From NCBI RefSeq assembly GCF_000004825.1, contig NW_008805066.1, positions 1,054,001 through 1,118,000 of the forward strand: a stretch of DNA of 64,000 nucleotides. Direction: 5' to 3'. Below, piece by piece: positions 1 through 64,000 of the stretch. The notes under the pieces are model-generated. The model was given only the letters and a program-made list of their open reading frames with translations, did no database searches and was not told the DNA's origin. The stretch is from Heterostelium album PN500 (Eukaryota; Evosea; Eumycetozoa; Acytosteliales; Acytosteliaceae). Each line of letters starts with the position of its first letter. The first letter of the stretch is position 1. The position numbers and the translations under genes are program-made.

Positions 1-165
1 ATTGAGAAATGGTTTGAAGATATCAAAGCAAAAGAGGATGAGGAAAATTCACTCGATATATCCGAAGCACTTTCAATATCAAGAAGATCTTGTACCTGGA
101 AATTCTTGGTTGGATCAAGTTGTATTTGTTATGGAATTCCAACTTATCTTTTACCATTTGAATAA
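1..165 (+). CDS. 3' end of an unrecognised gene (partial)
   Basis: Frame 1 is open from the window edge for 54 codons and stops with TAA at 163-165. It is acidic first (KAKEDEENSLD) and ends hydrophobic (CICYGIPTYLLPFE). The start lies left of the window. I do not recognise the family. A longer open frame shifted by one base (2-226) runs into a T tract and translates as poly-Phe after the stop, so it is less likely to be coding. The gene is in the opposite orientation to the B-box array that follows. Confidence 0.55.
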   Translation: MEKWFEDIKAKEDEENSLDISEALSISRRSCTWKFLVGSSCICYGIPTYLLPFE

Positions 166-1378
166 AAATGTTTTAAAATTCATTTTTTTTTTTTTTTTGC
201 ACTCTTGTTATCTTTTTTTCTCCTAAATTGACTTTAACATAGTGATACTTAATCACCAGTAGACTAAGTTGGTCGAGTTTAATAACAAGATGAAAATAGA
301 TTTTGTTTGGTATAAATTCCTTGGGTTTGGTTATAGCATGTCGATGTATCATTTAAAGTCTGAAACTCGACAACACATCTCGAGGGTTGCACGTTAATCC
401 CCCTTTTTGTAGCTTTGCATATATTTCTCGACAATATATTAATTTTTCAAAGAGTTTAGAAGAGGTGGAATTAGAAAAAAACAATTTTTGGAATTTTGAG
501 TCTAAATAAGTATTGTTTTTAAAATTTATAAAAACACTGAAATTGAAAAAGTTCCCTAAACCCTATGTCTAGTCAGGTGTGGGTTTATTTGATTTTTAAC
601 AGATCAGCTGAACATCTAGTTCCTCTCCTTGTCATTGGTCTATTCTGTAAGAGCGTCATGCTTCGATCTATTTGTCTTCGTCAAGATCTAAATGATCAAT
701 GATGAATCTACCCTCCATCAAGTCTTTTCTTCGATGAGCTCGTGGATCTTGTCCTCGGTTTGTTCTTCTACCTCCTTGGATGATATTAACCTGACGGTCG
801 ATCGGAGCTATGTACTAACTCGGTAGATCTCTACTGTTACTGAGTGGTGGTACGTTGGCGTGCTGTATAACTATGTATGTCTAACTTTGAGGAATTAACA
901 TTTTAGAATTATAATAATTAAATCAACTCACACTTCAATAATAATTACGAATTCAATTATCACAAACTATATATATACTGACGCGATTTCAAATAACTAA
1001 AGTTAATAATCCAACTGTTAACAATAATTAAATTTCTTCGAATAATATCAACATTGAGTGAACCAACCAAATATCAATCTACCAAAATTAACATAAAGAA
1101 ATAATCAACAAGTTAATCTACAATGAATACCAAATTAGTTAATCAACAATAGATTTTTGAGATTGGGCAACTGCACATGTCGAAGAAATCTAACAGAATA
1201 AATACCATGGAAAATCCACCTTGGAAATAATTGATTTATCATGTTAATCGAAAGATTCGAATTCTCTCATTTAATATAATATTTAAAACTAAAAGTAAGA
1301 AATGAAAGTAACTTTTAAAATGTATTTAATTCTTTTCAAATTATATTTATTTTATTGTGTATTTATAAGCTAAATTAA
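166..1378. other. Intergenic region with a partial copy of the array repeat module
   Basis: No gene is supported. At about 590-890 lies a fragment of the module found upstream of every B-box gene of the array (TCGACGAGCTCGTGGATCTT-like core, then the segment ending near CTGTATAACT). It carries coding-like remnants on the minus strand, for example HELIEEKT. The rest is AT-rich sequence without recognisable features. Confidence 0.6.
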
Positions 1379-3130
1379 TTAATATGCAATTGAAGTAGAT
1401 GCACACCAATTTCTATTGTGACTAATAATATTTCTAAAGAATAGTTCACATTGATTGGATTCAATTGAATATTTGAAATTATCATCATTAGATGAACCAT
1501 ATGAATAGATATAACTTGATGTTGGTGATTCTCGATGATACTTCACAAATGGATACTGTGCATTTGCGAGAGGAATAGCATTGAGATTGATTGTTTGTTT
1601 GGTTTCAACATTGTATTTGATGAATCGTTTGTTTGTCACATCTAATATGAAGAAATTTCCATTGTTATCATGACATGCTGATGTTGGTGTAATGTCAATT
1701 TGATGATCTGTTATCGTTCTATTTGTTAAATCGAATTGAAATATCAAATTTAGACTCCATGGTATTGAATATAATGAACCTTTGAAGATCATTGATGATA
1801 CTTGCATACCATATCCAACAGGTAATTGATGATATGATTCAAATTTCATTGTTTTGATGTTGAATCGATCAATTCTATTCGATATATTTAGACCATTAAC
1901 TAAATAGATATGATCTTGACCATCATAACAAACTGATATATCATAATCACCATTGATTCCTTCGATATCACCAATATGTTCAATTGATTTCGATTTGGCT
2001 GATATTATAATCCATTTGTTTTCATTGTATTCTCCACCGAATATATAGATATATTCACCAATTGAAACAATCGAGTTGGATGTAGAAGAAAATTGATAAT
2101 CAAACTGTAATTCTTCAATTGAATTGTTGTTTGATGTGTTGATCAGTGTTGCTCCTTTTGATTCGTGTGTTATGAAAATATAAGATTGTTTATTATCATT
2201 GTTGTTTGTTGTTGTTGTTGTTGTATTAATTGATTCAGCTGATTCAATGTTATCAAATTTAATTGATTGTTTAATGATTGAATTCAATTGATTGAAATCA
2301 GGTTGTTTGATTGATAATTTATATGATGATAATCTTAAGTTATTATTGTCTGTGTTTGTTGTTGATTCATTGAATTGATTGTTGTATTTATGAATGATAT
2401 CTAATAATAATGATGTTGAATCTGAGGAATCTTGTTTGAGAAGTTCATCAATATTGAATAAATCAAGATGTTCATTGAATAATGTTTGATTATTATGATT
2501 GATGAATGATTGTAATGATGAACTTGTTGTTATTGATTCCATTATTGTTGTTGTTGAATATAATGTTGTTGTATCTGGTATAATTGAGGTATCTTCGTTA
2601 TTACTATTATTATTACTACTGCTACTATTATCATTATTTAACTTATTAAATATATTGATAATATTTATTAAATATTTCAAATTCATGATATTATTATCGA
2701 TTTGATTTGTGATTGTATGTTTATCATTGATAATATCTCTTTGTAGTTTATGTTCTTCTCTGATTAGATATTGATGTAATTGTTCAAAGTGTTGTTTGAT
2801 ATCATTCTCTGTTGTTGATAATCTTTGATATCTGGATGTCGATGATCTTAATGATTCCCATATTGATTTAAGTTTATTCTTGATTTGTGAAATGAAATTA
2901 TTATTATTATCACTATCATTATTAATATGATTATTGGTTGTTTTTTCAGTGTCAATAATATGATCTAAATTCAAAGTACTTAATGATTCCTTGATGTCGT
3001 CAATATGTTCCCATGAATGATCAGGATGATCTTTGTAATGACTGGTTACACATTTTGAACACATCAAACAATTACATTGATAACAAATGAATTCGTGTGA
3101 TTTCTGATGATTCAAACATTTATTTGTCAT
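1379..3130 (-). CDS. B-box / coiled-coil / beta-propeller protein, array copy 1
   Basis: Intronless, 583 residues. The N-terminus is a B-box-type zinc finger (C5, H8, C16, C19, C24, C27, H31/H35, H38). Residues of roughly 90-170 are charged and helical, compatible with a coiled coil; Asn- and Ser-rich linkers follow. From about 315 to the end lie six kelch-like repeats of about 45 residues (for example GEYIYIFGG and GQDHIYLVNG), consistent with a six-bladed propeller. This is the TRIM-NHL layout without a RING finger; whether it acts with a ubiquitin ligase is unknown. No signal peptide or membrane helix is visible, so it should be cytosolic. The start is fixed by agreement with all paralogues (MT[NMI]KCLNHQ). 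It is the leftmost of six tandem copies and looks intact. Its propeller carries the patch variation described in the findings. Confidence 0.88.
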   Translation of the reverse strand: MTNKCLNHQKSHEFICYQCNCLMCSKCVTSHYKDHPDHSWEHIDDIKESLSTLNLDHIIDTEKTTNNHINNDSDNNNNFISQIKNKLKSIWESLRSSTSRYQRLSTTENDIKQHFEQLHQYLIREEHKLQRDIINDKHTITNQIDNNIMNLKYLINIINIFNKLNNDNSSSSNNNSNNEDTSIIPDTTTLYSTTTIMESITTSSSLQSFINHNNQTLFNEHLDLFNIDELLKQDSSDSTSLLLDIIHKYNNQFNESTTNTDNNNLRLSSYKLSIKQPDFNQLNSIIKQSIKFDNIESAESINTTTTTTNNNDNKQSYIFITHESKGATLINTSNNNSIEELQFDYQFSSTSNSIVSIGEYIYIFGGEYNENKWIIISAKSKSIEHIGDIEGINGDYDISVCYDGQDHIYLVNGLNISNRIDRFNIKTMKFESYHQLPVGYGMQVSSMIFKGSLYSIPWSLNLIFQFDLTNRTITDHQIDITPTSACHDNNGNFFILDVTNKRFIKYNVETKQTINLNAIPLANAQYPFVKYHRESPTSSYIYSYGSSNDDNFKYSIESNQCELFFRNIISHNRNWCASTSIAY

Positions 3131-3190
3131 TATTAACTGTGTTTAACTTTCACCACTTCGAATACTTTAATTAATCATTTCAAAACTAAT
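3131..3190 (-). promoter_or_regulatory. Conserved 5' leader of the B-box genes
   Basis: The 35-60 bases upstream of the start codon are almost the same in copies 1, 2, 4, 5 and 6 (read on the minus strand: TTCGAAGTGGTGAAAGTTA, then AACACAGTTAATA before the ATG). It has diverged in copy 3 and is not recognisable upstream of the plus-strand copy. This supports the chosen start codons and suggests shared expression. No specific factor site is recognised. Confidence 0.5.
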
Positions 3191-3289
3191 TAATGATCAC
3201 AGATGTTAGCTTGCTTAATCATGAATTCAAAAAAATTTGTAAAAAAATTGAAAAAAACAAAAAAAAAATAAATTTTTAAGTTCCTAGCG

Positions 3290-4680
3290 GTGACTAATAA
3301 AATGAGTGTATGACGAATAAATAAATATGAAAAAGTACAGATTATAATAATAATGTATAAGTTTATTTCAATTAAAAGAGGTGATCTGACATGTTAGGTG
3401 ATCACCCAACTAATAGTTACTATGATCGAGATAAGTAAGGCCACCATATTGATCAATACTCGATGCTGTGAGAAGGCAAAGAGGCATATCTTCCACACAG
3501 ACAACGATTTACTCTTGAATAATGTACCTTCAAGACAACTCTCTGGACTGTTGGAGTGCATATCCATCTCATCTCCTCGATTAAAAACCTGGCTATGGTT
3601 CAGTTATCACCGGCCAAGTGGATGTAAGAGATGCTTTCTATTATTACTACAATAACCTAAATTCACGAGTCTAATGTGACGTTGTACCGCGACAAACTCC
3701 TTGATCACTGACCCATTCCTTCTACTGGTACTGCTGGTTTGTTCTCAATGCGTTTGTCTCTGTAGATTGACTGAGTTTGTATTTGTCGGTATACCAGAAT
3801 GAATCTAATCAATGTCAATGCAAAGAAGTTCTTATGTTCATGCTATGATGTTCTTTCGTGTAAGTGCTTGTCAATGGCATTCCTTTTGACCGCTTAGATA
3901 TCTAAACTAAATCTATGTTATTGATTTTAATGGATTGTTTTACCAGAGCCATTCTATACTGATAAATAAAACAAAGTTCAGCTGAACGTCTAGTTCCACT
4001 CTTTGCCAATGATCAATGATGATGCTACGCTGCACCAAGTCTTTCTTCGACGAGCTCGTGGATCTTGTCCTCGGTTTGTACGACTTGCTTAATCTACTTC
4101 CTTGATCATGTCGTTACTTACAGAGCTATCGATAACTCGGTAGATTTCTACTGTTAATGAGTGGTGGTACGTTGGTGTGCTGTATAACTCTGTATGGTTG
4201 ACGTACAGGAACTATCATGCATAACAGACTGCTCATGGTATACACATCAGGTTATCTAGTGGAGAGCAATCAATCTGAAACATTGAATGCTGTCAACTTT
4301 CATGATCAATACCAATCACTTCATTGTGTGCTGTCAGTAGATCTACTACGAATGTCATCTATGATAACAATTGGTTCAGCAATACTTAAATCTCACTCAA
4401 TGATAAATATTGTGGTTATAACTTACAAGTATATAACTACTTTACAATAAACTTCTCTGCTGGTTCAAGAGTCTGTTAAAAGAACTAAAATACCTCACTG
4501 TTGCTGCTGTTATCATTCGATCTATAAGCTTTATAAACAGTAATGTTGACTGATGTTAAATCACGACATGTTAGTAAGAATTTGGAAAATGACGACACGT
4601 TCACCAATATTGAACATACATATTTACAACTTAATATCATTAATTTCTTTTATATAATGCAAGAGGAAGGTTGGGAGTTT
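3290..4680 (-). repeat. Array repeat module upstream of copy 1 (decayed gene remnants)
   Basis: A segment of about 1.3 kb that recurs, more or less complete, upstream of each B-box copy (7500-8165, 10990-11470, 14720-15980, 18530-19215, 22440-23100) and partly at 590-890. It is less AT-rich than true spacer. Short protein-like stretches occur on the minus strand in changing frames, for example LTLIRFILVYR (near 3800) and FSSFNRLLN (near 4470), and recur in other copies. It therefore looks like the remains of an unrecognised gene duplicated together with the B-box gene. I cannot assign a family and do not claim it is mobile. Confidence 0.6.
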
Positions 4681-5613
4681 CGTTTTGGGTTAAAATTATA
4701 AAAAAATAAAATTTAATAAATTTAAAACATACAAATAGTTAATCTATTAATCTTATCTGTACAGACCCAAATTAAAAAATACAAAACACAGACATTATTA
4801 CACTCATTTCTCTTTATTCACTTTGACCTATATATATATGTATTATCATCGTATCTCCATAAATACCACCTTTTCTTAGTCCATGACTATGATTATATTC
4901 ACTTTATATATGACTATCGCAATTTCTATCTTTATATCTGTGTTTTATTAAAGTACATGTTCGATCCACGCCACCCATTTGAATCTCTATTTAAATATCA
5001 CTTTTACTTCATATAAATGACTATTCATCCTATTTAGACTCTATATATTGTGATCTGTGATATTACTACTTACAATTAGTTAACCAAAACCAATCCTTTT
5101 TGTTTTAATGGCTAAACTTTTTTGATCAAGCTTTACTCTTTTTTTCCTCTGTTTTACTTGACAATATTATTAGTTAAAACATCTAAATACAACGTAAAAC
5201 AATATAGGTATATTTATTTTTTGAAACAAATAATTGTTAATTAAAATAAAAATAAAGAAAATAAAAAAATTGGGTGTCCATATTAAAAAAAATTTATGCG
5301 ATTCCCATATAAAAATTTTCACTTGTGATAATAATGTATAAGTTTATTTCAATTAAAAGAGTGATCTGATATGTTCGGTGATCACCCAACTAATAGTTTT
5401 TTTACTCTAGTAACTAATCATCTATTACCTCATATGTGTCTATACAAATAAACTTCTCTGAACCTTGTTAGAAAATTTTAAAAAAAGAAAATGAAGGATA
5501 ATAATATTTTATAATTAAATATAGAATTTAAAAGTGTTTTATTATACTATCTATATCTACAGAGAAGGATATATTTCTCTATTAAATTGTGTATTTATAA
5601 GCTATTATGTTAA
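4640..5613. other. Intergenic region; start is a long direct repeat of 23080-23240
   Basis: Bases 4640-4800 are nearly identical to 23080-23240, at the far right edge of the array, and may mark a duplication boundary. A short copy of the module start recurs at about 5325-5400. The remainder is AT-rich with no gene seen. Confidence 0.55.
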
Positions 5614-7358
5614 TTAATATATATTCGATGTAGATGCACACAACGTTCTACTGTAATTAATAATATCTCTAAAGAAAGGTTCACATTGATTGGTTTCAAT
5701 TGAATATTTGAAATTACGATCATTAGATGCACCAAATGAATAGATATAACTTGATGTTGGTGATTCTCGATGATACTTCACCCATGGATAATGTGCATTT
5801 GCGAGAGGAATAGCATTGAGATTGATTGTTTGTTTGGTTTCAACATTGTATTTGATGAATCGTTTGTTATTCCAATCTAATATAAAGAAATTTCCATTGT
5901 TATCATGACATCCTGAGAATGGTATAATGTCAATTTGATGATCTGTTATCGTTCTATTTGTCAAATCGAATTGAAACATCTTTTTTTGATTGTATGATAC
6001 TGAATATAATGAACCTTTGAAGATCATTGATAATACTTGATGACCATATCCAACAGGTAATTGATGATATGATTCAAATTTCATTGTCTTGATGTTGAAT
6101 CGATCAATTCTATTATTATTTTTGGCACCATTAACTAAATAGATATGATATTGACCATCATAACAAACTGATATATTATAATCACCATCTATTCCTTCGA
6201 TATCACCTTTATGTTTAATTGATTTCGATTTCATTGATATTTTAATCCATTTGTTTGGATTTAAATATCCACCGAATATATAGATATATTTACCAATTGA
6301 AACAATCGAGTTGTATGTACCATTAAATGGATAATCAAACTTTAATTCTTCAATTGAATTGTTGTTTGATGTGTTGATAAGTGTTGCTCCTTTTGATTCG
6401 TGTGTTATGAATATATATGATTGTTTATTATCATTGTTGTTTGTTGTTGTTGTTGTATTTATTGATTCAGTTGATTCAATGTTATCAAATTTGATTGATT
6501 GTTTAATGATTGAATTCAATTGATTGAAATCAGGTTGTTTGATTGTTAATTTATATGATGATAATCTTAAGTTATTATTATCTGTGTTGTTGTTGATTCA
6601 TTGAATTGATTGTTGTATTTATGAATGATATCTAATAATATTGATGATGAATCTGAGGAATGTTGTTTGAGAAGTGAATCAATATTGAAATAATTATTAT
6701 ATTCATTGAATAATGTTTGATTATTATGATTGATGAATGATTGTAATGATGAACTTGTTGTTATTGATTCCATTATTGTTGTTGTTGAATATAATGTTGT
6801 TGTATCTGGAATATTTGAGGTATCTTCGTTACTATTATTTTCATTATTATTTAATTTATTAAATAGTTTTATAATATTTATTAAATATTTCAAATTCATT
6901 AGATTATTATCGATTTGATTTGTGATTGTATGTTTATCATTGATAATATCTCTTTGTAGTTTATGTTCTTCTCTGATCAGATATTGATGTAATTGTTCAA
7001 AGTGTTGTTTGATATCATTCTCTGTTGTTGATAATGATTGATATCTGGATGTCGATGATCTTAATGATTCCCAAAGATATTTAAGTTTATTATTGATTTG
7101 TGATTTGAAACGAAACTCATTATTATTATTATTTTTATTTTCATTATTAATATGATTATTTGTTGTTGTGGTGTCAATAATATCATCTAATTTTAATGTA
7201 CTCAATGAATGTTTGATGTCATCGATATGTTCACATTGATCGAAATGATCAGGATGATCTTTGCTATGAATGAAGATACATTTTGAACACATCAAACAAT
7301 TACATTGATAACAAATGAATTCGTGTGATTTCTGATGATTCAAACATTTCATTGTCAT
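5614..7358 (-). pseudogene. B-box / coiled-coil / beta-propeller gene, array copy 2 (frameshifted)
   Basis: The gene matches its neighbours over its whole length, but one T is missing near 6590 relative to the other copies (GTGTTGTTG where they have GTGTTTGTTG). The first frame (6567-7358, 263 residues: B-box, coiled coil) ends there. The propeller is open for a further 301 residues in the next frame (5614-6519). With a single lesion and an otherwise open second half, this is either a very recent pseudogene or a sequencing or assembly error. The propeller has its own set of patch residues. The B-box cysteines and histidines are intact, with a small insertion (HFDQC) after the finger that recurs in the plus-strand copy at 60500. 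Confidence 0.82.
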
Positions 7359-7499
7359 TATTAACTGTGTCTAACTTTCACCACTTCGAATATTATAATT
7401 AATCTTGTTAAAAACTAATTAATGATCATAGAAGCAAATTTTTTTCTTGAAAGTCTAAATCACAAAAAATTTGAAAAAAACAAAAAAATTAAATTTTTA

Positions 7500-8165
7500 A
7501 GTTCATAACGTTATTGATCCTCGAGTATTGTACCTCATTCAAATGTTAGCGGTGATTAATAAAATGAGTGTATGACGAATAAATAAATATGAAAGTACAG
7601 ATTATAATAGTGGATAAGTTTAAATTAAAAGAGTGACTGACATGTGAGGTGATCACCTAACTAACTTTAGTTACTATGCTTGAGATAAGTAAGGACACCA
7701 TATTGAACAGGTCGATAACTGTTGGAGTGCAGATCCAACTCATCACCTCGATTAAACACCATGCTTATGGTTCAATTGTCACCGTCCAAGTGGACTTAAG
7801 AGATTCTATTATTACTACAATAACCTAAATTCACGAGTTGAGCACTGACCCATTCCTTCTACTGGTACTGCTGGATTGTTTTCCACGTGTTTGACACTGT
7901 GTAGATTGCCTATGTATTGCGTGACTGCATTGAAAGAACGAGATTGTATATGTCGGTATACCAGAATGAATCTAATCAATGTCAATGCTAAGAAGTTTTT
8001 CTGCATTTGTAGGGTGTTGTCCGATGGTATTCCGTTTAACTGCTTAATCCGACCAATGTACCTGTCATTCCTTTGATCGTATATATAATTATGTTGTTAT
8101 TGCTGACTTACAGGAACTATCATGCATAACAGACTGCTCATGGTATACGCATCAGGCTATTTAGT
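7500..8165 (-). repeat. Array repeat module upstream of copy 2
   Basis: A shorter version of the module at 3290-4680, closest to the copy at 18530-19215 (shared ACATGTGAGGTGATCACC start and ACTGTTGGAGTGCAGATC). The minus-strand stretch 7815-8006 is open for 63 codons and includes LTLIRFILVYR and NPAVPVEGMGQ, the longest uninterrupted piece of the remnant. No family is recognised. Confidence 0.6.
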
Positions 8166-9874
8166 GGCGAGATATAAATAATGATATTATAACTATTAAA
8201 TATGAAGTTCCAAATCAAAATGATCATTTAAAAAAAAAAAAATTTGTGATCCACAGCTATGATCATCCAAATTATTTTATTATTTATTATTTCACACAAC
8301 TGCAGTATAGTTTAGTGTTATTTGTTTCAATAATAATCACAATGATATCATTTTAGAAATATAAAGTTTATTATTTCTATAGGTTTATAAATAAAAGAAA
8401 AGAATATTTAATAATTGATAAAATATAAACTCTTGTTAGACAGATAAATTGAATGGTTAGTTTAATAACTTTATTGTTTAATCTACACTTTGTTTTTTGT
8501 GTCTTTATCGATTCTTTTTCAAATTACTATTCATTCAGTGAACACTTTTTGAAATTGTTTAAATCACTTATTTGTTTATCCATTAATTACTTTGTTCAAT
8601 CATACTTATAATCGATTGATTGCACTCATTTTATTTATTTTATTAATTGATTTATAAATATTTTTACTAATTAATTAACGATTGTTAAGATAGATCAAGC
8701 GTGATCATACAAACAGGTATTCAAGAAAGTATTCTTTGATTATAAGAAGAAGATATTAGATCTACCTTTTTTTTTTGTCCAGAGATGACCGTTTGCCAAC
8801 AATTTCACAATTAAATCATTGCTTAGAAACTCTGAAATGTAATGCTATTCCCACTCCACTATCACTTCTAAATCTCAAACAAGAAGCTTTTGAACACCTC
8901 TTGTATAGTATTATATTAGATTAATATTGAAGGCAGAGTAAGTATTATTAATTAACAACTATCGTTATATAATAGTCCAACTAACAAGTATTCTAAACAG
9001 ACAAAGTCGGTTCATATCTTATTTTAGTTCTAAATCTTTTTTTTAGTTAGTTAATATAGACCGATATACAGTGTGTAGATAGTACTATAGATTCAAATTC
9101 ACTCATATGAACATCAACAGCTAAATCATTGAATAAATTATTCTTCTCCAAAGATATTCAAAACGTCATCACCACCATAGCAACAACACTTATAAATAAT
9201 AAAAAAACAATAAATAGTAATAGTAATAGTAATTTTGCAAACAAGAAATCGATCAAATGTCTACCTTCTAGTCCCATCTTTTGGCATTTATCATGACACT
9301 TGATCTATTAGAGATGTTTTCTTTACCAATCGACAACCTAATAAACACATCATTCATATTTGGTATAGTTTTATATCTTATTACTCTAAATTATTTAATT
9401 GTATTTTACTATTTATTATTATTATAACTCTAACTATCATCATCTACTACTCTAGAGTAGTGAAGGTAATTATTAAATTAAATTTATTAACAATTGGGTT
9501 GGCAATGATCAAATCTCTCATACACAAAACAAAAAGACCGTTCATTGATCTCACTGTTCCTGCTGCTCTACCATTCGATCTATCTGGTTAATAAACAGTA
9601 CTGTTGTTAGGAATATACTTATTCCTAAGCTGAGCTTACGAACTACGGAAGAGATCATAAAATAAAGAACTCTTTAAGTTTCATCCACAAGATAGATAAA
9701 AATTTAAAAATTAATATTAAGATGGTCTTTAATTCTATATATTAACAACAATCAGTAATTCTAATAACTTTTTTCTGTCATATATGTATGATAAATCACT
9801 GGAAAATGACACTCTATATACTTCAATTAAATTTTTATATAATACTATGTAAAATGAAGGATAGAATTAATTTA
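8166..9874. other. Intergenic region with one arm of a long inverted repeat
   Basis: No gene is supported. Bases about 8560-9065 are the inverse complement of about 19960-20480. The conserved core contains ATGCTATTCCCACTCCACTA. Bases 8270-8700 also resemble 16000-16480 in direct orientation. The rest is AT-rich. Confidence 0.6.
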
Positions 9875-10873
9875 TTAAAATGAAATTGAAGTAGATGCAC
9901 ACCATTGTCTATTGTGATTAGTAATATCTCTAAAGAATGGTTCACATTGATTGGTTTCAATTGAATATTTGAAATTACAATTACTGGAAAAGCCAAATGA
10001 ATAGATATAACTTGATGTTGGTGATTCTCGATGATACTTAACACATGAATACTCTCCGTTTGTTAAAGGAATAGCTTTTAGATAGATTGTTTGTTTGGTT
10101 TCAACATTGTATTTGATGAATCGTTTGTTTGTTCTATCTAATATGAAGAAATTTCCATTGTTATCATGACATGCTGAGTATGGTGTAATGTCAATTTGAT
10201 GATCTGTTATCGTTCTATTTGTTAAATCGAATTGAAATAGCTTATTTTGATCGAACGATATTGAATATAATAAACCTTTGAAGATCATCGAAGATACTTG
10301 CCAACCATATCCAATAATTAATTGATGATATGATTCAAATTTCATTGTTTTGATGTTGAATCGATCAATTCTATTCTTATTATTGGCACCATTAACTAAA
10401 TAGATATGATCTTGACCATCATAACAAACTGATATAAAATAATCGCCTTCTATTCCTTCGATATCACCAATATGTTCAATTGATTTCGATTTCATTGATA
10501 TTTTAATCCATTTGTTTTCATTGGTTAATCCACCGAATATATAGATATATTCACCAATTGAAACAATAGCGGAGTATGTATTTATAAATTGATAATCTAA
10601 CTGTAAATGTTCAACCGAATAGTTGTTTGATGTGTTGATCAGTGTTGCTCCTTTTAGTTGGTGTGTTATGAAAATATAAGATTGTTTATTATCATTGTTG
10701 TTTGTTGTTGTTGTATTTATTGATGATGATTTTGATTCAATCTTATCAACTTTATCTGCATGACCAGGATGATCTTTGTAATGACTGGTTACACATTTTG
10801 AACACATCAAACAATTACATTGATAACAAATGAATTCGTGTGATATTTGATGATATAAACATTTATTTGTCAT
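9875..10873 (-). CDS. Short B-box / beta-propeller protein, array copy 3 (coiled coil deleted)
   Basis: 332 residues against about 585 in its neighbours. The B-box (C5, H8, C16, C19, C24, C27) is followed after about residue 40 directly by the linker and propeller (KQSYIFITH). About 250 codons holding the coiled coil and Asn-rich linkers are missing, and the frame is kept across the join. The propeller is complete with all six repeats and its own patch residues (for example a Trp codon at the GYGxQVSS site). It could be a functional short form or an early stage of decay; the open frame and the intact zinc ligands favour function. The upstream leader is more diverged than in other copies. It would probably not oligomerise through the coiled coil. 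Confidence 0.8.
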   Translation of the reverse strand: MTNKCLYHQISHEFICYQCNCLMCSKCVTSHYKDHPGHADKVDKIESKSSSINTTTTNNNDNKQSYIFITHQLKGATLINTSNNYSVEHLQLDYQFINTYSAIVSIGEYIYIFGGLTNENKWIKISMKSKSIEHIGDIEGIEGDYFISVCYDGQDHIYLVNGANNKNRIDRFNIKTMKFESYHQLIIGYGWQVSSMIFKGLLYSISFDQNKLFQFDLTNRTITDHQIDITPYSACHDNNGNFFILDRTNKRFIKYNVETKQTIYLKAIPLTNGEYSCVKYHRESPTSSYIYSFGFSSNCNFKYSIETNQCEPFFRDITNHNRQWCASTSISF

Positions 10874-10989
10874 ATTTACTTGTATTTAACTTTTATTACT
10901 TCAAATATTATAACCTTATTAAACCTTAATTAATGATCATAGAATCTTAGCTTGTCTCGATTTAAAAAAAATTTGCAAAAAAAATAAAT

Positions 10990-11470
10990 TTATTTATAAT
11001 TTCATGAACTTTTTTGATCCTTAAACAAGTTAAGCTATGATGTTCTTTCGTTTAAGTGCTTATCACACTCAGTAACAGTAGAGATCTACCGAGTTATTAT
11101 CGATAGCTCCGATCGACCGGTCAGGTTAATATCAGCCAAGGAGGTAGAAGAACAAACCGAGGTACTGGGAATGTCATCTCTGAAAACAATTGGGACAGCA
11201 ATAATTAAATCTCTCTCGATTTTAAATATTGTGGTTATAACTTAGAAGTATGGAACTACATTAGAATAAACTTCTCTAAATCTGTTGGTTCAAGAGTCTG
11301 TTAAAAGAACTAAAATACCTTGCATCAGATCTCACTGTTGATGCGGCTATCATTCGATCTGGCCAGAGGCTATTCACCTTGGAGACCTGATGTGGTTATT
11401 GGTACGGACAATAATCAAGAGCGAACTACACACTTTTATCTATAGAGTGATTTTCAAGGACCATAGGATA
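10990..11470. repeat. Array repeat module upstream of copy 3, internally inverted
   Basis: A reduced copy of the module. Its ends are in the usual orientation, but about 11073-11165 is reversed (the piece with GATCTACCGAG and ACAAACCGAGG reads on the plus strand here, on the minus strand elsewhere). On the minus strand 11240-11400 keeps coding-like pieces (RMIAASTVRSDARYFSSFN). Confidence 0.5.
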
Positions 11471-11555
11471 AACATTCAAAAACAAAAAAAACATACACAA
11501 GGCAGAGAGTTTTTAGTTAACAAATATAAATAATTTTATTCAATTAATTAATTTG

Positions 11556-11760
11556 TCATTCGTCTTCATCTTCATCTTCTTCATTTTGATCACTGTCATA
11601 TTTTTCTTCTTCATCATCGTCATCTAAATAATGGTCACCATCACCATCACAATAGCTCTATCATCATCATTGTTATTGTCATTATTGTTATTGTTATTAT
11701 TATTGGTATCGTTGTTATCTTTTTTGTCATTGACATTATCTAGAGCATCTGCTTTATAAA
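11556..11760 (-). pseudogene. Remnant of a gene end with acidic tail
   Basis: On the minus strand an Asn/Asp-rich stretch (VNDKKDNNDTNNNN) is followed, in a shifted frame, by an acidic C-terminus with a stop (KYDSDQNEEDEDEDE). It looks like the 3' end of a duplicated gene. Low complexity prevents identification. It lies inside the spacer between copies 3 and 4. Confidence 0.35.
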
Positions 11761-12488
11761 CAGAAAGGTGGATTGCTGAAAAATCACGACATGTAGTAAG
11801 ATATTGGAAAATGATGACACTTTACACCAATATTGAACATACAACTCATTAATTTCTTTTAATATTATAACTACTATTAAATATGAAAATCAAAATGATC
11901 ATCACTTCATTTTTTTATTTTTCATTATTTCGCTAACATTTATTAATTGATTGTTATGAATAAATTGTTGTTATGATTTTTGAGTTATCTTGGGGGTTGA
12001 GTGATGATATTAAAATGTCGAAGTAGAATTTACAGTTGTTGTTCATCTGAGAGAATTCGAATTATTCGATTAACATATGGTCTATCTATTATTATCTAAC
12101 TAAAAAGCTATTAATATAAACCGACTTTATTAGTATAGAATACTTGTTAGTTGGACTATTATAAATTTATTCTAAATTTAACTATCGTCATCTATCACCC
12201 TACATACATCCAATATAACATTAAATAACAGTTTGAACAGAGCACCTTTCCGGGGCTATGGGCTCTGTTCATGGATCTATCATAAAAATCTTCAAAGTAA
12301 AACTATAGATAAATCAATTTAATAATTTCTAGAGAATTCTGATTGGAAAATTAATAAATTAATAAAGAAATCAAAAGAAGAAACAAAATTTAATATAATA
12401 TTTAAAGTAAGAAATGAAAGTAACTTTTAAAATATATTTAATTCTTTTCAAATTATTTATTTTATTGTGTATTAATAAGTTAAATTAA
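11761..12488. other. Intergenic region with repeat fragments and a hairpin
   Basis: Bases 11780-11860 match the module end seen at 4560-4660 and 15860-15970. About 12080-12170 is an inverted match to 8970-9065. A 9-base perfect inverted repeat (GAACAGAGC / GCTCTGTTC) at 12235-12270 encloses an unusually GC-rich loop. No gene is seen. Confidence 0.5.
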
Positions 12489-14291
12489 TTAATATGCAAT
12501 TGAAGTAGATGCACACCATTGTCTATTGTGATTAATAATATCTCTAAAGAATGGTTCACATTGATTGGTTTCAATTGAATATTTGAAATTATCATCATTA
12601 GATTCTCCATATGAATAGATATAACTTGATGTTGGTGATTCTCGATGATACTTTACAAATGATTGTTGTCCATTGGTGAGAAGAGCAGCATTGAGATTGA
12701 TAGTTTGTTTGGTTTCAACATTGTATTTGATGAATCGTTTATTTGTTCTATCAAATATGAAGAAATTTCCATTGTTATCATGACATCCTGATTTTGGAAT
12801 AAAGTCAATTGGATGATCTGTTATCGTTCTATTTGTCAAATCGAATTGAAATATCAAATTTTGATTCCATGATATTGAATATAATGAACCTTTGAAGATC
12901 ATTGATGATATTTGCACACCATATCTAACAGGTAATTGATGATATGATTCAAATTTCATTGTTTTGATGTTGAATCGATCAATTCTATTCTTTGTACTGT
13001 GACCATTCACTAAATAGATATGATCTTGACCATCATAACAAACTGATTTTAAACAATCACCTTTGATTCCTTCGATATTACCAATATGTTCAGCTGATTT
13101 CGATTTCATTGATATTTTAATCCATTTGTTTGGATTGCTTGATCCACCGAATATATAGATATATTCACCAATTGAAACAATCGAGGAGTATGTAGCATTA
13201 AATTTATAATCAAACTGTAATTCTTCAATTGAATTGTTGTTTGATGTGTTGATCAGTGTTGCTCCTTTTTCATCGTGTGTTATGAAAATATAAGATTGTT
13301 TATTATCATTGTTGTTGATTGTTGTTGTTGTTGTATTTATTGATTCAGTTGATTCAATGTTATCAAATTTGATTGATTGTTTAATGATTGAATTCAATTG
13401 ATTGAAATCAGGTTGTTTGATTGATAATTTATATGATGATAATCTTAAGTTATTATTGTCTGTGTTTGTTGTTGATTCATTGAATTGATTGTTGTATTTA
13501 TGAATGATATCTAATAATAATGATGATGAATCTGAGGAATCTTGTTTGAGAAGTTCATCAATATTAAATAAATCAAGATGTTCATTGAATAATGTTTGAT
13601 TATTATGATTGATGAATGATTGTATTGATGAACTTGTTGTTATTGATTCCATTATTGTTGTTGTTGAATATAATGTTGTTGTATCTGGAATAATTGAGGT
13701 ATCTTCGTTATTACTATTATTATTACCACTGCTACTATTATCATCACTATTATTAATATTATTTAATTTATTAAATATATTGATAATATTTATTAAATAT
13801 TTCAAATGATTAATATTATTATCGATTTGATCTGTGATTGTATGTTTATCATTGATAATATCTCTTTGTAGTTTATGTTCTTCTATGATTAGATATTGAT
13901 GTAATTGTTCAAAGTGTTGTTTGATTTCATTCTCTGTTGTTGATAATGATTGATATCTGGATGTCGATGATCTTAATGATTCCCAAAGAGATGTAATTTT
14001 ATAGTTGATTTGTGAAATGAAATTATTACTATTAATATTTTTAGTACTATCATTACTATTACTATTATTATCACTATCATTATTAATATGATTATTGGTT
14101 GTTTTTTCAGTGTCAATAATATGATCTAAATTCAAAGTACTTAATGAATCCTTGATGTCGTCAATATGTTCCCATGAATGATCAGGATGATCTTTGTAAT
14201 GAATGGTTACACATTTTGAACACATCAAACAAATACATTGATAACAAATGAATTTGTGTGATTTCTGATGATTCAAACATTTATTTGTCAT
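12489..14291 (-). CDS. B-box / coiled-coil / beta-propeller protein, array copy 4
   Basis: Intronless, 600 residues, the longest full copy of the array. It has the same order of parts as copy 1: B-box at 5-38 (one change, C21 kept and N20 to I), helical region about 95-175, Asn/Ser-rich linkers that account for the extra length, and the six-repeat propeller in the last 270 residues. The patch residues differ (for example PKS where others have PTS, PYS, PWS or PFS; FGGSSNPN). No lesion is visible. It is flanked by its own module copy at 14720-15980, with a short element inserted between the two. Confidence 0.88.
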   Translation of the reverse strand: MTNKCLNHQKSHKFICYQCICLMCSKCVTIHYKDHPDHSWEHIDDIKDSLSTLNLDHIIDTEKTTNNHINNDSDNNSNSNDSTKNINSNNFISQINYKITSLWESLRSSTSRYQSLSTTENEIKQHFEQLHQYLIIEEHKLQRDIINDKHTITDQIDNNINHLKYLINIINIFNKLNNINNSDDNSSSGNNNSNNEDTSIIPDTTTLYSTTTIMESITTSSSIQSFINHNNQTLFNEHLDLFNIDELLKQDSSDSSSLLLDIIHKYNNQFNESTTNTDNNNLRLSSYKLSIKQPDFNQLNSIIKQSIKFDNIESTESINTTTTTINNNDNKQSYIFITHDEKGATLINTSNNNSIEELQFDYKFNATYSSIVSIGEYIYIFGGSSNPNKWIKISMKSKSAEHIGNIEGIKGDCLKSVCYDGQDHIYLVNGHSTKNRIDRFNIKTMKFESYHQLPVRYGVQISSMIFKGSLYSISWNQNLIFQFDLTNRTITDHPIDFIPKSGCHDNNGNFFIFDRTNKRFIKYNVETKQTINLNAALLTNGQQSFVKYHRESPTSSYIYSYGESNDDNFKYSIETNQCEPFFRDIINHNRQWCASTSIAY

Positions 14292-14369
14292 TATTAACTG
14301 TGTTTAACTTTCACCACTTCGAATATTATAATTAATCTTTTCAAAACTAATTAATGATCACAGATGTTA

Positions 14370-14625
14370 GCTTGTTGGCGGACATAAGTCACAATTCAAA
14401 TTTTTTTACGTTTTTTGTGAAATTTGGGGTTTTTGTGACCACAAAAACCACAAAAAAATTAAAATTAATTAATATAATTAAATATCATTCAAAAATTAAT
14501 ATGAGGCAATAAGTTTATTAACTACTTAGAGAAATTTTACACCAAAGCTTAGCTATAAAAAAATGAATTTTCAAAAAACAAATTACTTGTGGTTTTTGTG
14601 TTTTATTATGACTTATGTTCGCTTG
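14370..14625. mobile_element. Short MITE-like insertion with inverted ends
   Basis: Compared with copy 1 (TTAGCTTGCTTAATCATGA near 3208), the same place in copy 4 is split by about 250 extra bases. The insert begins near GGACATAAGTCACAA and ends with the inverse, TTATGACTTATGTTC. CACAAAAACCACA also occurs inverted near both ends. GCTTG is present on both sides (14370-14374, 14621-14625) and once at the empty site, as expected for a 5-base target duplication. There is no coding capacity. It fits a non-autonomous DNA transposon; the superfamily is unknown. Confidence 0.6.
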
Positions 14626-14719
14626 CTTGAACATGAATTCAAAAAAATTGGATCAAAATTGGAAAAAAATTGGAAAAAAAAACAAAAAAAAATAAATTTT
14701 TAAGTTCCTTGAGGTGACT

Positions 14720-15980
14720 AATAAAATGGGAATATGACGAATAAATATGAAAAAGTACAGATTATAATATTAATGTATAAGTTTATTTCAATTAAAAGAG
14801 TGATCTGACATGTTAGGTGATCACCCAACTAATAGTTACTATGCTCGAGATAAGTAAGGCCACCATATTGATCAATACTCGATGCTGTGAGAAGGTAAAG
14901 AGGCATATCTTCCACACAGACAACGATGGAAGATATGCAGACAACGATTTACTCTTGAATAATGTACCTTCAAGACAACTCTCTGGATTGTTGGAGTGCA
15001 TATCCATCTCCTCGATTTTTAACCTGGCTATGGTTCAGTTATCACCGGCCAAGTGGATGTAAGAGATGCTTTCTATTATTACTACAATAACCTAAATTCA
15101 CGAGTCTAATGTGATGTTGTACCGCAACAAACTCCTTGAGCACCTGACCCATTCTTTCTACTGGTACTGCTGGCTTGTTCTCAATGCGTTTGTCTCTGTG
15201 TAGATTGACTGAGTTTGTATTTGTCGGTATACCAGAATGAATCTAATCAATGTCAATGCAAAGAAGTTCTGTTCGTTCTATGATGTTCTTTCGTGTAAGT
15301 GCTGGTCAATACCATTCAGTTTGACTGCTTCGATATCTAAATCTATATCTATGTTATTGATTGTAATGGATTGTTTTACCAGAGCCATTATATACTGACA
15401 AATAAAACAAAGATCATCTGAACACATCTAAATGATCAATGATGACGCTGCAATGCATCAAGTCTTTTCTTCGATGAGCTCGTGTATCTTGTCTGGGTTT
15501 GTAAGATTTTCTTAATCTACCTCCTCGGCTGATATTAACCTTACCGGTCGATCGGAGCTATACACTAACTCGGTAGATCTCTACTGTTACTGAGTGGTGG
15601 TACATTGGTGTGCTGTATAACTCTGTATGACTGACGTACAGGAACTATCATGCTTAACATACTGATCATGGTATACACATCAGGTTATCTAGTGGAGAGC
15701 AATCAATCCGAAACATTGTATGCTGTCAACTTTCATGATCAATACCAAATCACTTCATTGTGTGCTGTATAAATAATATTCTTTATATTAAGTACACTTT
15801 GATTATTCACTGTTGCAGCTGTTATCAATTGATCTATCTGCTTAATAAACAGAAATGTTGACTGGTAATAAATCATGACATGTGTAAGAAATTGGAAAAT
15901 GACGACACTTTACACAAATATTGAACATACATATTTACAACACTTTATATCATTAATTTCTTGTTTGATCGTTTAAAAAA
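14720..15980 (-). repeat. Array repeat module upstream of copy 4
   Basis: Closest to 3290-4680, with an extra internal duplication (GGAAGATATGCAGACAACGA) near 14927-14950. Protein-like minus-strand pieces include SITINNIDIDLDIEAVKLNG (near 15320-15390) and LTLIRFILVYR (near 15240). No family is recognised. Confidence 0.6.
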
Positions 15981-16555
15981 AATAAAAATAATAATTTGAT
16001 CACCAAAAACAGTTAGTTATTTTTATTATTCATTATTTCATTAACTAGTTTATTAGTTTCAGTAATAATTATATTGTTATCATTTTAGTAATAAATATTT
16101 TATTATTTCTATAGGTTTATAAACAAAAGAATAGAATATCATATATTAACGCTTGTTAGACAGATAAATTTCATCAACTAGTTTACTTATTGTTTAATCT
16201 ACACTTTATCTTTTGTGTCTTTATCGATTTTTAAAAATTATCTATTCATTAATTCCTTGTTATCTCATTTTATTTATATACAAATTTTTTTTTGTTGACC
16301 AATTCACCCTTTTTGAGCATCGATTATTCAATGGTTTTTTTATTTATTCATATTGATTCTTTATTTTATATATTTATTGATTACTTATTTTCAATAAATC
16401 AAACAATACTAACATTTATTAATTGATTTATCTATAGATAGATTTAACTTTGTTAAGATAGATCAAGAGTGATCACACAAAAAGAAAGCATATTCTAAAC
16501 AAATAAAGTCGGTTCATATCTTATTTTAGTTCTAAATCTTTTTTTATTAGATAAT
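15981..16555. other. AT-rich spacer similar to 8270-8700
   Basis: Shares the TTATTTCTATAGGTTTATAA and CTTTATCGATTTTTAAAA-type stretches with 8340-8530, and is the inverse of 20190-20490. No gene is seen. Confidence 0.5.
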
Positions 16556-18316
16556 TTATAATGTAATTGAAGTAGATGCACACCAATCTCTATTGTGATT
16601 AATAATATCTCTAAAGGATGGTTCACATTGATTGGTTTCAATTGTATATTTGAAATTATGGTCATTATTTATACCAAATGAATAGATATAACTTGATGTT
16701 GGTGATTCTCGATGATACTTCACATGTATATACTTTCCATTTGCGAAAGGAACATCATTGAGATTGATTGTTTGTTTGGTTTCAACATTGTATTTGATGA
16801 ATCTATGGTTTTTTCTATCCAATATGAAGAAATTTCCATTGTTATCATGACATCCTGAGTATGGTGTAATATCAATTCGATGACCTGTTATCGTTCTATT
16901 TGTTAAATCGAATTGAAACATCAAATTTTGATCGAACGATACTGAATATAATGAACCTTTGAAGATCATTGATGATATTTGCACACCATATCTAACAGGT
17001 AATTGATGATATGATTCAAATTTCATTGTCTTGATGTTGAATCGATCAATTCTATTCTTTATATTGTGACCATTCACTAAATAGATATGATCTTGACCAT
17101 CATAACAAACTGATATTAAACAATCACCTTCTATTCCTTGGATATAACCAATATGTTCAATTGATTTCGATTTCATTGATATTTTAATCCATTTGTTTTC
17201 ATTGAAAAATCCACCGAATATATAGATATATTCACCAATTGAAACAATCGAGTTGTATGTATTTATAAATTGATAATCAAACTTTAATTCTTCAATTGAA
17301 TTGTTGTTTGATGTGTTGATCAGTGTTGCTCCTTTTGATGTGTGTGTTATGAAAATATAAGATTGTTTATTATCATTGTTGTTTGTTGTTGTATTTATTG
17401 GTGATTCAGTTGATTGAATGTTATCAAGTTTGATTGATTGTTCAATGATTGAATTCAATTGATTGAAATCAGGTTGTTTGATTGATAATTTATATGATGA
17501 TAATCTTAAGTTATTATTGTCTGTGTTTGTTGTTGATTCATTGAATTGATTGTTGTATTTATGAATGATATCTAATAATAATGATGATGAATCTGAGGAA
17601 TCTTGTTGGAGAAGTTCATCAATATTAAATAAATCAAGATGTTCATTGAATAATGTTTGATTATTATGATTGATGAATGATTGTAATGATGAACTTGTTG
17701 TTATTGATTCCATTATTGTTGTTGTTGAATATAATGTTGTTGTATCTGGTATAATTGATGTATCTTCGTTATTACTATTATTATTACCACTGGTACTATC
17801 ATTATTTAACTTATTAAATATATTGATAATATTTATTAAATATTTCAAATTCATAATATTATTATCGATTTGATTTGTGATTGTATGTTTATCATTGATA
17901 ATATCTCTTTGTAGTTTATGTTCTTCAATGATCAGATATTGATGTAATTGTTCAAAGTGTTGTTTGATATCATTCTCTGTTTTTGATAATGATTGATATC
18001 TGGATGTCGATGATCTTAATGATTCCCAAAGAGATTTAAGTTTATTGTTGATTTGTGATTTGAAATTATTACTATTATTATTATTATTATTAGTACTATC
18101 ATTATTAATATGATTATTGGTTGTTTTTTCAGTGTCAATAATATCATCTAATTTTAAAGTACTCAATGAATGTTTGATGTCGTCAATATGTTCCCATTCT
18201 GAATTATCAGGATGATCTTTGTAATGACTGGTTACACATTTTGAACACATCAAACAATTACATTGATAACAAATGAATTTGTGTGATCTTTGATGATTTA
18301 AACATTTGATTGTCAT
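16556..18316 (-). CDS. B-box / coiled-coil / beta-propeller protein, array copy 5
   Basis: Intronless, 586 residues, intact. B-box ligands C5, H8, C16, C19, C24, C27 are present, and a two-residue difference follows the finger (DNSEWEH). The coiled-coil and linker region is nearly the same as in copies 1 and 4. The six-repeat propeller differs from copy 6 mainly at the patches (FGGFFNEN against FGGSNNEK; PYS against PWS; NRDWC against DRAWC). The C-terminal STSITL ending is shared with copy 6, so the two are probably sister copies. Confidence 0.88.
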   Translation of the reverse strand: MTIKCLNHQRSHKFICYQCNCLMCSKCVTSHYKDHPDNSEWEHIDDIKHSLSTLKLDDIIDTEKTTNNHINNDSTNNNNNNSNNFKSQINNKLKSLWESLRSSTSRYQSLSKTENDIKQHFEQLHQYLIIEEHKLQRDIINDKHTITNQIDNNIMNLKYLINIINIFNKLNNDSTSGNNNSNNEDTSIIPDTTTLYSTTTIMESITTSSSLQSFINHNNQTLFNEHLDLFNIDELLQQDSSDSSSLLLDIIHKYNNQFNESTTNTDNNNLRLSSYKLSIKQPDFNQLNSIIEQSIKLDNIQSTESPINTTTNNNDNKQSYIFITHTSKGATLINTSNNNSIEELKFDYQFINTYNSIVSIGEYIYIFGGFFNENKWIKISMKSKSIEHIGYIQGIEGDCLISVCYDGQDHIYLVNGHNIKNRIDRFNIKTMKFESYHQLPVRYGVQISSMIFKGSLYSVSFDQNLMFQFDLTNRTITGHRIDITPYSGCHDNNGNFFILDRKNHRFIKYNVETKQTINLNDVPFANGKYIHVKYHRESPTSSYIYSFGINNDHNFKYTIETNQCEPSFRDIINHNRDWCASTSITL

Positions 18317-18458
18317 TATTAACTGTGTTTAACTTTCACCACTTCGAATATTATAATAAATCTTTTTAAAAACTAATTAATGATCAAAGATCCAAATAAG
18401 TTAGGTTGATCAAAAAAAATTTGTAAAAAAAAAAACAAAAAAATTAAATTTTTACTTT

Positions 18459-18515
18459 CATAACACGTTACATATATATCTTTGTAACGTATATAGATAT
18501 ATGTAACGTGTTATG
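18459..18515. repeat. 19-base perfect inverted repeat inserted in a module copy
   Basis: Arms CATAACACGTTACATATAT (18459-18477) and the exact inverse (18497-18515) around a 19-base centre that repeats GTAACGTATATA. The related copy near 7500 reads CATAACGTTATTGATCC without it, so about 50 bases were added here. It would form a strong hairpin. Confidence 0.65.
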
Positions 18516-18529
18516 GAATCTCGCGTATT

Positions 18530-19215
18530 GTGCCTCATTCAAATGTTAGCGGTGACTAATAAAATGAGTGTATGACGAATAAATAAATATGAAAATACAG
18601 ATTATAATAGTGGATAAGTTTATTTAAATTAAAAGAGTGACTGACATGTGAGGTGATCACCCAACTAACTTTAGTTACTCTGCTCGAGATAAGTAAGGAC
18701 ACCATATTGAACAGGTCAATAACTGTTGGAGTGCAGATCAAACTCATCACCTCGATTAAACACAATGCATATGGTTCAATTGTCACCGTCCAAGTGGATG
18801 TAAGAGATTCTATTATTACTACAATAGCCTAAATTCACGAGTTGAGCACTGACCCATTCCTTCTACTGGTACTGCTGGATTGTTTTCTACGTGTTTGACT
18901 CTGTGTAGATTGCCTGTGAGTCACGTGACTGCATTGAAAGAACGAGATTGTATATGTCGGTATACCAGAATGAATCTAATCAATGTCAATGCTAAGAAGT
19001 TTTTCTGCATCAGGTGTTGTCCGATGGTATTCCGTTTAACTGCTTAATCCGACCATGTACCTGTCATTCCTTTGAGAGATATCGACAATAGCTAGATCGT
19101 ATGTATAACTCTGTTGCTATTGCTGACGTACAGGAACTATCATGCATAACAGACTGCTCATGGTATACGCATCAGGCTATTTAGTGGCAGCTAAACAATC
19201 TGAAACATTGTATGC
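18530..19215 (-). repeat. Array repeat module upstream of copy 5
   Basis: Near-identical to 7500-8165 over most of its length. The minus-strand piece around 18556-18786 is open for 76 codons (LCLIEVMSLICTPTVID), and LTLIRFILVYR recurs near 18980. No family is recognised. Confidence 0.6.
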
Positions 19216-20559
19216 AGTCAAGTAGTGCTACTACGAATTCAAATACATTCATTCGCCAAGCACACACCGGATGTAGTAGAGATGTTATCATTATCTTTAA
19301 ATTCTATGACATGTACAACCAATAGACCACCTCAGAGATGACCACTTTTGTGTATTCTACAATGATCTATTATTACAATTAATTGCGTTAGTAATGATCA
19401 AATCTCTATGTTAAATATTGTGGTTATAACTTACAAGTATGGAACTACATTCGAATATTCTTCAAATAAATTTAATATTTTGACTTAAAAAACAAGTAAT
19501 AACATCTATAAAATACAAATAATGATATTATAACTATTAAATATGAAGTTCCAAATCAAAATGATAATTTTTAAAAAAAATAAAAAAAAAATAATTTGTG
19601 ATCCACACCTGTGATCATCCAAAACAATTATTTTATTATTTATTATTTCACATCAACTGCAGTATAGTTTAGTGTTATTTGTTTCAATAATTACAATGTT
19701 ATCATTTTAGAGTACCCTAACCTTATTAAACCTTAATTAATGATAGAATCTTAATTTGTATCACAGCCACACCAAAAAATTATATTAAAATTTATTGAAG
19801 TTTCAAAAAGTTAATAGTTGTCTGTGGCCGTGGCGCCTCGCCCGGCAGCCACACCAAAAATCCAAATACTAGGAATATGACGTATTGGAACTAAATTAAA
19901 ACATCTAAATACAACGTAAAAAAATATAGGTATATTTAAATTATTTGTTAGAATATGTTAGTTGGACTATTATATAACGATAGTTGTTAGTTAATAATAC
20001 TTACTCTGTCTCCAATATTAATCTAATATAATACTATCCAAAAGTGTTCAAAGCTTTTTGTTTGAGATTTAGAAGTGATAGTGGAGTGGGAATAGCATTA
20101 CATTTCAGAGTTTCTAAGCAATGATTTAATCGAGAAATTGTCAGCAAATGCCATCTCTGGACAAATAAGGTAGATCTTCTTCTTTTTTCAAAGAATGCTT
20201 TCTTGAATATCTTTTTGTGAGATCACTCTTGATCTATCTTAACAAAGTTAAATATATCTATTCATAGATCAATTATATATAGAATAAAGAAAGAATCTAT
20301 ATATTAGTGAATGAATAAATAAATGACCATTGAATAATCGATGCTTAAAAAGGGTGTATTGGTCAACAAAAAAAATTTGTAAATAAATAAAATGAGATAA
20401 CAAGTAATTAATGAATAGATAATTTTTAAAATCGATAAAGACACAAAAGATAAAGTGTAGATTAAAAACTAGTTGATGAAATAATATAATAAAATAACTA
20501 ACTATTTTTCACATATATTATATCTTATTTTAGTTCTAAATCTTTTTTTATTAGATAAT
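19216..20559. other. Intergenic region with GC-rich patch and inverted-repeat arm
   Basis: Bases 19757-19860 hold CAGCCACACCAAAAA twice, about 80 bases apart, around a GC-rich stretch (GGCCGTGGCGCCTCGCCCGG) very unlike its surroundings. Bases 19960-20480 are the inverse of 8560-9065. On the reverse strand the core reads as a coding-like piece (IPTPLSLLNLKQKAL), another gene or element remnant. No intact gene is seen. Confidence 0.55.
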
Positions 20560-22320
20560 TTATAATGTAATTGAAGTAGATGCACACCATGCTCTATCTT
20601 TATTAATAATATCTCTAAAGGATGGTTCACATTGATTGGATTCAATTGAATATCTGAAATTATCATCATTTTTATTACCAAATGAATAGATATAACTTGA
20701 TGTTGGTGATTCGAGATGATACTTCACATATATATACTTTCCATTTGCGAAAGGAACATCATTGAGATTGATTGTTTGTTTGGTTTCAACATTGTATTTG
20801 ATGAATCGTTTGTTTTTTATATCTAAAATGAAGAAATTTCCATTGTTATCATGACATCCTGACCATGGTGTAATCTCAATTTGATGATCTATTATCGTTC
20901 TATTTGTTAAATCGAATTGAAACATCTTTTTTTGATTCCATGATATTGAATATAATGAACCTTTGAAGATCATTGATGATACTTGTCTATCGTATCCAAC
21001 AGGTAATTGATGATATGATTCAAATTTCATTGTCTTGATGTTGAATCGATCAATTCTATTCTTTGTACTGTGACCATTCACTAAATAGATATGATCTTGA
21101 CCATCATAACAAACTGATATCAAATAATCACCTTTGATTCCTTCGATATCACCAATATGTTCAATTGATTTCGATTTCATTGATATTTTAAGCCATTTTT
21201 TTTCATTATTTGATCCACCGAATATATAGATATATTCACCAATTGAAATAATCGAGTTGAATGTACAATAAAATTGATAATCAAACTGTAATTCTTCAAT
21301 TGAATTGTTGTTTGATGTGTTGATCAGTGTTGCTCCTTTTCCATTGTGTGTTATGAAAATATAAGATTGTTTATTATCATTGTTGTTTGTTGTTGTTGTT
21401 GTATTTATTGGTGATTCAGTTGATTTAATTCGATCAAGTTTGATTGATTGTTCAATGATTGAATTCAATTGATTGAAATCAGGTTGTTTGATTGATAATT
21501 TATATGATGATAATCTTAAGTTATTATTGTCTGTGTTTGTTGTTGATTCATTGAATTGATTGTTGTATTTATGAATGATATCTAATAGTAATGATGATGA
21601 ATCTGAGGAATCTTGTTTGAGAAGTTCATCAATATTGAAATAATTATGATGTTCATTGAATAATGTTTGATTATTATGATTGATGAATGATTGTAATGAT
21701 GAACTTGTTGTTATTGATTCCATTGTTGTTGTTGAATATAATGTTGTTGTATCTGATATTATTGATGTATCTTTAATATTACTATTATTATCACTAATAT
21801 TATCATTATTATTATTATTTAATTTATTAAATATATTGATAATATTTATTAAATATTTTAAATTCTTGATATTATTATCGATTTGATTTGTGATTGTATG
21901 TTTATCATTGATAATATCTCTTTGTAGTTTATGTTCTTCAATGATTAGATATTGATGTAATTGTTCAAAGTGTTGTTTGATATCATTCTCTGTTGTTGAT
22001 AATCTTTGATATCTGGATGTCGATGATCTTAATGATTCCCATATAGATTTAAGTTTATTGTTGATTTTTGATTTGAAATTATTACTATTATTATTTGTAC
22101 TATCATTATTAATATGATTATTGGTTGTTTTCTCAGTGTCAATAATATCATCTAAATTCAATGTACTTAATGAATGTTTGATGTCATCGATATGTTCCCA
22201 TTCTGAATGATCAGGATGATCTTTGTAATGACTGGTTACACATTTTGAACACATCAAACAATTACATTGATAACAAATGAATTTGTGTGATTTCTGATGA
22301 TTTAGACATTTCATTGTCAT
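20560..22320 (-). CDS. B-box / coiled-coil / beta-propeller protein, array copy 6
   Basis: Intronless, 586 residues, intact, the last of the minus-strand array. B-box at 5-38, helical region, Asn-rich linkers (shorter and different from copies 1, 4 and 5: NNNNNDNISDNNSN), and the six-repeat propeller. One framework change (KYHLES for KYHRES) breaks an otherwise constant motif. Patch residues are aromatic or charged at several sites (PWS, GYDRQVSS, NKDRAWC). The GYDRQ patch is shared with the plus-strand copy at 60500 although the rest of the patches differ, suggesting exchange of short tracts. Confidence 0.88.
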   Translation of the reverse strand: MTMKCLNHQKSHKFICYQCNCLMCSKCVTSHYKDHPDHSEWEHIDDIKHSLSTLNLDDIIDTEKTTNNHINNDSTNNNSNNFKSKINNKLKSIWESLRSSTSRYQRLSTTENDIKQHFEQLHQYLIIEEHKLQRDIINDKHTITNQIDNNIKNLKYLINIINIFNKLNNNNNDNISDNNSNIKDTSIISDTTTLYSTTTMESITTSSSLQSFINHNNQTLFNEHHNYFNIDELLKQDSSDSSSLLLDIIHKYNNQFNESTTNTDNNNLRLSSYKLSIKQPDFNQLNSIIEQSIKLDRIKSTESPINTTTTTNNNDNKQSYIFITHNGKGATLINTSNNNSIEELQFDYQFYCTFNSIISIGEYIYIFGGSNNEKKWLKISMKSKSIEHIGDIEGIKGDYLISVCYDGQDHIYLVNGHSTKNRIDRFNIKTMKFESYHQLPVGYDRQVSSMIFKGSLYSISWNQKKMFQFDLTNRTIIDHQIEITPWSGCHDNNGNFFILDIKNKRFIKYNVETKQTINLNDVPFANGKYIYVKYHLESPTSSYIYSFGNKNDDNFRYSIESNQCEPSFRDIINKDRAWCASTSITL

Positions 22321-22439
22321 TATTAACTGTGTTTAACTTCACCACTTCGAATATAATATTGAATCTTTTCAAAAAATCTTGCTTGATCATGAATTCAAAA
22401 AAAATTTGTAAAAAATAATAAAAAAAAACAAAAAAAAAA

Positions 22440-23240
22440 TTAAATTTTTAGGTTCATAACGTTATCACCGTCCGAGTGGGCGTAAGATATGCTTTCTATT
22501 ATTATTACAATAGCCTAAATTGAAGAGTCTAATGTGATCACGCAAACTCCTTGAGCACTGACCCATTCCTTCTACTGGTACTGCTGGCTTGTTCTCAATG
22601 CGTTTGTCTCTGTGTAGAATGACTGAGATTGTATTTGTCGGTTTACCAGAATGAATCTAATCAATGTTATTGATTTTAATGGATTGTTTTACCAGAGCCA
22701 TTCTATACTGATAAAAATAACAAAGTTCACTGAATGTCTAGTTCCACTCTTTGCCAATGATCAATGATGATGCTACGCTGCAATGCATCAAGTCTTCGAC
22801 GAGCTCGTGGATCTTGTCCTCGATTTGTACGACTTGCTTAATCTACTTCCTTGTCTGATATTATCATGATCTGTCATGTATGTCATTCAAGAGTCTGTTA
22901 AAAGAACTAAAATACCATGCATCAGATCTCACTGTTGCTGCTGTTATCATTCGATCTATCTGCTTTATAAACAGTAATGTTGACTGATGTTAAATCAAGA
23001 CAGGTTACTAAGATTGGAAAATGAAGACACGTTTCACCAATATTTAACATATATATATTTACAACTCTTAATATCATTAATTTCTTTTATATAATGCAAG
23101 CTGAAGGTTGGGAGTTTCGTTTTGGATTAAAATTATAAACTTAAAATTAAAATTTAATAAATTTAAAACATACAAACATTTAATCAATTAATCTTATCTG
23201 TACGGACCCAAATTAAAAAATACAAAACACAGACATTATT
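22440..23240 (-). repeat. Array repeat module upstream of copy 6 and right boundary repeat
   Basis: A shortened module (22455-23050) with minus-strand pieces such as FSSFNRLLND near 22880, followed by the 160-base direct repeat of 4640-4800. This is the right edge of the array; the next gene begins 30 bases further on. Confidence 0.6.
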
Positions 23241-23269
23241 AAAAACTAATTTATTATTCTAACATTAAT

Positions 23270-26200
23270 TTATTCACTATTTGTCTTTAATTGACTCATT
23301 CTCTTTTCCATTTTCTTGATATTTGCATTGAATTTCGCTTTCTTTACAAAATACATAGTAGTACCAACAGCGGCTGCAACAAATACAACAGCACCAACTG
23401 TTATTCCAGCAATTGCAGCAGTACTAAGTTTACTTGAACGTTTACATTTACCGTTGGTTAAATCTCCTTGGTCAATCAAGGCAGAGAAATCTGGATCTAA
23501 CTTTACATTTCTTGTAAAGTGTGGGATGTTGATACCAATGAATGTCTGAACACTCGATTCTGTATTTACCGGGTTCATTTCTTCGTCCAGCAGTGAATTG
23601 GTGATAGATACCGCTGCATCATCGATCTCTGCAACTCTCAAGAATCTTCCATAGAGTGATTGTTCGTCGATATTCAATTTAATCCATTGGAGATTATCCT
23701 TGGTACCACCATAAGACACCTTTGAACATGTATCGTCATCGTTTGAACTTAATGCGGCTGACATCACGAGTTGGAGTGTAGAAAGATTATCTTTGAATCG
23801 ATATGGTGTTAGCGAAACTGAGTATTTTATAGTTGACGGTAACATTGTGATATTCTCATTGGCAAACACTATTGTTGTTTCATTAAAGAAATATTCAATG
23901 TCAACTGTAACATTTGATTCTTCTAATACCAATTCATATCTGAAAATGAAATTCTTTTCGGTTGTCAAGTTATACATTGTCCAATTTGATAATGTATGAG
24001 TTACAAGGACATCTCCTGTAGATGATAATTCTCTCAGAGAAACGATAGAGATTGTACTGATAAGCTTGTTGAAATCATCATTTCCTGAAGGAATGGTGTT
24101 GTTGATTGTTGGCTGAGATGGTTGAATTGGTGGGGGAGGAAGAATATGATTTCTGGAGGAACAATCAGGACCATTCCAAGGGTTACTACAAACACATTCA
24201 CCATCAATACATTTACCATGATCTGAGCATGGTGTCTTTCCTGGGCAAACAACTGGGTTGGGTGTGTTGCTTGGTGAAGATGTCGGATTGGTTGGAGATG
24301 GTGTTGGGTCGGTTGGAGTTGGAGTTGGAGGAATTGGTGGAACTGGAATTGCTACTGGAATGACAAATCTATTAATGGTAAGTAGATTTGAATCGATACC
24401 ATTGACATTCAACTTGACTGTGACACTATCATTTCCAGCTCTGATTTGAACAGTGAAAATAGTAGAGGAATGAGCTGTTGGTGCAACAACTAAAGTCTCA
24501 TTTTCATAATAAACTGTAAGAGTAACAATATCTGTATCTAATCCCATCTTTCTTCCTCGAACAAAAGCCAAACCTCCATCCATAGAAACATTGTTTGCTG
24601 ATTCCAAAATTGGAGTTTTAATATTGAAAGTGGTTGATACATAGTAGGAGAATCCATTGGTTTTCAAATAACTTGTTGGGAAACCATTTATAGAGAGATG
24701 GTTATTGAATGCACCATAGATGGAGAGAATAATTCCTTTCATTCCGAAACCATATGGTAGTTGACCGTTCACTTGGTAAGTTGCATTTTGACCGTCGCTT
24801 GATACCAATGTTGAAGCCATCTTATGGTGCAATCCGAAATGAGAAGTGGCATAAAGGTATGGATTGTTCTTTGGTTCCAAAGCAATACCTGACTCCATAT
24901 CGGAAATAGTGAAAATTGCACTGATCTCTCTATTGATTTGACCGACATCCACTGATGGTGTTAACAATGTAAAGTTGGATAGAGTTGGTGGAGTATCATC
25001 TACTGGGACATAGCAAACAACATTAATAGTTGTCATGTACATAGCATCCGATGTATTGAACATGAAATATACTGGGGTGATGGCACTCGAGTAGAAATAA
25101 TACTTGGAACTCGCCATGTTATCGAGATAATCAAACAACTCCAAGTGTAGTGTATATGTCTGGGATCTGCAGTTACCGTTGATCTCCTTTGAAATTTGAT
25201 AGACTCCATTGTATTTATCTCCGGATTTCACATCAGAACCACTAAAAGTAATATTGGTAGGTCCAATGTCATAGTCTGATACGATCATAGCAACACCATA
25301 CTTGAAACCACTTGAATCATTGATGGTAATATTCCAAGAGATTGTACCATTGGTATTTGGCTGTATACGAACAGTAGATCCTGAGGCTTTAACAATTTTT
25401 GTTACAATAGGTCCCATTTCATCACCAACTATAAAATAACATATTTAAATATTAATAAAAAATTATAAATATTATTCTTAAATAAACATTACCTCTTGAT
25501 GTTACATTCAAATCAGCATCATATCCAAAATTAATTTTAATAATTTCATATGGAATCTGAGCTGGGTATCCAGTTAAATTATATTTCAAAGTACCAGTGA
25601 ATGTCTTTTCTTTAATATAAATTGGAATATTAAAGAGTTTGGTAGTTTCATTGAAATATCCTCTGTAAATATAGTTTGGATTGATTGAATCTGGACTTTG
25701 AGATCTTGGTGGTACATAAATACTAGGAATATCATCTGGTGTTCCATTGGTGAAATTGAAAATCAAAGTGGTTCTTACTGGTCCATCTGAAACATCTATA
25801 TTATTTGGTTCGAATTTCCAATAGGTGATATCATCAACTTCCAAAGGAGCTAAAAAATAAATAAATTAAATAAAAAATAAATAAATAAATAAAAATTTAA
25901 AGATTAAAGAAAAAAAAAATAATAATACTTACTTAAACCTGGTGGAACAGTAGGTACAATAAAATCCACTGGGTTAGAGAATGGACTGATACTAAAAGTA
26001 TCGGAATCATAATCAAAGATTCCTTGGAAATCATAAAAGTGGATGTAAGAATATGTTTTATAAAAAGTAGCCAATTGTGTTGGCAAAAAGTCTATAACAA
26101 TTTCCAATTGTCCATTTGTAAGATCTCCAGAAATTAAATCGTAATCTCTGATGTTTTGTTCATAAATATTTAATATTCTGAAACCATGTGGACTGGCAGT

Positions 26201-27898
26201 ATTAATTCTTACAACAAATGTAAAACTAGAAATCTTCTTGAAAGAAATTCCACTTACGACATATTGACCATAGGTAGCAGTTGGTACAACAGGCACTAAA
26301 AATTATTTTGATTAATATTAGATTCAAATTAAATAATTCTACAAACATTGTTTGTTACTTACTTGTTGGACTCCACAGTGGGAAGAAAGTTTGGAAATAG
26401 TAATAGTAACCTTGGTAACTGAAATATTGATTCAAAGATGCCATAGTAAATTGACCTCTAAAACTTGAATAAAGATAATCGAATTTCACTTGATATTTAG
26501 TTGCATTGTAGACAATTCCAAAAGGATAATCCATTCTGATTTTCATTGGGCTAGGGTTTTGGAAGGCATAAAATATTCTATCGACCAACGCATCGATATA
26601 GACACTTGAACTAACAATAAAATTGTTTGAAATTGCATCTTGAGTGGCTGATCCAACAGGGGTGTTTGCTATTAAAAGTTTGGTACGCTCGTACAAAGTT
26701 GCCAATAGATCTACTGAACTATCAGCGATATATAAATTAAAAGGATTGATATTGGTGACATTTACAATCGATGATCTTGAAAATGCATTATAGAATCCAG
26801 TAGTTTGATTTCCCCAAAGTGGAATTAAAACAGAGTTTGATTGGTTAAATGTTCCAGTTCCAACCACTGAATTCAAATTGGCAATATTTAAAATAACACT
26901 CCAACTTAATGTATCAACTGGTCTACTGTATGGAACAGGATAATAATAATAATCTTTAACCTGTGTGGTTCTAACATCTATATATAAAAAAAAAAAAGAA
27001 AGAAATTATTAATAAATAAAAAATTAAAAAATAATAAAAAAACTTACAATCTCCAAGATAAGGACTTTTAATATCAATCAATGTCTTAAAAGTATTGAAA
27101 ACAGATCCTGTGAGAGTGGCTCCAACAGTGGCGATACTTAAAAAAGAGGTACTAGAAAAAGTATATTTCACCCAATTGGTTGGCCTCAGAGTCATCGGTG
27201 TGGAATTAATCCAGTAATTTGGTGCTGTTGTGGTAAGAGAATAAAAAGAATTGGCATTCACATCAGTCTTTGACATATATAACGGGTTGTCTAAATATAA
27301 ATATTGATAGAAAACAAATCCGTCATAATAGAGCTCTGATTGCCTTGAAATCGTAAATGGTCCTTGTGGTACTATTAATAGAAATAAATATAAAACATAT
27401 TAATATTTATTTTTAAAACAAATAAATAAAAAAAACTATATATCTCCTTACTTTTACATAACAAAGTTCCGTAGTAATCAGTAGAACTTCCATAATATCT
27501 TCCAGTAACAGTTAGAGTGAGATTGTTCAAACCTTCATAAAGTTTCAAAATTCCTATGTCGAACAATACATAGTCTGTTATAGTATTCACGGAAGCAGCT
27601 CCTTTTGTATAGGTAAAAGAAGTGTTTGTTGGATTGATAAAAATACTCTCTGAAGCAGAGGAGTTTACTTTATAACCACCCAGTAATTTTGCAGTACAAC
27701 CATTAAGTTCAATTGCTGTTGGATAAGGGTACATATATCTTGTAATTTGTGAATTTACTTTTTATTTTTTTATTTTAAAATATATTAATTCATTAGTATA
27801 TGAATATTTCATAATAAAAGATTCAAATAATAATTTATTTTACCATTTTTAAAAAGAAATAATAAAAATAATAAAATCCATATTTTATTGTTATACAT
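23270..27898 (-). CDS. ComC-like EGF/E-set transmembrane adhesion protein, copy 1
   Basis: Seven exons on the minus strand, in reading order 27844-27898, 27452-27757, 27048-27371, 26363-26977, 25933-26295, 25493-25849 and 23270-25428, giving 1392 residues. All six introns are phase 1. Exon 1 is a signal peptide (MYNNKIWILLFLLFLFKN). The middle exons encode beta-rich Ig/E-set-like modules with many N-glycosylation sites. The last exon holds further E-set/TIG-like parts, a Pro/Thr linker (about 1035-1070), an EGF-like domain (CPGKTPCSDHGKC...), the conserved C-terminal ectodomain of the dictyostelid ComC family, a membrane helix (about 1350-1375) and a basic tail. Family knowledge suggests a cell-surface role in adhesion or signalling. 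It has diverged clearly from the other two copies but keeps identical lengths for exons 2 (306) and 6 (357). Confidence 0.85.
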
Positions 27899-28912
27899 TT
27901 TGTTTTGGATTTGAAGAAAAAAAAAAATGTTCTTAAAAGATCAGTTTTAATCCACTTTATCATTTCTGAAGAGATCGAAACAACGATTACATTTGAAAAA
28001 AAAAAAATAAAAAAAAATAAAAAAAATAGATATTGATCGTGAGTCCCGATTTTACAAAAAATCAAAAAAATCTTTTGATTTTTTTGGTTTTCATTTAACT
28101 GTTTCATGAACAAAAAGTTTTTTCGAAATTTCTGGGGGTCATTCAAAAAGTTAAGATGGATTGATCTTAAGATGAATGCAAATTTTAAACAAAATTTTTT
28201 CAAATTACCGATTTCAGCATTTTTTACGAATTAAATTTTTGCATAAATCAGAGATTGAACAACTTTTTTTAATCGGCAGAATGTAAAATGGTTAAATATG
28301 GCGAATGTTGAAAACAATCTTTCCATTTTATTCCCATTGAAAAATAGTACCAGTTCAAGAGTCATTTACTATGATTCAATTACTTGTTTTTTCGATTTAT
28401 TTCTATTGATTATTTATTATAAACGATCAATGTACCGAGATCTTTAAATCAAATTGAACTTTTTTGAATTGATAAAAAAAAAAAAAAAAAAAAAAGAAAA
28501 CAAAAAAAAAACATTTTTTTTTTTGTGATTAGCAGTTATAAAATAAAAATAAAATAATATAACTTTAATAAATTATATTTTATTCTTTAGATTGTTTTTA
28601 AAAACCAATAACTGATCTATTGTAAAAATTAAAGTCAGGAATGCAAAGTTTAAAAGATGGATGGAGATAATTTGAAGAAGTTAGTTTTGTAAACATAAAA
28701 AACTTTAAAAAAATTTTTTTTTTTATTTTGAATAGATACCAATCAAAAGAATATTCAAATATTTTTAAATTTATTATTTTAAAATAAGATAGTGAGAAGA
28801 AAGATGCAGGAACTAGTCTTTGTTTTGTTAATATTAAATATATATTTAATATAACATCAGCAGAGATGCTTATCTACCTTACATTTGTTAGACATCTCCT
28901 TCAATTTACACT
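27899..28912. other. Upstream region of the first ComC-like gene
   Basis: Contains long A and T tracts (poly-A near 28470-28520) and no supported gene. A minus-strand open frame of Phe/Lys-rich composition across 27835-28203 is a product of these tracts. It probably holds the promoters of the flanking genes. Confidence 0.5.
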
Positions 28913-30066
28913 ATGAATACAAATAATAGTAATAATAATAATAATCAAATAGAAGAAGAAGTAGAACATCATATCTTTGAATATTTACGACTTCTTTGGA
29001 AGTTTGATTTAATTCATATAGTAAATTAGTAAATCTCAACCACCAAGTACCAATATTCGACTACGACCCTCTAGTACAAAAGATTAAGATTCCAGTTGAA
29101 ACACCTCTGAACATTGCACCTCTAATTCTTAGCAAGCTCTTTGACCCACTCGGCGAGATTGAGCAGTTCAATAACCAACTTTGTATAGAAACTGAAGGAA
29201 GTACTGTTTTGTGGATCAGATACATGGCTGGACGACCTGACAATCAATGTGTAGAGTTAGCAAGCCAGTTGCGCAACTAGAACAAAAATAGCAATGTTAA
29301 TGGCTCAGTAATTGGATCGAAAACTATATTTAAATACAAAGTGAATGGGATCAAAGTTTCACAGTAAGTATTAGTAACAAAACATTGAAAGTAAAGAGAG
29401 CGCGAGATTGTTAATAGTTTTTATCCACTTCAAGCATAGCAGATTGTGGTTTCATATCTGCAGATAGATATGCAAGTCTTTCCGATGACACAAAAGATAA
29501 TAGACCATATAAAATACCACCAGACTTTATGGTACAAGTACGCCCTTATCTCATTGGAGAAAACAATGAACTGGAATGTCAACAAAGAAAGATGTGTCGC
29601 TGAATTACATTCGGTGTACAGTCTGGTATCTTATTTGATAGTAAAGGCGGTAATGTGTATCTCTACTGCAATGCTATCTTGCCTATCTTGCCAGCCAAGT
29701 AGCTGTCCAACAAAGCAACGTCTCCAACGAGATCAATCAACTACAGTCGGACATTCCAAAGAGAGAGAAACGATTGGCCAACCCAGAGGGTCTCCTACCA
29801 GATGAAAAGAAGATCTCCAGAATGCTCTCGAGAAAAAGCGTCTTAAACTCCAACAACTCCAATGGCCACAAGTTTATTTCCAAAATCTTGTTGCAGTAAG
29901 TACAATCAACTACAAAGGTCTCGATGAGAATTATCCAAACGTATTGTGCATTGCTATACCGCTCAACCTGGCACCTAATGCAGCAAATGGACCAAACTTA
30001 ATCATTCATTGCGTTGGAGCTGTTGACAGACTTAGAATCAATCTTTCATCTTTATCTCTTGATTGA
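28913..30066 (+). pseudogene. Decayed plus-strand gene, family not recognised
   Basis: Begins with an ATG followed by an Asn tract and an acidic helix (EEEVEHHIFEYLRLLWKF). Long coding-like stretches follow in more than one frame: FDYDPLVQKIKIPVETPLNI (29050-29110), LFDPLGEIEQFNNQLCIETE, then, after a probable intron near 29368-29436, DCGFISADRYASLSDDTKDN, GILFDSKGGNVYLYCNAILP, NEINQLQSDIPKREKRLANP, and a C-terminal piece with NVLCIAIPLNLAPNAANGPN ending at a stop at 30066. At least two frame changes and two in-frame stops separate the pieces, which introns do not readily explain. Codon use and GC content are those of a former host gene. I do not know the family. Confidence 0.5.
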
Positions 30067-30182
30067 ATAGAACAATCTTCCTTACCATTTTCATCTACAT
30101 TAATAAATCAATAAAAATTAGATATTTTTGATGTTTTGAATGATGTAGTATCAAATAGATCGAACTATCTTTTATTATTTAG

Positions 30183-33100
30183 TTATTTATGTGAATTTAG
30201 TTTCTTTTTCAATTTGATATTGAATCTTCTTGCTCTTAACTTTGATTTTATCAAGATTGCACCTCCAATAACAGCGGCACAGAATACAGCAGCACCAACA
30301 GTGATTCCAGCGATTGCACCAGCACTAAGCTTATTGTTCTTACTCTTACATTTCGAATCTGTAGGTGAATCATTATCAATGAGAACTGAAAAATCGGGAT
30401 CGAGTTTAATTCCATTTTCATATTGTGGGATATTGATACCAATAAATGTCTGAACACTTGATTCTGTATCGATTGGATTCATTTCAGAGTCCAGCAAGAC
30501 ATTGGAGATTGGTTGAACATTATTATCAATCACCGCAAATCTAAGGAATCGTCCATAAAGTGATTGCTTGTCGATATTCAATTTGACCCATTGGAGATCA
30601 TTGGGAGCACCACCAATTGTTTTCGCTGAGCATGTACCATCTGCTTTTGTTTCGATAGTGGCTGACATGATAAGTTGAAGTGTTGTAAGTTTATCTTGGA
30701 ATTGATAAGGTGTCATCGAGATTGAATATTTGATTGTTGAAGGTAACATTGTGAGGTTCTCATTTCCAAACACAATTGTTGTTTCATTCTGGAAGTATTC
30801 TACATCAACTGTGATATTGGTTGACTCTTTAACTGAAACATCATATCGATAGAGGAATTGTGTTTCCGTTGTTAAATTGGTCATTGTCCAGTTGGCAAGT
30901 TTGAAAGATGCAATCACTTCTTGGTTGGCAGAAATCTCATGAAGTTCTTCAACTGATATAATACTGACAATATATGCTAGTGCATCACTTCCTGATGGAA
31001 TGGTATTGTTTATAGTTGGTTGATCAGGATTGATTGGTGGAGGTGGAATAACATGATTCTTCGAATTACAATCAGGTCCATACCAAGGATTATTACAAAA
31101 ACATTCACCTGCAATACATATTCCATTTCCAGAACATGGAGTTACACCTGGACATTTTGGATCTGGTGATGGACTTGGTGTTGATGTTGTACTTGTTGTT
31201 GTCGAAGTTGAAGTTGATGTTGTAGATGTAGATGCTCCTGTCGTTGAAGTAGTTGAACTTGTAGATGTTGAATCTTCCGTAGTGGAGGTAGTTGATGTTG
31301 TAGATGTTGATGTTCCTGTAGTAGAGGTAGTTGAATCTGTAGTTGAACTTGTAGATGTAGGTTCTTCTGTAGTGGAGGTTGTAGAAGTAGATGTTACTGT
31401 GGTTGAAGTAGTTGGATCTGTAGTTGAACTTGTAGATGTATGTTCTTCTGTAGTAGAGGTAGTGGAGGTTGTAGATGTTGACGTACCTGTTGTAGAGGTA
31501 GTTGAATCGGTAGTTGAAGTTGTAGATGTTGATGTTCCTGTAGTGGAGGTAGTTGAATCTGTAGTTGAAGTTGTTGTAATTGGTGTCATTGTCGAAATTG
31601 AATCTGTTGTGGAGGTAGATATTGGTGAGAGAGTTGGTCTTGGTGGTGGACGTGGTCCAGGTGGTGGAATAACAAACTTGAAGATTTCAAGTTCATTCGA
31701 GACAATACCATTCACTGTCAATTGAACTTTAATCGATGAACCAGTAACAGCTGCAACATTGATCAAGAAAATAGATGGATAACGAAGATTGATTGGAATA
31801 CTCTGATATCCTGCTCCATAGTTGATTTGACAAGAGACTGTATCTGAATCGAATCCCATTTTCTTTCCACGAATGTAGATTGGTCCACCAACATTTGTGA
31901 GACGGTCTGCTGTCTCTAAAACTGGTGTGGTCACACCGAATGTTGTTGTTCCAAAGTATGTCATTCCTGCTGTTTTCATCTCTGAAGATGTAATTCCACC
32001 GAGATTCTTGTGTTTATCAACAACACCATAAATTGAAATCAAGTAATTTCCTTTCATTGCAAATCCATATGGAAGTTGGGAATTCACTGTGAATATTGAG
32101 GACAATCCGTTTGTTGAAGAAAGAGTGCTTGTCAAAATTGTATTCTCTCCATAGAGATAGGATAATACAACAACTGGATAGTCTTTTGGATTTGTAGAGA
32201 TACCGGAGAGATCATCTGTGACTGTAAAAGTAGCTTGGAATATTCTGTTGTTTGAACCGACATCAATCGTTGGTGTGAGGAGTGTGAAAGCAGTGACTGC
32301 TGGTGCCATGATATCTGGAGTGATCGCACAGTTCACTGTGATATTTGTGAGTGCTTCTTTGGTTAAATCACCCCACAACTTAAAGAATGGATTTAATCTT
32401 GGTGTGATTGAGTTTCCATAATTAGAAGCAGCTTCATTTCCAAGATAGTCATAAAGAACCAAATCGATATGGTATACTTGACTTCTACAATTTCCATTTA
32501 TCGGTAAACGAATAGAATAATTTCCATAAAATTCATCACCATCGGTATTGTTAAGAGAAGTAAATGTTATATTTATGGGGATAATATCAATATTTGAAGA
32601 AATCATTGCAACACCATGACTGAATCCACTTGGTTTATCATTGAGTATAAAGTCCCAACCAATTGTAACGTCATCAGTTGCTTGTACAGTGACAGTATTT
32701 CCAGGATATTGTTTAAGAACTTCAACATTTGGTCCCATTTCATCGGCATCTGTTATTGAAGTATAAACTATGGTTAATTAAATAGTATCTTTAATAACTT
32801 TTTCTATTATAAACTTACAATCTGAAACAACATTTATAAAAGCATCTGATCCAAATTTTAATGAGATAAAATCTCTTGATATATATGATGGTGCTGATGT
32901 TAAATTGTAATTTAGTGATCTTGAAAATAGTTGTTGTCTGATTGTAATTGGAATATTAAACATATTTGTTGATGCATTATAATATCCAGTGAATACATTG
33001 TTTGTGTCAATGATTCCTGGAAGATGTGAGTATGATGGGAAATATATTGATGGTCGATCGGTTGCTTTGCTGTTTGAAAAGTTGAAAATAAGTGTTGTTG

Positions 33101-35130
33101 ATCCTGTTCCATTGGAAACATCAACAACATTTGGTTCGAATTTGAATGATGTAATATCATCAACTGTGAATTGTGCTAAAAATAGATAATTTAAAGATTA
33201 GAATTAGAAAAAACAATAATAGTTATAAATAAAGTAATAATACTTACTTAATTGCGAAGGTATTTGTGGAAGAAATTGGAACATATCGTTAACTGCTTGA
33301 GTTTCCACAGTAACAGCACCATCCCTAGTTGGATAGTAAGAAACTGGATAAATAAAAGAGTTAAATTCCATTCCTATCCAATCTACAATTAATTCGAATA
33401 CTCCATTATTTATGTTTCCTTTTACCAAATGATATCCATACATGAAGGTATTGTAAAGATTTATTTGCTGGACTCCAAAAAATTGTCTATTGAATATATC
33501 AAATCTAACGATAAAAGTGAATGATGAAACTGGGAATATTTGTAAATTTTGGATCATAACTGAATTACAACAAGAATAAGCAGGAGCTAAAACAAGAAAA
33601 TTCAAATTAATAAATGAGAAAAAAAATGATTTTGATTGTTTATAACTTACGAGTTGGTGTCCAGGTGAATGAAAGTGGTATATTGGTTAACTTGCCGTAA
33701 TAAGTGACAATAACATTGTCACTATATGTTACATTCGGGTAGAGTGAATCGAAAGAGAATTTATAGGAAGCACCATTGATTCCATTGTTTGTCACCGATC
33801 TTATTCCAACTGGGTAATACATATTGTTGGTGATTGGGATGCTGTATGTGGTGGATACCGGTGACAAACCAATGGTATCCAAAACGAAATTAATATTAAG
33901 GATAAAAGAATTGACGGTGTTGTCTTGTACTATCGAAGATAGGAAGCTTCCTACATTTAAAAGTGTGAAAGAAGTTGCAAATCCAAAAAACGTTGGATTG
34001 GTAGTGTATGTTTGGTCAAAGAGATTCAGAGGTATAGCTCCAGAGCTTCCAGTTGCATTTACAAATAAATGGTAGGTAGCATTAGCCCTGTTTCCAAGAA
34101 CTGGATAATAGATAACATCATACCCCATATTACCGAAACCCAGTGCAGAATTCAAATTGGCAATATTCATAACAAAACTTTGAGCAAATAGCTTTGTTTT
34201 GGAAATTGATTTTGAATTATAACCTAATACTGTTGTTCTAACATCTAAATAAAATAAAGATTTAATTATATTGAAAATGATAGTATCCAATGATAAAACA
34301 AACTTACTATCGTATGGATTATTGAGTGGAATAGGACTGGTATTTTGACTTACACTAGTTGGGTAGAAAGTACCACTCTTTCCATTGAAATTCTGTAAGT
34401 TTGTAGCTTTGTAAGTAATAATTACCCAATTGGTTTGATATGGTGATGTCAATTGAACCTTTGTATCAATCCAATATCCTGGCGCTTGCATACCTAGGGT
34501 GGGTCTAATTTGGTTCATCGGATTACTAACATTAAGATATTGGACAAATCGCATTGAACGACTATCCTGTTGGAAAACAGGTGAAGCTGTTAAAATGAAA
34601 TTTGTAAACACTTAAAAAAAATAATAAAATAAATAAATATTCTTGAATAAAACAATTTTTTGTAAAAAATATATCTTACATTCACACTTTGGGATTCGAA
34701 TAGATTCTTGAGAAGTCATAGCTTTATAAGTAGCAGTATAGTTTAAGGAATTTATTGTTGGGAATACATTGGAGGCATACATTGAATACGTTACAAAAGT
34801 TGTGTTTTTATCTCCCCAAAAGGAAGTGTATGATGAACCGAGTGTAAAACCACCTATAAAATTATTGAAATTCCAATTGCTAGAATTTACCATAACTTGG
34901 TAAACATAATTACAACTGGTGGCACTAACAGTCACGAAATACGGTGGTGTATTAGCCATAATATTAATAGTACTATTTATTTTTACTTTTTTACAAAAAT
35001 AAATAAATATATATAAAATTAAAAATTAATTAATAAAAAAAAAAAAAAATTTTATATTTATTAAATACAAACCAATTAGTATTAGTATTATAAATAATAA
35101 AGAAAAAGAAAATAATTTAAATATTTTCAT
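30183..35130 (-). CDS. ComC-like EGF/E-set transmembrane adhesion protein, copy 2 (long stalk)
   Basis: Seven exons, in reading order 35073-35130, 34680-34985, 34308-34610, 33651-34244, 33248-33586, 32819-33175 and 30183-32749; 1507 residues, all introns phase 1. Signal peptide MKIFKLFSFSLLFIILIL; Ig/E-set-like modules, one per exon; in the last exon E-set and TIG-like parts, then a Thr/Ser stalk of about 145 residues made of TSTT-type repeats (about 1028-1174), an EGF-like domain (CPGVTPCSGNGIC), the ComC-type C-terminal ectodomain, a membrane helix (AIAGITVGAAVFCAAVIGG) and a basic tail (RARRFNIKLKKKL). It is the product of a recent duplication with the next gene. The stalk should be heavily O-glycosylated and hold the EGF part away from the N-terminal modules. 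Confidence 0.87.
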
Positions 35131-36020
35131 TTTTTATTTATCTTTATTTTTTATTTATTTATTTATTTGTTTGTACATCAAATAATATTATTTAAATATA
35201 TAAAATAAAGATAAAAGATGAGATTGTTTGTTCGAAAAGACTTTCAATACCAGTCAGATAACTGGTAATTTTGGAATTTATATTAAATCAAAAAAATGTA
35301 CTGTGGAACCATAGTTACGATCAAATCTTAGGAACTCGATTGAAAACAGATAATCACGAAAAAATATCGTTGGAAATGCTCGTAAAACAAGACCACATTT
35401 AATTTACTTGGGTACCAGATCATAAAAAAACTCAAGAAAAAATTGTAAAAATCACGAAAAAAAATTAAAAAAAAATAAAAATAATTAAAAAAAATCAAAA
35501 GACGATTCAGAAGATTGTCAGTTAAGTGGATTCATTCTACGTCAAAAAAGATAGTTGGTAAAAAAAATAAATAAAAATCTAGAACTGAAAATAGGGTCGT
35601 TATAATTCATTCCAAATCCAAATTTCTTAATATTTGTGTAATAGAATATTTTGAAAGTCACATAAAAATGAAACAAAACAAAAAGATTTATGTTTATAAA
35701 TTTTTGAAGTCGAAAAGGATATTTTGTCTTAGTTCATGGGCTGGTATCATCTTTTCAAAAAAGTTTACTTTATAATTGACTGTTTTTTGCCAATCGAAAA
35801 TACCTCTTTAAAACTGAAGGGTAAATTGAATTCTGTCAACAGTATTATTGAGTAATTTTAGATAATTTGAGATCTTCTTTTATTACCAAAAGAGAAATAA
35901 TTGTAATTGATAGTGATAAATATAGATAGGTAATAAAACAATAAAAAAATATATTTTGATTTTTTTGGTATATTCATTGTGGATCAAATAGTTGATCTTT
36001 CTTAAATATTTATTATTTAG
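35131..36020. other. Upstream region of ComC-like copy 2, duplicated at 40780-41480
   Basis: No gene is seen. Stretches such as AGACTTTCAATACCA, AAAAATATCGTTGGAA and TTGCTCGTAAAA-like pieces recur in order upstream of copy 3, so the promoter region was duplicated with the gene. The conserved blocks are candidates for regulatory sites. Confidence 0.5.
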
Positions 36021-39000
36021 TTATTTATGTGAATCTAGTTTCTTTTTCAATTTGATATTGAATCTTCTTGCTCTTAACTTTGATTTTATCAAAAAGGCAG
36101 CTCCAATTACCAATGCACAGAATACAGCAGCACCAACAGTGATTCCAGCGATTGCACCAGCACTAAGTTTATTATTACTCTTACATTTCGAATCTGTAGG
36201 TGAATCATTATCAATGAGAACTGAAAAATCGGGATCGAGTTTAATTCCATTTTCATATTGTGGGATATTGATACCAATAAATGTCTGAACACTTGATTCT
36301 GTATCGATTGGACTCATTTCAGAGTCCAGCAAGACATTGGAGATTGGTTGAACAATATTATCAATCACCGCAAATCTAAGGAATCGTCCATAAAGTGATT
36401 GCTTGTCGATATTCAATTTGACCCATTGGAGATCATTGGCAGCACCACCAATTGTTTTCGCTGAGCATGTATCATCTGCTTTTGTTTCGATAGTGGCTGA
36501 CATGATAAGTTGAAGTGTTGTAAGTTTATCTTGGAATTGATAAGGTGTCATCGAGATTGAATATTTGATTGTTGAAGGTAACATTGTGAGGTTCTCATTT
36601 CCAAACACAATTGTTGTTTCATTCTGGAAGTATTCTACATCAACTGTGATATTGGTTGACTCTTTAACTGAAACATCATATCGATAGAGGAATTGTGTTT
36701 CCGTTGTTAAATTGGTCATTGTCCAGTTGGCAAGTTTGAAAGATGCAATCACTTCTTGGTTGGCAGAAATCTCATGAAGTTCTTCAACTGATATAATACT
36801 GACAATATATGCTAGTGCATCACTTCCTGATGGAATGGTATTGTTTATAGTTGGTTGATCAGGATTGATTGGTGGAGGTGGAATAACATGATTCTTCGAA
36901 TTACAATCAGGTCCATACCAAGGATTATTACAAAAACATTCACCTGCAATACATATTCCATTTCCAGAACATGGAGTTACACCTGGACATTTTGGATCTG
37001 GTGATGGACTTGGTGTTGATGTTGTACTTGTTGTTGTCGAAGTTGAAGTTGATGTTGTAGATGTAGATGTTCCTGTCGTTGAAGTAGTAGAACTTGTAGA
37101 TGTTGGTTCTTCTGTAGTGGAGGTAGGTGATGTTGTAGATGTTGATGTTCCTGTCGTTGAAGTTGTTCCAGTTGTTGAGATTGTGGAGGTTGAAGTAGGA
37201 GTTAGAGTTGGTCTTGGTGGTGGACGTGGTCCAGGTGGTGGAATAACAAACTTGAAGATTTCAAGTTCATTCGAGACAATACCGTTCACAGTCAATTGAA
37301 CTTTAATCGATGAACCAGTAACAGCTGCAACATTGATCAAGAAAATAGATGGATAACGAAGATTCATTGGAATACTCTGATATCCTGCTCCATAGTTGAT
37401 TTGACAAGAGACTGTATCTGAATCGAATCCCATTTTCTTTCCACGAATGTAGATTGGTCCTCCAACATTTGTGAGACGGTCTGCTGTCTCTAAAACTGGT
37501 GTGGTCACACCGAATGTTGTTGTTCCAAAGTATGTCATTCCTGCTGTTTTCATCTCTGAAGATGTAATTCCACCGAGATTCTTGTGTTTATCAACAACAC
37601 CATAAATTGAAATCAAGTAATTTCCTTTCATTGCAAATCCATATGGAAGTTGGGAATTCACTGTGAATGTTGAGGACAATCCGTTTGTTGAAGAAAGAGT
37701 GCTTGTCAAAATTGTATTCTCTCCATAGAGATAGGATAATACAACAACTGGATAGTCTTTTGGATTTGTAGAGATACCGGAGAGATCATCTGTGACTGTA
37801 AAAGTAGCTTGGAATATTCTGTTGTTTGAACCGACATCAATCGTTGGTGTGAGGAGTGTGAAAGCAGTGACTGCTGGTGCCATGATATCTGGAGTGATCG
37901 CACAATTCACAGTAATATTTGTGAGTGCTTCTTTGGTTAAATCACCCCACAACTTAAAGAATGGATTTAATCTTGGTGTGATTGAGTTTCCATAATTAGA
38001 GGCAGCTTCATTTCCAAGATAGTCGTAAAGAACCAAATCGATATGGTATACTTGACTTCTACAATTTCCATTTATCGGTAAACGAATTGAGTAATTTCCA
38101 TAAAACTCATCACCATCGGTATTGTTGAGAGAATTAAATGTTATATTAATTGGAATAATATCGAGATTTGAGGAAATCATTGCAACACCATGACTGAATC
38201 CACTTGGTTTATCATTGAGTATAAAGTCCCAACCAATTGTAACGTCATCAGTTGCTTGTACAGTGACAGTATTTCCAGGATATTGTTTAAGAACTTCAAC
38301 ATTTGGTCCCATTTCATCGGCATCTATTTTAAAAGAAAATGATTAATTAGATTTGTATTTAAATTGTTAACTATTTCAAACTTACAATCTGAAACAACAT
38401 TTATAAAAGCATCTGATCCAAATTTTAATGAGATTAAATCTCTTGATATATATGATGGTGCTGCTGTTAAATTGTAATTTAGTGATCTTGAAAATAGTTG
38501 TTGTCTGATTGTAATTGGAATATTAAACATATTTGTTGATGCATTATAATATCCAGTGAATACATTGTTTGTGTCAATGATTCCTGGAAGATGTGAGTAT
38601 GATGGGAAATATATTGATGGTCGATCGGTTACTTTGCTGTTTGCAAAGTTGAAAATAAGTGTTGTTGATCCTGTTCCATTGGAAACATCAACAACATTTG
38701 GTTCGAATTTGAATGATGTAATATCATCAACTGTGAATTGTGCTAAAAATAGAAAATTTAAAGAATAGAATTAGAACATATATATAAATATATATTTAGA
38801 AATATTTTTAATAAATATAGAAATAATACTTACTTAATTGTGAAGGTAAATATGGAATAAATTGGAACATATCGTTTATTGCTTGATTTTCCATACTGAT
38901 ACCACTGTCTCTCTTTGGGAAATACGAAGTTGGGAAAATGAATTGGTCAAATTTCTCTCCAGACCAATCAATAACAGTTTCAAATACTCCATTATTTATG

Positions 39001-40777
39001 TCTCCTTTTACCAAATGATATCCATATAAGTATGTATTGTAAAGATTTATTTGTTGAACCCCGAAAAACTGTGTATTGAACATATCCAATCGAACTACAA
39101 AAGTGAATGATGAAACTGGGAATATTTGAAAATTTTGAATCATTATTGAAATACCAGAAAATGTTGGAGCTAAAAATATGAATAAATTAAATTAGAAATT
39201 ATTGTTGTTTGTGTTTTTTGTTAAACCATTAATGAATAATAAATAACATACGAGTTGGTGTCCAGGTGAATGAAAGTGGCATGTTGCTGATCATCTTGCT
39301 GTAATAATTGACAATAACATTATCAACGAAAGTTACATTCGGGTAGAGTGAATCGAAAGAGAATTTATAGGAAGCACCATTGATTCCATTGTTTGTCACC
39401 GATCTGATTCCAACTGGGTAATACATATTGTTGGTGATTGGGATGCTGTATGTGGTGGATACCGGTGACAAACCAATTGTATCCAAAACGAAATTAATAT
39501 TAAGGATAAAAGAATTGACGGTGTTATCTTGTACTATCGAAGATAGGGGGCTTCCTACATTTACAAGTGTGAAAGAAGTTGCAAATCCAAAAAACGTTGG
39601 ATTGTTAGTGTATGTTTGGTCAAAGAGATTCAGAGGTATAGCTCCAGAGCTTCCAGTTGCATTTACAAATAAATGGTAGGTAGCATTAGCCCTGTTTCCA
39701 AGAACTGGATAATAGATAACATCATATGCCATATTACCGAAACCCAGTGCAGAATTCAAATTGGCAATATTCATAACAAAACTTTGAGCAAATAGCTTTG
39801 TTTTGGAAATTGATTTTGAATTATAACCTAATACTGTTGTTCTAACATCTTATCGTTTAAATAAAATAACAAAATTAATAAATTGATTCCGATATTGTTA
39901 TTTATAAAAATATTGAAATTAAATGAATTGACTTACTATTGTATGGATTATTCATTGGAATAGGACTGGTGTTTTGAGTTAAAGTAGTTGGGTTAATAGT
40001 ACCACTTTGTCCATTGAAATTCTGTAAGCTTGCCGCTTTGTATGATATAACTACCCAATTGGAGGGGAATGGTGATGTCAAATGAACTTTTTGATCATTC
40101 CAATATCCTGGCGCTTGTACACCTAGAGATGGTCTAATTTGGTTCATCGGATTGCTAATTTTAAGATATTGGACAAATCGCATTGAACGACTATCCTGTT
40201 GGAAAACAGGTGAAGCTGCTAAACTGAAATTTGTAAATGCTAAAGTAGAATGATGAGTGATACAATAACATTAATAAACTTTAATTATTTTGAAAAGCTG
40301 TACAGATAACACTTACGTTGACATGTTGGGATGGGAATTGATTCTTGAGAAGTCATAGTATTTAAAGTAGCAGTATAGTCTAGTGAGTTTAATGTTGAAA
40401 GTATATTGATGGCATACATTGAAAAAGTTACAAAAGATGTGTTTTTAGCTGACCAAAAAGAAGCGCGAGACGGAGTAATTGAAAAACCACCTATATAATT
40501 TTTGAAACTCCAATTACTAGAATTTACCATAATCTGGTAAAAATAACCGCAGCTGGTTGTATCAACACCATTGAAATATGGTGGTGTATTAGCCATAATA
40601 TTAATAGTACCATTTATTTTTACTGTTGATCAATTAATTAAATAAATAAATAGATAAATAAATATTAGATAATTTAAAATTAACAATAGTTGAATAATTT
40701 TGAATAAATAAATACAAACCAGTTAGTATTATTATTACAAATAAAAAAGAAATAGAAAAAATTTTAAATATTTTCAT
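36021..40777 (-). CDS. ComC-like EGF/E-set transmembrane adhesion protein, copy 3 (short stalk)
   Basis: Seven exons, in reading order 40720-40777, 40317-40622, 39937-40239, 39252-39848, 38834-39169, 38386-38742 and 36021-38323; 1419 residues, all introns phase 1. The layout is as in copy 2: signal peptide MKIFKIFSISFLFVIIIL, exon-sized Ig/E-set-like modules, TIG-like parts, Thr/Ser stalk of only about 60 residues, EGF-like domain, ComC-type ectodomain, helix and basic tail. The last exon and exons 4 and 6 are almost identical to copy 2, while exons 2, 3 and 5 differ at many residues. This points to unequal conversion or selection on the outer modules. The intron after exon 3 has its own acceptor context (ATAAG) but keeps phase. 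Confidence 0.87.
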
Positions 40778-41927
40778 TTTTATTTATGAAAATATAAATA
40801 TAAATATAAATAAATATTTATTTGTAAAAAAATAAATATTAAAGATAAAGATTGATTAAGAAAAAAGACTTTCAATACCAACAAACCATTCATAGAAACG
40901 AAAAAGAATAAAATTAACATTAAATTGTAAAGTGTTGTTCTGTGGTTTGTTTATTGAAAAAAACAAAAAATGTATTGTGGAATGACCTCACAAGCTAAGT
41001 TTTACGGATTGATCAAACAAAACCTTAGGAAGTCAACAAACAAACCACGAAAAAAAAAATATCGTTGGAATTGCTCGTAAAAATAGACCACAAATAAATA
41101 AATAGGTTTTGTTTTTGATTTTGTTTGGGTACTATAAAAATAAAAAAAAAAAAATCAATTTTTTTTGTGAAATTTGCAAAAAATCTAAAAGTGGTTGACA
41201 AGTCAATTCAGAAGATTGGCACTTAAGTCATAAAAGATCGTTTGCAATATAAAAAAACTAAACGAAATAAAATAATATAAAATAAAATAAAATAAAAAAT
41301 CTTAAAGATTGATTTAGGGTCGTTATAAATATAATCCAAATTTCTTAATATCTTGGATTTAGATGAGTGAGAATGTGAGTGTTTTGGTTGGTGAAGTCGA
41401 AAAATGATATTTTCAGTGATACATCACTCTTCTTTGTCAACAGTTAACTTGTTTATAATTGACTGTTTTTTGTCAATTCAATTTCATACCTGTTGAATAT
41501 GTGCATGTCATGACAATCGTTTAATTCTTTTATCAGTACTACTTATAAGTAGTACTGTTGAAAATGATAAATAATCAAATCTTATGTGATAATCATGATT
41601 TCTACTTTTATTGATGAAAATGAGAAACAATATTGACACAATTTTGACGGTGGTGATAATGATAAATAATAATATGAAAGAATGAATAAGAAAAGAAAGA
41701 TTTAGAGATAATGATACAAAAACAAAGTGAGAAAACTAACAGAAAAGAAAAAAATAGAAATGAATTCAAATTGTACAATTTTGTTTTTTTTTTTTTAAAT
41801 AAAGATTTTTTTTTATTTAATTTTTTTTTAATAATAATAAAGTTGATTGGATCAATTACAATTATATGAATACCCTTTTATCAAAGTAGTAGTAATAGTA
41901 GTAGTTTATTCAGCTATTTATTAAGAC
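40778..41927. other. Divergent promoter region between ComC-like copy 3 and TCF25
   Basis: The left two thirds repeat the blocks at 35220-35800. The right end has T and A tracts (41780-41840) typical of a dictyostelid promoter before the TCF25 start. No gene is seen. Confidence 0.5.
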
Positions 41928-44304
41928 ATGTCATCAAGAGCATTAAGAAAGTTAAAAAAAGTCAAAGATGACTTTGAAGAGGAGGTAGTAGACGATGTAG
42001 ATGAACAAGAGGAAAGTGAAGAGGAAATTCAAGTTTCATCAAGTAAATCAAAGAAAAAGTCAACTGCTTCAAGCTTTTCAATGTTGAATCTTGATGATGA
42101 TGATGATGATGATGATAACAATGACAATGAAGATAAAGATCAAGATCAAGATGAAGAAGATGAAGATGATAATGATAAACAATCAAAGATAAAGTCAAAA
42201 CAACAACAACCAAATAATAATAGTAATAATAATAAGAAAAAGAAGAAACAACAAAAGAAGAAATCAAAGACAAATAATAATAATAACAACAACAATAACA
42301 ATAGTAAAAACAATAATAATAATAATAAAGATGATATAGATAAACTTGTAAATGAAATAACCTCTACAATTACAAACAATAGTTTTCAACAGAATGAAGA
42401 ACAAAAGAAATACAGAGAGATACTATCTGTAGATCCAAAACATCTAAACGCATCGAACGAATTGAAAAAGTTATTTGGTTGTAAAGTTGTAAGTAGTAGT
42501 ATTATTATTATTTTAATGATAATAGTTTAAAATATGTTGTTAACAATATCAATGTGTTTGTTGTGTTGATTTGTAAAGAGCGATATGAAAGAGATGAAGA
42601 AAAAGAATAGCAACGTTCATACCAATGTCAATATGATGAAGAAGAAGAGTTGGATGTTCGTCGCGCCGCAACAAGAGTGGCCGGAGATCATTCAGTCGTT
42701 CGTAATGGAACTCGATCGTACCGAGGGCGATGTAAATTACTTTACCATTAGGTGGAGTGATAGCTATCGTCGGCTGCAAGAGGATTTCTACGAGGTGTTG
42801 GCATCGCACGATCCAATGCACATCGCCGAACTCCTACGTTATCATCCGTACCACGTCGATTCACTACTCCAACTCAGCCAGGTGTGTCTGCAAACCGCTG
42901 ACTACCAACACGCCGGTGACTTTGTAGAACGTGCCATCTTTGCATTCGAATACTGTTGGCATCATCTATTCAACCCAACCTCTGGAACATCCAGACTTGA
43001 ATATAAACATCAAGAAAACAAGTAACTATCATTAGCAAGTTAGTTTTAACTGTTTGTTTTACTAATCTTCAATCATCATCATTAGAACATGTTTCCTTTC
43101 AGTGTTTAGACATATTCAAATCTTAGGTAGAAGAGCATGTCCAAGAACTGCATTGGAGTTTTGGTAAGTTGTTTGTTGTTTAATAATATAATCAAGTTTG
43201 AAGAAGGTGTCATGATATTAATGTTGTTATTGTTGTTGTTGTTTGTAATATAATAGTAAGGTATTGTTGTCTTTGGACTATAGCGATCCTTTGTTTGTTA
43301 GATTGATTATAGATTATTATGCGCTGAAATCGAAGCAATATGAATATTTGGTGGAGCTTTATACAAAGGTTGGCAAGTTGACTCCATCGATGACACAGAC
43401 ATTGGATTTGTTACCGAATTTCTGTTATAATGGTGCTTTGGCTCAGTTTATGTTGGTTGGTAGTGGCGGTGGTAACAATGAAGATGCCGCTGATAAACTG
43501 CTACAGAAGGCGTTGATCAGATTCCCAATGGTTTTGAAACCATTGCTTCAGAAGCTGCAGGCAAGTCTGATGATCGTTAAAGATGGCAAGCCATTCAACT
43601 TGGAGGAACATCCATACTTTAAGTCGACGAACGAGTTGTTGAAACCGGTGGAGCATCTCATCGCTTTGTACGTGGAGCGTAATCATCCACTGTGGAAACA
43701 ACAGCCGACAACGATCGAGTGGTTGAAGAAGAACGTCGAGCAGGTGATAAAGTTGGTCGATGCCAAGGACAAGGCGGTGGAGGAATCGGTACAGCTGGTG
43801 CTGAAGGAATATAGTGTTGTCGACCAGTCGGTGTTTGACCATCTGTTCCTCTCGGAGTACTCGGATGTCGTGCAGCGACTGCCACCCGACGTCATTGAGA
43901 TGATGAGAAACGAGGGATTCAACAATATCGAACCGCCAAGAGGACAGGATCCACGACGTGGAATCGGTGCTGGCTATCAGGTGTATCGTGCACCGCGAGT
44001 CATTCAACAACGTCAGCAAGTAGTTCAACAGCAGCAACAACAAACAATGGAACAACGATTCATGGAACAACTACAACAAATACAACCAAACATCGATCCT
44101 AACAACCCACTACTAGGATTCATACAATCACTATTCCCATGGAATGCACAACAACAGCAACAACAAGGAGGTCAACCACAAGCTGCAAGAGGATTCTTGG
44201 ATGATTATGTTGATATGATTTATGATGAAGATGAGGATGATCAACAACAACAACAAGGTGGTCAACAACAACAACCAAGAAACAATAGACAAAGAAGAAG
44301 ATAG
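41928..44304 (+). CDS. tcf25: TCF25 / Rqc1 family protein
   Basis: Four exons: 41928-42488, 42579-43021, 43086-43163 and 43257-44304, 709 residues. The N-terminus is acidic and Asn/Lys-rich (about 15-145). The conserved core begins with LSVDPKHLNASNELKKLFG and continues through WMFVAPQQEWP, RLQEDFYEVLASHDPMHIAE, the helical-repeat block around LLRYHPYHVDSLLQLSQV, then RACPRTALEFCKVLLSLD and YALKSKQYEYLVELY, all hallmarks of the TCF25 (Nulp1) family. Family members take part in the ribosome quality control complex, helping ubiquitin-chain formation on stalled nascent chains on 60S subunits. The C-terminus is Gln-rich and acidic (VDMIYDEDEDDQQQQQ). The exon joins reconstruct the family signature across introns, so the model is firm. 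It is divergent from ComC-like copy 3. Confidence 0.93.
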
Positions 44305-45531
44305 ACAAAAGAGAAGAATATAAAACAATTTTAAAAGACAACTTTAAGATAATATTAAAATCAATTAAAACTTAAATTTAACAATTATAATTGTTTTGTT
44401 TGTTTGAAGATCTTCAATTGATAAAAAAGGTAAACAAAAAAAAAAAAAAAACAATAACTAAATTTGTATAATTATGATTGATTATTTTACTGACTGACAG
44501 ATTGATTAATTGATTGATTCATCAAAAAAAAAAATAGTGAAAAATAATAATAAATATTTTTAAAAGAATAATAATAAAATTTTAAGAAAGTGTTGATAAT
44601 TTAATAATCCAATGGAGATAATAAAGTAATCATACAAGGAGATTAATCAATCTTGAAAAATATTAATTATTTTTCAATAACTTTATTATAAAAAAGAAAA
44701 TAAAAATTAAAAATTAAATAAATGTTAAAAAATATCATTAAGACCCACAAGTTTTAACACACACATTTAAAAATCAAATATATCCTAAAAAGTAATTAAA
44801 ATTATTAAAATGAAAATGTGCTTTATCATTTTTTTTAATTGTTTTTTTTAATATAACCCACACCCCTATGACATTTTTGTATTTGAGTGTGTGTTTGTTT
44901 GACGATAATAATAAAGTTGATTGTCCGGACAAATATGGTAATATCAATCATATTTCTATTTTAATTACTAGATAGTAAATATTTATTACTTTTTTCTATA
45001 GTCAATTTAAATACCACAACAACCACACCCGACCACAAAATATAATAATTTATAATAATCTTTTAAAAAAATAAAATAAAATAAAATAACTTTATTATTT
45101 AATCAATCAAACCACACACATAACACACCTTTATTTCAATACAACTAAATATGGTAAAACTCTACCAGAATATGACAAGTACTGTCTATTTATTATAGAA
45201 ACTTTGATGGGGTGTTTGTCTGATTGGATGGGTAGATTCTGATTAGGGCGGTGGGAAAGTGATTCTCTATCACTTGAATTGATAAGGAATTTTCATTGAT
45301 TTCATATCATACACCCTCTACCAACTCAATCGTCTGTATTTTACAAACAACAATGAGGACTGAAATCAAAGGAAACCAAACTATAAATACTCATTGTTTT
45401 AACAATTGTAAAAACATCAAATCAAACAATCAAAACAAACAAACAAACAAACTAAATATTATATATATATTGTTATCATTACAGAGTATTTTAAATTTCT
45501 TTTCTTTACTTTCATCAATCAATCCTTAAAA
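44305..45531. other. Spacer between TCF25 and the GPI-anchor-like gene
   Basis: AT-rich, no gene seen. ACACACCC/GGGTGTG-like G/C islands occur near 44860-44900 and 45020, and the 45430-45530 stretch of AAACAAACAAAC followed by a TATATATATA tract resembles a strong promoter and leader for the next gene. Confidence 0.45.
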
Positions 45532-46338
45532 ATGTTTAGACAAGCATTCTATTCTTTACTCGTTACCTTTGCTTTGGTATCATGTATTTCTGCCAACGCC
45601 GGTTTTATGACTCCAACTCCACGTCTTGCTTGTAGTCCAACTGATCACAACGGTTGTGGAAACACTCAGGCCTGCGTCTTGTCGCAACCGGTCGAGGCCA
45701 ACAGAGTCGCCATCGATATCACCAAGGACAGCAACTTTGTCATCTACCAATACAAGCCATGGACCGTCGCCAACAACAATTCCAACACCTACACCATCCA
45801 ATTGTTTGTCAACGGTAAGGGACACACTTTGAAGACCATCGATGAAGATTCCGTTCTCAAGACCGTCGGTAGCTTCAACTTCTCGATCCCACCATTATCC
45901 GACACTGTCAAGACCGGTCTCGACTTCACCAACCCAATCAAAGCCTACTACCAAATGATTTTCGACGCCAGAAACGGTGGTGGTGATGTCTACTACTCAT
46001 GTTCCGATGTCTTCATTACCAACAAGAAGGTCAATATCACTACTACTACCGCTGCTGCCACCACTGGTGTTGTCGCCACTGCCAACTCAACTGCTTCCGC
46101 TACCACTGGTTCCTCTAACTCTACTGCTACTGCCACCACTGGATTGACCACCGGAACCAACCATACCACCTCCACTGTCAAGCCAATCACCGGTGCCACC
46201 ACTGCCACCACTGGATTGACCACTGGTCCAGCCACCACCGACGTCTCAGAGTCACACGACAGCTCCTCAGCTTCCTCCGTTGTCTTCTCTGGTCAAGTTA
46301 TCATCTCAATGATTGCTGCCCTCTACATCCTCTTCTAA
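45532..46338 (+). CDS. Secreted, probably GPI-anchored Thr-rich surface protein
   Basis: Single exon, 268 residues. There is an N-terminal signal peptide (about 1-23, cleavage after SANA). A folded part follows (about 24-165) with four or more cysteines (LACSPTDHNGCGNTQACVL, YYSCSDVF) and N-glycosylation sites. Then comes a Thr/Ala/Ser stalk (about 168-240) with TATATTG-like repeats, and a hydrophobic C-terminus after a small-residue run (SSASSVVFSGQVIISMIAAL), the pattern of a GPI-attachment signal. Codon use is strongly biased to C-ending codons (ACC, GCC, ATC), as in highly expressed genes. I do not recognise the folded part. A cell-surface or sheath role is likely. It is convergent with the sugar transporter. 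Confidence 0.75.
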   Translation: MFRQAFYSLLVTFALVSCISANAGFMTPTPRLACSPTDHNGCGNTQACVLSQPVEANRVAIDITKDSNFVIYQYKPWTVANNNSNTYTIQLFVNGKGHTLKTIDEDSVLKTVGSFNFSIPPLSDTVKTGLDFTNPIKAYYQMIFDARNGGGDVYYSCSDVFITNKKVNITTTTAAATTGVVATANSTASATTGSSNSTATATTGLTTGTNHTTSTVKPITGATTATTGLTTGPATTDVSESHDSSSASSVVFSGQVIISMIAALYILF

Positions 46339-46676
46339 ACCAACACTCATTACCACACATCAAACATCACAACTAAAATTACAAACACTAATTTAATTTG
46401 TGATGGTAATGTAATACCAAATCAAGCAAATGTTTAAACATTTGTTTCTTACCTCTTTTTTTAAACAAAAAAATATCACACTCTTTCATTTAGTTTTAAA
46501 ATCAAATCAAATCAAATCAATTTAAAAATAAAAAGTAATATTAGTATAAAAATAACATTTAAATTTGGAAATATTATTATTATTTACTTGTCTGAGTTTG
46601 TTTTCCATATTGATATAATTAAATAAAGTTTGAATTGTTTTGATTTACTAATAATATTATTATTTACTTTTACTTG
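46339..46676. other. Shared 3' region of convergent genes
   Basis: AT-rich with an inverted AAATGTTTAAACATTTG palindrome near 46428-46444 and AATCAAATCAAATCAA repeats. It probably holds the polyadenylation regions of both convergent genes. No gene is seen. Confidence 0.5.
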
Positions 46677-47611
46677 TTATATTCTTTCTTCAAACTCTGA
46701 TCTACCATCGATTACCATTTCTACAGATGCCTTTTCCTCATCGATAAAAGTAATATTCTCATTTGGATCGACTCCAAGTGGCATTCTTCCTTTCGGGTAC
46801 ATTAGATTGATGGTCTTGTAAACTAAAAGTTGGAAAAACGATAGGACTGCACCAACGAAATTCGGTACTATAATGAATTTATCTTGTACTAAAACACCAT
46901 AGATGGTCCAAACAATCGCTGCCAGACACGATGTCATTAAGAGTGGTGGATACATCACCGAGGTGTCTTTGTTTTTGATGACCTGGTACATCACCATCAG
47001 CGGTGATCCATAGAAAAGAAACAGTACAACATTACATGCATATCCCATTACTTTGATCGATGCTTCCAATTTCAGCGACATCACTATTATCTCTACGAAT
47101 ACCACCAGTGATATTACAAAAGCAAAGAATATAGCTGAAAGTTTTCGCCTCTAAAAAAAAGTGGAAATAAAAAATATTATGGATAAGTTGAATTGGAAAT
47201 AAAAAGGATGTTTTTGATGAAATGTTTACCTTTAAATATTCATTGGTTGAACTGATAAAGATCATGACAAAATATAGAGTGATAAATACACCAAATGTAT
47301 TAACTGGTAGGATTGTAAATTGTGTGGTTAAAAGTCCATAGGTTACCCAGAGAAATGAATTACCACACAGTGCAAATATTGGATAGATGTTCATTAGTCC
47401 AGGATCTCTGGTTTTATCCATTTCTATAAATGACTTTATTGGAGATAGTTGTGTACTTATACTAAGTATATTTCCAGCTAAAAAAAATAAAAAAAATATA
47501 AAAACGATTTAAATAAGTAAATCAGATGATCACTATAGTCTTTCATTTATATTATAATTATTATTACTTACCAATTGATAGGAAACCTACTAAAATTTCA
47601 GTATTCACCAT
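46677..47611 (-). CDS. SWEET family sugar transporter
   Basis: Three exons, in reading order 47572-47611, 47230-47477 and 46677-47150; 253 residues. Two MtN3/saliva (SWEET) triple-helix repeats are visible. The first contains GNILSISTQLSPIKSFIEM, YPIFALCGNSFLWVTYGLL and NTFGVFITLYFVMIF. The second contains YACNVVLFLFYGSPLMVMYQ, MYPPLLMTSCLAAIVWTIYG and PNFVGAVLSFFQLLVY. A linker helix (LSAIFFAFVISLVVFVEII) joins them, so there are seven membrane helices. SWEETs are facilitators that move sugars down their gradient across the plasma or endosomal membrane. The acidic C-terminal tail is short. The start codon is placed by the tiny first exon, which supplies the first turn of helix 1; introns are phase 1 and phase 0. 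Confidence 0.9.
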
Positions 47612-48384
47612 TCTTGTATATATATATATATAATAAATAAAAAAAAAAAAGTTTTAAACTAAACTTATCTAATCTAAAACTAATCTAAAATATAAACTAA
47701 ACTAAACTATGAATTGAATTGAGTACTAATAATAATGATTATAATAATAATAATAAAAAAAGAAACTAATATATACTAATATATTTGTAACGATACATAT
47801 AACAACTATAATTAAGTTTGCTGTTATTTTGAAATTAACTTGGTTACTGTTTTTAGATGTTGATGTTTGATGTTGTGCTGTTTCAAAAAAAAAAAAAAAG
47901 AGTGAAAAGTGTAATTGATGTTATATAATATTATTACATATAACAGTAACCACAAAAAATGAAAAGTTATAAAATCAATTATATGCAACCCTTCGATGGT
48001 GCGTTGTAGGGTAAAAAAAAAAACAGATTTTCAAAAAACGAGAAATTCCACCAGAGTAAAAAAAAAAGATTTTTTAATATAAATGATTTGTGTAGTCATA
48101 GTTGTTGGTATTATAATTATTGAACTGATAGCAAGTAACTATGAACAATGTTATATCAAAATGAATTGTTAACTTATTTAAGTTATTTTCAAACATTAAT
48201 ATTAAATGATTCTTACTTATTACATTTGTTATTTAAAAAAAAATGATTAAAAAATAATTTTAAAAAAAATGAAAAAAAAAAAAAAAGGGATGTGAAGTGA
48301 ACTTTTTATCAAAATAAGATAATATATATATATTTATATTTATAAAGATTGATTTGCAATCAAAACAAGACAAAACAAAGAAAG
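47612..48384. other. Divergent promoter region of the SWEET and prefoldin genes
   Basis: AT-rich with long A tracts (47880-47900, 48235-48290) and a TATATATA run near 48325. A pair of TTATATAAT/ATATAACAGTAACCA-like stretches is present. No gene is seen. Confidence 0.45.
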
Positions 48385-49215
48385 ATGTCAATAGCAGAAG
48401 ATAGTCCTTATAAAGTTTTATTTGATAGAGATCAAAAGAGTGCATCTGGTATACCTGCTGTTACTTTTATTGTATGTAATGATGTTTACTTACAATGATA
48501 ATCTATTGTATGATTACGTTAAACTAATTCTCTTGTTTTTAACTTTTTATAACAATATATAATATATATAGGAAGATGTAGAAGCATACTTAAAAGATAA
48601 AGAGTTAGAGGATGTATTTAAAATGTTACAAGACAGTCACGGAAAATATAAATACTTTGAACAGAAACTCTCTGGTAATGTCAGTATTCTGACAAATCGT
48701 GCAAAACAACTTCAAGAAACAATAGATGTAGTAAATAGAATCGAAACAAAGAAGGTAAGAACAAGATACTTAAATGATATTAGAGTTAACTTTTATTTAG
48801 CTAAAGTTACTAACTATCTATAATCTACTATTATCCATAATCTACAATCAATAATAAACAACAACAACAACAACAATAACAAATCAAATCAAAATAGGAT
48901 GATACCTTTAGTATGAATTATGAATTGTCAGAGGGTGTATACTCGTCAGCAGAGATTTCCAAACCACAATCGATATACTTGTGGTTGGGTGCCAATGTGA
49001 TGTTGGAGTACTCATTCACAGAGGCAAAGGAGGTGTTGCGTAAGAATAAAGAAACTGCAGATAGACAACTTCGTGAGACCATTCAGGATCTCGGTTTCGT
49101 AAAGGATCAAATCACAACTGTCGATGTCAATATCTCTCGTGTATACAACTACGATGTCATTCAAAGACGTAAGAAACAACAACCAACCTCTGCAATGGCA
49201 CCAATCGAAAAATAA
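48385..49215 (+). CDS. pfdn3: Prefoldin subunit 3
   Basis: Three exons, 48385-48471, 48572-48754 and 48898-49215, all joined in phase 0; 195 residues, the usual size. Landmarks: GIPAVTFIEDVEAYL at the exon 1-2 join, the first coiled-coil arm (YKYFEQKLSGNVSILTNRA), the strand region YELSEGVYSSAEI, then SIYLWLGANVMLEYSFTEAK and the second arm. This is an alpha-type subunit of the hexameric prefoldin (GimC) chaperone, which passes unfolded actin and tubulin to the cytosolic chaperonin CCT. The tail is basic and Gln-rich (RRKKQQPT). Confidence 0.94.
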
Positions 49216-52200
49216 AAAAAACAATAACAATAATAATAATAATAATAATAGTTACAAAAGATATATTATAAGACTTTCAATTTGCTTGTTAAGTTTGTTA
49301 AGTTATATAGGGAGTGTTTAAATATAATCGATATATTCTATCAATTTATTATTAATATTAATTTATATTTTAATAATTAATCATTTTTCTATTTAAAGAA
49401 AATCGATGGCGAGTAATATAAAATTATTTATCAGGATTTGTGGATTTGGGAGAGTTTCGTCGGCAATTAGTTTTAGTACATTACATGAATATTATACTAT
49501 TTCTAAAATTGTTGTGTTTTTTTGGAAAATAAAGTTGATTTGGTTTTGATTTGATTGGATTGACTATTTACTGTGTGACTTTTGAAATTGTCAACAGAAC
49601 AGTGATTGATTGAAGGTTGTTGATTTGGTTGGTTTGTCTTCCAAAATAATTAATATATTGGAAATTGAATTGTTGTTGTCATTGTAAATAGTGTATTGTA
49701 ATTTTTGTTATTGTTGTTAAAATAGATAGATAGATAGATAGTTGGTTATGTACATAAATTAATATATGTTTGTTATAATATTATATTTGGCAATTGATTA
49801 TTTTATATATATATATATAATTTGAATGAAATGATTTTCATCCACGAGGGAATCTTTTAAAAATTGGCATCTTTCTTTCTATTAAATCATTGTTCGGTAC
49901 AGAAGCTGAAAACTCTATATTTGATTGCATAATATTGTTGCTACACATTGGTAACGATAATGTGAAACAACTACTACTTTTTGTTGATTTTGAGAAAAAT
50001 GATATGGAAACTAAATTATCTATAGTAACAAATAATAATTTGAAGGATATTTATTAATAAATATTATAAACTATTTTTTTGAAAAACCTTTTAAAAATAC
50101 ATACTTAGAATTGTCATTTTTTTTTTAAAAGTTGTACTTTTTCGTAAAGCCTTAAATATTAATTAATGGTTGTTGGCAAGATGATGATTTTGATTGGATT
50201 GGATTGATTCAAACAAAAATAAAAATATTTTTGTATTTTACTACTACTTACTTTTTTTTTTTTTTAGATTTAATAATTCTACAAATATCTCTTTCCAAAA
50301 ATCATAGCTATTCTTTAATTACAAATAAAAGAATATTGGGAAAAGCGGAATGATTTTGGATTGTGGCGATAATTATTGGTGATATGAGAATGATACAATT
50401 AGTTGTAAAATAATAACTTTTACAAATAAAATTACTTTAAATTAATTTAAAAAAACTACTATTAATTAATATTGCTGGTTATTTTTTGTTGTATTGTTAT
50501 TATTGATGTGTTAATAATAGATAGTGGAGAGTATTGTGTGTATCAAATGATATTTAATTGATGATGATGATGATGGATTGATTGATTTTTTAATAAAATA
50601 TTGGTGCCAGATAGTGGGAGTATTAATGTATCAAAGAGGGTCTACAATTAATTATTCTACTAAAAAAGCAAAAACAAACTGTGGAATTAAAGCGATAATA
50701 ACTGTGGACTTATAATATTGGAATAAAAGTTATTTTAATGTACAATTGTTATTACTGTTATTGCTGTTGTTGGAATAATAATATTAGGCTTGATTGCAAA
50801 GAAGAAGAGTGGTGGAATTCTATCGATAGGAGTTAACCTTATAGTTGATATCAATGGCTTATTATGTAACTAACTATAGTTTAATATTGCAAATGATATC
50901 TCGAGAGGAGAGAGTGAAGTAAAGTTGTTTAGCTTGGAGAGTGATGGTTAAGGATTTGGTCGTTTGGTTGTTTTAAGTTGTGGTTTAAGACAGATAGACA
51001 GCTGTAGGTAGATAAAATAGAATTTAGTTGGGAGTAATTAATTACTGAAACTATAGATGGAAATAGATGGTGGAACTGTGTTGGTGGTAGTAGTGGTGTT
51101 GGTGTTGTGGTATTGTTATTGTTATTATTATTATTTTATAATTCTAATTTATTATAGTTGGTATGATGAATATGAATTAATCATAAAACTATGAATGAAA
51201 GATTGAATGAATGAATGATTGAATCACAAAACTATGAGATTTGCAAAATAAAGATGGTAAGAGATAACAAATCAGACAATCTGTTTAAGCTTGCTGTTTG
51301 TTGTCACTTTGAGAATTGAGTAAGTGAACACCCTGAAACTTAATCAAAATGTGCAAGAAGAAGTACTAATATTGTACATTTGGAATCTATTAGCAATTTT
51401 TTTCTTTCTGCAACAAGAGTTATCAGAGAAATTTGTTATCATTAACTCTTTTATTGATAATTTTCTAAATATCTCTACCTTTTATGGAATGGAATGAATG
51501 AAGGTGCTATAAAGTGGTAATGATGTTACTAAATGGATTGTTATCATAGAAATGAGATTGGAAATAAATACTCTTTTGGAATTCATAGAGACACATTGTT
51601 ATTTCTTTCCATTTAGATAAAGTTTGAAAATCTTTTTAAAATAAATATTTATTATTATCATTTTTAAAAAGTGGGTGGGTAAAAGGGTAAAAGAGATAAC
51701 AATATATATCGTCGTTTTTTTATTTTTAATTAATTTGCCTGTGTGTGTGATTCAATGTATATTTAATAGAGGTATGATGTATTAATTAAAAAAAAAATGG
51801 TTTAATAGATTATTAAAATTAAAATTTGTTAAAGAAAAATTGAAAGAAACTTATATGATTTTTATAAGTGCTATGTTTCTTTCCTCCAACTTATTTTTTA
51901 TAAATAAATAAATATGACAATGATTCTAGACAGATTTAAAACCATCATAATCACCTGTTGTGGTTATTTTATATATTTATTTGACATACCCATACAATGA
52001 TATCATTGATAAGTCAAGTTGGCAACAGATACTGCCTCACAACAAAATAATATTAAATTGTTATATTAATTCAATAATGATTGTTTTTGTTGTTGTTGTT
52101 GTCTAAAGCAATAATATAAACCATACACACACAACACATATAAATATTCACACACTAGCACTAACACTTAACACATGACTTTTGATCACTGAAAAATCAT

Positions 52201-52927
52201 TATTATTATTTGTTATTATTATATCAATTAGTAACACATTTATAAATGTTTTTTTTGGGGGAGTGTTATTGATTGAATTGAATACATATTTGTGTGACAA
52301 TTTATTTATTACTATTTTATTATAAATATATTGATTTATAATTCTTATTTTTAAAAAATAAACAATTATCAACTTTGCTTGCGTGATTATCTACCTTTTA
52401 AAAGTTGACATACAATTTATAAACTATGTATATCATGATAAAATGTATCTTAGTTTATACAATATAATACAATTTTATATAAAATGACCTCTTTTTTTTG
52501 TTGATGATCATTATATCTATGAAAGATCGCATAATGATTCATGATTTATTTGAAGGTTGAACTTTTTTTATTAAAAAAAAAAAAAAAAAAAAAAAAAACT
52601 TATATTATTATATAATAAAGGAATGAAAAACTATGTTATTATTATACTTCTAAAGATTAATTGATTGTCATAAAAATTTGGGAAATTTTGATATGGTGAC
52701 ATGTGTGAAGTGGGTCAGGTCCAAAAATTAATATATTTAAATTTTATTACGAAAAAATAAAAAATAATCGCATGTGAAAATGGTGGGTGATCTTGGTGAA
52801 TGACAAAGCAAAACAATGAATAAAGATGATTAATGTTGAAATAATATGTTTCATTGTTTGTGTAACATTTAACTATTTCAATATATTATCAATATCTAAT
52901 AAGTAATTACAAAATAAACTTTACTTT
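49216..52927. other. Long gene-poor region
   Basis: 3.7 kb, the longest stretch without a confident gene. It contains a GATA microsatellite (49724-49742), GAT and GTT simple repeats (50560-50580, 51085-51125, 52085-52110) and a poly-A tract of about 26 (near 52575). A possible coding exon lies at 49838-50010 (listed separately). Further left-to-right, minus-strand frames at about 50540-51110 have fewer stops than expected (for example TLFDTLILPLSGTNILLKNQ near 50580-50640), but no convincing gene can be built. No tRNA or other known RNA gene was recognised. Confidence 0.5.
49838..50010 (-). CDS. Possible terminal exon of an unrecognised minus-strand gene
   Basis: Open for 57 codons to a TGA at 49838-49840 and preceded by an acceptor-like AATTTAG. 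The translation has ordinary mixed composition (SLPMCSNNIMQSNIEF, then DLIERKMPIFKRFPRG), unlike the poly-Phe/Lys products of random AT-rich frames here. Upstream exons could not be fixed. It may also be chance or a remnant. Confidence 0.3.
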
Positions 52928-53910
52928 ATGAATAATATTACAAAGAAAATATTGATTGGTGGTGCCTCTGGTTTCGTTGGTAAGGCTCTAACTCAGACTC
53001 TGAAATCGGTGGGTGGCTACGATGTATACACTCTGGTGAGATCACCACCAAAGAGTGCCTATGAGATTCAATGGGATCCTGAGAGATCGACGCTCGACGT
53101 ACAGGCATTCAACACACTGCACCCGGACGTCGTCGTGAACTTGGCCGGTGAGAACATCTTTGGTTTCTGGACGGAGGACAAGAAGCGACGTATCTTGGAG
53201 TCACGTGTCAAAGGCACGAAGCTACTCTCGGACGCATCGGCATCGATGTCGAATCCACCGCTCTTTATATGTGCATCGGGTTGCACCTACTATGGAACGA
53301 GCGTCAGTGTACCGACCGACGAGTCCGCACCGAAAGGCACCGGATTCTTTGCGGACGTGGTCGATCGCTGGGAACGCAGCTGTTCGTCACTGACCGACAT
53401 CAATGCGCGCGTTGTCAATCTGCGTTTCGGCATCATTTTGGATCCCTCCGGTGGATTTCTTCAGATGGTTTACTACCCCTTCTATTTTGGGCTGGGTGGT
53501 GTTATGGCGTCGGGCGAACAATGGTTCCCGTGGGTCAGTCTCGAGGACACACTGAAAATCATTCAATTTGCAATCAACAATCCCAGCGTCTCGGGACCAA
53601 TTAATATTGCCAGCCCAAACCCTGTTACAAACACCGCATTCACTAAAACCATGGGTAGAGTACTAAACCGTCCAACCTTCTTTTGGGTACCAGAGTTTGT
53701 CATAAACACTGTTTTCGGAAGAGAAATGGCAACTGAAACAATCCTTAGTAGTCAAAGAGTTTTACCAAACAAGTAAGTTTATAACTAATTTAGTTTCAAG
53801 TTTTAAAATTAATATTTATTCTTCAATTATTTTCTAGATTGATGGACTATGGATATCAATTTGTAGATACTGATCTTGAAAAAACTTTAAGAAAACAACT
53901 TTCAAGATAA
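52928..53910 (+). CDS. SDR39U1-type epimerase (TIGR01777/YfcH family)
   Basis: Two exons, 52928-53772 and 53838-53910, 305 residues, typical for the family. The N-terminus has the atypical SDR nucleotide-binding motif (ILIGGASGFVGKAL, GxxGxxG). VVNLAGENI, the stretch KKRRILESRVKGTKLL, ASGCTYYGT (active-site Tyr region) and RFGIILDPSGGFLQMV follow, then PWVSLEDTLKIIQF and SGPINIASPNPVTN, all characteristic of this group of extended/atypical short-chain dehydrogenases. Substrate is unknown even for human SDR39U1; NADP(H) is the likely cofactor. The short second exon completes the C-terminus (YQFVDTDLEKTLRKQL). The central part is notably GC-rich compared with the neighbours. Convergent with the lysozyme-like gene. 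Confidence 0.92.
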
Positions 53911-54083
53911 ATATTTTTTTCATGTATAAAGTAATTAAAAAAAAAAAAAAGTTCAAAAAAAAGTATGAATGTATTTGTTTGTCTGTTTGTTTGTTTATAT
54001 TAATTATAATTTTATTTGGGTATTTTAAATTCGATAATAAATGATGTATTTACTGTTCGATTTAACTTTTGTTTTTCCTAAAT

Positions 54084-54958
54084 TTAGTTGGTGGTACCAC
54101 TTCCTGATCCACTACCAGATCCTGAGGAGGCAGAACCAGAGGATGATCCACTACCTGATGATGATCCAGATGATGCTGATGATCCGCTACCTGATGATGA
54201 TCCAGAGGATGCTGATGATCCGCTACCAGAGGAGGATGATGATCCACTTCCAGATGATGCTGATGATCCTGAACCACCAGAAGATGATGATGATGATGAA
54301 CCACCGCTTCCTGAACCAGAGGATGTTGATCCACTGCTACCTGAACCACCAGAGGATTGACCAGAGGATTGACCAGAGGATGAACCACCGGATGATTGAC
54401 CGGATGATTGACCGGATGAGGCACCACCGGATGATTGACCAGAGGATGTGGAACCACCGGATGAGGCACCACCGGATGACGATGAGCTACCGCACTTGCT
54501 CCAACCACTGCAGTCACCGTTTGACCAGGTGGTCCAAGCATTGTAACCTTGAGCGTTGTAAACGGCTACAGCACATTGAGCGTTGATAGTTGGGTTGAAA
54601 AGATCGGATGGAGTAGTACATTGTGGACACAATTCACCACAGTGCTCTGGTAAGATTTGCCAGAGACCAGAGGCACCTGATGGATTTTGAGCATCGGTAT
54701 TCCATGAAGATTCAAAGTAGGCAATACAGATAAAATTGGTTTGTGTTCCAGATGGGAAATATTGACTGGTCAATTGTTGCATTTGTTGACAGTTATAATC
54801 GTCCTAAAAATAATATTAAATTATTCATAATATTAATATTTATATTTTAAAATATTTATTTAATATTATTTATTTTTTCAAAAAAGCTTTGAACTTACAG
54901 CATGGACAACTGCCAAAGCAGCGAGAACAAATAATAAAGCAGATACAAAGAATTTCAT
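54084..54958 (-). CDS. Secreted c-type-lysozyme-like protein with Ser/Gly-rich tail
   Basis: Two exons, in reading order 54899-54958 and 54084-54803, phase 0; 259 residues. Exon 1 is exactly the signal peptide ([20 protein letters not shown]). The next about 95 residues follow the c-type lysozyme pattern: [15 protein letters not shown] with the catalytic Glu at about 51, then [35 protein letters not shown] and eight or so cysteines. The expected reaction is hydrolysis of bacterial cell-wall peptidoglycan, in phagosomes or outside the cell. The second catalytic Asp of lysozymes is not evident. From about 117 to the end the protein is nothing but SSG/GSS-type repeats (about 140 residues), probably a glycosylated tail. 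Divergent from serine racemase. Confidence 0.85.
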
Positions 54959-55556
54959 TGTTGAAATATTATATTTGGATGTAAGATGTAAAATGATATT
55001 GAATAAAAAAAAAATCAGTTGCAAGTTTTGATTCGTTTTATATCTTGGGAACCGCATTGTGAAAAATAAAATATCCTAAAGATGAAAAAATGGATTTTTT
55101 TTTTATTTTTTATTTTAAAATAATCTTTGAAAAGGTTTTGTGAGGTTTTTTTTTTTAGATGAGCCCAAAATGTTGGGCAGCAGAGACTTTTAGAAAAAAG
55201 TAACAATCCTGGTAAAAAAACAAAATGTTTTATTTTAGTAAATTTTTCAAAAGTGTTGTCTAATTAGTTATTAGTTATTACCCCGACATATCTTTGGATA
55301 TTTAATCAAAAAATATCCAAAATACAAATTATTATTAAAAAAAAATTGTGTAAAATAAATTTAAAAATAAATTAAAAAAAATCTTTGGTTTAATTTTATA
55401 ACCTTCATAGTTTTTTAGATTTTTTGAAAAAAAAAAAACAAAAAAAAGAGAAATTTCAAAAGAAAAAAAAAATGATTAATTATTAATTAGCAAATCAAAC
55501 TTAACTATTCAGAATCAGTAATAATCCTCTCAGGCAGCTTTGATTAACAGAAAACT
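54959..55556. other. Divergent promoter region of the lysozyme-like and serine racemase genes
   Basis: AT-rich, with T/A tracts and AATCTTTG repeats. No gene is seen. Confidence 0.45.
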
Positions 55557-56841
55557 ATGGAATGTATTGACAATATTGAATTGACGGTATCACAATCACA
55601 GACGAAAAGTGACGGTGAGTTTGCTGTTACGTTTGAAGATATCAAAGATGCCTACGATAGAATCAAACCGTACGTTCACAAGACACCTGTTATGACCAGT
55701 AAGGCAATCAATGAGATCGCTGGCAAAGATTTATACTTCAAGTGTGAAAACCTCCAAAAGGTAGGTGCATTCAAATTCAGAGGTGCTTGCAACGCCGTAT
55801 TCAAGCTGACCGAAGAGGATCTCAAAAAAGGTGTTGTAACTCACAGCAGTGGTAATCACGGTCAAGCATTGGCACTCGCTGCAAAAATGAGAGGAACAAC
55901 TGCATATGTTGTAGTACCAAATAATGCTCCAAAGAGTAAGTAAAGAAATAACAAAATATTATCTTTGAATTGCTTAATTATTAACATAAGACGCTATTAT
56001 GTTTTAACTATACAGTTAAATTGGATGCAATTCAAGGTTATGGTGCTAATGTTACATTGTGCGAGCCAACATTAGTTGCACGTGAGAGTGGTGTTGAGAA
56101 ATTGATTCAAGAACATGGTGCTACTTTGATTCATCCATTCGATAACAGAGAGGTTATTGCCGGTCAAGGAACTGTAGCAATTGAACTACTCTCACAAGTT
56201 GAGAACTTAGATGCTATTATTGTTCCTATTGGTGGTGGTGGTGTTGTAAGTAACTAAACTAAACTAATACTTTTATAAACATACTTTACTAACTGATTAC
56301 CATTAAACATTGATAATAATAATTATAATAATAGTGCTCAGGTATTTCAATCGCAGCAAAGAGAATGAATCCAGAGATAAAGATTATTGGTGTCGAACCA
56401 ACCGGTGCAGATGATGCATGTCGTTCATTTAAAAAGGGTGAAAGACTACCACATCTCGAAGGTTATCCAAATACTATTGCCGATGGTCTGTTGACAACCG
56501 TCGGTGACTTGACATGGCCAGTTATTAAATCGCATTTACATAATGTTTTGACTGTTGACGACAACGAGATCAAAGCTGCAATGAAAGTAAGTTAATATAT
56601 AGTTTAAACTTTGTATCTTTATTCATTTCACGATTTGTTAACTAACAAATTAATAATCTAATAGTTGGTATGGGATAGAATGAAATTAATTATTGAACCA
56701 TCATCTGCAACAGTATTAGCTGCAGTTCTATCAAAGGAATTCAAAGAACTTTACGGTCAAGACGGTACCATTAAGAGAATCGGTTTGATTGTAACCGGTG
56801 GTAATGTAGATTTAGCAAAGGTACTCACTTTCTTTAGTTAA
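55557..56841 (+). CDS. srr: Serine racemase (PLP-dependent, threonine dehydratase fold)
   Basis: Four exons, 55557-55935, 56016-56245, 56335-56586 and 56665-56841, 345 residues. Fold type II PLP motifs: NLQKVGAFKFRGA with the cofactor lysine at about K73, SSGNHGQALALAA, the phosphate-binding GGGG loop at the exon 2-3 join (IVPIGGGGV then CSGIS), and near the C-terminus EPSSATVLAAVL and IVTGGNVDLAKV. The sequence NVDLAKVL instead of a regulatory domain distinguishes it from biosynthetic threonine deaminase. It interconverts L- and D-serine and eliminates serine to pyruvate and ammonia. The N-terminal 25 residues are an extension with no motif. Introns are phase 1, 0 and 0. Convergent with the centractin gene. 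Confidence 0.92.
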
Positions 56842-57122
56842 TCAAACAATCAATCAATCAATCAATCAATAAATCATTGTATTGTTGATAAACAAACAAT
56901 TAAAGTTTAATTTAAATTAGTTTAATTTAGTTTATTAAATCGATTATTATTATAAAATAGTAATAATAAACTAAAAAATAAAAATAAATAGTAGTAATAA
57001 CTATTCATTATATATTGTTATTATAGTTGTTGTTGTTGTTTAGTTGTTGTTATAGGTTGTTATTTAATTAGCTTTGTTTTGTTGTTATATTTATGTTTGT
57101 TTGTTGTTTTGTTTTGTTTTGT

Positions 57123-58596
57123 TTACAATATCTTTCTATGCAAAATAGAAGCACCTTCATCTTCGTATTCTTGTGCGGTTACCCAAAGATCTTTAAAGGT
57201 GGTAAGTGAAGCTAAAATAGAACCACCGATCCATGCTGAATATTTACGCTCGAGTGGCGCGGTAATCTTGATCTTTACGTCCTTGGGTGCCAGCTTTTTG
57301 ACCTCGTGCAAAAGACGCTCACCGAAACCGGTGAACAACGTCGAACCACCACCCAGAATGATGTTGGCGTACAACGTCTTACGCAAATCAATGTCGGACT
57401 TGCGAATCGATGTATCGATACACTGGTGAATACCCGGTGATTCGTCACCGATGATATCCGGGTGGAACAACAACTCGGGCGCACGGAACTTCTCTGCACC
57501 GAGATCGATCAAGTTGCCGTCGGGCAACTGATAGGTTGTCTGTACTGGTTTACTACTGGTTGTATTATCGAGTTCACGCATCTCCTCTTCTTTCTGCGGG
57601 TCGAAAGCGACGTAGCATGTCTTCTCCTTGATGGTGCGGACGACTTCGCGCTCGGCCGAGGTGTTAAAGTTGTAGCCACCGCGTCGTAGCAGGTACGAGA
57701 GGTGATCGGTGATGTCACGACCACCGATATCGATACGAGTGATGGCGTGTGGCAGTGCGAAACCTTCAAACACCGGAACGGCATGTGTCACACCGTCACC
57801 GCTGTCCAAAACTATACCGGTTGTCTTACCGCTGGCGTACAAACTGAGAATCGCTGGAATCGAAAAGTAGAGTGCTGGTGCATTGTATGTTTCAAAGAAT
57901 AGCTCTGCTGCTCTCTCCCTATGAAGTCTTGGATTATTTGGTACATCTGTTAATAATACTGGATGCTATAATCATGTTTAGTATTAATATATTCATCCTG
58001 TCACTAATAATAACTATATCATATCATTTGTCTATGACTTACTTCAGATGATTGAATTTTTAATAGTTCATATGTATGATTCCAAACTCTTTCCATACAA
58101 TCCCAATGAGTTACAACACCATGTGTCATTGGATGCTTCAGCTTTAATATACCACGCATATCATGAATACGTTCACCAACGAAATATGATGAATCATTTT
58201 CAACACTTGATCCAATTACTTTTTTATACTTTGGGTTTCCAATCCTATATTATTATGATAACATAATGAATGGTAATGATAATGATTACGATGATGATGA
58301 TGATGATAATCCAATATATTGATTGTTTAATTGTATTGTATGATTTAAAAATGAATGAATATTAATATGATATTATGATTGATAAATTCATTTCTATCTC
58401 TTACAATGATGGGAATATAGAAGATGGTTGATCTTGTCCTGCAAAACCTGCTTTTATAATTGCTGAACCCTAATAATATTTTCAAAATCAAAAAAAATTA
58501 GCATTCATAATGTAATTGTTATTTTTGTTGTTTTGTTATCCATACATTATCAATTACAACTGGTTGATTTGAAAATTCAACTTGATTTGATGACAT
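57123..58596 (-). CDS. arpA: Actin-related protein 1 (centractin)
   Basis: Four exons, in reading order 58546-58596, 58405-58469, 58043-58244 and 57123-57965; 386 residues. Actin-fold motifs: [20 protein letters not shown] (phosphate 1), GVVLDSGDG-type phosphate 2 ([20 protein letters not shown]), and adenosine motif [46 protein letters not shown] and [20 protein letters not shown], plus the C-terminus [15 protein letters not shown], match Arp1 rather than conventional actin or other Arps. Arp1 forms the short filament of dynactin, which links dynein to cargo. An insertion relative to animal Arp1 ([17 protein letters not shown]) lies before LPDG. Codon use is strikingly GC-rich in the last exon. 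Divergent from eS7. Confidence 0.93.
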
Positions 58597-59388
58597 GATA
58601 AATCTGATTAATTATATAAAGTCAATTCTAATCAAAAATATCTATCAAATGTGTCAATCTATTTTTATTATTATACAACTTGGATATTCTATACAATCTA
58701 TTGACTGACTCTACTACTCTAATATACAATGTTTTTATTTTTCTTTTGTTTAAAAGTGACTCTTGATGCAGTATTTATTAAAGAAAAAAAAAGATAATTA
58801 TATAATTACTATGATGTTAGACACAAAAAATCAAAAAAAAAAATTATTATTATATTATTTTTAATTTTTTTTGTGTTATTATTATTTTTGATGATCACTA
58901 TTACCACACTCAAATTCATAGTTCATAAAAACTATTGTTTGCAAAACTTTTGGCACACCAAAATTTCAAAGTCAAATGTATGTAACGTTTTCGAATTGAA
59001 TTTTTATTTTTTTCAATTTTTTTAATTTTGGATGCGCAGTGGTGTGTGGGCGATTCTCTGGACAGTGGAGGTCCAATATGTGAGAGTTAACCCATACATA
59101 GCTTTCTTTCTTTTTTTTTTCAATCTAAGGATCAGAGGCCACTACGTATGTCGTCTTAATAATAAATAATATCACAGTATAGATAGATTTAGATTAGACT
59201 TGAAGTGATGATGTGATGGCGTTAGTATTAGGTTGATATATGATTAAGATAGGAGAAACAGGTTCAATATATATCTTGGAACGCATTCATCATCACACAT
59301 CCATCATGTCTACCAGCTAATCTATGGGATTGAAGAACATTAAAGACTAATTCGAATCAATCTACTATCATTATCATTACTACAGAAA
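58597..59388. promoter_or_regulatory. Divergent promoter region of arpA and rps7
   Basis: AT-rich with T tracts at 58850-58870 and 59105-59120. A GC-richer island (59030-59075, GGATGCGCAGTGGTGTGTGG) stands out. GTATGT near 59146 and TACAG just before the eS7 start (59385) could bound an intron in the 5' leader, which would be usual for a ribosomal protein gene, but this is only a possibility. Confidence 0.4.
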
Positions 59389-60072
59389 ATGCTTACCACC
59401 AAGAAGAAGATTGTCAAACCAGCCGGTAAGGAACCAACCGAGACTGAAAACACCATCGCCCAAGCTCTCTTGGATTTGGAGCAAAACGACTTCAAGGATT
59501 TGAAGGATCTCCAAATTGTCTCTGCCAAGGAGTACGATGTCTCCGAAGGAAAGAAGGCTATCGTTATCTTTGTCCCCTTCCGTCAACTCAAGGCTTACCA
59601 CAAGGTATGTAATAGTAACAAAACAAATAACAGGAAAAACAACACTTTAGGACGAAACCATTAATTTTAGTATATGTTTGGACGATTATCATTTTAGATT
59701 CAACAAAAGTTGGTTTGGGAGTTGGAAAAGAAGTTGGGTGGTAAGACCGTTATGTTCATTGCCCAAAGAAGAATCATCCACAAGGTTTCTTCAACCAACA
59801 AGGTCAAGCAACAAAAGGTACCAATCTCCCGTACCATCAAGGCTGTCCACGATGCCATGTTAGACGACCTCGTCTTCCCAACCAACATTGTCGGAAGAAG
59901 ATTGAGATACAGACTCGACGGTACCAAGCTCCACAAGGTCTATTTGGATCGTAAGGAAATGACTGTCACCGAACACAAGCTCGACTCATTCTCTGCTGTT
60001 TACCACAAATTGACTGGTAAGGACGTCGTTTTCGAATTCCCAGTTCAATCTGCCTCCTCTGAACAAAACTAA
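59389..60072 (+). CDS. rps7: 40S ribosomal protein S7 (eS7)
   Basis: Two exons, 59389-59604 and 59698-60072, phase 0; 196 residues, the family's usual length. Signatures: [30 protein letters not shown] at the exon join, [45 protein letters not shown] and [20 protein letters not shown], ending with [14 protein letters not shown]. eS7 is a component of the eukaryotic small ribosomal subunit. Codon use is strongly optimised (AAG, GTC, ACC), as in other highly expressed dictyostelid genes. Confidence 0.96.
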
Positions 60073-60499
60073 ACACAATCCATTCTTTGTAATGCCGAGG
60101 GTTGGAATCTGATCAAAATAAAAGGCCTTAAAAATATATATATTAAATACCAAAATAGTATTTAAAATATTTTTTAAATCATCTTTGTTTGTTTTATACT
60201 ATTAACACTTTTTTTTTCTCTTTCTTTCTCTTTTGTTTTCTATCATTTCTGTTCAAACAGTGCAGGAGAATGTTTAGGTATAACATTTATGATTATAACT
60301 CGTTTTATTACTTTCATTAACACTTTTTGCATACCACACTCACAATTGCTATTTTTAGGTTTTTAATTTGATTTTCATTTTTTTTTTACTATTTAATTAA
60401 TTTGTTTATTCTATCCTATGAACTCCAATTGATTCATTTTATTAATTATAATATATCAGATTAATCTTTAGTTATTTGTTCAAAGAAGTAAAGCTAATA
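60073..60499. other. Spacer between eS7 and the plus-strand B-box gene
   Basis: Contains the eS7 3' region (AATAAAAGG near 60117) and a T-rich stretch. The conserved leader of the array copies is not recognisable before the B-box start. No gene is seen. Confidence 0.5.
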
Positions 60500-62275
60500 A
60501 TGACAATGAAGTGTTTAAATCATCAAAGATCACACAAATTCATTTGTTATCAATGTAATTGTTTGATGTGTTCAAAATGTATTACCAGTCATAGCAAAGA
60601 CCATCCTGATCATTTCGATAAATTCGAACATATCGATGACATCACAAATTCATTGAGTACATTAAAATTAGATGATATTATTGACACAACAACTATAACC
60701 AATAATCAAATTAATAATGAAATTAATAGTACTAATAGTAATAGTTTCATTTCACAAATCAACAATAAACTTAAATCAATATGGGAATCATTATTATCAT
60801 CGACATCCAGATATCAAAGACTATCAACAACAGAGAATGAAATCAAACAACACTTTGAACAATTACATCAATATCTAATCATTGAAGAACATAAACTACA
60901 AAGAGATATTATCAATGATAAACATACAATCACAAATCAAATCGATAATAATATAAATCATTTGAAATATTTAATAAATATTATCAATATATTTAATAAA
61001 TTAAATAGTAATAATAATAGTGATAATAACAGTAATGATAATAATAAAAATGATACTTGTAGTAATGAGGATACTTCATTGATATCAGACACAACAACAT
61101 TATATTCGACAACAACAATAATGGAATCAATAACAACAAGTTCATCATTACAATCTTTCATCAATCATAATAATCAAACATTGTTCAATGAACATTTTGG
61201 TGTATTTAATATTGATTCACTTCTCAAACAACATTCCTCAGATTCATCATCATTATTATTAGATATCATTCATAAATACAACAATCGATTCAATGAATCA
61301 ACAACAAACACAGACAATAATAACTTAAGATTATCATCATATAAATTATCAATCAAACAACCTGATTTCAATCAATTGAATTCAATCATTGAACAATCAA
61401 TCAAACTTGATCGAATTAAATCAACTGAATCAATAAATACAACAACAAAAACAACAAACAACAATGATAATAAACAATCTTATATTTTTATAACACACCA
61501 ATCAAAAGGAGCAACACTGATCAACACATCAAACAACAATTCAATTGAAGAATTACAGTTTAATTATCAATTTTCTTGTACATACTCCTCGATTGTTTCA
61601 ATTGGTGAATATATCTATATATTCGGTGGATCAACCAATGAAAACAAATGGATTAAAATATCAATGAAATCGAAATCAGCTGAACATATTGATGATATCG
61701 AAGGAATCAAAGGTGATAGTGATATATCAGCTTGTTATGATGGTCAAGATCATATCTATTTGGTGAATGGTTGGAATACAAAGAATAGAATTGATCGATT
61801 CAACATCAAGACAATGAAATTTGAATCATATCATCAATTACCTGTTGGATACGATAGACAAGTATCATCAATGATCTTCAAAGGTTCATTATATTCAATA
61901 TCGTGGAATAAAAATAAGATGTTTCAATTCGATTTGATAAATAGAACGATAACAGATCATCAAATTGACATTTTGCCATTCTCAGCATGTCATGATAACA
62001 ATGGAAATTTCTTCATGTTAGGTACACGATTCATCAAATACAATGTTGAAACCAAACAAACAATCAATCTCAATGCTGTTCCTCTGACAAATGCACAGTT
62101 TCCATTTGTAAAGTATCATCGAGAATCACCAACATCAAGTTATATCTATTCATTTGGTATAGATAATGATGATAATTTCAAATATTCAATTGAATCCAAC
62201 CAATGTGAACCATTCTTTAGAGATATTATTAATCACAATAGAGCGTGGTGTGCATCTACTTCAATTTCATTATGA
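60500..62275 (+). CDS. B-box / coiled-coil / beta-propeller protein, dispersed copy 7
   Basis: Intronless, 591 residues from the ATG at 60500, which aligns with the MTMKCLNHQ start of the array copies; an in-frame ATG 24 bases upstream is not supported by them. B-box (C5, H8, C16, C19, C24, C27), an HFDKFEH insertion shared with copy 2, coiled coil, Asn-rich linkers and the six-repeat propeller are all present. Blade 5 has lost about three residues in its variable loop (FMLGTRF where others have FILDxxNKRF). Patch residues again differ (ITHQSKG, FGGSTNEN, VNGWNTKN, PFS). It lies about 38 kb from the array, on the other strand, and lacks the repeat module, so it moved or was duplicated without it, or is the older source. 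Confidence 0.88.
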   Translation: MTMKCLNHQRSHKFICYQCNCLMCSKCITSHSKDHPDHFDKFEHIDDITNSLSTLKLDDIIDTTTITNNQINNEINSTNSNSFISQINNKLKSIWESLLSSTSRYQRLSTTENEIKQHFEQLHQYLIIEEHKLQRDIINDKHTITNQIDNNINHLKYLINIINIFNKLNSNNNSDNNSNDNNKNDTCSNEDTSLISDTTTLYSTTTIMESITTSSSLQSFINHNNQTLFNEHFGVFNIDSLLKQHSSDSSSLLLDIIHKYNNRFNESTTNTDNNNLRLSSYKLSIKQPDFNQLNSIIEQSIKLDRIKSTESINTTTKTTNNNDNKQSYIFITHQSKGATLINTSNNNSIEELQFNYQFSCTYSSIVSIGEYIYIFGGSTNENKWIKISMKSKSAEHIDDIEGIKGDSDISACYDGQDHIYLVNGWNTKNRIDRFNIKTMKFESYHQLPVGYDRQVSSMIFKGSLYSISWNKNKMFQFDLINRTITDHQIDILPFSACHDNNGNFFMLGTRFIKYNVETKQTINLNAVPLTNAQFPFVKYHRESPTSSYIYSFGIDNDDNFKYSIESNQCEPFFRDIINHNRAWCASTSISL

Positions 62276-63376
62276 TATTTTGACTACAATCCACAAATAA
62301 ACATATCAATTCTCATCACTCTTCAGAAAAAATTAGATAAAATAAAGATTAATGATATCTATTTTACATTCAATCTCTAATTATATAATTATACATATAT
62401 ATGTTTTATTAGTAGTTTTTTTGTACTAATTAAAAATTCAAACTTAAATTAAATAAAAGTTTAAGTGTTAATTACTTGTGATAATATATATATATATTTT
62501 ATTTCATCAATACCTTTTATTTAATATTAAATTAAAAATTATTGAAGAGATATTTTTTAGTTGACATGAGTAAATATTGTGCTAATAGCTACCTACGAAT
62601 ATTTTTTGACCTATGTAACGATCCTGGCCTACATTGGAGTCGAAAGGAAGTTGTATTAACTGAAGTCAATGTAATTTTTGATAATTTTAATGTCTTGTTT
62701 ATTAAATTTTTGTGGCAGCGAGAAGTTAATTGGAACTACAAACCAACATAGATATTGAAAAAACATTAATTCAATTTTAAATCTTCTGTTCTTTTTCAAT
62801 ATCTTTAATTAGATAATTATAATAGATCTTTATAGAAGATTATTCAATCTGTTCGAGTTGTATATAAATAAAGTGTATCTACCTTATATTGGTGTATAGA
62901 GAGTAGTACAATACCTTCTTAATAGGTTGAGATTTATCAGTAAATAGATGACAGATATGACTTTATTTAAAATTGTACAGAAGACAAATGTTAGATTTGA
63001 ATAAGTAGAACCAACCTAAGATTAGATCGTTCTCGTCGAAGAGAGGGAAGATCAGAGAATAATTGAAGGAGCTTGGTGATGTCATAAAGTCGAGGAGTAG
63101 CTACCTCTTACAGAATTGACCTTTGAAATACAAGAGTTTAACTAGACAGTAGAAAGTTGATCAGGTATGATATCTTTGATCAAACATTCGATTTCATACA
63201 CAAACAGATTAGAGAGATTGGATTAATTGTTTGGTACCTCTAAATATATCAAATGACCAGTTCTGACTCAATTATCTCATACTTATGCTGTTTGTGTTGT
63301 CATAAGTACAAAGCAAGTAAAAACAAAATAAAAACAGAAAACAAAACAACTGGTGCTGATGCTTGTTAAATCGAAT
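62276..63376. other. Spacer with decayed minus-strand coding traces
   Basis: The left 250 bases are AT-rich spacer. Between about 62560 and 63280 the minus strand shows protein-like pieces in changing frames: FNYSLIFPLFDENDLILGWF (near 62990-63060) and FVVPINFSLPQKFNKQDIKI (near 62680-62750). They look like a degraded gene, family unknown; given the neighbour they might derive from a polyketide synthase cluster, but nothing shows this. Confidence 0.4.
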
Positions 63377-64000
63377 TTATTTATCAATAAACTTTGATAT
63401 TATTTTAAATTGATCAATATTAATATTGGATTGCTGATCCAAATGAATGAGCTTTAAGATTTCATTAAACTTGTTGGTTGTGTGAGTGGTAAGATTGTGT
63501 TGTTTGATTTGGTCTTCATGAAATTGTGATTTAAAAGATACATCGAATCCGTGACAAAACAGAATACCAAGTGAGTAGAGGAAATGTAGAACTTCATCAT
63601 GTCTTTTCTTTATCGATGCAACTACGATCGCTTTTGGAAGTGTTGGTTTGATCATACTTAGGATGTTGGCATTGCCAGAGATCTCAAGGAATACATAGTC
63701 TTGGAATCTATCTTTGATGTCACGTGCAATCGATTGCAACGCTGCCTCTACCTCCACTGGTTTTCTCATGTTGTGGTAGATGTACTTGGCATCGATTGGT
63801 CGGTCATAGCGATCGCCCGACACCGTCGAGTACCACGGTATCTTGGCGGCGACCGATTCCATCTCCAATCCCGCCAGAGAATCGAGTACTTTGTGTTTAA
63901 CCAATTTCTGAGCTCGCGAATGTACAGTACCGACGATAGCCAAGAAGAAACACTCCACACCATCACGCTCAAACTCCAACATGAGTGGAGTGAATAGATG
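63377..64000 (-). CDS. 3' end of a polyketide synthase-like gene (acyltransferase part), partial
   Basis: Open on the minus strand from the window edge to the stop at 63377, about 207 codons. It matches the second half of the acyltransferase domain of dictyostelid type I polyketide synthases: FFLAIVGTVHSRAQ (position of the active-site region following the serine elbow, with the HS pair), KIPWYSTVSGDR, YIYHNMRKPVEVEAAL and VFLEISGNANIL, then SIKKRHDEVLHFLYSLGILF. After this about 50 residues follow and the frame stops, with no dehydratase, reductase or carrier domain. So either the protein ends after the acyltransferase, or the gene is truncated. The upstream part is outside the window. The first part of the domain is GC-rich, as in conserved genes. 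Confidence 0.7.
   Translation of the reverse strand, partial: HLFTPLMLEFERDGVECFFLAIVGTVHSRAQKLVKHKVLDSLAGLEMESVAAKIPWYSTVSGDRYDRPIDAKYIYHNMRKPVEVEAALQSIARDIKDRFQDYVFLEISGNANILSMIKPTLPKAIVVASIKKRHDEVLHFLYSLGILFCHGFDVSFKSQFHEDQIKQHNLTTHTTNKFNEILKLIHLDQQSNINIDQFKIISKFIDK

What the first reader, a model, noticed from the sequence alone, without database searches (positions are those of the whole stretch)
1379..22320. Propellers of the B-box array vary by whole codons at about twelve patches, two per blade, on one predicted face
Read side by side, the seven propellers (six here, one at 60500-62275) are almost identical except at short patches. Examples, codon by codon: at P-x-S-[AG]-CHD the middle codon is ACA, TTC, TAC, AAA, TAC, TGG and TTC in copies 1-7; at GY-[GD]-x-Q it is ATG, CAT, TGG, GTG, GTG, AGA, AGA; at NR-x-WC it is AAT, ACG, CAA, CAA, GAT, GCA, GCG; after FGG the pair is EY, YL, LT, SS, FF, SN, ST; before VKYH it is F, W, C, F, H, Y, F. 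Neighbouring codons barely change, even at silent sites. Each blade has one patch just before its first strand and one after its second strand (for example before QVSSMIFKG and after SLYS). In a propeller, these are the DA and BC loops, which lie on the same face. The replacements are rich in aromatic, charged and polar residues, as in binding sites. The inference is a protein scaffold whose ligand-binding face is diversified, perhaps for self/non-self or pathogen recognition inside the cell. I know of no description of this for this family.
Basis: partly seen in the sequence, partly recalled or inferred. Interest (0 to 1): 0.88.

Follow-up and report, generated by a model that had tools for sequence, protein, structure and literature searches.

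The report
Amoeba propeller proteins with diversified face
A stretch of what is probably a social amoeba genome carries seven copies of a B-box/Kelch gene whose predicted propellers differ mainly in a ring of positively selected residues on one loop face, the pattern expected of a small built-in repertoire of recognition proteins, although what they recognise is unknown.

Summary
Confirmed, with corrections. Seven B-box/Kelch copies (six in tandem at 1379-22320, one at 60500-62275) each carry a 267-270-residue propeller, predicted as a six-bladed Kelch fold (pLDDT 79.6; KEAP1 TM 0.76). Codon site models support positive selection: 2dlnL 157.6 without multi-nucleotide substitutions, 57.8 with them; simulated nulls gave at most 55.1 (that test is liberal) and 8.5 in 163 runs. 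Of 23 selected sites (P>0.9), 20 lie in DA/BC loops (92 residues), 0 in AB/CD loops (44), 3 in strands (134); with multi-nucleotide changes modelled 17, 0 and 1. Windows anchored on predicted strand ends are hit in 12 of 12 cases on the DA/BC face, 0 of 11 on the other. The N-terminal half shows no selection once multi-nucleotide changes are modelled. In known Kelch and WD40 recognition propellers this face binds ligand. Best reading: a TRIM-like but RING-less recognition family with a diversified ligand face, working like fungal HNWD and fish finTRIM. Not shown: ligand, immune or self/non-self role, isolate variation, gene conversion. 'Silent sites barely change nearby' is not upheld (2.2-fold higher near selected sites).

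The parts
1379..3130 (-). Copy 1, B-box / helical middle / Kelch propeller (583 aa); propeller codons at 1382-2191
5614..6519 (-). Copy 2, propeller half (ORF open); propeller codons at 5617-6426
6567..7358 (-). Copy 2, N-terminal half in another frame (B-box and helical middle); copy interrupted between the two ORFs
9875..10873 (-). Copy 3, short form (332 aa): B-box joined to propeller, middle region absent; propeller codons at 9878-10687
12489..14291 (-). Copy 4 (600 aa); propeller codons at 12492-13301, modelled by AlphaFold2
16556..18316 (-). Copy 5 (586 aa); propeller codons at 16559-17368
20560..22320 (-). Copy 6 (586 aa); propeller codons at 20563-21372
60500..62275 (+). Copy 7 (591 aa), 38 kb away and inverted; propeller codons at 61472-62272
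13272..13274 (-). Copy 4, selected site in BC loop of blade 1 (propeller residue 10)
   Evidence: P 0.999 (M8), 0.996 (with multi-nucleotide changes); loop from DSSP
13185..13187 (-). Copy 4, selected site in DA loop before blade 2 (residue 39)
   Evidence: P 1.000 / 0.959
13140..13142 (-). Copy 4, selected site in BC loop of blade 2 (residue 54)
   Evidence: P 0.999 / 0.973
13050..13052 (-). Copy 4, selected site in DA loop before blade 3 (residue 84)
   Evidence: P 1.000 / 1.000
12999..13001 (-). Copy 4, selected site in BC loop of blade 3 (residue 101)
   Evidence: P 1.000 / 0.997
12915..12917 (-). Copy 4, selected site in DA loop before blade 4 (residue 129)
   Evidence: P 1.000 / 0.995
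12867..12869 (-). Copy 4, selected site in BC loop of blade 4 (residue 145); not supported once multi-nucleotide changes are modelled
   Evidence: P 0.962 / 0.553
12792..12794 (-). Copy 4, selected site in DA loop before blade 5 (residue 170)
   Evidence: P 1.000 / 0.993
12747..12749 (-). Copy 4, selected site in BC loop of blade 5 (residue 185); not supported once multi-nucleotide changes are modelled
   Evidence: P 0.987 / 0.647
12657..12659 (-). Copy 4, selected site at the end of the DA loop, scored by DSSP as first residue of strand A of blade 6 (residue 215)
   Evidence: P 0.984 / 0.939
12603..12605 (-). Copy 4, selected site in BC loop of blade 6 (residue 233)
   Evidence: P 1.000 / 1.000
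12519..12521 (-). Copy 4, selected site in DA loop before the closing strand A of blade 1 (residue 261; low-confidence part of the model)
   Evidence: P 1.000 / 1.000

Best explanation
A tandemly duplicated family of TRIM-like, RING-less proteins in what is most likely a dictyostelid social amoeba. Each full-length copy has an N-terminal B-box-type zinc motif, a helical middle that probably oligomerises it, and a C-terminal six-bladed Kelch propeller. Natural selection has diversified residues around the start of strand A and the end of strand B of all six blades, that is the DA and BC loops which build one face, while the strands, the opposite face and the N-terminal half stay conserved. SHOWN by computation: the copies, the predicted fold, positive selection, its restriction to one face. 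INFERRED: that this face binds ligands, that different copies bind different ligands, and that the ligands are fast-changing foreign or non-self molecules met inside the cell (bacterial, viral or transposon proteins, or partner proteins after cell fusion), with the B-box/helical part assembling or signalling after binding.
For: Selection: M1a-M2a 2dlnL 157.6, M7-M8 169.6, M8a-M8 156.7, about 13% of sites with omega 9.9 (no multi-nucleotide changes); M1a-M2a 57.8, 75.7 and 52.6 on three trees when multi-nucleotide substitutions are modelled, against at most 8.5 in 163 simulations under that null. Five full-length copies alone: 112.2 / 27.6; each third of the propeller alone stays below P 0.05 in both tests. 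One face: selected sites 20 of 92 in DA/BC, 0 of 44 in AB/CD, 3 of 134 in strands, Fisher 4e-4 for DA/BC v AB/CD; with multi-nucleotide changes 17, 0 and 1 of 18 sites; strand-anchored windows 12 of 12 (10 of 12) v 0 of 11, 0 of 269 rotations. Copies differ at 7-12 of the 12 main sites. Fold: 24 strands in six blades; 49 of the 50 Foldseek rows shown are Kelch entries by title, counting designed SAKe proteins and KBTBD complexes as Kelch (recalled), KEAP1 TMq 0.76; Pfam Kelch_6 above cut-off in the 5 of 6 scanned proteins that include a propeller (copies 1 and 5 not scanned). DA/BC loops form the bottom, ligand-binding face in Kelch proteins (passages of PMC6650413). Domain contrast: N-terminal half omega 0.36, 2dlnL 0.00 with multi-nucleotide changes on its ML tree. 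No long hydrophobic segment in the five full-length copies (highest 19-residue mean 1.26).
Against: No ligand, expression or isolate data. Selection is measured among paralogs, so functional specialisation of endogenous adaptors would look alike. One copy is frame-broken and one lacks the middle. The structure rests on seven close sequences; two of the five models have pLDDT 58.6 and 47.5, and residues 253-270 are below 50. No coordinates were available, so faces follow from strand order. The site models handle recombination only through alternative trees and segments. Two of the 12 main sites fall to P 0.55 and 0.65 when multi-nucleotide changes are modelled. Without those changes the N-terminal half also scores (18.75; 39.6 on a star tree), and strands plus AB/CD loops keep a weak signal (14.4 / 6.4, P 0.04). 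Helical middle predicted with pLDDT 21-41 per ten-residue block.
Confidence: 0.6

Rival explanations
1. The copies are substrate adaptors that specialised on different endogenous proteins (for example a fast-evolving family of the amoeba's own), with no role in non-self or pathogen recognition. Selection then reflects neofunctionalisation after duplication.
For: Kelch propellers in BTB-Kelch ligases bind endogenous partners on the same face (PMC6650413 passages). 55% of stage-biased genes in lineage-specific dictyostelid expansions carry branch-site signals of positive selection (PMC8535579 section 3.5), so such signals are not special to immunity in these genomes.
Against: All six blades take part and copies differ at 7 to 12 of the 12 main sites, more like a repertoire than a few switched specificities; no E3 module was found: no BTB or F-box hit in 6 scanned proteins from 5 of 7 copies, no RING pattern.
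Confidence: 0.25
2. Targeted mutation or micro-conversion renews the patches (a hypermutation or cassette mechanism), and selection only filters the outcome.
For: Multi-nucleotide changes are needed by the models (delta 0.14, psi 0.03 in M0); silent change is 2.2-fold higher near selected sites, 4 of 269 rotations; propeller framework dS is below N-terminal dS in 15 of 15 pairs and at most 0.6 of it in 10 of 15, as if homogenised.
Against: At selected sites third positions change less than first and second (40 v 57 and 59%), and identical residues mostly keep identical codons (76 of 91 pairs), which argues against blind mutation. No propeller match beyond the seven copies was seen in the window by tblastn or blastn with copy 6 at E 1e-3. 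Codon-level tests of recombination are not significant (770 of 2000 permutations; best pair P 0.0065 of 21 pairs, not corrected).
Confidence: 0.1
3. Relaxed constraint: exposed loops of a decaying gene array drift freely.
For: Copy 2 is frame-broken and copy 3 is truncated.
Against: omega well above 1, M8a rejected and M1a rejected with multi-nucleotide changes; the loops of the other face are conserved (13 of 16 AB and 24 of 28 CD residues invariant); the signal persists in the five full-length copies; 102 of 134 strand residues are invariant and the B-box ligand pattern is kept in 7 of 7 copies.
Confidence: 0.03
4. Artefact of statistics or assembly: multi-nucleotide mutations, recombination or mis-assembled haplotypes create a false signal.
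For: The ordinary test is indeed liberal: under a null with multi-nucleotide changes it exceeded 5.99 in 145 of 163 simulations (max 55.1).
Against: Observed 157.6 exceeds that maximum; the corrected test stayed at or below 8.5 in 163 runs against 57.8 observed; the crowding of variable columns in DA and BC loops is seen without any codon model (34 of 40 columns with three or more residues); flanks differ between copies.
Confidence: 0.02

Closest known systems
Podospora anserina NWD/HNWD (HET-D, HET-E, HET-R) WD40 propellers (PMC1805685, PMC2873952, PMC12222747; passages seen)
   Same: Paralogous intracellular propellers whose positively selected codons lie in the strand d-to-a loop and the b-c turn, on one interaction face; conserved framework; family in one genome; pseudogene members.
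   Different: WD40 repeats nearly identical within a protein and exchanged as units, attached to NACHT NLRs; here six non-identical Kelch blades, no NACHT hit, variation between paralogs at fixed blades, concerted evolution not demonstrated.
finTRIM and TRIM5alpha B30.2 domains (PMC2657112; passages seen)
   Same: B-box/coiled-coil type protein with a C-terminal recognition domain whose loops are under positive selection in an expanded family.
   Different: Recognition domain is B30.2, not a propeller; RING present there, absent here.
BTB-Kelch substrate adaptors, KEAP1/KLHL, and K13 (PMC6650413; passages seen)
   Same: Kelch propeller; DA and BC loops form the ligand face.
   Different: No BTB hit here; in K13 the DA/BC pocket positions are the most conserved, here they are the most variable.
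TRIM37-like gene of Dictyostelium discoideum (PMC3503706; passages seen)
   Same: TRIM-type gene in a dictyostelid.
   Different: Reported as a single gene whose protein lacks the MATH domain; the paper's main text does not hold the word kelch.
tgrB1/tgrC1 of D. discoideum (PMC12324515; passages seen)
   Same: Dictyostelid multigene locus with diversification for self/non-self recognition.
   Different: Proteins that bind sister cells (cell-surface, recalled); the family here has no long hydrophobic segment and another fold (recalled for tgr).

Membership tests
Kelch propeller proteins | Kelch motifs above curated cut-off | tested here: met
   Kelch_6 64.7-76.1 bits (cut-off 25.3) in 5 of 6 scanned proteins; the sixth is copy 2's N-terminal ORF without propeller; copies 1 and 5 not scanned
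Kelch propeller proteins | Six-bladed four-stranded fold | tested here: met
   Predicted only: 24 strands, pLDDT 79.6; Foldseek KEAP1 TMq 0.76; C-terminal 18 residues low confidence
TRIM / RBCC | RING finger | tested here: not met
   No RING pattern in the reading frame of 7 of 7 copies (copy 2 read straight through its break in one frame) nor in open segments of 1.5 kb upstream; intron-split RING not excluded
TRIM / RBCC | B-box | tested here: inconclusive
   CxxH-x7-CxxC-x4-CxxC-x3-H-x3-H pattern in 7 of 7, but zf-B_box 15.5-17.4 bits, below the 24.1 cut-off, in the 5 of 6 scanned proteins that carry it
TRIM / RBCC | Coiled coil | tested here: inconclusive
   Long helix 111-168 in a model with pLDDT below 50 there
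TRIM / RBCC | C-terminal recognition domain | tested here: inconclusive
   A Kelch propeller is present; that it recognises ligands is inferred
HNWD / fungal NLR | NACHT domain | tested here: not met
   No NACHT hit at E<=1 in 6 scanned proteins from 5 of 7 copies
HNWD / fungal NLR | WD40 propeller | tested here: not met
   Kelch motifs, no WD40 hit
HNWD / fungal NLR | Positive selection at d-a and b-c loops of a propeller | tested here: met
   12 of 12 strand-anchored windows, 10 of 12 with multi-nucleotide changes
HNWD / fungal NLR | Concerted evolution of the propeller | tested here: inconclusive
   Lower silent divergence of framework than of N-terminal half, 15 of 15 pairs, but codon-level PHI 770 of 2000
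BTB-Kelch adaptors | BTB domain | tested here: not met
   No BTB hit at E<=1 in 6 scanned proteins from 5 of 7 copies

The most novel reading that the evidence does not exclude
Social amoebae keep a germline repertoire of cytosolic Kelch-propeller recognition proteins, a TRIM-like innate or allorecognition system in which all twelve DA/BC loops of a six-bladed propeller form one diversifiable binding ring, evolved independently of animal TRIMs and fungal NLRs.
Probability: 0.45. Interest if true: 0.88.

Novelty: new variant of a known kind. Interest (0 to 1): 0.77.

Why it matters
If true it adds a third scaffold (Kelch, beside WD40 and B30.2) on which a propeller or TRIM-type protein became a diversified intracellular receptor, in a lineage of bacteria-eating and cell-fusing amoebae whose intracellular recognition systems are little known (recalled). 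It also gives a ready list of residues to test, and a simple rule: two positions per blade, six blades, one face.

Tried and rejected
Relatives elsewhere: viral contigs (two peptide patterns, 245 stretches, none confirmed) and genome contigs (two patterns, 278 stretches, none confirmed) gave no relative; PDB sequence search with the profile gave 0. Foldseek against viral models gave 292 matches at E<=0.001, many of the 50 shown named Kelch or propeller proteins of phages, poxviruses and giant viruses, best TMq 0.73 among those shown: likeness of fold at 8-18% identity, not taken as kinship. No eukaryote genome collection is on hand, so no ortholog or isolate comparison was possible and the species was not identified; 'dictyostelid' rests on ComC_SSD, DUF7034 and DUF7035 hits of neighbouring genes and on recall of where those families occur.

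Gene conversion as shuffler of patches: a nucleotide PHI test looked decisive (0 of 1000) but vanished when each codon was one character and near neighbours were left out (770 of 2000; framework only 1806 of 2000). I therefore do not claim it. Longest shared runs: best P 0.0065 of 21 pairs, not significant after correction.

Automatic alignment of the six masked blades recovered the BC register (5 of 6 in one column) but not the DA register. The hand-set anchors (12 of 12) were chosen knowing the variable sites, so I rely on the DSSP-anchored windows; their widths (3 and 4 residues) were also set after the sites were known, which the rotation control only partly offsets. The 39 'patch' codons were likewise chosen by eye, so I use model-defined loops for the tests.

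Positive selection in the N-terminal half: 18.75 in the plain test (39.6 on a star tree), 0.00 with multi-nucleotide changes on the ML tree; rejected. Strands plus AB/CD loops: 14.4 / 6.4 (P 0.04), a weak remainder that I leave open. Full-length model is poor (pLDDT 47.1). Four intergenic ORFs gave no Pfam hit; no tRNA, no Rfam match at gathering score.

Paper searches (listings seen): 20 of 61 listed; 10 of 25; 10 of 215; 15 of 170. PMC3188802, PMC4931340 and PMC12324515 main texts hold neither kelch nor B-box. PMC8535579: passages and its section 3.5; main text holds neither word; supplements were not read.
Full report
WHAT IS THERE. Seven copies of one gene: six on the minus strand between 1379 and 22320 at 2.6-4.3 kb spacing and one on the plus strand at 60500-62275. 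Five code for full-length proteins of 583-600 aa. Copy 2 is split over two frames upstream of its propeller, and copy 3 joins the B-box straight to the propeller (332 aa). The N-terminus carries a CxxH-x7-CxxC-x4-CxxC-x3-H-x3-H B-box-type pattern in 7 of 7 copies, although Pfam's B-box model scores below its cut-off in the 5 scanned proteins that carry it. The C-terminus carries Kelch motifs (copies 1 and 5 were not scanned). Neighbouring genes with ComC_SSD, DUF7034 and DUF7035 domains point to a dictyostelid; the last step is recall.

THE OBSERVATION. The seven propellers align over 270 codons with one three-codon gap, in copy 7. Identity to copy 4 is 80-83%. Of 40 columns with three or more residues 32 lie in 12 patches. 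Copies differ at 7 to 12 of the 12 main sites, mean 9.7 over 21 pairs.

STRUCTURE. AlphaFold2 on the seven sequences gives 24 strands, four per blade in six blades, closed by the C-terminal strand (best model pLDDT 79.6, pTM 0.83; other models 77.7, 75.5, 58.6, 47.5; residues 253-270 below 50). 49 of the 50 solved matches shown are Kelch entries by title (SAKe designs and KBTBD complexes counted, recalled), KEAP1 at TMq 0.76.

SELECTION. I wrote codon site models with F3x4 frequencies. Without multi-nucleotide substitutions M1a-M2a gives 2dlnL 157.6, M7-M8 169.6, M8a-M8 156.7, with 13% of sites at omega 9.9 and 23 sites at P>0.9. Because the patches contain many two- and three-base changes, I added rates for these: M1a-M2a 2dlnL is then 57.8 on the ML tree, 75.7 on a star tree and 52.6 on an arbitrary alternative, with 18 sites at P>0.9. 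Simulation under a null with multi-nucleotide changes (163 of 200 queued runs finished) shows the plain test to be liberal (145 of 163 above 5.99, maximum 55.1), but the corrected test is well behaved (4 of 163 above 5.99, maximum 8.5). The five full-length copies alone give 112.2 and 27.6 (without, with); codons 1-90, 91-180 and 181-270 give 75.7/29.5, 59.1/9.2 (P 0.01) and 20.2/6.6 (P 0.04). So selection is secure overall and weakest in the last third.

ONE FACE. With regions taken from the model, not from the variability, the 23 sites fall 20 of 92 in DA/BC loops, 0 of 44 in AB/CD loops, 3 of 134 in strands; Fisher P 4e-4 for one face against the other, 7e-8 for DA/BC against all else. At the looser P>0.5 (37 sites) the counts are 30, 2 and 5. 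The 18 sites of the multi-nucleotide model fall 17, 0 and 1. Windows of 3 residues after each strand B and 4 up to each strand A contain a selected site in 12 of 12 cases, and in 10 of 12 with the multi-nucleotide model; no rotation of the mask reaches this (0 of 269 in both; best rotations 10 and 9), and 0 of 11 three-residue windows after strands A and C are hit. Window widths were set after the sites were known.

CONTROLS WITHIN THE GENE. The N-terminal half of six copies (312 of 342 columns kept; columns with more than one gap dropped) has omega 0.36; the plain test gives 18.75 (39.6 on a star tree, against 164.6 for the propeller of the same six), the multi-nucleotide test 0.00. Strands plus AB/CD loops keep a weak signal (14.4, or 6.4 with P 0.04).

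WHAT DOES NOT FIT THE SIMPLE PICTURE. Silent change is 2.2-fold higher around the selected sites (4 of 269 rotations), and propeller framework dS is lower than N-terminal dS in 15 of 15 pairs, at most 0.6 of it in 10 of 15. This could mean homogenisation of the framework with retention near patches, local mutation, or codon constraint; recombination tests at codon level do not settle it. Residue make-up at selected sites is only mildly aromatic and not enriched in charge.

HOW IT PROBABLY WORKS. The face under selection is the one used by KEAP1 and KLHL3 (PMC6650413, passages) and, in WD40 propellers of the NWD family, the d-a loops and b-c turns are the positively selected parts of the interaction surface in a domain that sets recognition specificity (PMC1805685, passages). 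In K13 the same pocket positions are the most conserved, so the reversal here is telling. I infer copy-specific ligand binding by the propeller, with the B-box and helical part for assembly, as in TRIM proteins. Foreign or non-self ligands are my favoured class because all six blades take part and the copies differ at most of the sites; endogenous partners remain a serious rival.

KNOWN OR NEW. As a mechanism it works like HNWD and finTRIM; it is a member of neither (no NACHT or WD40 hit, no RING pattern). I found no account of a diversified Kelch face in B-box proteins of amoebae in ten searches, four of them with cut listings. A survey of dictyostelid expansions reports zinc-ion binding among terms enriched in lineage-specific expansions and positive selection in 55% of stage-biased ones (PMC8535579 section 3.5), so members of this family may sit unnamed in such lists.

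Noticed in passing
5614-7358: Copy 2 is interrupted between two open halves in different frames, yet its propeller shares the diversified pattern.
   Followed up: partly
9875-10873: Copy 3 is an in-frame short form: B-box joined directly to the propeller, middle region absent.
   Followed up: partly
1-22500, between the copies: Intergenic DNA is a patchwork of blocks mostly 70-97% alike in changing order (for example 1.1 kb at 87% upstream of copies 1 and 4, 0.9 kb at 85% upstream of copies 2 and 5), suggesting block duplications.
   Followed up: partly
23270-25417, 30183-32738, 36021-38312 (-): Three ComC-like proteins (DUF7035, DUF7034, EGF-like, ComC_SSD), the last two nearly identical by eye apart from the length of a Ser/Thr repeat.
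   Followed up: no
54084-54782 (-): Transglycosylase SLT (lysozyme-like) domain followed by a long Ser/Gly repeat tail; possibly an antibacterial enzyme.
   Followed up: no
propeller codons within 3 of selected sites: Silent divergence about twice that elsewhere; cause unknown.
   Followed up: partly
63377-64000 (-): Fragment with a below-cut-off acyl transferase domain match, perhaps of a polyketide synthase running off the window.
   Followed up: no
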